IMG/VR virus record: IMGVR_UViG_3300045538_000441
Span: 1-25,075 of that record
Source of the DNA: a virus
Length of the DNA: 25,075 nt
Strand: one strand, 5' to 3'
Below, one piece after another: positions 1 through 25,075 of the stretch. The notes beneath the pieces were generated by a model. The model saw only the letters and a program-made list of their open reading frames with translations. It did no database searches and was not told the origin of the DNA. Within the stretch, counting starts at the first letter, position 1, and every line of letters starts with the position of its first letter. The translations under genes were made by a program, and so were the position numbers.

Positions 1-120
1 ATCGCTAGGTTAGTTAAATTAGGTTTGTTGGAACTTGCTAGTTACGATTCGGACGGCCAACCTCAGTTTGGTCTTACCGAGATTGGCAAGCAGTATGCAA
101 GTGCTCAAAAGAAGAGATAG
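1..120 (+). CDS. C-terminal fragment of a winged-helix-like protein (5' end outside window)
   Basis: An open frame enters from the left edge and ends at TAG (118-120), giving 39 residues. The fragment reads as a helix (IARLVKLGLLEL), a short turn with polar residues (SYDSDGQPQFGLT), then a helix (TEIGKQYA). This matches the recognition-helix, wing and final-helix layout of winged helix-turn-helix regulators. That fold is an inference from a short tail; the rest of the protein is not visible, so it could be any wHTH DNA-binding protein. It is the only gene here that clearly ends with TAG outside a tRNA. Confidence 0.6.
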   Translation: MARLVKLGLLELASYDSDGQPQFGLTEIGKQYASAQKKR

Positions 121-152
121 TAGTAGTGGTGTAAAAAAATTCTCGTAATCGG

Positions 153-180
153 TTGACAAATGTAAAAGAAGTGGTAGATT
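153..180 (+). promoter_or_regulatory. Sigma70-type promoter for the AT-hook gene
   Basis: TTGACA (153-158), 16-nt spacer ending GTGG, then TAGATT (175-180), an extended -10 with TGn. Unlike most promoters here it is followed by a real leader of about 48 nt that is A/G-rich close to the ATG. Confidence 0.8.
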
Positions 181-234
181 AATAAGTGTTGGGGGTGATA
201 ACCGCCTCCTAAAAACCAAGAAAGAAAAGAAAAC

Positions 235-633
235 ATGAAGTCTGTTACTGAAAATGCTGCTGTTACAACTGTGGTCGATGGTGTTCCCGCCGTTCGTCCG
301 GGTCCCGGTCGTCCCAAGACCAAGGTGACTCTCCGCCGAGTCGTCCTCGCGGATGGCAAGCCCGTCGGACGTGGTCGGCCGGTGAAGGGTTCCAAGTCCA
401 ATCGAACCTATGTGTTCGTTCCCGTCGGTGAATCCTACGACCTCACGGTCCACGGCGTCGGTTCCCAGTATCGCCCGGGCCGTGCTCAACCTCCCATCAA
501 GCGAGTCAACATCAGTTCCTTCCGCAAGCTCGTGAATGCACCGGCCACCAAGCCGGTGCCGGCGGCGGTTGCGGCTCCGGCGGTGTTGGTGGATACCGCA
601 GCGGAGGTTTCGGTGGCCGGTGACAAGTTCTAA
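235..633 (+). CDS. Small basic protein with two AT-hook motifs
   Basis: A 132-residue basic protein. Two AT-hook-like cores are visible: RPGPGRPKTK at residues 21-30 and GRGRPVKG at 45-52. The middle (about 57-95) is rich in Arg, Tyr and Val. The C-terminus is an Ala/Val/Pro-rich linker. AT-hooks bind the minor groove of AT-rich DNA, so a nucleoid-associated or DNA-organising role is plausible but inferred. The gene is clearly more GC-rich than its neighbours (repeated gtc/cgt/ccg codons), which may mean high expression or a different origin. ATG 235 follows a long purine-rich leader from the promoter at 153. A hairpin terminator follows the stop. Confidence 0.8.
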   Translation: MKSVTENAAVTTVVDGVPAVRPGPGRPKTKVTLRRVVLADGKPVGRGRPVKGSKSNRTYVFVPVGESYDLTVHGVGSQYRPGRAQPPIKRVNISSFRKLVNAPATKPVPAAVAAPAVLVDTAAEVSVAGDKF

Positions 634-675
634 TAGAATCTGTCGGATATATAACATATGACAAAACGAGAGGGA

Positions 676-700
676 GGGGTTCCGAGGGGAGCCCCTTCTT
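676..700 (+). terminator. Probable intrinsic terminator after the AT-hook gene
   Basis: GGGGTTCC (676-683), loop GAGG, GGAGCCCC (688-695): an 8-bp stem with one G-T pair, followed by the T-rich tail TTCTT. Confidence 0.65.
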
Positions 701-716
701 CTCAAAAGAATTTCAC

Positions 717-932
717 ATGAACGGTGAATATTTAACCTCCGACCATCCAACCACAAGCGAGGTTATGCTTCAAACTTCGTTCCATTCAATGTGGAATTTG
801 CTGCATGATGAGGCGGATAGACGCACGGCCAGTCTAGTTTCGGAGTTAACGACTGATATAATATGGGAAACCACCGCAGACAGAGCCACTTCGAGCGTAA
901 CTGAGGATATGACGGTGGAGATGTTAAAATGA
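717..932 (+). CDS. Small protein, divergent relative of the ATW-repeat family
   Basis: A 71-residue acidic protein of no recognised family. It carries scattered Thr/Trp segments (DIIWETTADRATSSVTED) that recall the Ala-Thr-Trp-Asp repeats at 4322-5310. The start ATG follows TTTCAC, the same sequence found upstream of many starts here, but no convincing -35/-10 was found. Its TGA overlaps the next ATG (ATGA at 929-932), so the two are probably translationally coupled. Confidence 0.6.
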   Translation: MNGEYLTSDHPTTSEVMLQTSFHSMWNLLHDEADRRTASLVSELTTDIIWETTADRATSSVTEDMTVEMLK

Positions 933-1138
933 TCACTAAGATAACTAAGATTTATAATAAAACACGTTGGCAGACCGTTAGTTCGACGTATCATCCAACG
1001 AGGGATGTGCTCCGATCCATAATTTCAGATGAATCGTGGGATACGACGTGGAACGCAACGGGTATCGATAATGTTAGAATGATTAGGGCGATGGATTCTT
1101 TGACTGGAGTGGAACAGTTTGTAGAAGATAGTTTTTAA
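929..1138 (+). CDS. Small ATW-type protein
   Basis: 69 residues; begins in the ATGA overlap with the previous gene. The centre reads SDESWDTTWNAT, encoded by ACG Thr codons and TGG GAT / TGG AAC as in the repeat genes at 4322-5310, so it looks like a short, diverged member. No enzymatic motif seen. The next promoter starts 4 nt after its TAA. Confidence 0.65.
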   Translation: MITKITKIYNKTRWQTVSSTYHPTRDVLRSIISDESWDTTWNATGIDNVRMIRAMDSLTGVEQFVEDSF

Positions 1139-1142
1139 CCAG

Positions 1143-1170
1143 TTGACTTTCTATAAAACAGTGGTAGGAT
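1143..1170 (+). promoter_or_regulatory. Promoter, leaderless type
   Basis: TTGACT (1143-1148), N16, TAGGAT (1165-1170) with extended TGn. The ATG lies 8 nt after the -10. Confidence 0.85.
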
Positions 1171-1178
1171 TTCCCTAC

Positions 1179-1496
1179 ATGAACCTAAAACTCTCCGCCA
1201 CTTCGATTGGGAAATTCACTCACGTTAAGAATTCGGACGGTTCCAAGTCGTTTGTCACTGAAGTATCCGATTTGGGTAACTTCAACATTTTTCAGAGGTT
1301 TTACGACGATGCGTGTGACGTGGGATTCCTTGTCTTTAATCCAGCAACCAACGTTACCATCAGCGTAGTTCTTTCCAAGGAACTTGCTGATTATGAGAAC
1401 AACGAGGTTCATGGATGGGAGTTCACACCCTCGACTGACTCTGTTCGTTTATACCCCAAGTTAAAGAATTATAAATTTGTAATCTACAATGACTGA
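1179..1496 (+). CDS. Hypothetical phage protein, 105 aa
   Basis: The open frame extends back to 1143, but that stretch is the promoter itself, so ATG 1179 is the start. The protein begins MNLKLSATSIGKFTHVKN and looks like an alternating beta-strand fold with aromatic and charged positions; no known family recognised. No Shine-Dalgarno sequence can exist because the -10 box ends 8 nt before ATG. The end overlaps the next gene by 8 nt (ATGACTGA). Confidence 0.75.
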   Translation: MNLKLSATSIGKFTHVKNSDGSKSFVTEVSDLGNFNIFQRFYDDACDVGFLVFNPATNVTISVVLSKELADYENNEVHGWEFTPSTDSVRLYPKLKNYKFVIYND

Positions 1497-1671
1497 CCTC
1501 ATAGAAGATACGACGACGAGAGCGACGTATTTCGATACGATGCTTTTGTCAGGGGCGTTGACGGAAATGGATGTAGCGACATATGACATGGTTAATAAAG
1601 TGCACCGCGTTACCAGAGGCACGACGTATCCGCGATTCGAGATATTAACATCGGAATTGGATTTAGATTGA
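1489..1671 (+). CDS. Small Thr-rich protein, possible degenerate ATW-family member
   Basis: 60 residues, starting inside the 3' end of the preceding gene, so probably coupled to it. The N-terminus reads EDTTTRATYFDT, with acg codons and the same Asp/Thr/Ala rhythm as the ATW family. Its TGA (1669-1671) is part of the next gene's TTGACT -35 box. Function unknown. Confidence 0.6.
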   Translation: MTDLIEDTTTRATYFDTMLLSGALTEMDVATYDMVNKVHRVTRGTTYPRFEILTSELDLD

Positions 1672-1695
1672 CTTTTTATACATTTGTGGTAATCT
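1668..1695 (+). promoter_or_regulatory. Promoter overlapping upstream stop codon
   Basis: TTGACT (1668-1673) contains the upstream TGA stop; N16; TAATCT (1690-1695), extended TGn. ATG is 9 nt downstream. Confidence 0.85.
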
Positions 1696-1704
1696 CTTAC
1701 CACG

Positions 1705-1992
1705 ATGACAACACAAGATAAGAAAAACGTTAAACTTCTCGCCGATTGGTTCACCTGTGGAGTTAAACTCTCCGAGGTTAAATATGTAGAAATCTGTTCC
1801 GTCCGCAAGGGTGGAATCACTCTCCAAGACAAGGGACACCACTTCGGAGGCGCATACTTCAACATCGCCGCTGATGAGGTTCAGTCCCGTCTCAAATTGA
1901 CCGTCAGTGAACTCCATCTGTGGTTGGTCAAGAACGGCGCGACTAAACGCAAACGTGTCAAACGGACTCCTTCCTATCCTCTCTACGACTAA
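1705..1992 (+). CDS. Hypothetical basic protein, 95 aa
   Basis: Starts at ATG 1705, 9 nt after the -10. The first half is mixed alpha/beta; the C-terminus is strongly basic (KRKRVKRT near residues 81-88), which may contact nucleic acid. No family recognised. It sits directly before the helicase but has its own promoter, so co-function cannot be inferred from an operon. Confidence 0.75.
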   Translation: MTTQDKKNVKLLADWFTCGVKLSEVKYVEICSVRKGGITLQDKGHHFGGAYFNIAADEVQSRLKLTVSELHLWLVKNGATKRKRVKRTPSYPLYD

Positions 1993-2009
1993 TAATTAAA
2001 CGATAGTCG

Positions 2010-2037
2010 TTGACTTTTATAAAATCTCTGATAGTCT
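2010..2037 (+). promoter_or_regulatory. Promoter of the helicase gene
   Basis: TTGACT (2010-2015), N16, TAGTCT (2032-2037), extended TGn. ATG is 8 nt downstream. Confidence 0.85.
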
Positions 2038-2045
2038 TATCCCAC

Positions 2046-3422
2046 ATGAATAACTCTTCTCTCCTCGAACCCCAAAGGGACCATGCCAAGAAACTCTTGG
2101 ATTCCATCTATTATAACGGTTACGCGGTCGACTTGTCTGACACGGGCACGGGCAAAACTTACTCAGCCTGTGCAATCGCAAAGGAACTGAATGTTCCCGT
2201 CGTGGTGGTCTGCCCGAAGGTGGTCATTCCCTCGTGGAAACGTGTCTTGGAATCCTTTGGTATCAAGGGTGCGTTGGTCATTAACTACGAGAAACTCTGC
2301 CGTGGCAATACCAAGTGGCTCACCTACGATAAGAAGGAACATAACAAAAAGAAAACTTGGGAATCCCTCGGTGTTCGCCTTCATTTCCCCGTCGGTTCGA
2401 TTGTCATCATGGATGAGGTTCATAAGTGTAAGGGATACACCAGCCTCAACAGTGACTTCCTCGTGTCATGTAAGAACCATGGTTACAAACTGTTGTTGAT
2501 GAGCGCCACGGCGGCCACCAATCCACTTGAGTTGAAAGCCCTCGGGTTCGTCTCCCACCTTCATACCGGCTATAACTTCTCTAAGTTCTGTAGGAGTGGT
2601 GGTGCGGAAGTGAATCGGTTTGGCGGTCTGACCATTGACATGAAATCCGATAAAGCTAAACGAGGAATGGCCGAGGTTCACAACTCTCTCTTCAATCTAC
2701 AGAAATCCGCCAGCCGCATGACGGTTGACATGTTCGATGGAATCTTTCCCGAGAACCACGTTGTCGCGGAGGTGTTCGACATGGGACAGAACACTGATAA
2801 AATTAATCGAGTCTATGAAATAATGCAGGCGGAATTGGATAAGCTCGATGCACGTGCTGAGAACTATTCCGGCCACATCTTCGCTATCATCATGGAAGCT
2901 CGTCGGCGGACTGAGTTGTTGAAGATTCCCGCGTTTGTCGAGACGATTGTCGATTTGTATGACGAGGGTATTTCTCCCGTCGTCTTCCTCAACTTCACCG
3001 ACAGTCTCATGTCGTTGGAGGAACGTTTGAAGAAGGATAGTCGATTGGATAAGATGATTTCGAAAATCGTCGGTGGTCAGAGTGACAAGGGCCGACAGTT
3101 CGACATTGACGAGTTCAACGCTGACCGCAAACGGATTATGTTGGTCAACCTCGCTGCGGGAAACTCGGGCGTGAACCTTCATGACTTGAACGGCAAACAT
3201 CCGAGACATTCGATGTTGGTCCCGTCATTCAGTGCCATCTCGTTGCTTCAGGCCTTGGGTCGGATTGCCCGTCAAGGTGGATTGACCAAGTGTCTCCAAA
3301 AGATAATCTTCTCCGCTAACACAATTGAGGAAGCAGCCTGTGAGAAAGTTCAGACACGTTTGGATAATCTCTCCACCTTGAATGACAATGACCTCAAGAG
3401 TGGCATCCGACTCTTCGCTTAA
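2046..3422 (+). CDS. Superfamily 2 DNA/RNA helicase (DEAD/SNF2-like)
   Basis: A 458-residue ATPase with the SF2 motif set in order: Walker A DTGTGKT (32-38), motif Ia around VVCPKVVIPSWKR (54-66), motif II DEVH (123-126), motif III SAT (153-155), and motif VI QALGRIARQG near 402-411 with the arginine-finger pattern. Both RecA-like lobes are therefore present. Substrate (DNA or RNA) cannot be decided; phage proteins of this type act in replication, recombination or transcript remodelling. An upstream extension to 2010 is the promoter. The start has no SD and should give a nearly leaderless mRNA. Its TAA abuts the ATG of the next small gene. Confidence 0.92.
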   Translation: MNNSSLLEPQRDHAKKLLDSIYYNGYAVDLSDTGTGKTYSACAIAKELNVPVVVVCPKVVIPSWKRVLESFGIKGALVINYEKLCRGNTKWLTYDKKEHNKKKTWESLGVRLHFPVGSIVIMDEVHKCKGYTSLNSDFLVSCKNHGYKLLLMSATAATNPLELKALGFVSHLHTGYNFSKFCRSGGAEVNRFGGLTIDMKSDKAKRGMAEVHNSLFNLQKSASRMTVDMFDGIFPENHVVAEVFDMGQNTDKINRVYEIMQAELDKLDARAENYSGHIFAIIMEARRRTELLKIPAFVETIVDLYDEGISPVVFLNFTDSLMSLEERLKKDSRLDKMISKIVGGQSDKGRQFDIDEFNADRKRIMLVNLAAGNSGVNLHDLNGKHPRHSMLVPSFSAISLLQALGRIARQGGLTKCLQKIIFSANTIEEAACEKVQTRLDNLSTLNDNDLKSGIRLFA

Positions 3423-3602
3423 ATGTCAGTGGAAATGCAATCTCGCAGGGCGTCGGTTGATTATACGTATGAGTTAGTAGACCTCTCAACGAATAGTCAA
3501 TCGATGATGACCGTTCGATCCGAACGCTATCACCACCGGGTTGTAATGGAGTTGGAGATTGGTGTCACGATACAGAACATGATTGACAATCCACATGAAT
3601 GA
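3423..3602 (+). CDS. Small hypothetical protein, 59 aa
   Basis: Directly abuts the helicase stop (TAAATG), so it is probably co-translated with it. It begins MSVEMQSRRASVDYTYELV and ends NPHE; no known domain. The stop overlaps the next start (ATGA, 3599-3602). A TTGACA near its end (3583-3588) has no fitting -10. Confidence 0.5.
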   Translation: MSVEMQSRRASVDYTYELVDLSTNSQSMMTVRSERYHHRVVMELEIGVTIQNMIDNPHE

Positions 3603-3787
3603 AAATGAAATCCAAAGAGGCTGAAATAAGAGATATATTGGAGGATGCAACGGCTGGTGCAACGTGGTGGGCAACGGCACCGGCGACCGCGAAATTAACG
3701 TGGGGTGGAACTGCGCATGTAACGTGGATACCGACGTCGGATGCAACGACGACGACGGCCACGAGGGAATTTGTTGACAATCTATAA
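3599..3787 (+). CDS. Small ATW-type protein
   Basis: 62 residues starting in the ATGA overlap. After a charged N-terminus it reads LEDATAGATWWATAPAT and then more Thr/Ala units, clearly the ATW repeat type with degenerate periodicity. The last codons (GTT GAC AAT CTA TAA) are also the -35 box and spacer of the next promoter. Confidence 0.65.
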   Translation: MKMKSKEAEIRDILEDATAGATWWATAPATAKLTWGGTAHVTWIPTSDATTTTATREFVDNL

Positions 3788-3801
3788 AAACAACGTAGAG
3801 T
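3774..3801 (+). promoter_or_regulatory. Promoter inside the 3' end of the preceding gene
   Basis: TTGACA (3774-3779), N16, TAGAGT (3796-3801). ATG is 8 nt downstream; the box lies in coding sequence. Confidence 0.8.
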
Positions 3802-3809
3802 TACTGAAC

Positions 3810-4100
3810 ATGAACACTGTCTCCAAAATCCTTCCCATTCGATATCTCGGATACTTCGACACCGTCCGCGGTCAATTTGACGTCAGCACCGAGGCTAACG
3901 TAATTGAACTCGGTGACGTCGATTTAATCAAATCCACCATCATAAATATTCTCTTCACAGACGGACCAAAGACGGTGGATTACCTCCTCGTGACCTTTGC
4001 TGACCAGATGTTTGTGATTGAACGTGATGGACCGGCTAGTTACTGTAAACGGTTGGTTTCCTACCATCCTCTCATGTCCAAGGTCAAACTGACCGCCTAA
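3810..4100 (+). CDS. Hypothetical phage protein, 96 aa
   Basis: Start set at ATG 3810, 8 nt after the -10; the longer open frame from 3741 would include the promoter. Mixed alpha/beta sequence starting MNTVSKILPIRYLGYFDTV. No catalytic motif or known family recognised. Followed after 27 nt by another small ATW-related gene without its own promoter. Confidence 0.75.
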   Translation: MNTVSKILPIRYLGYFDTVRGQFDVSTEANVIELGDVDLIKSTIINILFTDGPKTVDYLLVTFADQMFVIERDGPASYCKRLVSYHPLMSKVKLTA

Positions 4101-4127
4101 GCGGTTCCTAGCCTATCCCTGGCCTTA

Positions 4128-4325
4128 ATGATAATGATAACTACTGATGTGGATAAATGGAGAACTGCCTGGTGGGCGACTGAGGATGTTGCCGGTGACA
4201 TTGAGAACTCTATCTTCAACGCCTTATGTGGGCAGACGAGACTTGAAGTTCGTGAAATTCTCAATGATGTGAGAATAGATGATTTTACAAGAGATGTGGT
4301 CGAAGAATGTTTTGGAATTTTATGA
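4128..4325 (+). CDS. Small ATW-related acidic protein
   Basis: 65 residues (or 63 if it starts at the second ATG, 4134). Contains WRTAWWATEDVAGD, similar to the WWAT segment of the gene at 3599, then an acidic helical tail. Ends in an ATGA overlap with the first member of the tandem repeat cluster. Function unknown. Confidence 0.6.
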   Translation: MIMITTDVDKWRTAWWATEDVAGDIENSIFNALCGQTRLEVREILNDVRIDDFTRDVVEECFGIL

Positions 4326-4567
4326 ATAGATCGTTAACGGAAGGTACATTACGGGATGCCACGGATGATGCGACGTGGGATGCAACGAGGGATGCAACGA
4401 GGGATGCAACGTGGGATGCAACGGTGGTTGAAACGGCGGCTGCAACGAGGGAGGCAACGTGGGCTGCAACGGAGGTTGCAACGGCGGCTGCAACGAGGAA
4501 TGCAACGAGGGATGCAACGTGGGTTGCAACGAGGGATATGTTACGTGAAATAGTTCAAGAACTTTAA
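4322..4567 (+). CDS. ATWD-repeat protein 1 of the tandem cluster
   Basis: 81 residues. After a 12-residue head it is almost entirely a tetrapeptide repeat of the form Ala-Thr-(Trp/Arg/Glu/Val)-(Asp/Ala), e.g. DATRDATRDATWDAT, encoded by 12-nt units such as GCAACGAGGGAT and GCAACGTGGGAT. The tail is DMLREIVQEL, shared with the next copies. The start ATG 4322 overlaps the upstream stop (ATGA), which is preferred to ATG 4307. No signal peptide or membrane segment. Function unknown. The low-complexity DNA is also open in other frames, so the reading frame is supported by the conserved head and tail, not by openness alone. Confidence 0.75.
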   Translation: MNRSLTEGTLRDATDDATWDATRDATRDATWDATVVETAAATREATWAATEVATAAATRNATRDATWVATRDMLREIVQEL

Positions 4568-4571
4568 AGCT

Positions 4572-4763
4572 ATGATTTCAAATTTAAATAAAGTGGCGGA
4601 TTCAACGAGGGATGCAACGAGGGATGCAACGTGGGTTGCAACGTGGTATTCAACGATGGATGCAACGAGGAATGCAACGTGGGATGCAACGTGGGATTCA
4701 ACGTTAATTGCAACGAAGGATGCAACGTGGGATATGCTAAATGAAATAGTTCAAGAACTTTAA
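4572..4763 (+). CDS. ATWD-repeat protein 2
   Basis: 63 residues. Head MISNLNKVADST, about ten repeats (RDATRDATWVATWYST and similar), tail DMLNEIVQEL. Starts 4 nt after the previous stop, in the spacing AAAGCTATG that recurs between copies. It has no promoter of its own, so it is presumably read from upstream. Confidence 0.75.
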   Translation: MISNLNKVADSTRDATRDATWVATWYSTMDATRNATWDATWDSTLIATKDATWDMLNEIVQEL

Positions 4764-4767
4764 AGTT

Positions 4768-4962
4768 ATGACTTCAAAAACTTTAAATAAAGTGACGTCT
4801 GCAACGTGGGAGGCAACGTGGGATGCAACGAGGGATGCAACGTTGGATGCAACGAGGGATGCAACGAGGGATGCAACGAGGAATGCAACGATGGATGCAA
4901 CGATGGATGCAACGGCGGCTGCAACGAGGGATATGTTACGTGAAATAGTTCAAGAACTTTAA
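4768..4962 (+). CDS. ATWD-repeat protein 3
   Basis: 64 residues. Head MTSKTLNKV shared with copy 4, then SATWEATWDATRDAT repeats, then DMLREIVQEL. Separated from copy 2 by 4 nt. The near identity of head and tail to copies 2 and 4 at the DNA level points to recent tandem duplication. Confidence 0.75.
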   Translation: MTSKTLNKVTSATWEATWDATRDATLDATRDATRDATRNATMDATMDATAAATRDMLREIVQEL

Positions 4963-4966
4963 AACT

Positions 4967-5182
4967 ATGACTTCAAAAACTTTAAATAAAGTGGAGGTTG
5001 CAACGAGGGATGCAACGTTGGATGCAACGTGGGATGCAACGAGGGCTGCAACGAGGGCTGCAACGAGGGCTGCAACGTGGGCTGCAACGTGGGTTGCAAC
5101 GGTGGATGCAACGGGGGCTGCAACGGCGGATGCAATGAGGGATATGCTAGATGAAATAGTCGAAGAACTTCAAAGCCTATGA
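4967..5182 (+). CDS. ATWD-repeat protein 4
   Basis: 71 residues. Head MTSKTLNKV, then repeats with many Ala substitutions (RAATRAATRAATWAAT), then a variant tail DMLDEIVEELQSL. The TGA overlaps the next ATG (5179-5182). Confidence 0.75.
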   Translation: MTSKTLNKVEVATRDATLDATWDATRAATRAATRAATWAATWVATVDATGAATADAMRDMLDEIVEELQSL

Positions 5183-5310
5183 TTTCAAACATTCTAAATA
5201 AAGCGGAGAATGCAACGTGGTATGCAACGAGGGATTCAACGTGGGATGCAACGTGGAATGCAACGGATGATGCAACGGATGATGCGACGTGGGCTTTAGT
5301 TCATGATTGA
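5179..5310 (+). CDS. ATWD-repeat protein 5, truncated copy
   Basis: 43 residues beginning MISNILNKAENATWYATRDS and containing six to seven units, but lacking the DMLREIVQEL tail; it ends TWALVHD. Its TGA (5308-5310) falls inside the TTGACT -35 box of the next gene, so the missing tail may have been replaced when that promoter-gene module was placed here. Confidence 0.7.
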   Translation: MISNILNKAENATWYATRDSTWDATWNATDDATDDATWALVHD

Positions 5311-5334
5311 CTTTCTATAAAATGATGGTAAATT
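5307..5334 (+). promoter_or_regulatory. Promoter overlapping upstream stop codon
   Basis: TTGACT (5307-5312) contains the upstream TGA; N16; TAAATT (5329-5334), extended TGn. Only 6 nt to ATG: the predicted +1 is the A of ATG. Confidence 0.85.
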
Positions 5335-5340
5335 AGGACC

Positions 5341-5721
5341 ATGTTCAAAGCATCAGGCTACATCCAAGTTCAAGACGGTGTTCGGATCATCACGTCTCAC
5401 GACACGATTCGATACTATCACCGGCTTGTCGATGAATACTTCTTCCACTGCAAGAAGTTCCAGCTGCCGGCTCACGGTGCTCATATCACCCTAGTAAACC
5501 CGAAGATTCACAAGGTCAACTGGGCCAAGGCTCGGAAGTATATCGGTAAAGTCGTTGAATTTGAGGTATATCCCGATAAGGCTTATATCTCCTCTGTCAA
5601 CGTCTGGCTGCCGGTTCATTGTGACTTTGCAGACGATCTCAAGAAGGAGCTCGGCGTGGATGACGGAGGGAACTATTGGGGTCTTCACATGACCGTCTGC
5701 AATAAGAAATTTAACGGTTGA
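5341..5721 (+). CDS. 2H phosphoesterase (LigT / Acb1-like superfamily)
   Basis: 126 residues with the two H-x-T signatures of the 2H phosphoesterase superfamily: HGAHITLVNP (His48, Thr50) and GLHMTV (His116, Thr118), 68 residues apart, each placed to end a beta strand as in the family. 2H enzymes act on 2',3'-cyclic or 2'-5' phosphodiester bonds. Phage members serve in RNA repair or, as with T4 57B (Acb1), destroy cyclic nucleotide immune signals. Near a phage tRNA array both tRNA repair and anti-CBASS roles are possible; the sequence alone does not decide. The TGA lies in the next -35 box. Predicted fully leaderless. Confidence 0.8.
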   Translation: MFKASGYIQVQDGVRIITSHDTIRYYHRLVDEYFFHCKKFQLPAHGAHITLVNPKIHKVNWAKARKYIGKVVEFEVYPDKAYISSVNVWLPVHCDFADDLKKELGVDDGGNYWGLHMTVCNKKFNG

Positions 5722-5746
5722 CAGTTGAAATGAAATGAAGTAAGAT
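5718..5746 (+). promoter_or_regulatory. Promoter with real leader, overlapping upstream stop
   Basis: TTGACA (5718-5723) includes the upstream TGA; 17-nt spacer; TAAGAT (5741-5746). It is followed by a 30-nt A/C-rich leader (repeated aaac) without an SD. Confidence 0.75.
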
Positions 5747-5776
5747 ATTTAACAGTAGAAACAAACAAACAAAACC

Positions 5777-6094
5777 ATGAACAAGCAATCAAAGATCTAT
5801 CGGCAGGGAGACGTTCTCGTCATCCCCATCACCTCTATCCCAACCGGCCTCAAGCAGACCAAGCGAGTCACCCTCGCACTTGGCGAAGTCACGGGCCATC
5901 ACCACACCATCCATGAGGGAGCCACCGGTTACGCTTCTGACGTTGATGCGTTGGTGGATTACATCGAAGTTACCGCACCGGCGGCTGACTTGACTCACCA
6001 AGAGCACTCCACCATTCCGATTCCGACCGGAACGTATCGAGTGGTGAAGCAGGTCGAATACACTCCGGCCGAGTTGCGAAATGTTCGTGACTGA
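5777..6094 (+). CDS. Conserved phage protein of unknown function (RQGDV...GEVTGHHH type)
   Basis: 105 residues. The N-terminus IYRQGDVLVIPI and the later LALGEVTGHHHTI resemble a small family common in phages and prophages. A His cluster (about residues 40-43) could bind metal, but no function is established to my knowledge. It has a 30-nt A-rich leader without SD and is followed by a strong terminator, making it a single-gene transcript. Confidence 0.75.
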   Translation: MNKQSKIYRQGDVLVIPITSIPTGLKQTKRVTLALGEVTGHHHTIHEGATGYASDVDALVDYIEVTAPAADLTHQEHSTIPIPTGTYRVVKQVEYTPAELRNVRD

Positions 6095-6122
6095 TAACAA
6101 GTTTAGGTAGGGGAATCCAAAC

Positions 6123-6169
6123 ACCCGTTGAAGAGTTCTGTTAAGTTCGCTTCAACGGGTTTTCTTTTT
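6123..6169 (+). terminator. Strong intrinsic terminator
   Basis: Perfect 11-bp stem ACCCGTTGAAG (6123-6133) / CTTCAACGGGT (6150-6160), 16-nt loop, then TTTCTTTTT. Confidence 0.9.
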
Positions 6170-6181
6170 GATAATCATAAC

Positions 6182-6433
6182 ATGAACATGAACCCGAAAC
6201 CGAATGTGGATGCAATATCGAACGGAGTTGGAAATGAAACGAGACGCGTGGTGAATATGATGAGAGCGGTGAAAGCGGTTGGGGAATGGACGACTGTGAT
6301 TGCACCGATGTTGGATGTGACGTGGGATGCTGCGACGTCTAAGACGTGGGATAATGTAACGATGGTTAATCCGCGTGAACCGTGGAATATTGAAACCGAT
6401 GCTGCAATATGGGAATGTAATGTCAATGGATGA
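6182..6433 (+). CDS. Degenerate ATW-family protein
   Basis: 83 residues from ATG 6182; longer versions would start inside the terminator. The middle reads LDVTWDAATSKTWDNVT and the end WNIETDAAIWE, diverged Thr-Trp-Asp units with the same gacgtgggat DNA word as the repeat cluster. No clear promoter; a -10-like TAATCA lies just upstream. ATGA overlap with the next gene. Confidence 0.6.
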   Translation: MNMNPKPNVDAISNGVGNETRRVVNMMRAVKAVGEWTTVIAPMLDVTWDAATSKTWDNVTMVNPREPWNIETDAAIWECNVNG

Positions 6434-6654
6434 ACTCTGATATTTTATCTAAACTGGGTGTTGTGACGGATGCCGCGACACCATATGGTGTCGGGCTCAG
6501 TGTGTCGGTCGCGGCAAATCCTTCAACGACGAGTGAGGTACAATCAGCGATATTCAACAACACGTCTGATATGGTGTATAATGTTACATCCGGCGAGACG
6601 ATGAGCGCAACGTGGGGACTAATAAGTGAAGATGACCATGAAAATAGAGCATAA
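6430..6654 (+). CDS. Degenerate ATW-family protein
   Basis: 74 residues, starting in the ATGA overlap. Rich in Ser/Thr/Val with one recognisable SATWGL unit near residue 60. Function unknown. Followed at once by another small gene. Confidence 0.55.
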   Translation: MNSDILSKLGVVTDAATPYGVGLSVSVAANPSTTSEVQSAIFNNTSDMVYNVTSGETMSATWGLISEDDHENRA

Positions 6655-6655
6655 G

Positions 6656-6844
6656 ATGTTTATTGCGACGGTGAACGCAATGGATGTTGTGACGGGAGAT
6701 GTAATAACACATTCGACGCGGGGTGATGTACGGTACGTCGTAGCCGCGCTCGTCGGAGTTGCTACGATAGATATTACAAGAGCCGCAAAGAGAGAATCGT
6801 TGAACAGTGACGACGGGAAGTGGTCGGTAAAAGAAAATCGTTGA
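6656..6844 (+). CDS. Small hypothetical protein, ATW-family remnant
   Basis: 62 residues if started at ATG 6656, just after the previous TAA; GTG 6626 or ATG 6632/6638 are alternatives. Thr/Val/Asp-rich (VTGDVITHSTRGDV) with a basic C-terminus. Its TGA (6842-6844) is part of the TTGACT box of the first tRNA promoter. Confidence 0.55.
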   Translation: MFIATVNAMDVVTGDVITHSTRGDVRYVVAALVGVATIDITRAAKRESLNSDDGKWSVKENR

Positions 6845-6869
6845 CTTTTCAAATTTCATACTATATATT
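6841..6869 (+). promoter_or_regulatory. Promoter of the first tRNA segment
   Basis: TTGACT (6841-6846) containing the upstream TGA; 17 nt; TATATT (6864-6869). The first tRNA begins 27 nt later. Confidence 0.75.
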
Positions 6870-6895
6870 GGTATTGTTCTTTAAACAGTAATAAT

Positions 6896-6988
6896 GCTGT
6901 CGTGACCGGAATGGATGATCGGCTCGGGCTTCTATCCCGAATGAGATAACATCAAACACTATAGGTTCGAATCCTATCGACAGTACCA
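6896..6988 (+). tRNA. tRNA-Arg(TCT) with a 20-nt variable region
   Basis: Acceptor GCTGTCG/CGACAGT (G1-T72), A73 and encoded CCA. Anticodon arm TCGGG-CTTCTAT-CCCGA gives anticodon TCT. T-arm ATAGG-TTCGAAT-CCTAT. Between them are 20 nt instead of the usual 4-5 of an Arg tRNA, with a possible GAT/ATC mini-stem, so the shape is class II-like. Confidence 0.85.
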
Positions 6989-6992
6989 TAAA

Positions 6993-7066
6993 GCACCCTT
7001 GACAGATTGGCCATGTTCTTGCCTTCCAAGCAAGCGAAGCCGGTTCGATTCCGGCAGGGTGCTCCA
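6993..7066 (+). tRNA. tRNA-Gly(TCC)
   Basis: Acceptor GCACCCT/AGGGTGC, T73, CCA encoded. Anticodon arm CTTGC-CTTCCAA-GCAAG. T73 fits bacterial Gly tRNAs. Lies 4 nt after the Arg tRNA. Confidence 0.95.
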
Positions 7067-7140
7067 AATAATCTGTCGAATCGAACCAGTGTCTATCGGA
7101 CAACGCCATACGAAAACGTTGTAAAAAACTAAACATTTCA

Positions 7141-7168
7141 TTGACGAAAGTTAAATCTGATGTATAGT
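7141..7168 (+). promoter_or_regulatory. Internal tRNA promoter
   Basis: TTGACG (7141-7146), N16, TATAGT (7163-7168); the tRNA starts 15 nt downstream. Confidence 0.8.
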
Positions 7169-7182
7169 TATGGAAGTCGAAA

Positions 7183-7254
7183 GCGGACTTAGTGTAGTGT
7201 AACACGGGACCTTCCCAGGTTCAATCGGTGGTTCAACTCCATCAGCCCGCTCCA
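7183..7254 (+). tRNA. tRNA-Gly(CCC)-like, probably degenerate
   Basis: Acceptor GCGGACT/AGCCCGC with one A-C mismatch, T73, CCA. D-stem GTGT/ACAC closes a loop of only 6 nt without GG. The anticodon stem GGACC/GGTTC closes a 6-nt loop TTCCCA, giving CCC if read in the normal register. The short loops and mismatch suggest decay or a frame-altering tRNA. Confidence 0.65.
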
Positions 7255-7256
7255 CA

Positions 7257-7363
7257 GATGAGTGTAGTTCAGTGGTAGATCAAGGCACGTCTATGATGGT
7301 AAAAGACACCGCAAAAGCGACGATGGAAGCCTAGGCCGGTGGTTCAAATCCTCCCACTCATCC
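7257..7363 (+). tRNA. tRNA-like gene with about 40 extra nt in the anticodon region
   Basis: Perfect 7-bp acceptor GATGAGT/ACTCATC and a T-arm GGTGG-TTCAAAT-CCTCC (one mismatch). The D-arm looks like TAGTTCAGTGGTAGA. The part between D- and T-arm is about 40 nt too long and holds mini-hairpins (GTCT...AGAC, CGC-AAAA-GCG) enclosed by AGGC/GCCT. Anticodon cannot be assigned. It may contain an insertion or be a fusion of two tRNAs. Confidence 0.5.
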
Positions 7364-7375
7364 CGAAAGATTTAG

Positions 7376-7403
7376 TTGACGGAAAGAAAAAGTGGTGTAG
7401 AGT
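7376..7403 (+). promoter_or_regulatory. Internal tRNA promoter
   Basis: TTGACG (7376-7381), N16, TAGAGT (7398-7403); tRNA-Glu starts 34 nt later. Confidence 0.8.
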
Positions 7404-7436
7404 AGTTGAAGTTAGTTGATCTTTGTAGAACGTAAT

Positions 7437-7512
7437 AGTGTCGTCGTATAACGGTTAATACTCTCGGCTTTCAACCGAAGAACGGCGGGTTCAACTCCCC
7501 CCGACACTACCA
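7437..7512 (+). tRNA. tRNA-Glu(TTC)
   Basis: Acceptor AGTGTCG/CGACACT, A73, CCA. Anticodon loop CTTTCAA in a TCGG/CCGA stem. Canonical T-loop TTCAACT. Confidence 0.92.
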
Positions 7513-7520
7513 TTTAGAAT

Positions 7521-7596
7521 TGCGGGTTGGAGAAGTCCGGCCCATCTCGTTACGCTCATAACGTAAAGATCCTTGGTTCAAATCCAAGACCCGCTA
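7521..7596 (+). tRNA. tRNA-Met(CAT), initiator-like
   Basis: Anticodon arm TTACG-CTCATAA-CGTAA gives CAT. Two initiator traits are visible. Positions 1 and 72 do not pair (T1/T72, next to GCGGGT/ACCCGC). The D-stem GAGA/TCTC has A11-T24, the purine-pyrimidine order typical of bacterial initiators. The three G-C pairs usually at the base of the initiator anticodon loop are missing, so the assignment is not certain. CCA is not encoded. Confidence 0.8.
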
Positions 7597-7618
7597 CAGA
7601 ATTTTAACTCACGTTCCA

Positions 7619-7660
7619 TGTGAACGAGGAGCTAGGTGTGGATTTAGGTTCACACTTCAT
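7619..7660 (+). terminator. Possible terminator after the first tRNA segment
   Basis: TGTGAAC (7619-7625) pairs with GTTCACA (7648-7654) around a 22-nt loop, followed by cttcatttt. Weak U-tract. Confidence 0.4.
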
Positions 7661-7683
7661 TTTCAGAAAAAAAGAAAAAAGAT

Positions 7684-7711
7684 TTGACTTTTAGAAAACT
7701 CGGTCTATACT
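7684..7711 (+). promoter_or_regulatory. Promoter of a short transcript
   Basis: TTGACT (7684-7689), N16, TATACT (7706-7711). Followed by an 18-codon ORF and a terminator. Confidence 0.8.
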
Positions 7712-7721
7712 TATTGACGTA

Positions 7722-7778
7722 ATGATGACAACCAAACACAATTTTATTAAGCGCGATTGCCAAGGAGGCAACGGCTGA
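7722..7778 (+). CDS. Possible 18-residue microprotein or leader peptide
   Basis: ATG ATG start 10 nt after the -10, the spacing used by other genes here. The peptide reads MMTTKHNFIKRDCQGGNG. It is closely followed by a terminator hairpin, so the whole unit is about 130 nt and could instead be a small RNA. No homolog recognised. Confidence 0.4.
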   Translation: MMTTKHNFIKRDCQGGNG

Positions 7779-7803
7779 TTCTTCGTGTTTATACCGAATG
7801 TCG

Positions 7804-7840
7804 CCGTCAACCTCCGAAAGTAGTTGACGGTTTTTTGTTT
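7804..7840 (+). terminator. Strong intrinsic terminator
   Basis: CCGTCAAC (7804-7811) / GTTGACGG (7823-7830), 11-nt loop, then TTTTTTGTTT. Confidence 0.9.
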
Positions 7841-8000
7841 TGGGTTTTTAGTCTGTTTCCCTTTAAAAAATGTCAGACCGTAGAGGTAGAGTCTAAACGA
7901 CAGAACCGGGTTCTAAAAGAACTCACCAACGAAGGTCAAGCGTGACGACAGCACGAAATACTGTCGTTTAGTGTCACGTCATAATAGTTATTGGACAACT
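7841..8000 (+). other. Non-coding stretch before the HNH gene, with nested hairpin
   Basis: No credible gene. It contains a nested inverted repeat, CGACAG/CTGTCG (7946-7967) inside GTGA/TCAC-type outer pairs, directly before the HNH gene. Could be a terminator, a leader structure or the boundary of the mobile element. Confidence 0.4.
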
Positions 8001-8561
8001 ATGTATGACATTAAAGGAAAAAAATTTGGTAAATTAACCGTTGTAGAATTTTCACATTTAACAAAATGGAAGCATGCAACGTGGAAATGTAAGTGTGATT
8101 GTGGCAGAGAAATCTTCACTCAAACACGATTGTTAAGAGATGGAAGTAAAACAAACTGTGGGGCTTGGTGTGAACAACGAAATCTTGCGAAAAAACATCC
8201 TAACTGGAAAGGATTTGGAGAGATAAGTTTATCCCAGTTTCACCACATCAAAAAAGATGCAATTAGCAGGGGAATTCATTTTGACATAGGTATTGAATTT
8301 ATGTCAAACCTGTTTCTTAAACAAAATCGTAGATGTGCGTTATCTAATGTGGAGATTTCTATGGGAAGTTATAAGAAAAAAGTAAATGATAAAACCGCGT
8401 CATTGGATAGAATAGACAGCTCACTTGGTTACACTGTGGATAATGTTCAATGGGTTCATAAGGATATAAATAAAATGAAGTGGGATTTCAAAATGGACCG
8501 ATTTTTGGAGTTAGTGGAGAAAATTCACAATCATAAAAATCCCGCTGTAGCTCCAATGTAG
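8001..8561 (+). CDS. HNH-family homing endonuclease
   Basis: 186 residues from ATG 8001 (the frame is open to GTG 7971, but family members typically start with a D-x-x-G-KKFGKLTV segment as here: MYDIKGKKFGKLTVVE). A Cys cluster follows (WKCKCDCG, then NCGAWC). The C-terminal nuclease region reads LDRIDSSLGYTVDNVQWVHKDINKMK, the His-Me/HNH form common in phage homing endonucleases. The gene is AT-richer than its surroundings and its last codons lie inside tRNA-Phe, as expected for a mobile gene targeting a tRNA. The protein would cut an unoccupied tRNA locus; target unproven. Confidence 0.85.
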   Translation: MYDIKGKKFGKLTVVEFSHLTKWKHATWKCKCDCGREIFTQTRLLRDGSKTNCGAWCEQRNLAKKHPNWKGFGEISLSQFHHIKKDAISRGIHFDIGIEFMSNLFLKQNRRCALSNVEISMGSYKKKVNDKTASLDRIDSSLGYTVDNVQWVHKDINKMKWDFKMDRFLELVEKIHNHKNPAVAPM

Positions 8562-8615
8562 AGCGGTCGCCTGAAGAGCGACGCGTTGCCAGTTCAAGTC
8601 TGGCCGGCGGGACCA
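8541..8615 (+). tRNA. tRNA-Phe(GAA), overlapped by the HNH gene
   Basis: Acceptor CCCGCTG/CGGCGGG, A73, CCA. Anticodon arm GTCGC-CTGAAGA-GCGAC. T-loop TTCAAGT. The HNH stop codon TAG (8559-8561) is the TAG of its D-loop. Confidence 0.95.
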
Positions 8616-8681
8616 TTTTATCACGGAACGGGTTTGTTCCCGCTAGTCGTATGAGTATGGAGTCATGTTTGATAAATTTTT

Positions 8682-8755
8682 GGGGTATTAGTGTAATGGT
8701 TTAGCAACAGCATCCTGTCACGGTGCAAGAACGGGTTCGATTCCCGTATATCCCG
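8682..8755 (+). tRNA. tRNA-Asp(GTC)
   Basis: Acceptor GGGGTAT/ATATCCC, G73; anticodon arm GCATC-CTGTCAC-GGTGC. CCA not encoded. Confidence 0.93.
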
Positions 8756-8774
8756 CAGTTCAGTTTGATTTAAT

Positions 8775-8846
8775 TCCAGAGTGGGATAACGGTAGTCCTC
8801 CGTCCTGTTAAGACGAAAGGTGTTTGTTCGACTCAAACCTCTGGAG
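8775..8846 (+). tRNA. tRNA-Asn(GTT), copy 1
   Basis: Acceptor TCCAGAG/CTCTGGA, G73; anticodon loop CTGTTAA in CGTC/GACG; D-stem GGA/TCC; T-loop TTCGACT. CCA not encoded. Confidence 0.93.
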
Positions 8847-8852
8847 CATAAT

Positions 8853-8928
8853 GGTCACGTAATTCAATGGATAGAATGCTCGCCCGATTAGCGAGACGTT
8901 GTGGGTTCGACTCCTACCGTGAGGACCA
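8853..8928 (+). tRNA. tRNA-like, anticodon position GAT with C33
   Basis: Anticodon arm CTCGC-CCGATTA-GCGAG places GAT (Ile) at 34-36, but position 33 is C instead of U. The D-loop (TTCAATGGATAGAAT) is Arg-like. The acceptor GGTCACG/CGTGAGG has two G-G mismatches at the end, followed by ACCA. Probably degenerate or of changed identity. Confidence 0.6.
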
Positions 8929-8934
8929 AAAATT

Positions 8935-9117
8935 ATGAATTCACATGTTACAAAAGAATTGATTGACAAATACCCAAATCTTGAATTCCGAGGGAAATCA
9001 TATTTCAAGTCTGGTAAAAAATACATTAAAGCCAGATACAAAGACCCGGAGATAAGATTGATTTTTAAGAGACGATTTGAATACTCTTTTGAAGAAGATT
9101 TCTTTTGGTTCGTTTGA
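8935..9117 (+). CDS. Small AT-rich ORF between tRNAs, possible endonuclease remnant
   Basis: 60 residues, Lys/Phe/Tyr-rich (MNSHVTKELIDKYPNLEFRG; ends EEDFFWFV). It starts 6 nt after one tRNA and ends 2 nt before the next. Composition resembles the mobile genes here more than the phage core genes, but no motif is visible. Confidence 0.45.
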   Translation: MNSHVTKELIDKYPNLEFRGKSYFKSGKKYIKARYKDPEIRLIFKRRFEYSFEEDFFWFV

Positions 9118-9119
9118 AT

Positions 9120-9191
9120 GGCCCTATCGTCTATCGGATAAGACCACTTGTTCTCAACAAGAAAAGCTCAGTTCGATTCTGAGTAGGGCTA
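9120..9191 (+). tRNA. tRNA-Glu(CTC)
   Basis: Acceptor GGCCCTA/TAGGGCT, A73; anticodon loop TTCTCAA in CTTG/CAAG; T-loop TTCGATT. CCA not encoded. Confidence 0.9.
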
Positions 9192-9208
9192 CAGTTGGTT
9201 GTTGGAAT

Positions 9209-9284
9209 TCCGGTCTAGCTCAATTGGTAGAGCTTTCGGTTGTTACCCGAATGGTTTCAGGTTCGAGTCCTGAGTCCGGAGCCA
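9209..9284 (+). tRNA. tRNA-Asn(GTT), copy 2
   Basis: Acceptor TCCGGTC/GTCCGGA with one T-T mismatch, G73, CCA. Anticodon arm TTCGG-TTGTTAC-CCGAA. Canonical D-loop (CAATTGGTAG) and T-loop. Confidence 0.92.
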
Positions 9285-9291
9285 AATTTAT

Positions 9292-9363
9292 TCCCGAGTA
9301 ATGTTAAAGTAGCATGCGCGGCTGTTAACCGTGACGAGAGGGTGCATAGTCCTTCCTTGGGAG
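9292..9363 (+). tRNA. tRNA-Asn(GTT)-like, copy 3, with aberrant D- and T-loops
   Basis: Acceptor TCCCGAG/CTTGGGA and anticodon arm CGCGG-CTGTTAA-CCGTG are good. The D-loop (TTAAAGTAG) lacks GG, and the T-loop is TGCATAGT (8 nt) without TTC. The two normal elbow partners are thus missing together. Confidence 0.65.
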
Positions 9364-9373
9364 CCTTTAGTTT

Positions 9374-9449
9374 GCCTGTATAGTGAAATTGGAAATCACG
9401 TCACTCTACGAAAGTGAAATTCTTGGTTCGAGTCCAAGTAAAGGCACCA
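9374..9449 (+). tRNA. tRNA-Arg(ACG)
   Basis: Anticodon arm TCACT-CTACGAA-AGTGA; D-arm GTGA/TCAC with TTGG; T-arm CTTGG-TTCGAGT-CCAAG; acceptor GCCTGTA/TAAAGGC with one G-A mismatch; ACCA. A better acceptor match, GCCTTTA, lies 11 nt upstream (9363-9369), suggesting a small duplication or insertion. Confidence 0.88.
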
Positions 9450-9454
9450 GTGCG

Positions 9455-9544
9455 GAGAGAAGATAGACGTAAAACTTGATCAGTAGCCGCGCTACCTGAT
9501 GGTAGGGAGTCGTGGTTGGAACTATGTGAAATCCTTTAATCTCG
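9455..9544 (+). ncRNA. Structured RNA element, copy A
   Basis: Shares the paired-end motif of the seven-copy family: 5' AAG-AT-AGACGT and 3' GTGAA-AT-C-CTT, extended by GAGA/TCTC. Internal hairpin ATCAG...CTGAT with TAG/CTA. Lies between tRNA-Arg(ACG) and tRNA-Lys(TTT). Confidence 0.65.
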
Positions 9545-9573
9545 ATGCCCGATTTTTTAGTTGAGAATTTAAC

Positions 9574-9661
9574 GCTGTCGTTCCCTTAGTTGGCCGAAAG
9601 GACCGGACTTTTAATCCGGCGAGGTAACACTCCATCGTGGGTTCGACTCCCACCGACAGCA
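9574..9661 (+). tRNA. tRNA-Lys(TTT) with long variable arm, copy 1
   Basis: Acceptor GCTGTCG/CGACAGC, A73. Anticodon arm CCGGA-CTTTTAA-TCCGG. The variable region is 17 nt with a GAG/CTC stem, and the D-arm contains TTGGCCGA as in Ser/Leu-type tRNAs. T-arm GTGGG-TTCGACT-CCCAC. Class II shape with a Lys anticodon. Confidence 0.88.
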
Positions 9662-9674
9662 TCAGTTTATTTAC

Positions 9675-9751
9675 GGGTCGTTAACTCAAGTGGTTTAGAG
9701 TCCTGCCTCTTAAGCAGCGAGATGCTGGTTCAAATCCAGCACGACCCACCA
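9675..9751 (+). tRNA. tRNA-Lys(CTT), copy 1
   Basis: Acceptor GGGTCGT/ACGACCC, A73, CCA. Anticodon loop CTCTTAA in CTGC/GCAG. Normal 5-nt variable loop. Confidence 0.94.
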
Positions 9752-9772
9752 TTTAGCCATGTGAGATGAAGG

Positions 9773-9850
9773 TTATTATTGGTGTAAGAGCACATTTCCA
9801 CATTACGGAAAAGGATATGAACCCGGCACGGCCGGCCGAATCATAATAAT
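9773..9850 (+). pseudogene. tRNA-like remnant
   Basis: A tRNA-sized stretch closed by TTATTAT (9773-9779)/ATAATAA (9843-9849), with an anticodon-like arm TTTCC-ACATTAC-GGAAA. There is no normal D-loop or T-loop (a CCGGC-ACG-GCCGG hairpin sits where the T-arm should be). Not assignable to an isotype. Confidence 0.35.
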
Positions 9851-9876
9851 AAATGAAGTAAGTCGCATGGTAAGCA

Positions 9877-9937
9877 ACTGATAGACCTCGGCGCCGAGGG
9901 AACGTTATTACGTGAAATCCAGACCCCTTTTTGTTTT
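9877..9937 (+). ncRNA. Structured RNA element, copy B (short), with T-rich tail
   Basis: Carries CTG-AT-AGA (from 9878) and GTGAA-AT-C-CAG (to 9922) around a CCTCGG-CGCC-GAGG hairpin. The pyrimidine/T-rich tract after it (cccctttttgttttt) could make it a terminator ahead of the gene at 9958. Confidence 0.5.
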
Positions 9938-9957
9938 TGTATCATATTTATTGTTAT

Positions 9958-10647
9958 ATGACAAAAACCGAATTAAAAGAAGTGATAAAAAATGTGATTC
10001 TTGAAGAGTTAAAAAATGATCCATGTTGGAAAGGATATGAGATGGTAGGAATGAAGGATAAAAATGGTAAATCCGTTCCAAACTGTGTGCCAATAAAGGA
10101 AAATGAGGAGTCTAATAACTATATGTTTTGGCAGAATCTCAAAACCATAAATCACGCAACCAGTGAATTGTTAAAAATGGATGTCAACAAACTTGATATG
10201 CTTTTAGCCGATGGTCATGGATGGGCTTTGGATCACGTTTCAACTTCTGCTGACGACATAGAGGAAGTTTATCATTTCGTTGAGAGTAACATAAATGAGT
10301 CTCGTAAAGATTCGGAGGACGAACATACTATTAAAACAGATGAAGAACTACTTGAGTTTCTACACTTTTTAAAAGAAGATTCATTGATAAATGAGAATTT
10401 AAAAGAAGCCGAATATCGTGGACGAAAGGTTAAGTTAAACAAACCTATGCGTGGAGATGTAAAAAAGTTCAAGGTATTTGTCAAAGATCCAAAATCTGGA
10501 AATATAAAGAAGGTTAATTTTGGTGATCCTAAGATGAGAATCAAAAAAAATAACCCTAAACGAAGAAAATCTTTCAGAGCCAGATTTAACTGTGAAAATC
10601 CAGGTCCAAAGACTAAAGCTAGATATTGGAGCTGCCGAAAATGGTGA
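9958..10647 (+). CDS. Virion-type protein with prohead-core-like segments
   Basis: 229 residues. The segment NDPCWKGYEMVGMKDKNG (about 20-37) and the C-terminal block (KLNKPMRG..., FGDPKMRIKKNNPKRRKSF, ARYWSCRKW) resemble segments I know from head-core or scaffold-associated proteins of T4-like cyanophages and pelagiphages. The C-terminus is strongly basic. The role here is inferred: capsid assembly or DNA packaging support. It is an unusual inhabitant of a tRNA array, has AT-rich codons, no SD, and its TGA (10645-10647) lies inside tRNA-His, so the pair may have moved together. Confidence 0.7.
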   Translation: MTKTELKEVIKNVILEELKNDPCWKGYEMVGMKDKNGKSVPNCVPIKENEESNNYMFWQNLKTINHATSELLKMDVNKLDMLLADGHGWALDHVSTSADDIEEVYHFVESNINESRKDSEDEHTIKTDEELLEFLHFLKEDSLINENLKEAEYRGRKVKLNKPMRGDVKKFKVFVKDPKSGNIKKVNFGDPKMRIKKNNPKRRKSFRARFNCENPGPKTKARYWSCRKW

Positions 10648-10720
10648 TATTGTTGTAATGGTTTTAGCATCACTTCCTGTGAAGAAGTCGGAGCGGGTTC
10701 GATTCCCGTATATCACCCCA
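10643..10720 (+). tRNA. tRNA-His(GTG) with G-1
   Basis: G-1 (10643) pairs with C73, the His identity hallmark. Acceptor GTGATAT/ATATCAC, CCA encoded. Anticodon arm ACTTC-CTGTGAA-GAAGT. The first bases are shared with the last codons of the upstream gene. Confidence 0.93.
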
Positions 10721-10741
10721 ACAATTAAGTCAAAATAACCG

Positions 10742-10769
10742 TTGACGTTTTTAGAAAAAGTGGTAGTAT
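10742..10769 (+). promoter_or_regulatory. Internal tRNA promoter with +1 at the tRNA 5' end
   Basis: TTGACG (10742-10747), N16, TAGTAT (10764-10769), extended TGn. Only 7 nt separate it from the tRNA, so the primary transcript may begin at or next to the mature 5' end. Confidence 0.8.
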
Positions 10770-10776
10770 TGTCCTT

Positions 10777-10861
10777 GGTCAGACGAACTCATACTGATCA
10801 GTGAGTCGTGGACGATAAGTGATTATCACAAGTAAAACGGTTCGACTCCGTTGTTTGACCA
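10777..10861 (+). tRNA. tRNA-like gene, isotype not assignable
   Basis: Acceptor GGTCAGA/TTTGACC, A73, T-arm AACGG-TTCGACT-CCGTT and D-arm ACTCA/TGAGT are convincing. The anticodon region (10824-10843) forms GATAA-GTGA-TTATC with a 4-nt loop rather than 5 bp plus 7 nt. Has its own promoter. Confidence 0.6.
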
Positions 10862-10910
10862 TCTTAATTTTTTGAAAGGTTTGTAGTAATCTGCAGGTTG
10901 TTACAAACTG

Positions 10911-11033
10911 GTGGATAGACGGTTTTAGTCAAAACGCTCTTCTAAGTGGTAGGATGCCGGCAGAAAGCTGGTAAATGGTGGTTTCGATGCCCACCGCGTA
11001 GCGACGTTAAACCGGAACAACGTGAAATCCCAC
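10911..11033 (+). ncRNA. Structured RNA element, copy C
   Basis: Ends pair as GTGG-AT-AGACGG / CGTGAA-AT-C-CCAC. A second stem CGGTTT/AAACCG lies just inside, followed by GCCGGC...GCTGG and GGTGG...CCCACC hairpins. Lies between two tRNAs. Confidence 0.7.
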
Positions 11034-11046
11034 ACCCAAATTTAAT

Positions 11047-11123
11047 GGGCCAGTAGCATCAATGGTAATGCGTCTCACTTGCAATGAGAAATTTGTGGGT
11101 TCGACTCCCACCTGTGTCCACCA
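11047..11123 (+). tRNA. tRNA-Ala(TGC) with a bulged acceptor stem
   Basis: Anticodon arm TCTCA-CTTGCAA-TGAGA. T-arm GTGGG-TTCGACT-CCCAC. The acceptor GGGCCAG pairs with CTGTGTCC only if one T is bulged (8 nt opposite 7). A73, CCA. Confidence 0.85.
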
Positions 11124-11133
11124 TTTTTTGAAT

Positions 11134-11216
11134 GCCTAAGTCGCATAGCGGCGATTGCACCGTTTTTGTAAAGCGGAATACAAACACCGGGGGTTCGAGT
11201 CCCTCCTTAGGCTCCA
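11134..11216 (+). tRNA. tRNA-Thr(TGT), copy 1, 12-nt variable region
   Basis: Acceptor GCCTAAG/CTTAGGC, T73, CCA. Anticodon arm CCGTT-TTTGTAA-AGCGG. Variable region AATACAAACACC is longer than the usual 4-5 nt. T-loop TTCGAGT. Confidence 0.9.
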
Positions 11217-11303
11217 GTTTTATCGAATTTGCGTTTCAATCCGTGATTCTATACAGTGATATTCGACTGTGATAACGGGAAAAATAGAGCGCCCATTTCA
11301 GTT

Positions 11304-11380
11304 GGGTCGGTAGTTCAATTGGTTTAGATGCGCGCCTCTTAAGCGTTGCGATATGGGTTCGAGTCCCATCCGGCCCACCA
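11304..11380 (+). tRNA. tRNA-Lys(CTT), copy 2
   Basis: Acceptor GGGTCGG/CCGGCCC, A73, CCA. Anticodon loop CTCTTAA with stem GCGC/GCGT. T-arm ATGGG-TTCGAGT-CCCAT. Confidence 0.92.
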
Positions 11381-11388
11381 AAAATTTA

Positions 11389-11516
11389 GACGGATAGATG
11401 TGAAAGGCCCCATTACGGGATGAGTAACAGAATAGGTTGATAAACATTAGTAGTTGTGACCACCGCCCGGGCTGCAAAGGTGGAGACTACAAGATGTAAA
11501 CCAGTGAAATCCCGTC
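11389..11516 (+). ncRNA. Structured RNA element, copy D (long form)
   Basis: Ends GACGG-AT-AGATGTGAAAGG / GTGAA-AT-C-CCGTC. Inside: CCC...GGG hairpin, the word GATGAGTAA, then a long nested arm GGTT/AACC, ACAT/ATGT, GTAGT/ACTAC, CCACC/GGTGG topped by GGGCTGCAAA. The stems match those of copy E with compensatory base changes. Confidence 0.8.
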
Positions 11517-11529
11517 GGCCTTTCCAAAT

Positions 11530-11603
11530 TGGGATGTAGCATAATGTATTGCACCTCGCTTTGAACGAGAAGATTGGGGGTTCAAGTCCCTCCGTCCCAG
11601 CCA
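11530..11603 (+). tRNA. tRNA-Gln(TTG)
   Basis: Acceptor TGGGATG/CGTCCCA, G73, CCA. Anticodon loop CTTTGAA in CTCG/CGAG. Confidence 0.94.
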
Positions 11604-11608
11604 TCCAT

Positions 11609-11682
11609 AGTCCCTTAACATAACGGCCGTGTGCTCGTCTCTGAAACGAGTTAAATTGGTTCGACTCCAATAGGGACTGCCA
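11609..11682 (+). tRNA. tRNA-Gln(CTG)
   Basis: Acceptor AGTCCCT/AGGGACT, G73, CCA. Anticodon arm CTCGT-CTCTGAA-ACGAG. T-arm ATTGG-TTCGACT-CCAAT. 5 nt after tRNA-Gln(TTG). Confidence 0.94.
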
Positions 11683-11683
11683 C

Positions 11684-11711
11684 TTGACAATTAAAAAAAG
11701 TGTGGTAGTAT
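11684..11711 (+). promoter_or_regulatory. Promoter, leaderless type
   Basis: TTGACA (11684-11689), 1 nt after the CCA end of tRNA-Gln; N16; TAGTAT (11706-11711), extended TGn; ATG 6 nt later. Confidence 0.85.
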
Positions 11712-11717
11712 TTACTC

Positions 11718-11882
11718 ATGTTCGCATGTTGTGAAAACTGTTACAAGAAATACCTCACCAAAGACGGAGATGTTGATTGGGAGTTGTATTTGAAACTTGA
11801 ACCTGATCACAATCAAAACGAGGAAAATTCCACCGTCTGTAAGTGTTATTGCCACCGAGTTGATCTAACCGTTTTACATTGA
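11718..11882 (+). CDS. Small Cys-rich, probable zinc-binding protein
   Basis: 54 residues beginning MFACCENCYKKYLTKDG and ending VCKCYCHRVDLTVLH. Four to seven Cys plus a His (C4, C5, C8 and C41, C43, C45, H46) form a plausible zinc knuckle. It precedes a second small Cys protein (Lar-like). Its TGA is part of the next -35 box. Specific function unknown. Confidence 0.7.
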   Translation: MFACCENCYKKYLTKDGDVDWELYLKLEPDHNQNEENSTVCKCYCHRVDLTVLH

Positions 11883-11906
11883 CATTTAAAATAAATCTGA
11901 TATAGT
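11879..11906 (+). promoter_or_regulatory. Promoter overlapping upstream stop codon
   Basis: TTGACA (11879-11884) contains the upstream TGA; N16; TATAGT (11901-11906), extended TGn; ATG 10 nt later. Confidence 0.85.
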
Positions 11907-11916
11907 TATTCTACAA

Positions 11917-12120
11917 ATGAAATTGCACGTCGAAAAATGCCCGTTCTGTGGTTGTGATGAAGTTGAGTTCCAACGTGGAACCCCTGATAGGGAAGGTGTT
12001 CCCACACAAGCAATGTGTATTGATTGTGGTGCTTCTGGTCCAGGTGTTTATGAGAAAGACGACCGTAACTTTCTGAAGGCACTTGACGCGTGGAATGAAC
12101 GTATCATCCAAAGGCGTTAA
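11917..12120 (+). CDS. Lar-like zinc-ribbon protein (restriction alleviation family)
   Basis: 67 residues with the pattern of the Lar family: CPFCG at residues 8-12, CIDCGASGP at 34-42, and a C-terminal helix ALDAWNERI. Two CxxC pairs should bind one zinc. Characterised Lar proteins relieve type I restriction by modulating EcoKI-type methylation, but many phage members are annotated by fold alone, so anti-restriction is a hypothesis. Own promoter, no SD. Confidence 0.8.
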   Translation: MKLHVEKCPFCGCDEVEFQRGTPDREGVPTQAMCIDCGASGPGVYEKDDRNFLKALDAWNERIIQRR

Positions 12121-12121
12121 T

Positions 12122-12469
12122 ATGAAATCAAGAACCATAGTATTTAGTGTTCAATATAAGATTTTGTATAAATTTGGATCATTTCTGTCGTCCTCGTTGA
12201 GTTCTGATTCTCTTGAAGGATTACGGAAATTGATGGTTAACCGGGTCGAGAGCGCCAGAAATAACGACACCGAGGCAATTTTGTTTGAACCGATTGTAAA
12301 GACGATTATCTCAAAAACTGAAGCCCGGGGGTCTTTCGTTCAATTCGTTCCAAAGTTATCTACCGGCGTTTATTACGGAGAAGAAACGGTCAGTCAAGAA
12401 TGTTACAAACCCTTCAAGCATCGTGGGTCTGGACGGCAAGGCAACTCTCTGCAAAAGAGTTTCAAGTAG
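12122..12469 (+). CDS. Hypothetical protein whose 3' end runs into tRNA-Cys
   Basis: 115 residues starting 1 nt after the Lar-like stop (TAATATG). Begins MKSRTIVFSVQYKILYKFGS; no recognised domain. The last 17 codons lie within the tRNA-Cys gene (12418-12493) and the stop TAG is in the T-arm, so the natural C-terminus may have been replaced when the tRNA arrived. Confidence 0.6.
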   Translation: MKSRTIVFSVQYKILYKFGSFLSSSLSSDSLEGLRKLMVNRVESARNNDTEAILFEPIVKTIISKTEARGSFVQFVPKLSTGVYYGEETVSQECYKPFKHRGSGRQGNSLQKSFK

Positions 12470-12493
12470 GTTCGACTCCTACACGGTGCTCCA
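12418..12493 (+). tRNA. tRNA-Cys(GCA)
   Basis: Acceptor GCATCGT/ACGGTGC, T73, CCA. Anticodon arm ACTCT-CTGCAAA-AGAGT. T-arm GTAGG-TTCGACT-CCTAC. Overlaps the upstream coding frame by 52 nt. Confidence 0.93.
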
Positions 12494-12496
12494 TTT

Positions 12497-12679
12497 ATGA
12501 AAAGAAAATATCTGCACGTTGAAATCTCCCTTGGGTCGTTACATATTTATGCCGATGACCGGCGTTGGCCAGGAGACAAGTTGGTGACTCTTGATGAAAT
12601 TGACACTGAATGTAATCTTCACGACGTTGAAGATGGTGATGTGTGTTTCACCGTTCCGATAAACGAATTTCTTAATTGA
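12497..12679 (+). CDS. Small hypothetical protein, 60 aa
   Basis: Starts 3 nt after the tRNA-Cys CCA. Acidic, begins MKRKYLHVEISLGSLHIYAD. Probably read from upstream with the tRNA, which would require RNase processing to separate the two. Its TGA (12677-12679) is in the next -35 box. Confidence 0.65.
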   Translation: MKRKYLHVEISLGSLHIYADDRRWPGDKLVTLDEIDTECNLHDVEDGDVCFTVPINEFLN

Positions 12680-12703
12680 CTTTTTATCGTTTGGTGATAG
12701 AGT
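12676..12703 (+). promoter_or_regulatory. Promoter overlapping upstream stop codon
   Basis: TTGACT (12676-12681) with the upstream TGA; N16; TAGAGT (12698-12703), extended TGn; start codon GTG 8 nt later. Confidence 0.85.
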
Positions 12704-12711
12704 TGTCCTAC

Positions 12712-12894
12712 GTGAATGACACTGTTTATAGATCGAAAAATGGAACTCGGTGGAGATTCCTCTCAGAAGGTTACGGTGGGTTCGCTGGATTCAATGAATA
12801 CGTCCGAGTGAAGGATGGACACCGACTCTACCACAGAGTAGAGGAAATGGTGGAAGAATCAGAGTGGTTGAAGAATCGTAAGACAAAGAGTTAA
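12712..12894 (+). CDS. Small hypothetical protein, GTG start
   Basis: 60 residues. GTG 12712 is chosen because it lies 8 nt after the -10, where other genes have ATG; the frame upstream of it is the promoter. Reads (M)NDTVYRSKNGTRWRFLSEGY, a small beta-rich protein with a charged helical tail. A GTG on a leaderless mRNA would be unusual; a start at the internal ATG 12718 is out of frame. Confidence 0.65.
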   Translation: MNDTVYRSKNGTRWRFLSEGYGGFAGFNEYVRVKDGHRLYHRVEEMVEESEWLKNRKTKS

Positions 12895-12895
12895 T

Positions 12896-13252
12896 ATGAA
12901 GATATACAATTACGGCGTCAACAACGGATCCGATATTCACGTCTGTCATGTAAATTGTTGTTTCCGGCATAAATCAAAGGTCGAACCAATCTCAAATATC
13001 GTAGAATCCGTGACGTCATGTATCGACGACGCCACTGAACTTTATAAACGAAAAGCTTTGGCACTGAAAGTATATTACTGGCATCTTAACTTTTGGTTAG
13101 AGTCAGAGAATATGGATGATCTTAAAAAAGATGTCAAGACTGTGGCCGACTTGCTCTTAAAAATTGATCTTGACGACGGTTCCGTGGAATTTGAATTTGA
13201 AACCATTCACAATACTATGAATATGGAGATTAGAAATGAAAGCAAACGTTGA
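12896..13252 (+). CDS. Hypothetical protein, 118 aa
   Basis: Starts 1 nt after the previous TAA. Begins MKIYNYGVNNGSDIHVCHVN with an early Cys/His cluster (HVCHVNCCFRHK, residues 15-26), then a helical acidic region. No family recognised. Overlaps the next gene by 17 nt. Confidence 0.65.
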   Translation: MKIYNYGVNNGSDIHVCHVNCCFRHKSKVEPISNIVESVTSCIDDATELYKRKALALKVYYWHLNFWLESENMDDLKKDVKTVADLLLKIDLDDGSVEFEFETIHNTMNMEIRNESKR

Positions 13253-13445
13253 AGCATGGCTACACGGTAATGAAGATGGTTGGGATGATGGTTATCATGA
13301 CCGCCCACGCCGCCCACTTAAAGACACGTTTACGTTTCCTGTGAATTGGACGGATGATGAAAAGAAAAGTTATATCCGAGGATATGACAGTGGGTTTGAT
13401 GAATCATCAAACCCTGGGTTTGATGATGAACGTTGGAACTGTTGA
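13236..13445 (+). CDS. Small acidic protein with G-x-x-x-G repeats
   Basis: 69 residues. Two similar segments, HGNEDGWDDGYHDRPRRP (10-27) and YIRGYDSGFDE (46-56), separated by DEKK. The paired Gly/Trp/Tyr pattern recalls the ribosome modulation factor group, but the match is loose. Starts inside the upstream gene, so probably translationally coupled. Confidence 0.6.
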   Translation: MKANVEAWLHGNEDGWDDGYHDRPRRPLKDTFTFPVNWTDDEKKSYIRGYDSGFDESSNPGFDDERWNC

Positions 13446-13453
13446 TTTAGATT

Positions 13454-13543
13454 GCAAGTGTTCGCTTAGTTGGCCGAAAGCACCCGGCTTTTAACCGGGA
13501 GAGTAATACTCCATCGTGGGTTCAAATCCCACCACTTGCACCA
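13454..13543 (+). tRNA. tRNA-Lys(TTT) with long variable arm, copy 2
   Basis: Perfect acceptor GCAAGTG/CACTTGC, A73, CCA. Anticodon arm CCCGG-CTTTTAA-CCGGG. 16-nt variable region with GAG-TAATA-CTC. D-arm with TTGGCCGA; T-arm GTGGG-TTCAAAT-CCCAC. Paralog of the gene at 9574. Confidence 0.9.
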
Positions 13544-13572
13544 TTCGAGTTCAAGTCTCGCCAGAGTCACCA
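13544..13572 (+). pseudogene. 3' fragment of a tRNA
   Basis: Contains CGAG-TTCAAGT-CTCG, then the acceptor 3' strand and ACCA, but no 5' half. Directly follows the CCA of tRNA-Lys, as expected for a deletion or recombination scar. Confidence 0.7.
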
Positions 13573-13577
13573 ATTTT

Positions 13578-13814
13578 ATGTGGGAAAAAATTACAAAAGA
13601 ATTAGTCTGCAATAGAGAAGGTGGCTGCACTCATATTTTTGATGAGTCTAATCTAAGGGCCAGCCTGCGCTCCTATTTGAGTGACGAAAGCAGGAGCCGA
13701 TACGGTGGTGAGAATTTCTCCACAGATAAATGCTTCATAAACGGGATACAATGGCACTTAGATGGTTTGAAGTGTTTGTTGATTTCCCTTGACGGCAAGG
13801 CCAAACAGGACTAA
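13578..13814 (+). CDS. Small hypothetical protein, 78 aa
   Basis: ATG 13578 is preferred; the longer frame would run through tRNA-Lys. Begins MWEKITKELVCNREGGCTHI with four Cys in all. No family recognised and no SD. Confidence 0.6.
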   Translation: MWEKITKELVCNREGGCTHIFDESNLRASLRSYLSDESRSRYGGENFSTDKCFINGIQWHLDGLKCLLISLDGKAKQD

Positions 13815-13936
13815 GATATTTTGGTGGGTGTGGGGAACAAAACGACGGGCGCTCCTTCGGGACTCCGTTCAGGCAGAGACAAAGCGGCGGGAGCCTTACA
13901 AAACTCTGTGCAATTTTGCGGGAGATTAGTTGAATA
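13815..13936 (+). other. GC-rich non-coding stretch, possible structured RNA
   Basis: No credible ORF. Short inverted repeats are present (CTCCTTCGGGACTCCG; GGGAG...CTCTG), and the composition is closer to an RNA gene than to the flanking coding sequence. It does not match the seven-copy element. Confidence 0.3.
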
Positions 13937-13956
13937 GTGCAATTGCACCATTTTTG
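13937..13956 (+). terminator. Possible terminator (palindrome plus T-run)
   Basis: GTGCAATTGCAC palindrome (13937-13948) followed by catttttg. The stem is short (4 bp if a 4-nt loop is allowed). Confidence 0.4.
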
Positions 13957-13987
13957 TTCTTTGACGGTTGAGATAACCAACGTAGGC

Positions 13988-14170
13988 GTGGATCAATGTC
14001 GGTTTGTTACCAGCACCACGATTACCTATAGGCTTCGTAGCCCACTACGACAGTACTCTCCGTCATGGTTTTATTTGAATGAAGACCGTGGAGGCAACAA
14101 CCTCTATGAATCAGCTGAAATGTGGTATCCGGTAAACTTCATTCATCACGGTCAATTAATTCAATGGTAG
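13988..14170 (+). CDS. Hypothetical protein ending in the D-loop of tRNA-Ile
   Basis: 60 residues if GTG 13988 is used; the frame is open to 13937. A TTGACG-N16-TAGGCG promoter-like pair (13961-13988) overlaps this GTG, so the start is uncertain. The sequence (VDQCRFVTSTTITYRLRSPL) has no known family. The stop TAG (14168-14170) is the TAG of the tRNA-Ile D-loop. Confidence 0.45.
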   Translation: MDQCRFVTSTTITYRLRSPLRQYSPSWFYLNEDRGGNNLYESAEMWYPVNFIHHGQLIQW

Positions 14171-14220
14171 AATGGAGTCTTGATAAGGCTTTCACGAAGG
14201 TTCGATTCCTTCATTGACTA
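14150..14220 (+). tRNA. tRNA-Ile(GAT)
   Basis: Acceptor GGTCAAT/ATTGACT, A73. Anticodon arm GAGTC-TTGATAA-GGCTT. T-arm GAAGG-TTCGATT-CCTTC. CCA not encoded. Confidence 0.9.
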
Positions 14221-14234
14221 CAGAAACTTCGTGG

Positions 14235-14262
14235 TTGACAATCTTATAAAAAGTGATAGAGT
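14235..14262 (+). promoter_or_regulatory. Promoter, leaderless type
   Basis: TTGACA (14235-14240), N16, TAGAGT (14257-14262), extended TGn; ATG 8 nt later. Confidence 0.85.
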
Positions 14263-14270
14263 TGTCCTAC

Positions 14271-14474
14271 ATGAGACATCCAGCTGACATTGTAAAGAAC
14301 ATCGACGAAATCCTCACCGTATTGGACGGCGCTGACCCAAAGGGTGCCAGCCTCGAAAACTACGACGCACTCCACGCCATCCGACATGTTTTAGGCCGAA
14401 AGAGTAAGTGGGAAGTCATCGGTGAAGCAACGCGATTTAAACGTCGGTTGAAGAAGAATTCGGTCACGGTATAA
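14271..14474 (+). CDS. Small hypothetical protein, 67 aa
   Basis: ATG 14271 is set by the promoter; the in-frame ATG upstream (14253) lies in the promoter spacer. Begins MRHPADIVKNIDEILTVLDG; helical, with a basic end (FKRRLKKNS). Function unknown. Confidence 0.7.
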   Translation: MRHPADIVKNIDEILTVLDGADPKGASLENYDALHAIRHVLGRKSKWEVIGEATRFKRRLKKNSVTV

Positions 14475-14489
14475 ATCAAACACAAAATT

Positions 14490-14687
14490 ATGGCACGAGA
14501 AAACATCTACGACAGTAACAGCTCACTCCGAGGTTCACTTGTCACCGAATCCAATGGTGACGTGAGGGTGTATAACAAGTATTCTCAACTGGTCGGAGTC
14601 TGGCGAGAAAGCGCTGGTAAGGCTTACGATGCCAATTCCCGCCTCATCGGTTCATCCATCGCAATGATTTATTCGCTTCTCGATTGA
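14490..14687 (+). CDS. Small beta-repeat protein (three YD-like repeats)
   Basis: 65 residues carrying three imperfect repeats: IYDSNSSLRGSL, VYNKYSQLVGVW and AYDANSRLIGSS, spaced about 20 residues apart. This resembles short YD/Gly-turn beta repeats found in other phage small proteins. Starts MARENIYDSN, 15 nt after the previous stop; no SD. Its TGA (14685-14687) lies in the next -35 box. Confidence 0.7.
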   Translation: MARENIYDSNSSLRGSLVTESNGDVRVYNKYSQLVGVWRESAGKAYDANSRLIGSSIAMIYSLLD

Positions 14688-14711
14688 CATTTTATCATTA
14701 ACTGATACAGT
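14684..14711 (+). promoter_or_regulatory. Promoter overlapping upstream stop codon
   Basis: TTGACA (14684-14689) containing the upstream TGA; N16; TACAGT (14706-14711), extended TGn; ATG 8 nt later. Confidence 0.85.
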
Positions 14712-14719
14712 TATCTCAC

Positions 14720-14932
14720 ATGAATGACCTAATTAAAGCCCTTACGATTCTCGCCAAATACAACGGTTTGGGGGAGGAATACGCTCCAACTCATTGTGAA
14801 CACGATGAACTCATCGTCAACGGCGTCGAGTGGGATGAACTATCCGACGAGGATAAGAAGGCGTTGGACGAGTTGGGATTCCACGAAGGAGAATATTATG
14901 GTGTGTCATCTTTTCGGTTTGGTAGTAATTAA
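14720..14932 (+). CDS. Small acidic protein, 70 aa
   Basis: Very acidic (DELIVNGVEWDELSDEDKKA), with the ELSDEDKKALDELGF pattern of a short helical domain. No known family. Leaderless type start. A tRNA follows 6 nt after its TAA. Confidence 0.7.
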   Translation: MNDLIKALTILAKYNGLGEEYAPTHCEHDELIVNGVEWDELSDEDKKALDELGFHEGEYYGVSSFRFGSN

Positions 14933-14938
14933 CTAATT

Positions 14939-15014
14939 GGCCCGAAGCTTAAATCTTTGTATAAGCGCCCGCCTCATAAGCGGAAGAGAGCCAGGACGAG
15001 TGCTGGTCGGGCCA
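14939..15014 (+). tRNA. tRNA-Met/Ile2(CAT)-like with aberrant D- and T-loops
   Basis: Acceptor GGCCCGA/TCGGGCC, A73. D-stem CTTA/TAAG. Anticodon arm CCGC-CTCATAA-GCGG. The D-loop (AATCTTTGTA) has no GG, and the T-arm CCAG-GACGAGTG-CTGG has no TTC. The antisense strand is also the 3' end of the endonuclease gene at 14949-15776. Confidence 0.65.
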
Positions 15015-15776
15015 ACATTTCCAACCTTTCGAGGTTAAACCCCTCAAAAGTCGTTTGTAACTTACTTTATCAAACTCCCACCATTCTTTCCGACTAAGAG
15101 TTTTTTGTTCATTTGTCTCGACATTGAACGCGGTGATAGGAGGTTTTCTAGGTTTTTGAAATTTAAGTTTGACCTCCGGACGATTTAGACACTTCAATGA
15201 AGTTTCACGTCTTCGTTCAGATGTATAATTTGATGGAGAGGTAAGTTTGTGTTTTCGTTTAGAAATACGAGAAACATATTCATGAGGAAGTTTTAGACGT
15301 TTCCCCTTATTGTAAGGAACGATTCCCTTCAGTGTCTTGCTTATCAATCGTTTAAAATGTTCCGGGTATCCAACGGACCAACCATTTTTGACATATTCAC
15401 CGACTGAGTCAGGTGATACTATAGTTCGGATTTCATTTTTAAAAATCCATTTTTTACCTTTAGTTCCATTAGTTCGTGATGTGGAACCACCTTGACCGAT
15501 TTCTTCAATCATGTTCATCCAGTCATCACTTTGAACGATGTTAAATTTGATGCTGTATTCCAATGAGATCTTACTGAATGTGGCGGTTTCGGATTCTGGA
15601 CATTTATAAAGAATTTCAGTGGTGAAATCAAATCCATGTTCTTTTAAATGGGGTTTCCAAATGAGGCCTGATCCGCAGTATTTTATCGCTTTCTTATCCG
15701 TGGTTGTCAGTTTCTTACACAGATATTTCTTACCCGTAAGATTGTGGGTTTTTATCATTAAATAAAGATACTTCAT
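14949..15776 (-). CDS. GIY-YIG/Seg-like homing endonuclease with NUMOD-type C-terminus
   Basis: 275 residues from ATG 15776. The N-terminus MKYLYLMIKTHNLTGKKYLC, then KYCGSGLIWKPHLKEHG, is the form used by a phage group of GIY-YIG-related nucleases. Later segments WIFKNEIRTIVSPDS and SKTLKGIVPYNKGKR resemble NUMOD DNA-binding repeats. The ATG overlaps the stop of a small upstream gene (ATGA). It runs antisense to the tRNA array, and its last 22 codons are the complement of the tRNA at 14939, suggesting insertion next to that tRNA. Confidence 0.75.
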   Translation of the reverse strand: MKYLYLMIKTHNLTGKKYLCKKLTTTDKKAIKYCGSGLIWKPHLKEHGFDFTTEILYKCPESETATFSKISLEYSIKFNIVQSDDWMNMIEEIGQGGSTSRTNGTKGKKWIFKNEIRTIVSPDSVGEYVKNGWSVGYPEHFKRLISKTLKGIVPYNKGKRLKLPHEYVSRISKRKHKLTSPSNYTSERRRETSLKCLNRPEVKLKFQKPRKPPITAFNVETNEQKTLSRKEWWEFDKVSYKRLLRGLTSKGWKCWPDQHSSWLSSAYEAGAYTKI

Positions 15777-15916
15777 TTGGCGTCTTTGTTTTGATAGTAT
15801 CTGTCGAGGTTCTCTTTTTTGAGACGTTCGTGATGTTTCCAATAATGTCTCATCTGACGTTCACGTCTCGCTTGACATTTTTCTTCTTCGGTGGTATATT
15901 TTTTGAATCTTCCCAT
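15773..15916 (-). CDS. Small basic helical protein preceding the endonuclease
   Basis: 47 residues: MGRFKKYTTEEEKCQARRER, then RHYWKHHERLKKENLDRYY. The W/Y-x-x-H/N-x-E-R-x-K pattern is common in DNA-binding coiled segments of mobile-element proteins. The stop overlaps the endonuclease start (ATGA), so the two are coupled; it may be a separated N-terminal domain. Confidence 0.6.
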   Translation of the reverse strand: MGRFKKYTTEEEKCQARRERQMRHYWKHHERLKKENLDRYYQNKDAK

Positions 15917-15987
15917 GTGGGAATACATAGTGTTCTACGAACTTAAAAGTTCAATAAAAGTAGAACAAGTTCTTTTAAAACAATTTA

Positions 15988-16158
15988 CCAGTGGATAGAT
16001 CCAATGCAAAACGACTAAGTCTCGGATGTGTTGGAGAATAATTAGGTTTTCTTTACTAAAAAAACTCACGGTTTTCGGTCTTGATAATTGACCGAGTTGT
16101 GGATGGTTCCCGCAATCTGTATCATCCGGAGAAGTTTTTTCCTGTGAAATCCCACTGG
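15988..16158 (+). ncRNA. Structured RNA element, copy G (longest)
   Basis: Ends CCAGTGG-AT-AGATCC / CTGTGAA-AT-C-CCACTGG: a 7-bp outer stem. Inside: AACTC...GAGTT with CGGTC-TTGATAATT-GACCG, and GGATG...CATCC. 9 nt before copy E. Confidence 0.7.
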
Positions 16159-16167
16159 ACACTTTCA

Positions 16168-16298
16168 GACGGATAGACGTGAAAGGCCCACTTACAAGTG
16201 GGATGAGTAATGGAATTGGTTGACAAGCGTTAGTAGACAAGACTGCCGCCGGCTGCGAAGGCAGAGTTTACATGAATGCATACCAGTGAAATCCCGTC
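16168..16298 (+). ncRNA. Structured RNA element, copy E (long form)
   Basis: Ends GACGG-AT-AGACGTGAAAGG / GTGAA-AT-C-CCGTC. Inside: CCCACTT/AAGTGGG hairpin, GATGAGTAA, then GGT/ACC, GCGT/ATGC, GTAGAC/GTTTAC and CTGCC/GGCAG stems topped by CGGCTGCGAA. Base pairs differ from copy D but remain paired. Confidence 0.8.
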
Positions 16299-16307
16299 GG
16301 TCTTTAT

Positions 16308-16390
16308 TGCTGCGTCGCATAGTGGCCGATTGCACTGCCCTCATAAAGCAGAATAACACATCGTCGGTTCGAATCCGACCGCAGCAACCA
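16308..16390 (+). tRNA. tRNA-Met or Ile2(CAT), 11-nt variable region
   Basis: Acceptor TGCTGCG/CGCAGCA, A73, CCA. Anticodon loop CTCATAA with stem CTGC/GCAG. Variable region AATAACACATC. D-arm GCATAGTGGCCGATTGC resembles that of tRNA-Thr(TGT) at 11134. Met versus lysidine-modified Ile cannot be told from sequence. Confidence 0.88.
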
Positions 16391-16474
16391 CACCGTTCAT
16401 CCTTTTAACATTTTCGAGATGTTTATTTGAGTCGAAGGAGAAATGATTGACAGACTCGAAACGGTGTTTATAGC

Positions 16475-16552
16475 GGGCTCGTGGTGAAACTGGATATCAT
16501 CCTTGGCCTCGAACCAAGAGTTTTGGGGGTTCAAATCCCTCCGGGCCTACCA
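16475..16552 (+). tRNA. tRNA-Arg(TCG) with C33
   Basis: Acceptor GGGCTCG/CGGGCCT, A73, CCA. D-arm GTGA/TCAT with an Arg-like loop (AACTGGATA). Anticodon arm CTTGG-CCTCGAA-CCAAG: TCG at 34-36 but C, not U, at 33. T-loop TTCAAAT. Confidence 0.85.
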
Positions 16553-16580
16553 GTTTGTGAAAGAGATGAAGGTTGGAAAA

Positions 16581-16649
16581 TAGATATTGATGTAACGGTA
16601 GCCTGGCTGCCCGTAAGCGGCTCGAGTGGTTCGACTCCACATGTTTCAT
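16581..16649 (+). pseudogene. Degenerate tRNA-Thr(CGT)-like sequence
   Basis: D-region (TGATGTAACGGTAGCCT) matches tRNA-Thr(GGT) at 16848. Anticodon stem GCTGC/GCGGC closes a 6-nt loop CCGTAA. The T-arm GTGG-TTCGACT-CCAC is good, but no 5' acceptor strand pairs with the 3' end. Confidence 0.55.
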
Positions 16650-16679
16650 TGACCAAATGTAGTAACTCAGTTCACGAGA

Positions 16680-16758
16680 ATCCGATAGATCCTATCTGGG
16701 AGGTACCCCCAGAGGAGAACAACAAAACGGCTGCATGGCGGCCGCGTGAAATCCGGAT
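16680..16758 (+). ncRNA. Structured RNA element, copy F
   Basis: Ends ATCCG-AT-AGATCC / GCGTGAA-AT-C-CGGAT. Contains the palindromic repeat CTGGGAGGTACCCCCAG as an internal hairpin and a GCTGCATGGCGGC arm. Confidence 0.65.
16696..16712. repeat. Palindromic repeat (copy 1 of 4)
   Basis: CTGGGAGGTACCCCCAG; CTGGG pairs with CCCAG. Here it forms an internal hairpin of the structured RNA copy F. Confidence 0.6.
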
Positions 16759-16768
16759 CAATTTTCTC

Positions 16769-16843
16769 TACGACGATGGTGTAGCGGTAACATAGCCGGC
16801 CAAATAATTGCCGGAGTCAGAGGTTCGAACCCTCTCGTTGTAG
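16769..16843 (+). tRNA. tRNA-like gene with a 9-nt anticodon loop
   Basis: Acceptor TACGACG/CGTTGTA, G73; D-arm GGTG...ACAT with GG; T-arm AGAGG-TTCGAAC-CCTCT canonical. The anticodon stem CCGGC/GCCGG closes a 9-nt loop CAAATAATT with no U33, so no isotype can be given. Confidence 0.65.
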
Positions 16844-16847
16844 TGAT

Positions 16848-16919
16848 GCCTCCTTGATGTTAATGGTAGCCTACTTCACCGGTAATGAAGTTGACAGAGT
16901 TCGATTCTCTGAGGAGGCT
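16848..16919 (+). tRNA. tRNA-Thr(GGT) with C33
   Basis: Acceptor GCCTCCT/AGGAGGC, T73. Anticodon arm CTTCA-CCGGTAA-TGAAG (C33). T-arm CAGAG-TTCGATT-CTCTG. CCA not encoded. Confidence 0.88.
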
Positions 16920-16930
16920 CTTTCGGAAAT

Positions 16931-17017
16931 GCCCATGTAACCGTAACTGGTAACGGCCCCGTTTCGTAAACGGGAGGAGAAATCCGCCTGCAGGTTCGAC
17001 TCCTGCCATGGGCTCCA
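16931..17017 (+). tRNA. tRNA-Thr(CGT) with long variable arm
   Basis: Acceptor GCCCATG/CATGGGC, T73, CCA. D-stem CCGT/ACGG. Anticodon arm CCCGT-TTCGTAA-ACGGG. 15-nt variable region with GGA-GAAA-TCC. T-arm GCAGG-TTCGACT-CCTGC. Confidence 0.92.
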
Positions 17018-17027
17018 GAAACAAACT

Positions 17028-17063
17028 AACCGACCAAGTATATTCACTTAGGTCGGTTTTTTT
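17028..17063 (+). terminator. Strong terminator closing the tRNA array
   Basis: AACCGACC (17028-17035) / GGTCGGTT (17051-17058), inner AGT/ACT, then a T-run to 17063. Confidence 0.93.
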
Positions 17064-17078
17064 GTGTCCATTTGCCTT

Positions 17079-17113
17079 GGGAGGGCAACCTATGGTGTTT
17101 AGATTGCCCTCCC
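17079..17113 (-). terminator. Inverted repeat closing the minus-strand block
   Basis: GGGAGGGCAA (17079-17088) / TTGCCCTCCC (17104-17113), 10-bp stem. It lacks a U-tract on the minus strand, so it may act as a transcript-end stabiliser rather than a classical terminator. Confidence 0.6.
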
Positions 17114-17164
17114 GACTTGTCGCCTCCACCACTCTGTTCTTTAACAGAGAAATTTAACCGTGAT

Positions 17165-17548
17165 TCAAGATTGATGTGAGTGACTTTCCGCCACCGCGAG
17201 GGCGTCCGTCAACCCTGTTAGATCGTGTTCGACGGTTTTGGTCTTGCTGTCAAGCACATTCTTCAAAATGGCTGAGATTGCCTGAGAGACACCAATCTTG
17301 CGGTTGAACGCGTCCTTCTTGGAACACTTCGCCACTCCAACGAAGTCCTCACCAGCTTTGCTGGTGATGAACACCTCTGTCTCACCGCCTTTACAATCCG
17401 GCTGAACGAAGTCAGGGAGAGGGCTGAGAGAACGTTCGTATTCGGTGAGCAGACACCAACGGCGATTCACGGGGTCAAAATAACGACGCCGGTGATTGAC
17501 ACGGACCTTGTGGCCAGACTTGCGGAGGGAATGAACGGTAGGAGACAT
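17165..17548 (-). CDS. Hypothetical phage protein, 127 aa
   Basis: Begins MSPTVHSLRKSGHKVRVNHR, a basic N-terminus (K/R/H at 10-22) followed by an acidic, Cys-containing middle (VQPDCKGGETEVFITSKAG) and a helical tail. No family recognised. One of three genes with a real leader: about 45 nt, A/C-rich (repeated aaat/aaac), no SD. Confidence 0.75.
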   Translation of the reverse strand: MSPTVHSLRKSGHKVRVNHRRRYFDPVNRRWCLLTEYERSLSPLPDFVQPDCKGGETEVFITSKAGEDFVGVAKCSKKDAFNRKIGVSQAISAILKNVLDSKTKTVEHDLTGLTDALAVAESHSHQS

Positions 17549-17599
17549 GGTTTATTTGTTTATTTGTTAATTGCTTACACTATTGTTTGACTTGGGATG

Positions 17600-17627
17600 A
17601 CTCTATAAGGTTATTTTAACTTGTCAA
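17600..17627 (-). promoter_or_regulatory. Promoter with real leader
   Basis: On the minus strand TTGACA (17627-17622), N16, TAGAGT (17605-17600). The start codon is about 50 nt downstream. Confidence 0.8.
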
Positions 17628-17628
17628 C

Positions 17629-17916
17629 TCACTTAACGAAATAGATTGACCGCGACTCATGCATGATTTCCAAGTCGAAGTCGGTCTTCGCGGGGCCAAA
17701 GCCAAGGAGTTTTTTATAGACTCCATCGAAGACGCCACGAGCTCCCGTCGGTGGCCCACCGATTCGTCCACTGATGGTCTGTAAAACAGCGAGTTCGTCT
17801 TCGTTGAGAACAAGGTTGAACGTCTTGACTTCTTTGAGAACGCCAGCTTTAATTGCTCGGTCGATATCAAAACGATATGTTTTTCCGTCACGTAGGATTT
17901 CAATGGTGTTTTTCAT
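17629..17916 (-). CDS. Hypothetical phage protein, 95 aa
   Basis: Begins MKNTIEILRDGKTYRFDIDR; contains LVLNEDELAVLQTISGRIGG and GVFDGVYKKLLGFG, a pattern seen in small phage proteins of unknown function. Start is 8 nt after the -10. The next promoter begins just after its stop. Confidence 0.75.
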   Translation of the reverse strand: MKNTIEILRDGKTYRFDIDRAIKAGVLKEVKTFNLVLNEDELAVLQTISGRIGGPPTGARGVFDGVYKKLLGFGPAKTDFDLEIMHESRSIYFVK

Positions 17917-17924
17917 AGGTTAAT

Positions 17925-17952
17925 ACTCTATCAGGTTATTTTAATTTGTCAA
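17925..17952 (-). promoter_or_regulatory. Promoter overlapping upstream stop codon
   Basis: TTGACA (17952-17947) contains the TGA of the upstream 37-aa gene; N16; TAGAGT (17930-17925), extended TGn; ATG 8 nt later. Confidence 0.85.
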
Positions 17953-18062
17953 TCAACGAAGAGTCCATGCTTCAGGTGTTTCGGGGTTGCCTGGATGATG
18001 TTACAGTGACGTTTGCCGGTGTAAATCACTCCGTCTTTAAGGATGGCTGCTGCGAGGATCAT
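17949..18062 (-). CDS. Very small phage protein, 37 aa
   Basis: Reads MILAAAILKDGVIYTGKRHC, then NIIQATPKHLKHGLFVD. The LKDGVIYTGKRHCNII core resembles a family of very small phage proteins. It lies 3 nt downstream of minus-strand tRNA-Leu and stops within the next -35 box. Confidence 0.7.
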   Translation of the reverse strand: MILAAAILKDGVIYTGKRHCNIIQATPKHLKHGLFVD

Positions 18063-18065
18063 AGG

Positions 18066-18141
18066 TGGTAGCTGTGGTGGGATTTGAACCCACGCTTGAT
18101 CGATTTTAAGTCGATTGCCTCTGCCGCTGGGCTACACAGCC
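18066..18141 (-). tRNA. tRNA-Leu(TAA) with a short, class I variable loop
   Basis: Acceptor GGCTGTG/CACAGCT, A73, CCA. Anticodon arm ATCGA-CTTAAAA-TCGAT gives TAA. The variable loop is CAAGC (5 nt), whereas bacterial Leu tRNAs have a long arm. T-arm GTGGG-TTCAAAT-CCCAC. Confidence 0.92.
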
Positions 18142-18151
18142 ATTGTCGGAA

Positions 18152-18484
18152 TTAAGCCCTGGGAGCGGTATCCTTCAGATACGTCTCGACATACGACTTG
18201 GCATCAGCCAAACCGAAATACTGTTCGGTGTATCCGCCCGGGAGCTGTCGTGTGGAAATAGGGAGACGTTTCTCAAGAAGGTCCTCCGCAAGCTTGCGGA
18301 CCAACTTAATCAACGCAATCTTCGAAGCCCGTTGAAGGGGGAGATTGTCGTCTTGAGCCACTGACGTTTCGGGGAGAACGATCTTGACAGCGACATCATT
18401 GTCCTCGTCCGACAGAACGTCAGACATTGCAAGAGCAAGACGCTGTTCCGCTTCGTGAACCGACATAGTGAATTGTGATTTCAT
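18152..18484 (-). CDS. Hypothetical phage protein, 110 aa
   Basis: Begins MKSQFTMSVHEAEQRLALAM and is mostly helical and acidic; no known motif. Start is 9 nt after its -10. Only 10 nt separate its stop from tRNA-Leu on the same strand, so it is probably co-transcribed with it. Confidence 0.75.
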   Translation of the reverse strand: MKSQFTMSVHEAEQRLALAMSDVLSDEDNDVAVKIVLPETSVAQDDNLPLQRASKIALIKLVRKLAEDLLEKRLPISTRQLPGGYTEQYFGLADAKSYVETYLKDTAPRA

Positions 18485-18493
18485 GTTGTTAAA

Positions 18494-18521
18494 AGAATAC
18501 CGTAGATTTAAAATAAGTCAA
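18494..18521 (-). promoter_or_regulatory. Promoter, leaderless type
   Basis: TTGACT (18521-18516), N16, TATTCT (18499-18494); ATG 9 nt later. Confidence 0.8.
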
Positions 18522-18527
18522 CTAGAA

Positions 18528-18713
18528 TCAACGGAGGTTGAAATTAGATGCCCGCCGGATTTCTTCAACCGATTCAATCCGAGAGTCATATCCAAGCTTC
18601 CGCAATTGTTCATCCGTCAACTCGGCGGTAAAGATTACGTCGGTGACATTTGCAACCACCGTGACGATTTCCGGACGGTAATTTGGTTCAGTTACTTTGA
18701 TTACGTATTTCAT
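18528..18713 (-). CDS. Small hypothetical protein, 61 aa
   Basis: Begins MKYVIKVTEPNYRPEIVTVV (beta strands) and ends with a helix (LTDEQLRKLGYDSRIESVEE). No family recognised. The palindromic repeat at 18728 sits just upstream of its start; a -10-like TATAGG is present but no -35. Confidence 0.7.
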   Translation of the reverse strand: MKYVIKVTEPNYRPEIVTVVANVTDVIFTAELTDEQLRKLGYDSRIESVEEIRRASNFNLR

Positions 18714-18727
18714 AAAATATGCCTATA

Positions 18728-18747
18728 CTGGGAGGGGGTACCCCCAG
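18728..18747. repeat. Palindromic repeat (copy 2 of 4)
   Basis: CTGGGAGGGGGTACCCCCAG between two minus-strand genes; can form a CTGGGGG/CCC(T)CCCAG-type hairpin. Confidence 0.6.
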
Positions 18748-18754
18748 ACCCACA

Positions 18755-19030
18755 TCACTTCGAAGCGATGAGACTCGGTGCCGAAGTAGCCTTCAACTCA
18801 GCAGGTAGGAACTCGTCATTGAGGTGGCCACACGCTGAACATAGAAATACAGGGATGGGCACATAAGAATCCTTCGGTGCACCGGTGAGGAGTCGTGACA
18901 CCTTGCGCATCATAACCGCTTCAGTAAAGGCGGTATTTTCACATTCATCACATTTTACCTCAGCGGTATCCTTGAGGGTGACACGGGGTTGAGACGCGGG
19001 TAGGGTATCTTGGTTAAGACTTTTAATCAT
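18755..19030 (-). CDS. Zinc-ribbon phage protein, 91 aa
   Basis: Two CxxC pairs, CDEC (27-30) and CSAC (64-67), separated by FTEAVMMRKVSRLLTGAPKD. This arrangement (KDTAEVKCDECEN...RKVSRLLTG...PIPVFLCSACGH) matches a conserved zinc-ribbon protein of large T4-like phages; function unknown. Starts in an ATGA overlap with the upstream gene. Confidence 0.8.
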   Translation of the reverse strand: MIKSLNQDTLPASQPRVTLKDTAEVKCDECENTAFTEAVMMRKVSRLLTGAPKDSYVPIPVFLCSACGHLNDEFLPAELKATSAPSLIASK

Positions 19031-19233
19031 CCTTCGATGATAACAGCACTCCGGGGAACGTCAAGTAGAAGAATACCAACGGACAATTCTATATTCACAA
19101 AAGAATCTGACTGTTGAACGACGGACAAGACGTTTCTGATGTCTCCCCGTTTATATGAGATGCAGTCAGATGCGTCGTGTTCATCAATGCAATCGACGGT
19201 CAAATCTTTCAAAAATCTCACGTTTTTAGTCAT
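19027..19233 (-). CDS. Small hypothetical protein, 68 aa
   Basis: Begins MTKNVRFLKDLTVDCIDEHD and ends VPRSAVIIEG; beta-rich. Stop overlaps the zinc-ribbon gene start (ATGA), so the two are coupled. Its own promoter is not evident; it follows the HNH gene by 16 nt. Confidence 0.7.
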   Translation of the reverse strand: MTKNVRFLKDLTVDCIDEHDASDCISYKRGDIRNVLSVVQQSDSFVNIELSVGILLLDVPRSAVIIEG

Positions 19234-19249
19234 AAAATGTCCGTTTTCG

Positions 19250-19936
19250 TTAAAGTAAAGTTTTCACTCCCTTCCTATATCGTTCACGTCTAATCAATCT
19301 TCCGTTTCCACGATTGCGCCCTTTATAGGTGGGATTCAACGTGTCACAATTAGAACACACCAACCTCAAATTGTCAACATTAGAATTGTCAGAGTCACCA
19401 TTGATATGATCGAGAATCAAAAGTATTGGCAGCTGCCCCCACTCAGTTAATCCGCACATCTCACATTTATGGCCCCGCTTGTGAATAAGATACTTCTTTA
19501 GTGTATTGTGGCTCGATTTTACTTGATATTCGCCGCTCTCGATTAACTGATACAGGGACTTGGTTGACTTTTCTCCCTGACATTTATTTGAACAAAACGA
19601 CCGCTGCCTTCCAACCTCACAGTCACAGTTCAAACAATGGTTCTTAGTTGTTTCCTTACGTCGTAGTGGATTGTTATATTTGGCAGAACAACTTGTGTCA
19701 CAGAATTTCGGATTTCCCAGATAGGGAAGAACTTCGTCACAAAACTTACATCGGTTAGGAGACTTGTTATATTCTTCTAAGTTCTTCTTACCCAGTTCTT
19801 TCTGTTGAAACGACACAGAACAACTCAGATTACAGAAGAAATTTGTGAATCCTGCTTGTGTTCTACGTTGGAACTCTGACTGGGATTTTTCAACAACTGA
19901 CTCACAGTTTTTACAAACTACTTTTACTTTATCCAT
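19250..19936 (-). CDS. HNH endonuclease with multiple N-terminal zinc fingers
   Basis: 228 residues. The N-terminal 130 residues hold three similar finger units of the form CxxC...FCxxxC (C8/C11 with FCNLSC; CKFC with FCDTSC; CLNC with FCSNKC). The C-terminal nuclease reads KCEMCGLTEWG, ILDHINGDSDNSNVDNLRLVCSNCD, an HNH core (His-Asn region) with structural Cys pairs. Likely a mobile homing endonuclease; it sits downstream of minus-strand tRNA-Thr, consistent with tRNA-linked mobility. Confidence 0.88.
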   Translation of the reverse strand: MDKVKVVCKNCESVVEKSQSEFQRRTQAGFTNFFCNLSCSVSFQQKELGKKNLEEYNKSPNRCKFCDEVLPYLGNPKFCDTSCSAKYNNPLRRKETTKNHCLNCDCEVGRQRSFCSNKCQGEKSTKSLYQLIESGEYQVKSSHNTLKKYLIHKRGHKCEMCGLTEWGQLPILLILDHINGDSDNSNVDNLRLVCSNCDTLNPTYKGRNRGNGRLIRRERYRKGVKTLL

Positions 19937-19988
19937 ATAGATAAGTATTGTGGAGCCAGACGAAAGAGTTGAAAACTTACCAGAAAAT

Positions 19989-20077
19989 TGGAGCCGAGAG
20001 AGGGAATCGAACCCCCGGTGGGGCTATTAACCCGATAGCTTACAAAGCTATTCCTGTCGCCTCTGAGGCACCTCGGC
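19989..20077 (-). tRNA. tRNA-Thr(TGT), copy 2, with long variable arm
   Basis: Acceptor GCCGAGG/TCTCGGC, T73, CCA. Anticodon arm ATAGC-TTTGTAA-GCTAT. 18-nt variable region with GGG/CCC stem. T-loop TTCGATT. Class II shape. Confidence 0.9.
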
Positions 20078-20088
20078 AATCTCCAATA

Positions 20089-20117
20089 ACTATAAACCAA
20101 CACCGAAAACAAGTCAA
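20089..20117 (-). promoter_or_regulatory. Promoter of minus-strand tRNA-Thr
   Basis: TTGACT (20117-20112), 17 nt, TATAGT (20094-20089); tRNA 12 nt later. Confidence 0.75.
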
Positions 20118-20149
20118 CCAAATGCCGTTCAGGCGTTCACAGAGGTCGC

Positions 20150-20198
20150 TGCCTTGGCCTGATCAGCACTAACCAAGGCAACCTCCCGTTCGGGAGGT
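20150..20198 (-). terminator. Double hairpin after the Gp88-like gene
   Basis: Two tandem stems: ACCTCCC/GGGAGGT (20181-20198, GAAC loop on the minus strand) and TGCCTTGG/CCAAGGCA (20150-20180). No U-tract, so termination is likely but not certain. Confidence 0.55.
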
Positions 20199-20205
20199 AC
20201 CCCCT
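20191..20205. repeat. Palindromic repeat-like word (copy 3 of 4)
   Basis: CGGGAGGTACCCCCT; shares GGGAGGTACCCCC with the copy at 16696. Confidence 0.45.
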
Positions 20206-20908
20206 ACACCGGCTCCACCACGAACCCCGTGATGTCCTTCTTCGCTCGTCCCTTCTGAGTGAGGCCGACGATGACGTTCTTTGCGTCGGTGAAGCGGAGG
20301 TCCGTTTCGTCACCGTCAATGACCTTGTAACCCTTGAACGTCACCGGCAACGTGCCACGGAAAACCACTGCAACGTTCCCACCGGCCGCGAGAACTTCAT
20401 CAACTTCGACTTCATTCGACTCGCTACGAGAAAAGGTCAAATGGTAGTTCGACGGGAGGGTACCCCCAGTGAACTCCCGCATGCGACCGATGGACTTCGT
20501 GTAATCGTAGAACTGCACCGTCGGGAAATGTTCCATGATGTTCTTCCCATCAAGCTTCACCCGCTCCCACGGAAGGTCGCTGGTGCCGTTCAGTCGGATG
20601 CACGGAGTCTTACCTTCCTTCGTTGCCTTTTTAATCAGACGAGTGATCTCGAACGCCAACTGCTTCATCCAAACGTTCTTATTCTTGAAAAAGGCCAAAG
20701 TCTTGTTGACTCGGGCATCTTTAACGTTATCCATCGCGCCACGTCCGGCGGTGAACAGACATGCTGAACGACAACCAGCTGATGCATCTGGACAAGTGTT
20801 CGCCACTCCGGATTCATCCGAGGGCGCGAGGTATGAGATTCCGGTCAGATAACCAAACTCTGATCCCTTGACCGTCTTTGCGTTAGTGTCAATGCCGAGG
20901 ATTTCCAT
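20204..20908 (-). CDS. Gp88-like phage protein
   Basis: 234 residues. Diagnostic segments: GYLTGISYLAPSDESGVANT, CPDASAGCRSACL followed by FTAGRGAM, and CIRLNGTSDLPWE. These belong to the phage family often called gene product 88, found in mycobacteriophages and others; no established function. Four conserved Cys near residues 39-50 suggest a metal site. Start is 8 nt after a -10 (TTGATT-N16-TACAAT). Carries a palindromic repeat in frame at 20453-20469. Confidence 0.85.
   Translation of the reverse strand: MEILGIDTNAKTVKGSEFGYLTGISYLAPSDESGVANTCPDASAGCRSACLFTAGRGAMDNVKDARVNKTLAFFKNKNVWMKQLAFEITRLIKKATKEGKTPCIRLNGTSDLPWERVKLDGKNIMEHFPTVQFYDYTKSIGRMREFTGGTLPSNYHLTFSRSESNEVEVDEVLAAGGNVAVVFRGTLPVTFKGYKVIDGDETDLRFTDAKNVIVGLTQKGRAKKDITGFVVEPV
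20453..20469. repeat. Palindromic repeat (copy 4 of 4)
   Basis: CGGGAGGGTACCCCCAG inside the Gp88-like gene, coding GGTLP on the minus strand. Confidence 0.5.
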
Positions 20909-20916
20909 AGGTTGTT

Positions 20917-20944
20917 ATTGTAACGAGTTTTTATCGAAAATCAA
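20917..20944 (-). promoter_or_regulatory. Promoter of the Gp88-like gene
   Basis: TTGATT (20944-20939), N16, TACAAT (20922-20917); ATG 8 nt later. Confidence 0.75.
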
Positions 20945-20959
20945 GTGAATTTTGAGGAA

Positions 20960-21340
20960 TTAAGCCGTGGCCATCGCCGCCGACTCGCTGTGCGCACATT
21001 CACGTTGAAGGTCGGCCACCACCAAGGATTCCAGCTTCTCGGCCGGGATAAGCGTCTTGACCTGTCCCCAGTAACGGTGAATTTTCTTGAAGACAAAGGT
21101 CATCTGCTTCGGGCTGAGAGTTCCACGGGTGAGATACTGACGGGTCAGACTCGTGAGAAACTCCGCGTCACATCCGCTGAAGCCCACCGAGTTGGCTTCA
21201 TGGGTGATGCCGGCGGCCTGTTCAGACAACGTCTGAAACTCGTGGATTCTAGTCAATCCTCTTAACGCCCATGCGCTGTCGGTCGACAATTTCTTCTTGA
21301 GGAAGGTTTTGATTTGTGCTTGAGTGACTTTCGATTTCAT
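20960..21340 (-). CDS. Conserved phage/plasmid protein of unknown function, 126 aa
   Basis: Begins MKSKVTQAQIKTFLKKKLST; key segments ALRGLTRIHEFQTLSEQAAG, GFSGCDAEFLTSLTRQYLT, and LSPKQMTFVFKKIHRYWGQV. This layout (Q-T-x-x-E-Q, G-F-x-G-x-D-A-E-F-L, L-S-P-K-Q) is a widespread family in phages and mobile elements with no assigned function. Its promoter lies in the 3' end of the GIY-YIG gene. Confidence 0.8.
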   Translation of the reverse strand: MKSKVTQAQIKTFLKKKLSTDSAWALRGLTRIHEFQTLSEQAAGITHEANSVGFSGCDAEFLTSLTRQYLTRGTLSPKQMTFVFKKIHRYWGQVKTLIPAEKLESLVVADLQRECAHSESAAMATA

Positions 21341-21349
21341 TGTGAAGAT

Positions 21350-21378
21350 ATGTTAAATGATTTTTACACATTTGTCAA
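21350..21378 (-). promoter_or_regulatory. Promoter inside the 3' end of the GIY-YIG gene
   Basis: TTGACA (21378-21373), 17 nt, TAACAT (21355-21350); ATG 9 nt later. Confidence 0.75.
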
Positions 21379-22165
21379 CAAGTTTCCACCCACATCTGGT
21401 TCTATGATTTTGTCCGACAGTTAAAGCCGAAATTCGACTTTTTTTGAACCCAAATTTGGTTCTGAACTCGAACGACGTGCCTACAAAAGACTCTCCGCTA
21501 AAATCATTCTTAAATTCAAAAACCGTGCGATTGAAATTTGGACTATCTTTTCCGCACAATTTCCTTGCTCCCAGTCTAATAATTGACATTCGTTTCCGTT
21601 CAAGTGGGTCAAGAAACCTTTGTTTAGCTATGTCAGACAATTTTTTCTTTACGTCCGGACGATTCATTGAAATTTTCAAAGAATCTTTCATTTTTTGTTT
21701 ACTTTCCGGATGAAGTTCTCCACCAGATGCCTCAAAGTTGAGGTTGTAACATTTATCCATTTCCGATCTTGCGACATCCAAATATCTTTGTTCTGTTGCG
21801 AATAATTCCTTTCCATCCGGAACTATTTCTAAAATTACAAATTCAAACGAATCTTTTCCATATTTGTTCCATGCCCGTTGAAGTTTGACGTTTCCATGTT
21901 TATTTGGTTGAAGTCTTCTTACGTGACGTTTCCAACGAGAAGTTCTTCCTTGAGTTATATTCTTTGAACTTCCAACGTAATACTTTCCGTCAACTTTGTT
22001 TATTATCTTGTAAATTCCGCTTACTTTCCCGATACCGTTCCATTCGCCGTAGGCAAACTTCCTCCCGATTATGTTCGTAATATTTTCTTGACTTTTTTCG
22101 ATTGTTGTTTCGAATTTCTTCGTCGGAATAATATTTTCTTTTTCTTCCCATAAATTATCTTTCAT
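21353..22165 (-). CDS. GIY-YIG homing endonuclease
   Basis: 270 residues. The nuclease core begins GIYKIINKVDGKYYVGSS (about 49-66), then RWKRHVRRLQ (catalytic Arg region), LQRAWNKYGKDSFEFVIL, and EQRYLD with the conserved Glu. The C-terminal half carries NUMOD-type helical repeats (ESKQKMKDSLKIS) and a helix-turn-helix-like end (EFRTKFGFKKSRISALTVG). AT-rich. Inserted directly upstream of a conserved phage gene whose promoter now lies in the endonuclease coding sequence, so the junction is well adapted. Confidence 0.9.
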   Translation of the reverse strand: MKDNLWEEKENIIPTKKFETTIEKSQENITNIIGRKFAYGEWNGIGKVSGIYKIINKVDGKYYVGSSKNITQGRTSRWKRHVRRLQPNKHGNVKLQRAWNKYGKDSFEFVILEIVPDGKELFATEQRYLDVARSEMDKCYNLNFEASGGELHPESKQKMKDSLKISMNRPDVKKKLSDIAKQRFLDPLERKRMSIIRLGARKLCGKDSPNFNRTVFEFKNDFSGESFVGTSFEFRTKFGFKKSRISALTVGQNHRTRCGWKLVDKCVKII

Positions 22166-22219
22166 GTCAATAAGTATTTACGTAAGAACATAAAAGTGAG
22201 AACATTTTAATCTTTTTTA

Positions 22220-22328
22220 GATAACGCTAAAGGTATTTGCGCATTCTCTGGTACCCTATCCTCGGCGCCTTTTGGGTCTGCCGGATCGTCCTTTAAGTGT
22301 CGGACACCACTTTCACTTACAAGGACAG
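22220..22328. ncRNA. Second structured RNA family, copy 1
   Basis: Shares with copy 2 GATAACG(C/A)TAAAG, TGCGC, CTCGG(C/T)G and AC(A/G)AGGACAG. Stem GGTA/TACC here corresponds to GTGA/TCAC there. TAAAGG can pair with CCTTTA downstream. Sense strand is not certain; described as plus. Confidence 0.55.
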
Positions 22329-22357
22329 TTTACTGTAAATTTAAAAAAACTCAAGCC

Positions 22358-22657
22358 CTATTTGACGAATTCGGCCGGAATCGGCTCACCGTAGACTTTG
22401 TTGCGGAACTCGGCCAAATCCTTGGCGGATTCGTAGTTGGTCGCCTTCACCAACAGTTCAGCGTCCGCCGTAGGGAGGATGATGTAACGGTAGCCCTCGG
22501 TGTCGCCCAACACTTCATTGGTCCGCTTGTGGCGAGAATACATCTCGTGGCAGCTGTCGTGCGTGCCCGTGGTGAGAATGGTCGCCGTCTCTTTGACTCC
22601 GAGGCCGGGGAGATGATAAAACTCAACGAGTGATTCGGTGTTAGATACGTTGTTCAT
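22358..22657 (-). CDS. Hypothetical phage protein, 99 aa
   Basis: Begins MNNVSNTESLVEFYHLPGLG; contains HDSCHEMYSRHK and a regular C-terminal helix. No family recognised. Start is 9 nt after an extended -10 (TGATAATCT, 22672-22667) with a weak -35 (TTGTGT). Confidence 0.75.
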   Translation of the reverse strand: MNNVSNTESLVEFYHLPGLGVKETATILTTGTHDSCHEMYSRHKRTNEVLGDTEGYRYIILPTADAELLVKATNYESAKDLAEFRNKVYGEPIPAEFVK

Positions 22658-22707
22658 TGTGAAAATAGATTATCATTCATTTTCCCGAAACACAAGACTT
22701 ATTTTAA

Positions 22708-22810
22708 GATAACGATAAAGTGATGTGCGCTCCCCGTGGTCACAAATTCTCGGTGTTCGATCACCTCACAGGCAGTTATCGTCTGCCGCCGACGTTCGTT
22801 ACGAGGACAG
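22708..22810. ncRNA. Second structured RNA family, copy 2
   Basis: GATAACGATAAAG, then GTGA-TGTGCGC...GTGG-TCAC, CTCGGTG, a GGCAG/CTGCC hairpin whose loop (TTATCGT) is complementary to the 5' ACGATAA (possible pseudoknot), and ACGAGGACAG. Lies between divergent genes, so it could serve either strand. Confidence 0.55.
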
Positions 22811-22871
22811 ACTACCACTCACATATAAAAAGTCAAAGGTAATTCTCAGAAAAGATTTTTTAACATCACCG

Positions 22872-22899
22872 TTGACATTTGATAACAAACTGATATTCT
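22872..22899 (+). promoter_or_regulatory. Promoter, leaderless type
   Basis: TTGACA (22872-22877), N16, TATTCT (22894-22899), extended TGn; ATG 9 nt later. Confidence 0.85.
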
Positions 22900-22908
22900 A
22901 TTTCCACA

Positions 22909-23172
22909 ATGAACAACGTCACTAACTACGCTTCCTTCGCCGAATGGCACAACCTCAACTACGGTTCCGCTTACCGGACGCCGTCCTTCGACGCCATCGT
23001 GCGTGACATGAAATTCCTCGACCGCCAGTTTGATGAAACGGTTGGTCGCTTCTTCTACTTCACCGGTCAGTTTCACGCCACTCCCAACGTCCGGGTCGAC
23101 TTGACTTGGGAGGAAGTGGCGATGCGTTACGACAACATGTATTCTAATTTTTCTCGGTATGGGACGAATTAA
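22909..23172 (+). CDS. Hypothetical phage protein, 87 aa
   Basis: Begins MNNVTNYASFAEWHNLNYGS; aromatic-rich, with DLTWEEVAMRYDNMYSNFSR at the end. No family recognised. The next promoter starts 4 nt after its TAA. Confidence 0.75.
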   Translation: MNNVTNYASFAEWHNLNYGSAYRTPSFDAIVRDMKFLDRQFDETVGRFFYFTGQFHATPNVRVDLTWEEVAMRYDNMYSNFSRYGTN

Positions 23173-23175
23173 CGG

Positions 23176-23203
23176 TTGACTTTTTATTAAACCGAGATAC
23201 ACT
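23176..23203 (+). promoter_or_regulatory. Promoter, leaderless type
   Basis: TTGACT (23176-23181), N16, TACACT (23198-23203); ATG 6 nt later, predicted +1 at A of ATG. Confidence 0.85.
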
Positions 23204-23209
23204 TCTGTT

Positions 23210-23356
23210 ATGAAAATTACTGTTGAAACTTTTAACAGTAAGAGAAACCTTAAATTAGTTCTTCGGAACGGAAAGAAATTATCGGCTACACTCAATACTG
23301 GAAACACTCTGGCTTCACCGATGAACAATGGAACAGTCTGCTCGGTTTCACGATGA
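23210..23356 (+). CDS. 5' part of a frameshifted gene (zero frame, 48 aa)
   Basis: ATG 23210 is set by the promoter. The zero frame reads MKITVETFNSKRNLKLVLRN GK then 26 low-quality codons to TGA 23354-23356. A -1 shift at GGA AAG (23270-23275) continues as EIIGYTQYWKHSGFTDEQWN and joins the long frame at 23353. The joined protein would be 159 residues. Either programmed -1 frameshifting or a mutation/assembly indel; see findings. Confidence 0.6.
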   Translation: MKITVETFNSKRNLKLVLRNGKKLSATLNTGNTLASPMNNGTVCSVSR

Positions 23357-23688
23357 AGTTGATTCAGGGAACCGACATTTCGATTGTGAATGGGGCAGGC
23401 GACTCCGACACTGTCGCTCGGTTGCAACCGGACATGATTCAGTTCAACGGTGAAGGCAGCGACTCCTGTGAAACCTTCCATCTCACCAAGCGGGCACAAG
23501 ACTTTGAGTTTTGTAAGACTCGTCGACTTCCCTATGACGAAGTAGTGGTCGATGTGATGCGGGAAGCGATGCGGTTGAACCCCAACTTTGAACCATCCTC
23601 AGACGGTGGCCGGGAAGTGTTTTATGACACAGAAGGTCGCACGGTCATGGGGTATGGAATCGAGTCGTGGGGGCCGCAGAAGGCTTGA
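23353..23688 (+). CDS. Main part of the frameshifted gene, or coupled ORF of 111 aa
   Basis: If translated alone it starts at ATG 23353 in an ATGA overlap with the short frame. It contains acidic beta-rich segments (GEGSDSCETFHLTKRAQDFE) and EVVVDVMREAMRLNPNFE. No family recognised. Protein-like sequence extends upstream of 23353 in this frame to 23275, which argues that the true start lies in the other frame. TGA 23686-23688 is in the next -35 box. Confidence 0.7.
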   Translation: MKLIQGTDISIVNGAGDSDTVARLQPDMIQFNGEGSDSCETFHLTKRAQDFEFCKTRRLPYDEVVVDVMREAMRLNPNFEPSSDGGREVFYDTEGRTVMGYGIESWGPQKA

Positions 23689-23712
23689 CTTTCTATAAAA
23701 ATTCTATATCCT
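23685..23712 (+). promoter_or_regulatory. Promoter overlapping upstream stop codon
   Basis: TTGACT (23685-23690) with the upstream TGA; N16; TATCCT (23707-23712); ATG 6 nt later. Confidence 0.8.
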
Positions 23713-23718
23713 TCTCAC

Positions 23719-23814
23719 ATGGAAAACGAACATCTCGATAACGTCGTAAACGTTCGGTCCAGGGTTCACTCTCCAATCAAGAAAAGAATCGGTCATGGAT
23801 GTCGTGGGAATTAA
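23719..23814 (+). CDS. Small basic protein, 31 aa
   Basis: MENEHLDNVVNVRSRVHSPI then KKRIGHGCRGN. Accepted because it starts 6 nt after a good promoter, as other genes do. It might instead be a leader peptide for the gene 15 nt downstream. Confidence 0.5.
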   Translation: MENEHLDNVVNVRSRVHSPIKKRIGHGCRGN

Positions 23815-23829
23815 CTTTATCAACTAACA

Positions 23830-24300
23830 ATGAGCACCTTCACCAACGAAAAATTCAGAATCACCGTTCGGATTCCCCACTTCGGTTCGATTGGAACGGT
23901 TGCGTTTCTCAAGTTCCTCGCCTTCTCTGAACCAGTGGCGAACAAAGAGGCTGGTGGTGGCGAGACTCCTCAATACAAAGACGTGACGTTTGAGTTTCGT
24001 CATGAGTATCAGACCTTCACGTTCCTCCATACCCTCAAGAAGACGTTCCATCCGGACTTCTTCACCACCAAGTCAGAAACGGTCACGGAGTTCGATTCCA
24101 GTTGGGAACATCTCTGGGAACATCTCGCCGCGATGGTGAAAGCTCACGACCTTCATCACGAAATGTCTGACGACCATCGGGTGTGGCAGAGTGGTCAGGC
24201 AGAACTGAAGGCTATCAAGACCCTCGCCGACAAGTTGGCTATCATTGACAGAGAACGTGTCTGTGGGATGGTGAGGGGGATTTATAAATTGACGGCTTGA
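23830..24300 (+). CDS. Hypothetical phage protein, 156 aa
   Basis: Begins MSTFTNEKFRITVRIPHFGS; a beta-rich N-terminal half, then a helical, His/Trp-rich part (SSWEHLWEHLAAMVKAHDLH). No catalytic motif recognised. Probably co-transcribed with the 31-aa gene. Its TGA is in the next -35 box. Confidence 0.75.
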   Translation: MSTFTNEKFRITVRIPHFGSIGTVAFLKFLAFSEPVANKEAGGGETPQYKDVTFEFRHEYQTFTFLHTLKKTFHPDFFTTKSETVTEFDSSWEHLWEHLAAMVKAHDLHHEMSDDHRVWQSGQAELKAIKTLADKLAIIDRERVCGMVRGIYKLTA

Positions 24301-24324
24301 CTTTTTCTAAAATACTGTTAAATT
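24297..24324 (+). promoter_or_regulatory. Promoter overlapping upstream stop codon
   Basis: TTGACT (24297-24302) with the upstream TGA; N16; TAAATT (24319-24324), extended TGn; ATG 8 nt later. Confidence 0.85.
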
Positions 24325-24332
24325 AACCCCAT

Positions 24333-24527
24333 ATGAACATGACATGGAAAGAACTCGCCGCTAAAATTAACTCCCTTCCCCCCGAACGACAAGAGGATAC
24401 TGTAACGATTTCTCTTGATATTATGCAAGAATGTATTCCTGCGGCATACGTTTGTCAGGTTTCAGATGAAGATTGGGCATTGGGAATCTTGGATAAGGGA
24501 CATTTTGTAATTGCGGTAGAGGCTTGA
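24333..24527 (+). CDS. Small phage protein of the TWKELAAKIN type, 64 aa
   Basis: MNMTWKELAAKINSLPPERQ, then EDTVTISLDIMQE, a small conserved type in phages and bacteria (an N-terminal helix with PPERQ turn, then beta strands). Function unknown. TGA 24525-24527 lies in the next -35 box. Confidence 0.75.
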   Translation: MNMTWKELAAKINSLPPERQEDTVTISLDIMQECIPAAYVCQVSDEDWALGILDKGHFVIAVEA

Positions 24528-24551
24528 CTTTCTATAAAAACAGTCTATACT
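24524..24551 (+). promoter_or_regulatory. Promoter overlapping upstream stop codon
   Basis: TTGACT (24524-24529) with the upstream TGA; N16; TATACT (24546-24551); ATG 10 nt later. Confidence 0.88.
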
Positions 24552-24561
24552 GTTTCCACAA

Positions 24562-24933
24562 ATGAAAACTTACACCGTAAAAGTTGATAACAACGGAGAC
24601 AAGTGTTGGTATCTCAACGGCAAACTGCACCGTGAAGATGGACCTGCCATTGAATATGCCAACGGAGACAAGTATTGGTATCTCAACGGCAAACGTCACC
24701 GTGAAGATGGACCTGCGGTTGAATCCAACGGAAGCAAGTTTTGGTATCTCAACAACAAACTGCACCGTGAAGATGGACCTGCGGTTGAATATACCGACGG
24801 ATACAAGGAATGGTGGATCAACGACAAACTTGTGACCGAACAGGATGTGCTTAATTCTTCACAAACTATTGAGATTGAGGGAGTTAAGTATTCGATTGCA
24901 CAAATCAAGGCCGCGTTGAAGAAAGTGGCTTGA
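24562..24933 (+). CDS. MORN-like WYLNGKLHREDGPA repeat protein
   Basis: 123 residues with three clear and one weaker repeat of the form (K)xWYLNGKxHREDGPAxE, about 21-22 residues apart (residues 15-80), then a divergent WWINDKLVTE unit and a C-terminal helix (GVKYSIAQIKAALKKVA). Such repeats occur in phage proteins as beta-hairpin arrays similar to MORN repeats; they probably mediate protein contact. The repeats are also close at the DNA level (63-66-bp units), indicating recent expansion. Confidence 0.85.
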   Translation: MKTYTVKVDNNGDKCWYLNGKLHREDGPAIEYANGDKYWYLNGKRHREDGPAVESNGSKFWYLNNKLHREDGPAVEYTDGYKEWWINDKLVTEQDVLNSSQTIEIEGVKYSIAQIKAALKKVA

Positions 24934-24957
24934 CTTTTTCTAAAATAGGTCTAAACT
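24930..24957 (+). promoter_or_regulatory. Promoter overlapping upstream stop codon
   Basis: TTGACT (24930-24935) with the upstream TGA; N16; TAAACT (24952-24957); ATG 9 nt later. Confidence 0.85.
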
Positions 24958-24966
24958 GTTTTCACA

Positions 24967-25075
24967 ATGAACGAACAACTTGACCCCCAAAACGAAATTC
25001 ACAGTCTCGCCCACGTTTCTTCTGAGGAAGTTTTCGACGGTCATCTCGAAGCTCAATATGAGGAACGGACAGAAG
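24967..25075 (+). CDS. Hypothetical protein, 3' end outside window
   Basis: 36 codons visible: MNEQLDPQNEIHSLAHVSSE, then EVFDGHLEAQYEERTE. Start set by the promoter 9 nt upstream. Acidic; too short to classify. Confidence 0.65.
   Translation, partial: MNEQLDPQNEIHSLAHVSSEEVFDGHLEAQYEERTE

Follow-up and report, generated by a model that had tools for sequence, protein, structure and literature searches.

Sigma70-type promoters fused to start codons, and probable near-leaderless mRNAs, in an uncultured phage lineage

What does it imply for gene expression when a phage promoter ends only a few nucleotides before a start codon? The question is raised by a 25,075-nt stretch of an uncultured phage (positions 1 to 25,075 of IMG/VR record IMGVR_UViG_3300045538_000441; hereafter, the window), whose DNA has no match to a known isolate among 50,697 phage records and whose helicase protein likewise matches no known phage isolate. 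Many of its sigma70-type promoters are fused to start codons, and we consider it highly probable, from sequence comparison, that RNA polymerase initiates on an A just past the -10, giving leaderless or nearly leaderless mRNAs.

The motif TTGACW-N16/17-TANNNT occurs 27 times in the window against a mean of 1.14 and a maximum of 4 in shuffled sequence; a TTGACA-like -35, a spacer within 16–18 nt and a TANNNT -10 thus occur together well beyond chance, and an ATG or GTG lies 6–10 nt past the -10 in 19 of the 27. This confirms the claim of a preliminary description that promoter boxes adjoin gene starts. Its figure of at least 22 such starts is recovered as a raw count by a mechanical rule (TTGACN-N16/17-TANNNT, a start codon 6–10 nt on, an ORF of 30 codons or more), with a mean of 0.1 and a maximum of 1 in 60 first-order Markov sequences, and is slightly high as a number of genes: 20 sites are credible, 19 with TTGACW (16 plus, 3 minus) and one with TTGACG (19064, minus). 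Removed on reading were 13789 (GTG) and 20117 (minus), which precedes a tRNA. The shuffle and Markov comparisons rule out a chance origin of the layout. The layout is shared by relatives, and ATG offsets cluster at 6–10 nt in the window and in the related records G001, G002 and G003. The promoters of the window are collected in Table 1.

Table 1. Promoters of the window, with the distance in nt from the -10 to the start codon.
Type	Position	Strand	Downstream gene	Distance	Remark
Fused, ATG	1143..1181	+	1179-1496	8	
Fused, ATG	1668..1707	+	1705-1992	9	upstream ORF's TGA in box
Fused, ATG	2010..2048	+	helicase, 2046-3422	8	
Fused, ATG	3774..3812	+	3810-4100	8	box within ORF 3599-3787
Fused, ATG	5307..5343	+	5341-5721	6	predicted truly leaderless; TGA in box
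Fused, ATG	11684..11720	+	11718-11882	6	
Fused, ATG	11879..11919	+	11917-12120	10	TGA in box
Fused, GTG	12676..12714	+	12712-12894	8	TGA in box
Fused, ATG	14235..14273	+	14271-14474	8	
Fused, ATG	14684..14722	+	14720-14932	8	TGA in box
Fused, ATG	17914..17952	-	17629-17916	8	TGA in box
Fused, ATG	18482..18521	-	18152-18484	9	
Fused, ATG	19028..19064	-	18755-19030	6	-35 TTGACG
Fused, ATG	20906..20944	-	gp88 family, 20204-20908	8	one -35 mismatch (TTGATT)
Fused, ATG	21338..21378	-	20960-21340	9	spacer 17
Fused, ATG	22872..22911	+	22909-23172	9	
Fused, ATG	23176..23212	+	48-codon ORF at 23210	6	
Fused, ATG	23685..23721	+	31-codon ORF at 23719	6	TGA in box
Fused, ATG	24297..24335	+	24333-24527	8	TGA in box
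Fused, ATG	24524..24564	+	24562-24933	10	TGA in box
Fused, ATG	24930..24969	+	ORF from 24967, continues beyond window end	9	TGA in box
Non-fused	153..180	+	ATG at 235	54	leader without Shine-Dalgarno
Non-fused	5718..5746	+	ATG at 5777	30	A-rich leader without Shine-Dalgarno; upstream TGA in box
Non-fused	17600..17627	-	ATG at 17548	51	A-rich leader without Shine-Dalgarno
Non-fused	6841..6869	+	tRNA-Arg, 6896-6988		TGA of ORF 6626-6844 in box
Non-fused	20089..20117	-	tRNA-Thr, 20077-19989		

Fusion to the start codon is not universal among promoters of the TTGACW type in the window. A non-fused class, absent from the preliminary description, comprises 153, 5718 and 17627 (minus), whose ATGs lie 30–54 nt off and form a counterpoint within the same genome, and 6841 and 20117 (minus), which stand before tRNAs.

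The best evidence for near-leaderless transcription comes from the position of the putative initiator. A sigma70 RNA polymerase generally starts about 7 nt after the -10, a distance that may differ in the present host. Of 58 promoters with an offset of 8–10 nt, 54 carry an A at position 7 past the -10, against only 10, 9, 5 and 6 with an A at positions 4, 5, 6 and 8, respectively; a pyrimidine directly precedes the position-7 A in 50 of the 58. The A is present in 36 of 36 cases in two further records (G039 and G035), and the lock is weaker at offset 8 (43%) in the larger records G032 and G044, which share the promoter layout. Because its distance to the -10 is fixed while the ATG shifts, this A appears to mark transcription and not translation. 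Conservation of the offset points the same way: when homologous modules of the window and G001 are paired, all 11 of 11 pairs agree in the distance from -10 to start, even where box or spacer differs, and the -10 stands about 6 nt before either the start codon or a putative initiator base 0–4 nt from it. An extended -10 (TGn) is found in 38 of 92 fused promoters.

Shine-Dalgarno cores are at background in the window, at 1 of 35 genes (1 in the control stretch), as would suit leaderless starts, and are similarly scarce in G001 (9 of 126; control 10) and G002 (6 of 94; control 3). As positive comparisons, the same count gives 139 of 249 genes in T4 (control 13) and 26 of 40 in G014 (control 1), and there is a weak excess in the larger records G032 (47 of 481 versus 19) and G044 (28 of 318 versus 15). 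A phage-encoded ribosomal protein S21, a possible translation helper, was not found in G000, G001, G002, G005, G014 or G021, nor in 12 more IMG/VR records; Mel-JY01 and LR756508 carry one each. We therefore rejected this candidate for the IMG/VR records examined.

Taken together, the fixed A, the conserved offset and the absence of Shine-Dalgarno sites support the near-leaderless transcription put forward in the preliminary description. RNA polymerase, presumably that of the host and perhaps early in infection, would start on an A seven (sometimes eight) nucleotides past the -10. This would be the A of the ATG or a base 2–4 nt upstream (5'-AC-AUG, 5'-ACA-AUG), so that leaders are predicted to be 0–4 nt and the mRNAs leaderless or nearly so. 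Ribosomes would then initiate on the 5'-terminal AUG without Shine-Dalgarno contact, probably by a 70S-type route.

The accompanying idea of self-contained modules of control region and ORF holds in part. All 12 reported cases of an upstream TGA inside the box are correct as overlaps, although 5718, with its distant ATG, and 6841, before a tRNA, break the 6–10 nt rule, and the box at 3774 is coding, as had been stated. Of 109 fused promoters in the window, G001 and G002, 79 are preceded by an ORF of 50 codons or more that ends between -100 and +34 of the box; in 23 of these 79 the TGA of TTGAC is itself the stop codon, which makes it the commonest single end point. Promoter, often laid over the previous stop codon, and start codon are packed into about 36–40 bp, so the small genes would form a dense array, each with a start of its own. 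What the module idea lacks is separation, as no terminators divide the genes; in addition, some promoters are non-fused. Terminator-like sites are not enriched either at 1–7000 (4 found, 6.6 expected) or at 22600–25075 (1 found, 2.6 expected), and adjacent modules leave little room for them, so the array probably yields nested, overlapping transcripts. Read-through from upstream promoters could give leadered copies of most genes.

A different account of the proximity, which we think unlikely though deserving of some weight, is that a phage sigma factor or regulator reads a longer composite site, and that closeness to the ATG is partly a by-product of the spreading of a 40-bp cassette; it is compatible with leaderless transcription. 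The spacer start TTYTATAAA (at least 7 of 9 positions) is mostly confined to fused promoters in the window (12/18 versus 1/9 non-fused), G001 (25/37 versus 5/27) and G002 (28/40 versus 5/22), with no contrast in G032 (29/77 versus 29/81). Among 404 pairs of equal length, 11 have cassettes at least 85% identical in front of unrelated genes, and the cassette at 12676 is 97% identical to one in G001 that precedes an unrelated gene. However, the -35, the 16–17 spacing and the -10 are close to the sigma70 consensus, and a Sigma70_r2 search of 11 IMG/VR records, which barely detects the T4 match (E 0.004), found neither a match nor, by that route, a phage-encoded late sigma factor.

It is rather improbable that the promoters are real but minor, with proteins made mainly from longer read-through mRNAs by termination-reinitiation or S1-type initiation. 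The scant space between modules and the lack of terminator enrichment favor such transcripts, and several neighboring genes overlap as TAAATG or ATGA (for example, 3422/3423), so coupling is needed in any case; yet read-through would not call for so strict a conservation of the -10-to-ATG distance and of the initiator A, and a gene that comes first after a change of strand (22872) is likewise preceded by a fused promoter. That the named ATGs are wrong, with ordinary leaders running to true starts downstream, is hardly credible: the calls come from ORF scanning alone and some genes do have later ATGs, but in 10 of 11 window–G001 pairs the proteins are similar from residue 1 onward, changes just after the ATG are biased to third positions (28/23/49 over 150 codons), and there is no Shine-Dalgarno enrichment.

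Near-leaderless fusion of promoter and start also looks like a habit of a whole lineage, since relatives of the window phage share the layout. A motif search of viral contigs matched 111 stretches; in 17 IMG/VR records chosen from the 80 of these that were listed (each with at least one match, mostly long or multi-match), fused sites number 4–93, a selection-biased range and so no measure of prevalence. Nineteen records taken by length, blind to the motif, from 80 head-protein loci hold 38 fused sites against 6 of the reversed pattern, in stretches that surround the late region, which has few promoters of the sigma70 class, and with six identical sites shared by two records. Among 76 loci retrieved with helicase or gp88 as query, the layout is found in some lineages only (for example, L032, L033, L034, L038, L042, L047, L048 and L100) and is absent from high-GC ones. 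In G005, a gene caller gives no fused gene among 66, yet an ORF scan gives 8 at offset 6.

A second, late-like motif, TATTTAT, lies 4–7 nt from many ATGs in the relatives; reversed on the other strand, it is the core of the T4 late box. G002 has T4-type major head and portal proteins; no head gene was noticed in the 25 kb of the window, and nothing in G001 matches the head protein of G002. The host is probably a member of Verrucomicrobiota or Planctomycetota, judging from two DUF1501 genes in one relative, G001: the best 80 of 124 cellular relatives are almost all from these phyla by record title, and no member of the family turned up in 18 of the 20 phage records screened. Ten genomes retrieved via DUF1501 (of these phyla by title) hold 51 fused sites against 16 reversed, about 1 per Mb, which leads us to reject fusion as a host-wide habit and indicates that the high density is the phage's own. 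The background Shine-Dalgarno level of the window and its close relatives fits a host in which such sites are scarce.

More tentatively, and with somewhat less than even confidence, we suggest that a giant, T4-like uncultured lineage has dispensed with both the 5' leader and the Shine-Dalgarno site at many of its genes, with two promoter classes welded to the ATG (sigma70-type mostly at small genes, late TATTTAT mostly at structural ones). The 36–40 bp unit would be an exchangeable cassette, functional only in cells whose ribosomes initiate efficiently at 5'-terminal AUGs, a property that Shine-Dalgarno-scarce Verrucomicrobiota may have. If so, there are large phages that rely on leaderless mRNAs for much of their gene expression, offering a natural system for the study of initiation on 5'-terminal AUGs, and gene finders based on Shine-Dalgarno sites may misplace starts in such genomes. 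With box, start point and ATG all packed into 40 bp, the sequence by itself would allow transcription starts to be predicted to the base, and the cassette could serve as a marker for related phages and for guessing Shine-Dalgarno-scarce hosts.

Comparison with known systems places this layout among partial likenesses. T4 shares its type of head and portal proteins with the relatives of the window phage, but has no fused sigma70 site in 168.9 kb, uses Shine-Dalgarno sites, and has its TATAAATA 13–34 nt from the ATG. In cluster O mycobacteriophages (Corndog and relatives), the SigA-like promoters PL1, PR2 and PL2 have predicted transcription starts at the first nucleotide of the start codon, though there are 8–9 predicted promoters per genome overall, not one per small gene (PMC4351075). 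In Deinococcus-Thermus, TANNNT stands directly before ORFs, leading to leaderless mRNA (PMC12340547); a -10 adjoins the ORF as in the window phage, but the pattern is bacterial and a well-placed -10 can suffice there, with the -35 merely enhancing, whereas the phage has a consensus -35 and a conserved spacer. For the Thermus phage phiYS40, leaderless middle and late mRNAs are reported (PMC3594737), and promoters of leaderless phage genes are reported to carry an extended -10, TGnTA (PMC3594737 and PMC4842269). In our comparison, it shows the same peak at offset 6: of 30 motifs that have an ATG-ORF no more than 60 nt away, 8 have a -10 that ends 6 nt before the ATG. Shine-Dalgarno sites are still frequent there (63 of 156 genes versus 14 in the control stretch), however, and fused sites number 11 in its 152 kb (6–9 nt) against 41 in 73.6 kb (6–10 nt) in G001. 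Unlike phiYS40, the window phage has a consensus -35, a previous TGA often within the box, an offset usually of 8–9 nt and a predicted AC or ACA leader. phiYS40 is a precedent, and the novelty here is the apparently lineage-wide form of such fusion.

The window has 25,075 bases (G+C 44.8%), the full length of its uncultured virus record. Besides 29 tRNA genes it encodes a helicase, a member of the gp88 family and homing endonucleases. The sigma70-type motif TTGACW-N16/17-TANNNT is observed 27 times, versus 1.14 expected, and 19 of these motifs are fused to a gene, with a start codon (ATG in 18, GTG in one) 6-10 nt past the -10 (the offset) that opens an ORF of 30 codons or more; this hand count from motif and ORF lists leaves out a TTG at 20117, as it precedes a tRNA. 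The preliminary description had placed the upstream TGA inside the -35 box in twelve named cases, all of which are correct, but two of its sites fail as fused promoters: 5718, where the ATG lies 30 nt off, and 6841, which serves a tRNA. Three promoters (153, 5718 and 17627 (-)) have longer leaders without Shine-Dalgarno sites. The 7665-7885 (+) stretch, which has no Rfam match over the gathering score, is a candidate small RNA, and 22690-22836 (-) a candidate non-coding RNA.

Coordinates of features in the window and in its closest relative, G001
Feature	Record	Position	Strand	Remarks
Fused site with TTGACG box	window	19064	-	obeys 6-10 nt rule
Fused site with one mismatch, gp88 gene	window	20944	-	obeys 6-10 nt rule
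Longer leader	window	181-234	+	longer leaders mostly A-rich, G-poor, such as acaaacaaacaaaacc; no Shine-Dalgarno
Longer leader	window	5747-5776	+
Longer leader	window	17549-17599	-
Same leader kind ahead of genes	G001	34604 and 48177-48587 (-)
Dense tRNA gene array, ORFs in between	window	6896-17017	+
HNH endonuclease	window	19250-19936	-	near tRNA array
GIY-YIG endonuclease	window	21353-22165	-	near tRNA array
Promoter 7684, then ~200 nt without obvious gene	window	7665-7885	+	91-98% identical to G001 42482-42720
Strong promoter 22836, no ORF behind	window	22690-22836	-	similar G001 promoter at 51889 (-)
ORF run of 12-nt repeat	window	4307-5310	+	type gatgcaacgtgg, gatgcaacgagg
Similar 12-nt-repeat blocks	G001	~28939-29092, 31845-31941, 37700-37890, 39813-39873, 40463-40691
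DUF1501 gene	G001 (locus L105)	2245-3603	+
DUF1501 gene	G001 (locus L105)	562-1899	-

The closest record, G001 (IMG/VR 3300046092_000154, 73.6 kb), shares matching blocks of 73-100% identity with the window and a helicase protein of 93%. A further record, G002 (3300002143_000079, 80.3 kb, of which 80.0 kb was analysed), has a gp88 64% identical to the window's and encodes T4-like head, portal and baseplate proteins, with Microcystis phage Mel-JY01 and the Flavobacterium phages immuto as nearest isolates (~52-53%). Taking ATG-ORFs of at least 35 codons only, ATG offsets peak at 6-9 in all three records, with an ATG at offset 6-10 for 17/27 motifs in the window and 36/64 in G001, and at 6-9 for 39/62 in G002, where the motifs are concentrated beyond ~47 kb, apart from the structural genes.

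Among the 58 promoters of offset 8-10 pooled from these three records, position 7 past the -10 is A in 54 (13/14 in the window alone), versus 10, 9, 5 and 6 at positions 4, 5, 6 and 8, and a pyrimidine occupies position 6 in 50. The A is found at 92%, 90% and 100% for offsets 8, 9 and 10; at offset 6 it is the A of the ATG itself, and at offset 7, where the A of the ATG falls at position 8, it is present in just 38%. Since this A keeps its distance to the -10 and not to the ATG, it is predicted to mark the transcription start, which would give 5' leaders of 0, 2, 3 or 4 nt. Two further records, G039 and G035, have it in 36/36. Offset 6 is the most frequent one in G044 and G032, with 54 and 37 promoters, and just 43% of the offset-8 promoters there have A at position 7; the A lock therefore characterises the lineage to which the window belongs and is weaker outside it. 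The offset also peaks at 6 in our positive control, Thermus phage phiYS40.

All 11 window modules with a homologous module in G001 have an identical offset, also where box, spacer length or spacer sequence differs. Ten pairs align starting at residue 1, and the 150 codons compared after the ATG show 28 first-position, 23 second-position and 49 third-position changes. The second codon is AAA, AAC, AAT or AAG after 69 of 92 fused promoters. The spacer begins with TTYTATAAA far oftener in fused than in non-fused promoters in the window, G001, G002 and G039, with no such excess in G032. Cassettes at least 85% identical precede unrelated genes in 11/404 same-length pairs, several short window-G001 matches span promoter and start codon alone (e.g., 12676-12716 with 45111-45151), and homology to G001 at window 24132-24311 ends within the next gene's promoter, which would be compatible with gene exchange at the cassette.

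With the same gene caller, T4 and record G014 have frequent Shine-Dalgarno cores 4-18 nt ahead of their starts, and the window, G001, G002, G039 and G005 have them at background level. The lack is thus genome-wide and not confined to fused genes. Published studies describe Shine-Dalgarno scarcity in two Verrucomicrobia members, one being Akkermansia (PMC10783764), few such genes in Planctomycetes (PMC5397173), and rare sites in huge phages with possible S1 proteins (PMC7162821). One G001 DUF1501 gene has 124 cellular relatives, of which the top 80, at 56-63% identity, have almost exclusively Verrucomicrobiota or Planctomycetota titles. This supports a probable host in these phyla for G001 and, by closeness to it, for the window phage; the reading does not cover the group as a whole, as the family occurs in 2 of 20 records searched.

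A second motif, TATTTAT, lies at most 26 nt from the ATG in 16/94 genes of G002 (1 in the control stretch), 8/126 of G001 (0), 41/481 of G032 (3), 16/318 of G044 (3) and likewise 16/211 of immuto (3). Its distance to the ATG is 4-7 nt at 7/8 sites in G001, 10/18 in G002, 28/56 in G032 and 16/27 in G044, and at 4/33 and 0/8 in the isolates immuto and T4. TATTTAT is found on 5/25 (G001) and 10/37 (G002) genes of at least 200 aa, versus 1/73 and 2/37 of those under 120 aa, which the sigma70 class favours (23/73 and 15/37); in G032 that class has no small-gene preference (23/187 vs 24/193). We take TATTTAT to be a probable T4-like late promoter, likewise fused to the ATG. A Sigma70_r2 search of 11 IMG/VR records did not find a late sigma factor.

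Our census of fused sites covered 22 records, partly chosen because they hold the motif. The highest counts among the motif-picked records are 93 in G045 (353.8 kb), 79 in G044 and 77 in G032, with 0-1 for the reversed pattern. In six of them (G032, G034, G038, G043, G045 and G046) the head protein shares 63-99% identity with the one in G002; Mel-JY01 and immuto, the isolates nearest to these six, contain 2 and 1 fused sites. In G021 (locus L100), a GC-richer gp88 phage, a near-identical promoter precedes many genes at offset 6. Among known phages, T4, SPO1 and lambda have 0 fused sites, S-PM2 4 and phiYS40 11. Our literature search, thin on subscription papers, recognised no report of the layout in T4-like giant phages or Verrucomicrobiota phages. 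Leaderless phage mRNAs are already known from phiYS40 and predicted in cluster O mycobacteriophages, and -10 elements adjoining ORFs are known in Deinococcus.

What the first reader, a model, noticed from the sequence alone, without database searches (positions are those of the whole stretch)
4322..5310. Tandem genes made of Ala-Thr-Trp/Arg-Asp tetrapeptide repeats
Five consecutive small genes consist almost only of a 4-residue, 12-bp repeat with conserved heads (MTSKTLNKV) and tails (DMLREIVQEL). The DNA is duplicated at both the 12-bp and the 200-bp level. The regular Trp/Arg every fourth position on an Ala-Thr-x-Asp frame is not a repeat class I know. It could form an amphipathic helix or beta stack with a ladder of Trp/Arg.
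Basis: partly seen in the sequence, partly recalled or inferred. Interest (0 to 1): 0.82.

Follow-up and report, generated by a model that had tools for sequence, protein, structure and literature searches.

The report
Hypervariable four-residue-repeat phage minigenes
A phage carries a row of tiny genes made of a repeated four-amino-acid unit in which two residues stay fixed and two are constantly varied, a pattern that recurs across many phages and resembles a protein one mycobacterial phage retunes to beat rival prophage defences.

Summary
In detail: five tandem + strand ORFs (4322-5310) are arrays of a 12-bp/4-residue unit, A-T-x-x. They are very probably translated. Three related phage contigs (L028, L030, L026) carry array genes in the same frame, most with EFI-D-type tails, and unrelated contigs (L100, L109) carry tandem minigenes of the same layout built on Q-L-x-x. 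In most relatives the same kind of array (AT, QL, SL, AV or QV as constant pair) sits inside one phage protein family, between the N part and the DUF6745 domain. Over 83 arrays and 2,092 units, third codon positions are almost fixed, while the residue-changing positions of residues 3 and 4 vary (pN>pS in 80 of 83). Four M. abscessus-prophage-type copies have flanks at least 99.8% identical but arrays of 46, 62, at least 21 and 19 units, built from one 3x2 grid of unit alleles. The nearest studied case, mycobacteriophage Tweety gp54 (AAxx repeats), is a counter-defence protein; its defence-escape mutants change repeat number. Best reading: the window genes are a free-standing repertoire of tunable, probably helical, counter-defence peptides. 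Coding and hypervariability are well supported; the function is inferred by analogy. New variant of a known kind.

The parts
4322..4567 (+). Array minigene 1 (81 aa), ATxx units, tail RDMLREIVQEL; ATGA overlap with the preceding ORF
4572..4763 (+). Array minigene 2 (63 aa), head MISNLNKV, tail DMLNEIVQEL
4768..4962 (+). Array minigene 3 (64 aa), head MTSKTLNKV, tail DMLREIVQEL; AlphaFold2 single helix, mean pLDDT 94.8
4967..5182 (+). Array minigene 4 (71 aa), head MTSKTLNKV, tail DMLDEIVEELQSL
5179..5310 (+). Array minigene 5 (43 aa), ATGA overlap with minigene 4, lacks the common tail; its stop lies inside the -35-like TTGAC of the next gene
3599..3787 (+). Sixth, eroded array ORF (62 aa), Thr mostly every fourth residue, tail ATREFVDNL similar to the EFIED tails of the relatives
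4128..4325 (+). Small ORF (65 aa) before the array cluster; tail DDFTRDVVEECFGIL resembles L028 11841-12032 (DDFMRDALEECVED); no array
3774..3812 (+). Promoter-like TTGACAATCTATAAAAACAACGTAGAGTTACTGAACATG ahead of 3810-4100, the nearest candidate promoter upstream of the array cluster
5307..5343 (+). Promoter-like TTGACTTTCTATAAAATGATGGTAAATTAGGACCATG that ends the array cluster and precedes gene 5341-5721
5341..5721 (+). Conserved 126-aa gene used as synteny anchor (78% identical in L028 and L026, 90% in L030)

Best explanation
Each minigene encodes a short, probably helical protein made of A-T-x-x units. Ala-Thr is the fixed scaffold and residues 3 and 4 are a repeat-variable pair. Arrays grow, shrink and reshuffle by whole 12-bp units, and selection keeps diversity at residues 3 and 4 while the rest of the unit stays uniform. 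Several paralogues with different arrays lie at the ends of transcription units, giving the phage a small repertoire. The most likely role is counter-defence: the array binds a fast-evolving host or prophage defence component and blocks its activation, and gaining, losing or swapping units retunes the target, as reported for Tweety gp54. In most phages the same kind of array is built into a DUF6745 protein; in this phage group DUF6745 has no array and arrays are made as separate proteins, which may act with it. Shown here: frame, arrays, hypervariability, co-location. Inferred: helix in solution, selection as the cause, partner, counter-defence.
For: Frame and tails conserved among related phages. 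Same tandem head-array-tail layout in unrelated contigs with QL units. Residue-changing positions vary and third positions do not: mean minor-allele fraction at unit positions 3/6/9/12 = .008/.019/.030/.032 against 7/8/11 = .520/.151/.352 over 83 arrays; pN>pS in 80 of 83; minimum extra nucleotide states 310 at positions 7, 8, 11 against 58 at third positions over 77 fused arrays in 16 constant-codon classes. Near-identical flanks with different arrays. W, R and G all present in 49 of 50 QL arrays, while Arg is AGG or CGG but both in only 4 of 50. Tweety gp54: same unit design and DNA pattern and a reported counter-defence role in which escape mutants change repeat number (two reviews, passages). 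Array-less DUF6745 plus free arrays in the L028 and L030 records.
Against: No functional data for any of these proteins. Tweety gp54 is not a DUF6745 protein (no Pfam hit; phrog_3416; absent from the local HMM hits), so resemblance is in the array only. L040 and L041 carry array-less DUF6745 but no array gene in their whole contigs. PADLOC finds nothing relevant in the array or DUF6745 proteins beyond one weak partial match. pN/pS among repeat units is not a formal dN/dS: units are copied, so few mutation events underlie many units, and arrays share ancestry. Three arrays go the other way (L082, L093, L100).
Confidence: 0.45

Rival explanations
1. The arrays are length-adjustable helical spacers or scaffolds (a ruler, or an oligomerisation rod) without a counter-defence role; only length and general chemistry matter.
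For: Single-helix prediction; array lies between two domains in DUF6745 proteins; repeat number varies widely (up to 94 units); the review on Tweety suggests spacing of N and C domains as the tuned property.
Against: Length alone does not explain W, R and G kept together in 49 of 50 QL arrays, or variation concentrated in residues 3 and 4. Free minigenes have no domains to space.
Confidence: 0.2
2. Slippage by-product: short selfish or decaying ORFs that expand by replication slippage, with variation tolerated rather than selected.
For: Some copies are eroded (window 3599-3787; 5179-5310 lacks the tail); presence varies between related phages at the same slots.
Against: Neutral slippage predicts synonymous change at least as frequent as amino-acid change; pS is 0 at residues 3-4 in 55 of 83 arrays with mean pN about 0.3. 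Identical neighbours are not enriched (mean z -0.01). Recurrence in three tandem minigene clusters (window, L100, L109) and in DUF6745 proteins.
Confidence: 0.15
3. The unit order is a recognition code for self/non-self between phages (superinfection exclusion or prophage identity), not an inhibitor of defence.
For: Six unit alleles in varied order give different arrays in prophages with near-identical flanks; Tweety gp54 acts in prophage-phage conflict.
Against: No membrane or surface features were looked for; no evidence of homotypic recognition.
Confidence: 0.15
4. Non-coding satellite DNA, binding-site array or RNA element; the open frames are a by-product of a 12-bp period.
For: 12-bp repeats stay open in several frames, so openness alone proves nothing.
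Against: The frame is fixed by flanking domains in 45 ORFs; constant codons differ between phages (16 classes) while the peptide pattern stays; heads, tails and overlapping starts; all 51 matches in the L028 record are on one strand.
Confidence: 0.05

Closest known systems
Mycobacteriophage Tweety gp54 (and Che8 gp57, PMC gp51): tetrapeptide-repeat counter-defence protein
   Same: 12-bp/4-residue units, two constant residues (AA) plus two variable ones, third codon positions invariant, variation at first/second positions (PMC2884959 passages; DNA checked). Repeat number changes in defence-escape mutants (PMC9262239 and PMC8549241 passages).
   Different: Constant pair AA, not AT; array is inside a 374-aa protein with unique N and C regions (phrog_3416); one gene, not a tandem set; no sequence homology outside the array detected.
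DUF6745 (PF20530) phage and actinobacterial proteins with tetrapeptide arrays (e.g. Mycobacterium phage prophiGD102-1 gp38, MW202476.1 hypothetical protein)
   Same: Arrays of AT, QL, SL, AV or QV units with the same variable positions; array-less members occur in the L028 and L030 records beside free array genes.
   Different: The window minigenes carry no DUF6745 domain; they are array plus short head and tail only.
Diversity-generating retroelement variable regions (recalled class)
   Same: Variation at first/second codon positions with the third position held.
   Different: No reverse transcriptase (PF00078) in the window or in 12 related records; variation is arranged in short tandem units that change in number and order.
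Bordetella phage BMP-1 bbp36 VR2 repeats (as cited in PMC2884959)
   Same: Variable-number coding repeat in a phage gene.
   Different: 24-bp element with 5-bp spacers; not compared here by sequence.

Membership tests
Tweety gp54-type tetrapeptide counter-defence protein | Tandem 4-residue units with two invariant and two variable residues | tested here: met
   Window: Thr codon ACG in 51 and ACC in 1 of 52 units; Ala in 50 of 52
Tweety gp54-type tetrapeptide counter-defence protein | Invariant third codon positions with variation at first/second positions | tested here: met
   Window minor-allele fractions: pos 7 .59, 8 .31, 11 .30 against third positions .06.00.07.04; Tweety the same
Tweety gp54-type tetrapeptide counter-defence protein | Unique N and C regions related to gp54 (phrog_3416) | tested here: not met
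   Window copies match phrog_18326 and phrog_8332 best, not phrog_3416; gp54 matches phrog_3416
Tweety gp54-type tetrapeptide counter-defence protein | Counter-defence activity retuned by repeat number | not testable with these tools
   Needs phage genetics; only reviews read
DUF6745 (PF20530) | Match to the Pfam domain | tested here: not met
   No PF20530 hit for the five genes; none in the window by whole-record search (its control genomes also did not ring)
DUF6745 (PF20530) | Tetrapeptide array between N part and DUF6745 domain, in relatives | tested here: met
   45 ORFs with N part, array and C part in that order, two of them duplicate loci; PF20530 above cut-off in 4 of 6 array proteins and all 5 array DUF6745 proteins
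Diversity-generating retroelement target | Reverse transcriptase in the element | tested here: not met
   0 of 12 related records, 0 of 1 own record; records may be fragments

The most novel reading that the evidence does not exclude
Tetrapeptide arrays with a repeat-variable residue pair are a widespread, previously unrecognised protein-diversification system of phages: a fixed two-residue scaffold plus a small alphabet at residues 3 and 4 (for QL arrays W/R/G x D/G), recombined by whole units so fast that otherwise near-identical prophages carry unrelated arrays. They are deployed inside DUF6745 proteins, inside Tweety gp54-like proteins and as tandem free-standing minigenes, as a specificity code in phage-defence conflict.
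Probability: 0.35. Interest if true: 0.92.

Novelty: new variant of a known kind. Interest (0 to 1): 0.78.

Why it matters
If right, phages have a general, reverse-transcriptase-free way to make hypervariable proteins, and a family with no described function (DUF6745) plus many ignored low-complexity minigenes become testable counter-defence candidates. The single studied example (Tweety gp54) would turn from an oddity into one member of a broad class, and the six-allele unit grid makes a specificity code directly testable.

Tried and rejected
Phage database searches with the array itself gave no match, nor did the whole window or the helicase; the low-complexity filter is on, so the array result says little. 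Fold searches of the DUF6745 model gave nothing (no Foldseek match at E<=0.001; no chain at Z>=2), and the model is low-confidence in the array. No sequence match in solved structures. Reverse-transcriptase diversification: none found. DNA mimicry: net charge per unit is only -0.27 on average, with many Arg. 'Identical neighbours avoided': not seen; block duplications of 4 units are enriched (z>3) in 15 of 43 runs. A strict pairing of array-less DUF6745 with free arrays: contradicted by L040/L041. Actinomycetota: DUF6745 in 3 of 149 genomes, of which L065 has an AV array. Relatives in genome contigs, with an array-bearing DUF6745 query: 3 loci, of which only L033 is a DUF6745 protein.

Literature: 0 papers hold DUF6745; 0 hold any of twelve array strings; 0 hold 'tetrapeptide repeat' + 'counter-defense' + 'phage'. 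The primary paper behind the Tweety counter-defence work is not held (its identity is recalled), so that claim rests on passages of two reviews.

Rows dropped before the 83-array count: L045, L050, L055, L066, L068, L031, L039, L042, L110, L111, L072 (duplicates of other loci, by contig or sequence) and L023 (array and DUF6745 part in different ORFs); arrays with fewer than 6 usable units (L030 among them); and L015, L011, L016, L034, L035 and the second array of L026, which were not in the domain-hit list or not entered. The loci (L125-L145) were not analysed; most are contigs already held.

Full report
What is there. Window 4322-5310 (+) holds five tandem ORFs of 81, 63, 64, 71 and 43 aa that are almost entirely 12-bp units encoding Ala-Thr-x-x. 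Minigene 1 overlaps the preceding ORF by ATGA at 4322, minigenes 2-4 start 4 nt after the previous stop, minigene 5 overlaps minigene 4 by ATGA at 5179. A sixth, eroded copy lies at 3599-3787. The record is a 25,075-base IMG/VR virus record with 29 tRNA predictions. No annotated phage in the INPHARED collection matches the window by megablast.

Translation. The 12-bp period keeps several frames open, so openness is not evidence. Comparison is. L028 (73.6-kb record, helicase 93% identical), L030 and L026 are related phages by the 126-aa anchor gene (78-90% identical). L028 has six array genes (506-697, 3418-3546, 9270-9494, 9527-9628, 11374-11478, 12039-12293), all ending EFI[EA]D; L030 has one (3717-3866, tail REFIVD); L026 has one cut by the contig start (tail REIIDD) and a second, degenerate one at 7236-7532 without such a tail. 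Slots between conserved genes differ: between the 117-aa gene and the 95-aa gene L028 and L030 have arrays while the window has a non-array ORF (1489-1671); between the 96-aa and 126-aa genes the window has five, L028 one and L030 none. So array genes are gained, lost and copied between slots; two L028 arrays 2.8 kb apart share 108 identical bases. Several array genes (window 5310; L028 3546, 9494, 9628, 11478, 12293; L030 3866) end with a TGA that lies inside the TTGAC of the next gene's promoter-like sequence, so they sit at the ends of transcription units. L018 has two non-adjacent AT minigenes. L100 and L109 (with near-identical L110) have tandem sets of free QLxx minigenes with their own heads (M[TN]KRL, MKKRK) and tails (REEFNND, YKGIKYYEE[TA]) and overlapping starts: the same architecture with another constant pair.

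Same kind of array inside a protein family. Of 19 loci from the first viral scan most encode the array within a larger protein, up to 590 aa or more where not cut by a contig end. Pfam names the C part DUF6745 (PF20530): above cut-off in 4 of the 6 array proteins of this kind submitted (L025 below cut-off, L022 none at E<=0.1), and in all 5 array DUF6745 proteins. With HMMs built here from seeds of 14 proteins, 45 ORFs (two of them duplicate loci) show N part, array and C part in that order by my reading of the table. The constant pair differs: AT, QL, SL (MW202476.1), AV (L048, L065), QV (Nocardia farcinica plasmid L062). Array-less members occur in Microcystis phages (MaMV-CH01, Ma-LMM01), Streptomyces (L060), an Actinomycetota genome (L063), L040/L041, and in the L028 and L030 phages themselves. 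Thus in the window's phage group DUF6745 has no array and arrays are separate genes; the window fragment does not reach the position of that gene, and a whole-record search found no PF20530 in it (whose control genomes did not ring either).

Codon-position pattern. Over 83 arrays and 2,092 units the mean minor-allele fraction at unit positions 1-12 is 0, 0.008.001, 0.019.520.151.030.049.352.032 (positions 1, 2, 4, 5 are near zero by construction because units were chosen by their constant residues). pN exceeds pS at residues 3-4 in 80 of 83 arrays; pS there is zero in 55; no synonymous variation at all in 48. Exceptions are L082, L093 and L100. The window alone: pN .397, pS .071 (54 units). 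Counting only distinct nucleotide states (a lower bound on events) in 77 fused arrays: 310 at positions 7, 8, 11 and 58 at the four third positions, over 16 classes of constant codons. The only other coding repeat tried, the 66-bp repeat of window gene 24562-24930 (3 units), gives pS .121 and pN .101, i.e. no such excess. In 50 QL arrays W, R and G are all present in 49, and Arg is encoded by AGG or by CGG but by both in only 4: Arg units within an array are copies, not repeated independent mutations, and the amino acid rather than the nucleotide appears to be what is kept. Pham et al. 2007 reported the same pattern for Tweety gp54 and called it consistent with selection for variation (PMC2884959, passages; verified on 48 units of the DNA).

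Speed. L049 and L050, from two metagenomes, differ over 15,709 aligned bases only by 24 bases, two units, inside the array (the alignment settings showed one mismatch and two gaps for the same pair). prophiGD102-1 gp38 (L059) and IMG/VR loci L073, L075, L076 have N flanks 100% identical over 339 bp (L059, L073, L076; L075 is cut at the array) and C flanks 99.8-100% identical over 642 bp, yet arrays of 46, 62, at least 21 and 19 units. Their 148 units comprise six alleles, CAG CTC [CGT]GG G[AG]C, plus a terminal variant. Unit order in L059 and L073 is no more alike than shuffled (global z 1.2, local z -1.2), whereas L059-L075 (z 3.8 and 5.5) and L075-L076 (3.9, 4.4) share blocks. L088/L091 repeat this with a 99.3% identical C flank (global z 1.6). 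Caveat: short-read assembly of 12-bp arrays can go wrong, and many QL arrays lie at contig ends. Identical neighbouring units are not enriched (mean z -0.01), while four-unit blocks are in 15 of 43 runs: block duplication and deletion plus shuffling.

Structure. AlphaFold2 on a 14-row alignment gives one helix (3-63, mean pLDDT 94.8). In the full L014 protein the array is helical at low confidence (block means about 36-49 over most of the array), with the N part mostly 83-91 and much of the DUF6745 part 74-91.

Function. Two reviews (passages read) report that Tweety gp54 antagonises the Phrann gp29/gp30 and MichelleMyBell prophage defences when its array has been altered, escape mutants having more or fewer repeats. 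The window genes share the array design but not the gp54 flanks, so I do not file them as gp54 homologues; I propose that they work like it. Confidence about 0.9 that the arrays are translated and hypervariable (my estimate), 0.45 that counter-defence is the role.

Novelty. AAxx arrays and their codon pattern are in print for Tweety. Not found in the held library: DUF6745 by name, the AT/QL/SL/AA array strings. The free-standing tandem minigenes, the spread across DUF6745 proteins with interchangeable constant pairs, and the identical-flank/different-array cases appear unreported as far as these searches go.

Noticed in passing
window 1143, 1668, 2010, 3774, 5307, 14235 and others: Promoter-like TTGAC(T/A)TTnTATAAAA...TAnnnT with an ATG mostly 34-38 bases after the TTGAC start; the transcript would start at or just before the ATG, suggesting leaderless or near-leaderless mRNAs. 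Same spacing in L028 and L030.
   Followed up: partly
window 24562-24933: Gene with GDKYWYLNGKxHREDGPA repeats (66-69 bp) that weakly matches DUF6745 (E 7.5e-5, below the cut-off).
   Followed up: partly
window 6896-20077: 29 tRNA predictions, mostly on +, interleaved with HNH-like and GIY-YIG-like endonuclease ORFs by eye (7971-8561, 19250-19936 -, 21353-22165 -).
   Followed up: no
window 20204-20908 (-): Clear GP88 (PF17338) protein, E 7.9e-51.
   Followed up: no
L037 2069-3604 (+) and a - strand ORF listed as 7102-8439 (reverse-strand coordinates): Two large ORFs in the related 73.6-kb phage record that look, from recall, like DUF1501-type proteins common in Planctomycetes; possibly host-derived and a hint to the host.
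   Followed up: no
L060 (Streptomyces cadmiisoli plasmid): Array-less DUF6745 gene two genes from a gene annotated STM4015 family protein.
   Followed up: no
L097, - strand ORF listed as 3126: Reverse-strand open frame near a QL-array gene reads as AATK/AATQ repeats; a reminder that 12-bp arrays stay open in several frames.
   Followed up: no
L109-L111 around L109 3413-3489: Near-identical contigs differ strongly within one array minigene close to the end of contig L111; real polymorphism or contig-end error.
   Followed up: no

Follow-up and report, generated by a model that had tools for sequence, protein, structure and literature searches.

A family of small phage RNAs with a conserved three-way junction, often joined to tRNA-like sequences

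Seven copies of one fold in a phage tRNA island

The 25,075-nt stretch of uncultured phage DNA analysed here (the window) includes a tRNA island (positions 6896 to 17017) whose tRNA genes, identified with ARAGORN and the Rfam tRNA model, all lie on the + strand. Seven segments of this island, also on the + strand, had been described in the initial annotation as a structured RNA family of unrecognised type, whose ends are conserved and whose stems covary. All seven are present where they had been placed, and our analysis supports the description. They have one common fold, a three-way junction, in the order P1, GAUAGA, hairpin P2, GA, hairpin P3, GAAAUCC, and P1'. About 15 bases of the junction are invariant and the sequences of the stems vary freely. 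What had been overlooked is that P2 and P3 are present in every copy, with an invariant GA between them and a standard start of P3 (A-C...G-U in copies A, B, C, and G; A-U...G-U in copies D, E, and F).

Copy A (9455 to 9543) starts 6 nt 3' of a tRNA-Arg(acg) gene and has an outer stem GAGA/TCTC and a P1 GAAG/CTTT. Its GATAGA (9462 to 9467) is followed by P2 (9468 to 9518), which contains a strong hairpin but is closed by weak pairs, then by GA (9519 to 9520), P3 (9521 to 9527), and GAAATCC (9528 to 9534). Copy B (9878 to 9922) is the minimal form, of about 45 nt, with P1 CTG/CAG, GATAGA at 9880 to 9885, P2 CCTCGG-CG-CCGAGG at 9886 to 9899, GA at 9900 to 9901, P3 ACGT-TATT-ACGT at 9902 to 9913, and GAAATCC at 9914 to 9920. 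It is matched (32.9 bits, E = 7.8e-7) by a model, R1, built without any window sequence. Copy C (10911 to 11033) gave a partial model match (17.5 bits) and ends about 13 nt 5' of tRNA-Ala(tgc). Its P1 is GTGG/CCAC, and its P2 (10920 to 11014), closed by CGGTTT/AAACCG, encloses a cloverleaf-like fold; GATAGA, GA, P3, and GAAATCC occupy 10914 to 10919, 11015 to 11016, 11017 to 11023, and 11024 to 11030.

Copy D (11389 to 11516), flanked by tRNA-Lys(ctt) and tRNA-Gln(ttg), has P1 GACGG/CCGTC, GATAGA at 11393 to 11398, P2 (TGT..ACA) at 11399 to 11429, GA at 11430 to 11431, a long P3 at 11432 to 11505, and GAAATCC at 11506 to 11512. In copy E (15988 to 16158), P1 is CCAGTGG/CCACTGG, P2 has 9 bp, and P3 is very long (GATAGA, 15994 to 15999; P2, 16000 to 16035; GA, 16036 to 16037; P3, 16038 to 16145; GAAATCC, 16146 to 16152). 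Copy F (16168 to 16298), upstream of tRNA-Met(cat), is a near-copy of D in which stems were exchanged by compensatory changes; the three compensated inner stems claimed earlier for the copies at 11389 and 16168 held and are located in P3. It has the same P1, GACGG/CCGTC, and a P2 of the form CGT..ATG (GATAGA, 16172 to 16177; P2, 16178 to 16212; GA, 16213 to 16214; P3, 16215 to 16287; GAAATCC, 16288 to 16294). Copy G (16680 to 16758), upstream of tRNA-Tyr(ata), has P1 ATCCG/CGGAT and P2 TCCT..AGGA, with GATAGA at 16684 to 16689, P2 at 16690 to 16716, GA at 16717 to 16718, P3 at 16719 to 16747, and GAAATCC at 16748 to 16754.

Every + strand GTGAAATCC in the window forms the 3' end of a copy, and 7 of the 9 occurrences of GATAGAY are their 5' ends; the other two (at 816 and 6766) are far upstream and lack a pairing partner. 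Past the closing G-C, copies A to G have 3, 2, 3, 4, 6, 4, and 4 uninterrupted P1 pairs. The sum, 26, is reached by 8 of 5040 permutations of the downstream flanks (mean, 10.3), and the same test without copy F gave 3/720.

Spread and pairing of the family

Viral contigs scanned with a degenerate pattern yielded 66 matches, against 4 for a control in which the pattern was read backwards. When variants are included, there are 84 elements in 64 sequence clusters, and the carriers are dozens of other uncultured phages. We set aside as chance matches the L006 group, L018, L029, L058, L075, L076, L078 to L080, and L101 to L103, and likewise L013 and L057, which are tRNA sequence. Scanning 257 Gb of cellular genomes gave one match, which is near chance level. 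Searches of phage isolates with the window array, one large-phage locus, and 24 concatenated elements gave no meaningful match, and hence we cannot name a carrier phage. The motif is not described in the open-access literature that we searched, which covered few subscription papers or preprints. The seven copies of the window are members of a new family of small phage RNAs that is widespread.

Covariation across this family is strong. In the family alignment, the covariation score was 0.495, as opposed to at most 0.149 for any slid partner, and 0/500 shuffles reached it; these values come from counting paired bases against slid partners and shuffles, not from R-scape. The covarying helices are simply nested. 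The closing pair of P2 swaps C-G for U-A: about 55 plausible elements have GATAGAC..GGAAC and 24 matches have GATAGAT..AGAAC, whereas the mispaired GATAGAC..AGAAC has only 3 matches. Almost no sequences come close to the junction without matching it: allowing up to 2 mismatches gave 5. The helices are replaceable and the junction bases are invariant.

Links with tRNA genes and tRNA-like bodies

All 142 tRNA genes found within 400 nt of an element are on the strand of the element. Of the 84 elements, 26 have no ARAGORN tRNA within this distance. In arrays with many copies, elements lie 12 to 26 nt before or 9 to 20 nt after a tRNA, and up to seven copies occur along one tRNA array. No upstream tRNA ends closer than 9 nt to GATAGA, and most are much further away. 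Of the long P2 arms, 16 of 23 contain a tRNA T-arm (1.5% in shuffles) in its canonical GG-TTCRA-CC form, and some are whole tRNA-like cloverleaves. In many of the tRNA-like bodies, there is no usable anticodon.

In six P2 arms, the tRNA-like sequence is circularly permuted: the 3' half comes first, followed by ACCA or a loop, a short linker, and the 5' half, and the element sits exactly at the open anticodon end, where the anticodon loop would be expected. After rotation, 5 of the 6 are called tRNA by ARAGORN with the lowered-threshold option requested, and 3 (L120, L125, and L133) at its default. None is called in the native order, and shuffles gave 0/460. The criterion for permuted tRNAs is thus met by the P2 bodies and does not apply to the element itself. 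These permuted bodies are of interest in themselves.

Elements may also be inserted in tRNA-like RNAs. The tRNA-type 3' end CGACCA is found at most 80 nt downstream in 8 of the 64 clusters and in none of the control zones (upstream, far downstream, and other strand). A general closing helix around all elements was not above the swapped-flank control; the narrower test of acceptor pairing plus NCCA was enriched (18/85 versus 7.1%). In one locus, L054, the element is in the anticodon arm of a tRNA-like gene, which ARAGORN recognises once a loop replaces the element. This was the only tRNA regained among 59 removals (shifted controls, 0 to 1), and hence the placements in T-arms, D-arms, and other anticodon arms rest on acceptor pairing, CCA ends, and our own reading. 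Several copies appear to lie inside arms of CCA-ended tRNA-like RNAs. The joining through P1 or P2, seemingly at different arms, suggests that the element is a self-contained module. The element is often joined physically to tRNA-like RNA; this link is well supported, but the role is not shown.

Known RNAs and possible roles

No Rfam family matches the element. In the window, Rfam 15 identified only tRNA at the curated threshold, and no family overlapped any copy at E values up to 5. In 26 relatives, it matched tRNA, tmRNA, and GOLLD, none of them being the element, and two single elements searched with permissive settings gave only chance-level or unrelated matches. The initial annotation had named three outcomes that would refute it: no covariation, no homologs outside this genome, and a clear Rfam hit. 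None occurred. It was also right to doubt an identity with theta ribozymes and to treat a role in tRNA processing as speculative. Gut-phage theta ribozymes, like the element, are small structured RNAs beside tRNA genes in phage tRNA islands, but they are HDV-like, and their cleavage site coincides with the 3' end of the tRNA (PMC10879173), whereas the element folds as a nested three-way junction and keeps a distance of 9 nt or more from the preceding tRNA. It has no HDV-type Rfam match and no HDV-type double pseudoknot, and it does not meet the theta criterion of a cleavage site directly at a tRNA 3' end.

Like the element, the hammerhead has three helices around a purine-rich junction, with GA facing GAAA beside one helix, and the element has a U-A step at the place of the hammerhead cleavage site. 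The GA by P3 facing GAAA, and the U-A opposite GAAAU, recall G8-A9, G12-A13-A14, A15.1-U16.1, and H17 of the hammerhead. In an alignment of 41 copies, GAAAUCC and GAUA are invariant, which meets the criteria of a GAAA strand and a UH site, as a resemblance only. However, the hammerhead CUGANGA between stems I and II is absent from all 41; the element joins P2 and P3 by GA alone, and P1 and P2 by AGA instead of one base.

Other phage RNAs share the setting. According to record annotations, T4 (rnaC and rnaD) and T5 (RNA1, RNA2, RNA3, RNAIV, and others) have in their tRNA clusters small stable RNAs of unknown function, some of them tRNA-like. T4 rnaC/rnaD, the T5 tRNA region, and part of Felix O1 gave only scattered near-matches, without GATAGA paired with GTGAAATCC. 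GOLLD and ROOL, whose functions are unknown, are also found in phages near tRNA islands (PMC12286853), but they have hundreds of nucleotides and other folds, and the element has no Rfam match to either; GOLLD is present in one carrier locus (L092). Permuted tRNA genes with a bulge-helix-bulge (PMC3978253) resemble our permuted bodies in having the 3' half first, a short acceptor-end linker, and a paired leader and trailer; here, however, leader and trailer are P1 plus a sequence-conserved three-way junction, and there is no normal anticodon loop. Like the bodies, tmRNA has a T-arm and lacks an ordinary anticodon arm, yet its model does not match the element; phage tmRNAs lie near two copies (L036 and L044). 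Two further candidates were dropped: what we take to be a resemblance of GGAAC/GUGAAAUCC to the loop of 16S rRNA helix 21, a loop that is not universal, and integron attC sites, whose core sequences the element lacks.

Our preferred reading, inferred without transcript data and in our judgement slightly more likely to be wrong than right, is that the element is a stable trans-acting RNA. It would be cotranscribed with the tRNAs, then released and stabilised by the tRNA maturation machinery (RNase P, 3' processing, and CCA ends), either by cuts at neighbouring tRNAs or by being carried on a tRNA-like scaffold. The freed RNA would act in trans, with the invariant GA/GA/GAAAU junction as its working site, most likely binding a widely conserved host factor, and with P2 and P3 as handles that may be short, long, or tRNA-like. 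This is supported by the covariation, the P2 pair swap, the backwards control, the shared tRNA strand, and the rarity of near misses, and also by the T-arms in P2, the permuted arms, the downstream CGACCA, and the modular attachment. Still, there are no transcript data from a carrier, and neither accumulation nor action in trans has been shown. The host partner is unidentified, and no copy was found in an isolated phage. Furthermore, a location between tRNAs would also be expected of a cis-acting processing or antitermination signal, and an invariant junction equally suits the active site of a ribozyme.

The main rival, which remains possible, is self-cleavage: the element would be a small ribozyme of a new type, cutting the polycistronic transcript between tRNAs, as proposed for theta ribozymes. 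We infer that the likeliest bond to be cut would be in the GAU-A-GA segment, facing GAAAU; cleavage has not been shown. The element has features typical of small ribozymes, namely its small size, its nested three-stem junction, and stems that vary around invariant junction bases. The likeness to hammerhead catalytic strands, the many copies per array, their spacing from tRNAs on a shared strand, and the precedent of theta cleavage at phage tRNA 3' ends point the same way. On the other hand, CUGANGA is lacking, none of the Rfam ribozyme models matches, cleavage would nick the CCA-ended tRNA-like RNAs whose arms seem to hold several copies, and 26 of the 84 elements have no tRNA nearby. We consider unlikely a cis-acting signal of a long untranslated tRNA transcript, e.g., a put/boxA-type antitermination site or a docking site for a host RNase. 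The constant presence of the element on the transcribed strand and its repetition along one array favour this. Elements that occur singly in small contexts with few tRNAs, joined to CCA-ended tRNA-like RNAs, and P2 arms that wrap a whole tRNA-like body speak against it.

Two more explanations seem very unlikely. The element could be of a splicing type, with P1 and the junction joining or circularising the tRNA-like body like the bulge-helix-bulge in disrupted and permuted tRNA genes of archaea and red algae. The six permuted arms, with the element at the open anticodon end, and the recognition of L054 after loop replacement favour this. Yet whichever two joining points are chosen, at most 3 of the 6 permuted cases acquire a canonical 7-nt anticodon loop, and this inconsistency led us to reject splicing to a decoding tRNA. 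Joining would not be expected to turn a body held by its acceptor stem or T-arm into a normal tRNA, and only 4 of the 40 carrier contigs, a set with many fragments, contain RtcB. Alternatively, rearrangements of the tRNA island could have fused a structured element with decayed tRNA genes, the bodies being functionless by-products. Such islands rearrange easily, and the frequent lack of a usable anticodon fits this view, but the T-arms keep their canonical form and the junction hardly changes between very different phages. This neutral explanation accounts at most for the tRNA-like bodies, not for the core. A bolder reading, also unlikely, is that the junction is a new catalytic RNA acting on phage tRNA-like transcripts, those of permuted tRNA-like genes among them, either by cutting alone or by cutting and rejoining. 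If true, it would be a phage RNA-only counterpart of the protein-based processing of disrupted tRNA genes.

Whether or not the trans-acting reading holds, this is an RNA family with an almost invariant, active site-like junction. Dozens of uncultured phages, distant from one another, carry it, and in the scan that we made cellular genomes almost lack it. Catalysis would make the element a new ribozyme class, and binding of a host factor would imply a target common to the hosts of very different phages. The element gives a concrete object to an old question: why do the tRNA clusters of phages such as T4 and T5 include stable RNAs, in part tRNA-like, of unknown function?

The three-way junction and its relatives

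The window is a complete IMG/VR record (25,075 bases) with about 29 tRNA genes, most of them within a single plus-strand island, and with endonuclease genes of the HNH and GIY-YIG types. A search of about 50,000 phage records turned up nothing closely related to its array. The initial annotation, made from sequence alone, had proposed a seven-copy structured RNA among these tRNAs. The seven segments held: all seven plus-strand occurrences of GTGAAATCC in the window fall within the reported copies (A to G, starting at 9455, 9878, 10911, 11389, 15988, 16168, and 16680), and each is preceded by GATAGAY. In every copy, partly by our reading of the sequence, the interval from GATAGA to GAAATCC splits into a hairpin P2 (14 to 95 nt), GA, and a hairpin P3 (7 to 108 nt), and the element consensus is P1-GAUAGA-P2-GA-P3-GAAAUCC-P1'. 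The P1 pair nearest the junction is G-C, with an additional conserved C on the 3' side. The claim that the closing stems stay paired also held: the window copies total 26 uninterrupted P1 pairs, whereas flank permutations average 10.3 and reach 26 in 8 of 5,040 cases.

The pattern GATAGAY(12-42)GGAAC(3-20)GTGAAATCC matches 66 viral stretches, against 4 when it is read backwards. Further patterns added more elements from viral contigs, giving 84 elements in 64 sequence clusters once chance hits are left out, a tally that predates the counting of the long-P2 set. Carrier contigs range from small fragments up to 463 kb, and sequenced isolates gave no meaningful match for 24 carrier elements. A stricter version of the pattern matched a single stretch when 257 Gb of genomes from bacteria and archaea were scanned; this is about the chance level (one or two by our estimate), and the stretch is nonetheless element-like in appearance. 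Two outcomes that would have refuted the proposal thus did not occur: there are homologs outside this genome, and Rfam 15 gave nothing on any element examined, window copies and relatives alike. The likeness to the hammerhead ribozyme is real, with GA and GAAA flanking one helix and a U-A opposite, but the CUGANGA strand is missing.

The claim of covarying stems was upheld. In an alignment of 41 distinct elements, with the loops of P2 and P3 shortened, covariation of the structure is 0.495; shuffles give 0.155, and sliding the partners never gives more than 0.149. Compensatory changes affect seven P1 pairs and three P2 pairs, and the third P3 pair is seen as GC, AU, CG, GU, and UA. The P2 closing pair provides an independent test of the structure: in the viral pattern counts C-G and U-A are common, with mispaired C-A at chance level. 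Loci were selected by exact patterns; this does not apply to extra copies within loci or to any of the seven window copies. Allowing up to two mismatches in the junction brought in no more than five further candidates supported by both P1 and P2/P3, and the junction bases are therefore nearly invariant. A covariance model built without window sequence (R1, whose E-values are rough) recovers copy B (E 7.8e-7) and part of copy C; it misses the copies with long inserts, as expected because its loops are short.

Other features of the window and of the carrier contigs

In the window, P2 of copies D (11389-11430) and F (16168-16213), both on the plus strand, places GAA opposite AGTA, the sequence of a loop E/sarcin-ricin type motif. 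Copies E and F adjoin a minus-strand ORF (14949-15842) without PHROG match, whose N-terminus is similar in sequence to homing endonucleases of the GIY-YIG type. A plus-strand match to the Rfam RNA CyVA-1 (16390-16467) scores 35.7 bits, below the gathering score of 41.4, with E 3e-5 for a search of 7.5 kb; it sits exactly between tRNA-Met and tRNA-Arg and is probably a divergent member of that family. Two odd plus-strand tRNA-like stretches are not called by ARAGORN, one at 10773-10862 (3' end GGTTCGACTCC and TTTGACCA) and one at about 9760-9865.

Among the other contigs (L-numbers denote their loci), L052, L084, L085, L086, L087, and L089 form a subfamily with a longer P1, extended through a purine-rich 5x5 internal loop into an outer helix that covaries (TGG/CCA or TAG/CTA); they share the P2 loop GAGTAGGGCACGA. 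Phage RNA islands with the element also hold tmRNA genes (L036, 1477-1823; L044, 1128-1512) and a GOLLD RNA (L092, 2703-3165, minus strand). A tRNA gene with a conserved anticodon-loop insert of about 52 nt (CTGTGGGCC...GGCCAAAGTTAA) lies at 4154-4276 of L003 (minus strand) and recurs in L005, L008, L016, L021, L040, L048, and L064; its excision could leave the anticodon GTT, and a group I intron is ruled out by its shortness. L015 carries another tRNA with an insert (667-808).

Association with tRNAs and tRNA-like RNAs

A tRNA lies within 400 nt of 58 of the 84 elements, all 142 tRNAs within that distance share the element's strand, and many elements finish 12-26 nt upstream of a tRNA. Besides neighborhood and strand, a second tie is physical merging. 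Of 23 long P2 arms, 16 hold a T-arm; in dinucleotide shuffles the rate is 1.5%. Several (L036, L049, L072, the L005/L008/L015/L068 group, and window copy C) are cloverleaves with D-arm and T-arm, whose loop at the anticodon position is irregular, often of 4-6 nt. Beyond the bodies tested with ARAGORN, tRNA-like bodies were classified partly by eye.

Six P2 arms (L106, L120, L121, L125, L128, and L133) have the circularly permuted order T-arm, acceptor hairpin, D-arm; in L125, L128, and L133 the acceptor-ACCA is followed by three linker bases and the 5' acceptor strand. ARAGORN called no tRNA in the six arms in native order. After rotation it called five when a lowered threshold was requested and three at default, against 0 of 460 shuffled controls in any rotation. 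The element occupies the place of the anticodon loop in the rotated arms.

Conversely, some elements seem to be inserted, by way of P1, into one arm of a tRNA-like RNA. This is clear in L054, where the arm is that of the anticodon. Less certain are a T-arm-like position in L014, L025, L063, L074, and the L044 group, the D-arm in L034, and the anticodon arm in L055. These other placements rest on a helix resembling an acceptor stem with NCCA after it (18 of 85; swapped controls, 7.1%) and on a downstream CGACCA (8 of 64 clusters, zero in each of three controls). The CCA-ended element-bearing tRNA-like RNAs of L014, L025, L034, L074, and L063 share the acceptor type CG(G/A)...CG-A-CCA; such a C1-G72/A73 end is otherwise typical of bacterial tRNA-Pro. 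At about 6218-6430 of L038, a perfect inverted repeat (23 bp by script, 28 bp by eye), resembling the stalks that RNase III processes, encloses an element and a tRNA-like stretch.

Possible modes of action

The identical core occurs in three settings: alone in the gaps between tRNAs, around a tRNA-like body, and inside one. Such an attachment-independent module, its junction invariant and its helices free, fits what we would expect of a domain that binds or catalyzes autonomously. The main rival to the reading we favor is catalytic, a self-cleaving ribozyme; this remains possible, and cleavage has not been shown by experiment. Two further explanations are less likely than either of these. One is a signal acting in cis on the transcript that carries it. 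The other is a splicing-type element, which is attractive because some tRNA-like bodies in P2 are permuted, but no one set of joining points yields normal anticodon loops.

The sameness of the core across settings, together with its invariant junction and free helices, leads us to favor a stable trans-acting RNA, with more doubt than conviction, as there are no RNA data and no experiment. For such a trans-acting RNA, the tRNA context would most simply supply transcription, end maturation, and stability, and the junction may bind a conserved host factor.

Follow-up and report, generated by a model that had tools for sequence, protein, structure and literature searches.

Paralogous small structured RNAs with their own predicted promoters: a candidate noncoding RNA family in environmental phages

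To our knowledge, multi-copy families of small RNAs with a common fold have rarely been described in phages. Phage T4 carries rnaC and rnaD, the genes of the species 1 and 2 stable RNAs (139 and 119 nt), which neighbour a cluster of tRNA genes and the GIY-YIG gene segB, and the role of such extra stable RNAs in tRNA-rich phages is an old question. In phage HK022, the putL and putR elements (about 70 nt long, two per genome) are located downstream of the early promoters (PMC9378689), and the Racr RNA anti-CRISPRs are solitary repeat units that mimic CRISPR repeats (PMC10651486).

The DNA analysed here (the window) is the whole 25,075-nt stretch of a 25 kb IMG/VR virus record (IMGVR_UViG_3300045538_000441). 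It holds about 30 tRNA genes, forming an unusually large cluster over 13 kb (6896-20077) in which one gene has no called anticodon and a Tyr gene has the anticodon ATA. Two small structured RNAs are predicted in it: copy A (22220-22320), with a predicted 5' end at 22320 (GUAAGUG) and a 3' end near 22220 (CGUUAUC), and copy B (22708-22802), with a predicted 5' end at 22802 (GUAACGA) and a 3' end near 22708. Both copies end at the 3' side in CUUUANCGUUAUC and begin at the predicted start site of their own promoter. That two similar segments exist at these places, as an earlier note on this DNA had claimed, is confirmed by the alignment and by blastn against a small database (62.7% identity over 142 nt, E 1e-5), and the segments are homologous. 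The similarity is not due to chance, since copy B is kept nearly letter-identical in a related phage (L012, 9184-9283) despite diverged flanks, and the 5' domain of copy A reappears in a distant phage carrying an A-type relative (L143). Exact GATAACGNTAAAG occurs three times in the window, one of them a chance match within the GP88 gene; GATAACGTTAAAG at 20719-20731, also inside the GP88 gene, was discounted.

The RNA strand of both copies is the minus strand. The earlier note had read the segments the wrong way round, missing this strand and the promoters of both copies; the AGGACAG block that it had listed as conserved lies largely in the stretch that separates the -10 box from the start, given that promoter spacing places the start at GUAA. 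The plus-strand reading and single-sequence folding of both strands were uninformative (z-scores about -1 to 0.4), folding energy alone being no better than that of shuffled sequence.

The promoters of the copies follow a sigma-70-like consensus, TTGAST-N16-TANNCT. For copy A (22327-22354, minus strand), TTGAGT (22354-22349) is separated by a 16-nt spacer from TAAACT (22332-22327), in a layout that recurs in relatives; for copy B (22809-22836, minus strand), TTGACT (22836-22831) is separated by the same spacing from TAGTCT (22814-22809). A generic consensus scan omits both promoters because their -10 boxes are imperfect, and their support comes from an anchored comparison across all copies, in which an upstream promoter is present in 20 of 29 copies, against 7% of random positions. 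Similar promoter-like repeats precede other genes of the window. Transcription would start about 7 nt past the -10 box, at GUAA (22320 in A and 22802 in B), so that the first transcribed nucleotide would also open the conserved structure. No intrinsic terminator was found after either window copy, so the 3' ends are predicted ones and read-through is possible. Additionally, a 49-nt inverted repeat (22627-22675 and 22891-22939, 80% complementary) is formed where the divergent genes flanking copy B begin, covering part of the promoter, the leader and the first codons (MNNV...), which implies that these two genes share a start cassette.

Relatives were sought by several routes. Motif scans combined with neighbouring proteins gave 8 copies in five phages, and model R1 detected a 103 kb contig that carries six of them. 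Relatives of the protein encoded at 20960-21340 led to 17 loci, after which models R1 and R2 raised the count to 31 copies, spread over 14 phage contigs that each carry 1-6 of them (the longest is 251 kb). The training set of R2 comprises 24 of these 31 copies, and R1 itself includes the two window copies, which it scores at 83.6 bits (copy A, match 22212-22320) and 107 bits (copy B). One member of the count is weak (G013, E 0.011), and a truncated copy in G001 was left out. A truncated copy of about 55 nt, lacking P2 (the hairpin described below), lies beside a full copy in IMGVR_UViG_3300046092_000154 (L139, 1400-1520). The search of Rfam and phage genomes that the earlier note had suggested yields relatives in other phages and no Rfam match over the element: Rfam 15 models at E≤5 gave nothing over it in the window, where the only matches were tRNA and a sub-threshold Plastid-ycf2, and only tRNA in 17 relatives at E≤1. 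Judged from these comparisons, the RNA family is previously uncatalogued.

Several searches outside this set gave no further members. With E≤1e-4 and strict filters, none of the 793 bacterial genomes searched, drawn from two phyla (398 and 395, the phyla of Providencia and Mucilaginibacter), has a match, and searching half of XacN1 and the T4 tRNA region directly likewise gave none. Model searches of 12 named phages produced zero first-look candidates, a zero that may reflect the tool, and BLAST of a phage collection with the elements returned only short, AT-rich or unrelated matches. Seven matches of the first motif scan (L002-L007 and L009) are one recurrent unrelated sequence, apparently protein-coding; most other motif-scan matches have neither promoter nor core, and all 13 of those in genome contigs look like chance.

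The copies (about 60-115 nt) share a common anatomy. Their two ends pair in a helix (P1) that encloses the P2 hairpin and a core of near-invariant sequence (AGRRURGGGNACC), together with an H-type pseudoknot that some copies lack and a short helix (P3) present in the closest relatives. In copy B, P1 (22709-22802, minus strand) pairs 22802-22796 (GUAACGA) with 22715-22709 (UCGUUAU). The conserved CUUUANCGUUAUC thus pairs with the RNA's own 5' end, in place of the long-range helix of the earlier note (TAAAGG/CCTTTA versus ACGATAA/TTATCGT), which is broken by L042, where GAAAAC stands for the GATAAC of copy B. The summed energy of P1 with its true partners is -110, compared with -85 ± 7 for swapped partners (1/2000, with the relatedness of the copies remaining in the test) and -75 ± 7 for shuffled 5' ends. 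P2 (GGUG-AUCGAA-CACC at 22752-22765 in copy B, minus strand) lies directly before the core in 21 of 24 copies, with a summed score of 212 against 67 ± 20 in shuffles; moving the anchor by one base still gives 137, and bigger shifts give at most 67. Its stems covary freely (GAC/GUC, GGC/GCC, GGU/ACC, GUCG/CGAC, GACG/CGUC, GGAG/CUCC and GGG/CCC, with AGC/GCU and others seen by eye), and its loops vary in length. The stem for which the earlier note had proposed a change on both sides corresponds to P3 and is borne out, GUGA/UCAC in copy B (22720-22743, minus strand) being replaced by GGUA/UACC in copy A.

The pseudoknot sits between P1 and P2 in the longer copies (n=9), eight of which lie at ≤0.035 of shuffles. 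In copy B (22771-22794, minus strand), S1 is CGUC/GACG (22794-22791 with 22783-22780) and S2 is GGCA/UGCC (22787-22784 with 22774-22771). Elsewhere S1 appears as CGAC/GUCG (L043), AAGUG/CACUU (copy A) or AGUG/CACU, and S2 as GUCC/GGAC (copy A) or GGC/GCC. For the whole model in four close relatives, 97.8% of cells pair, with two-sided changes at 3 pairs and at 0 in slid controls. As MAFFT aligns the pseudoknot and P2 of long and short forms out of register, anchored scripts were used instead of column counts, and the shuffle controls leave the relatedness of the copies in place. Taken with that dependence, the comparative evidence backs P1, P2, P3 and the pseudoknot as the predicted fold.

Copy A is followed by a GIY-YIG endonuclease gene (21353-22165, minus strand), and both are missing from the sister phage L012, in which B is present; most relatives have no adjoining endonuclease. 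Copy B is followed by a gene for a 99-aa protein without known family (22358-22657, minus strand), preceded by its own promoter-like sequence, TTGTGT-N17-TAATCT. Such a sequence before the next gene is common to the window-like group (B, L042 and L043; TTGAGT and TAATCT in L042), and most co-oriented relatives have TTGACA or TTGACT promoters there; the gene after copy A has no evident one. According to ORF-based gene calls, three copies (G004_8065, G015_4172 and G016_228325) have a convergent gene about 50-130 nt past the element, two (G016_232219 and G015_594) face convergent small ORFs, and the region downstream of one copy is free of ORFs over about 1.1 kb. In L017, a stretch of about 1.1 kb downstream of two tandem copies (1000-2150) contains no ORF of at least 41 aa on the RNA strand and holds repeated GTTAGGCTAGACTAATAATACGAGGTTGAACTGAAAAT units and GGTGGTACCCCCC palindromes. 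G004 and G007 carry two tandem copies, each with a separate promoter, and the GP88 homolog of G004 is preceded by an A-type copy. When the next gene is co-oriented, it often begins at a fairly constant distance of 46-65 nt past the element, and certain genes recur in this position, namely GP88-like genes and homologs of the gene at 20960-21340 (directly after the RNA in at least 8 contigs). The latter (minus strand) encodes a 126-aa function-unassigned protein found in 17 phage loci, with weak relatives in Xanthomonas, Stenotrophomonas and Pseudomonas phages. Elsewhere in the window, the ORF at 24562-24933 contains a short tandem repeat (three copies, 66-69 nt spacing) with a KxWYLNGKxHREDGPA-type unit.

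What the elements do has to be weighed against this genomic context. That part of the earlier note which saw a structured or regulatory RNA stands, with homologs found and no Rfam overlap. The riboswitch-like leader that it considered fares worse: a cis-acting leader of the following gene would draw on the recurring downstream genes and on the constant 46-65 nt spacing, which keeps this reading alive, but it should share one transcript with the regulated gene, and what is seen is a promoter-like sequence that separates the element from the gene in the window-like group, differing and in several cases convergent genes downstream, gene-free stretches, separate promoters for tandem copies and no expression-platform terminator, leaving it quite improbable. 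Own promoters of the next genes, convergent or absent genes, tandem copies and the presence of B without A in L012 indicate that the element behaves as its own gene; an own promoter and a gene-independent position are what a stand-alone phage small RNA would show, and each copy looks like a separate transcription unit rather than the leader of one particular gene.

The same arrangement bears on a put-like role, in which the structure opening an early transcript would bind its own polymerase and make it resist pausing or termination downstream, in cis. The start-of-transcript position and the reuse of the structure behind more than one promoter in a phage are as in HK022 putL/putR (PMC9378689), the genes downstream are often co-oriented, and the element sits directly downstream of a promoter-like sequence, which would have to be an early one. 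However, the co-oriented genes that would need antitermination are lacking in several copies: at the three with a convergent gene and at the one gene-free for more than 1 kb, antitermination would serve no sense transcript, and elsewhere the next gene mostly has its own promoter-like sequence; we regard this role as unlikely. A small self-cleaving ribozyme would agree with the compact fold, the strongly conserved core between P2 and P1, the optional pseudoknot and the many copies per genome, but no Rfam ribozyme model matches over the element and the predicted start at its 5' edge leaves no 5' leader to remove, and we give this reading very little credence. Finally, the joint absence of copy A and the GIY-YIG gene from L012 could suggest that the element works as DNA and not as RNA, being a duplicated promoter region or a site of insertion or homing, against which stand the helices that change on both sides, the variable hairpin loops, the conserved position relative to the promoter and the general lack of an adjoining endonuclease; it is the least credible of these readings, and we consider it barely plausible.

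The reading we favour, with somewhat more confidence than doubt, is that copies A and B are paralogous minus-strand noncoding small RNA genes of a new multi-copy phage family, probably acting in trans. Transcription of each copy would probably rely on an RNA polymerase of the host type, acting at the copy's own sigma-70-like promoter and beginning at the first nucleotide of the structure (with the exact ends being predictions). Pairing of the 5' end with the 3' motif in P1 would close the molecule, which would then enclose the optional pseudoknot, the P2 hairpin and the core. Action in trans is the most economical explanation of independent promoters, paralogs and an invariant core; this core may be bound by a common partner, probably a host or phage protein, and the paralogs may owe different roles to their differing 5' domains. 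A bolder proposal, which we find doubtful, is that these RNAs represent a widespread unseen family, with as many as six paralogs in a genome, in which the 5' domain (with or without a pseudoknot) can be exchanged while the core stays invariant, and which would serve as decoys or guides directed at host machinery (for instance a defence system, the RNA polymerase or the translation apparatus).

Models R1 and R2 allow annotators to seek the family elsewhere, and a covarying family beside tRNA genes in environmental phages, with no Rfam entry, gives the old question of the extra stable RNAs something concrete to work on. Rfam 15 families are likewise compact structured RNAs, with none matching over the element in the window and 17 relatives. 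Racr RNAs are also small phage RNAs with their own promoter (PMC10651486), but they mimic CRISPR repeats, and no repeat-like unit was noticed in the present RNAs in an unsystematic look. The HK022 put elements share with them a short, structured form, a place directly after a phage promoter and more than one copy per phage (PMC9378689); compared by description, put consists of two long stem-loops acting in cis, whereas the present RNAs have a closed P1 fold, an optional pseudoknot and an invariant core, and often face convergent genes. A search with R2 over T4 70000-73500, which addresses similarity to the present family's model only, returned nothing; T4 rnaC and rnaD lie directly against a tRNA gene, one of them ends in tRNA-like GGGTTCGAATCCC, and the family core is not visible in them. 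In position, they are nevertheless the nearest analogue of the family described here.
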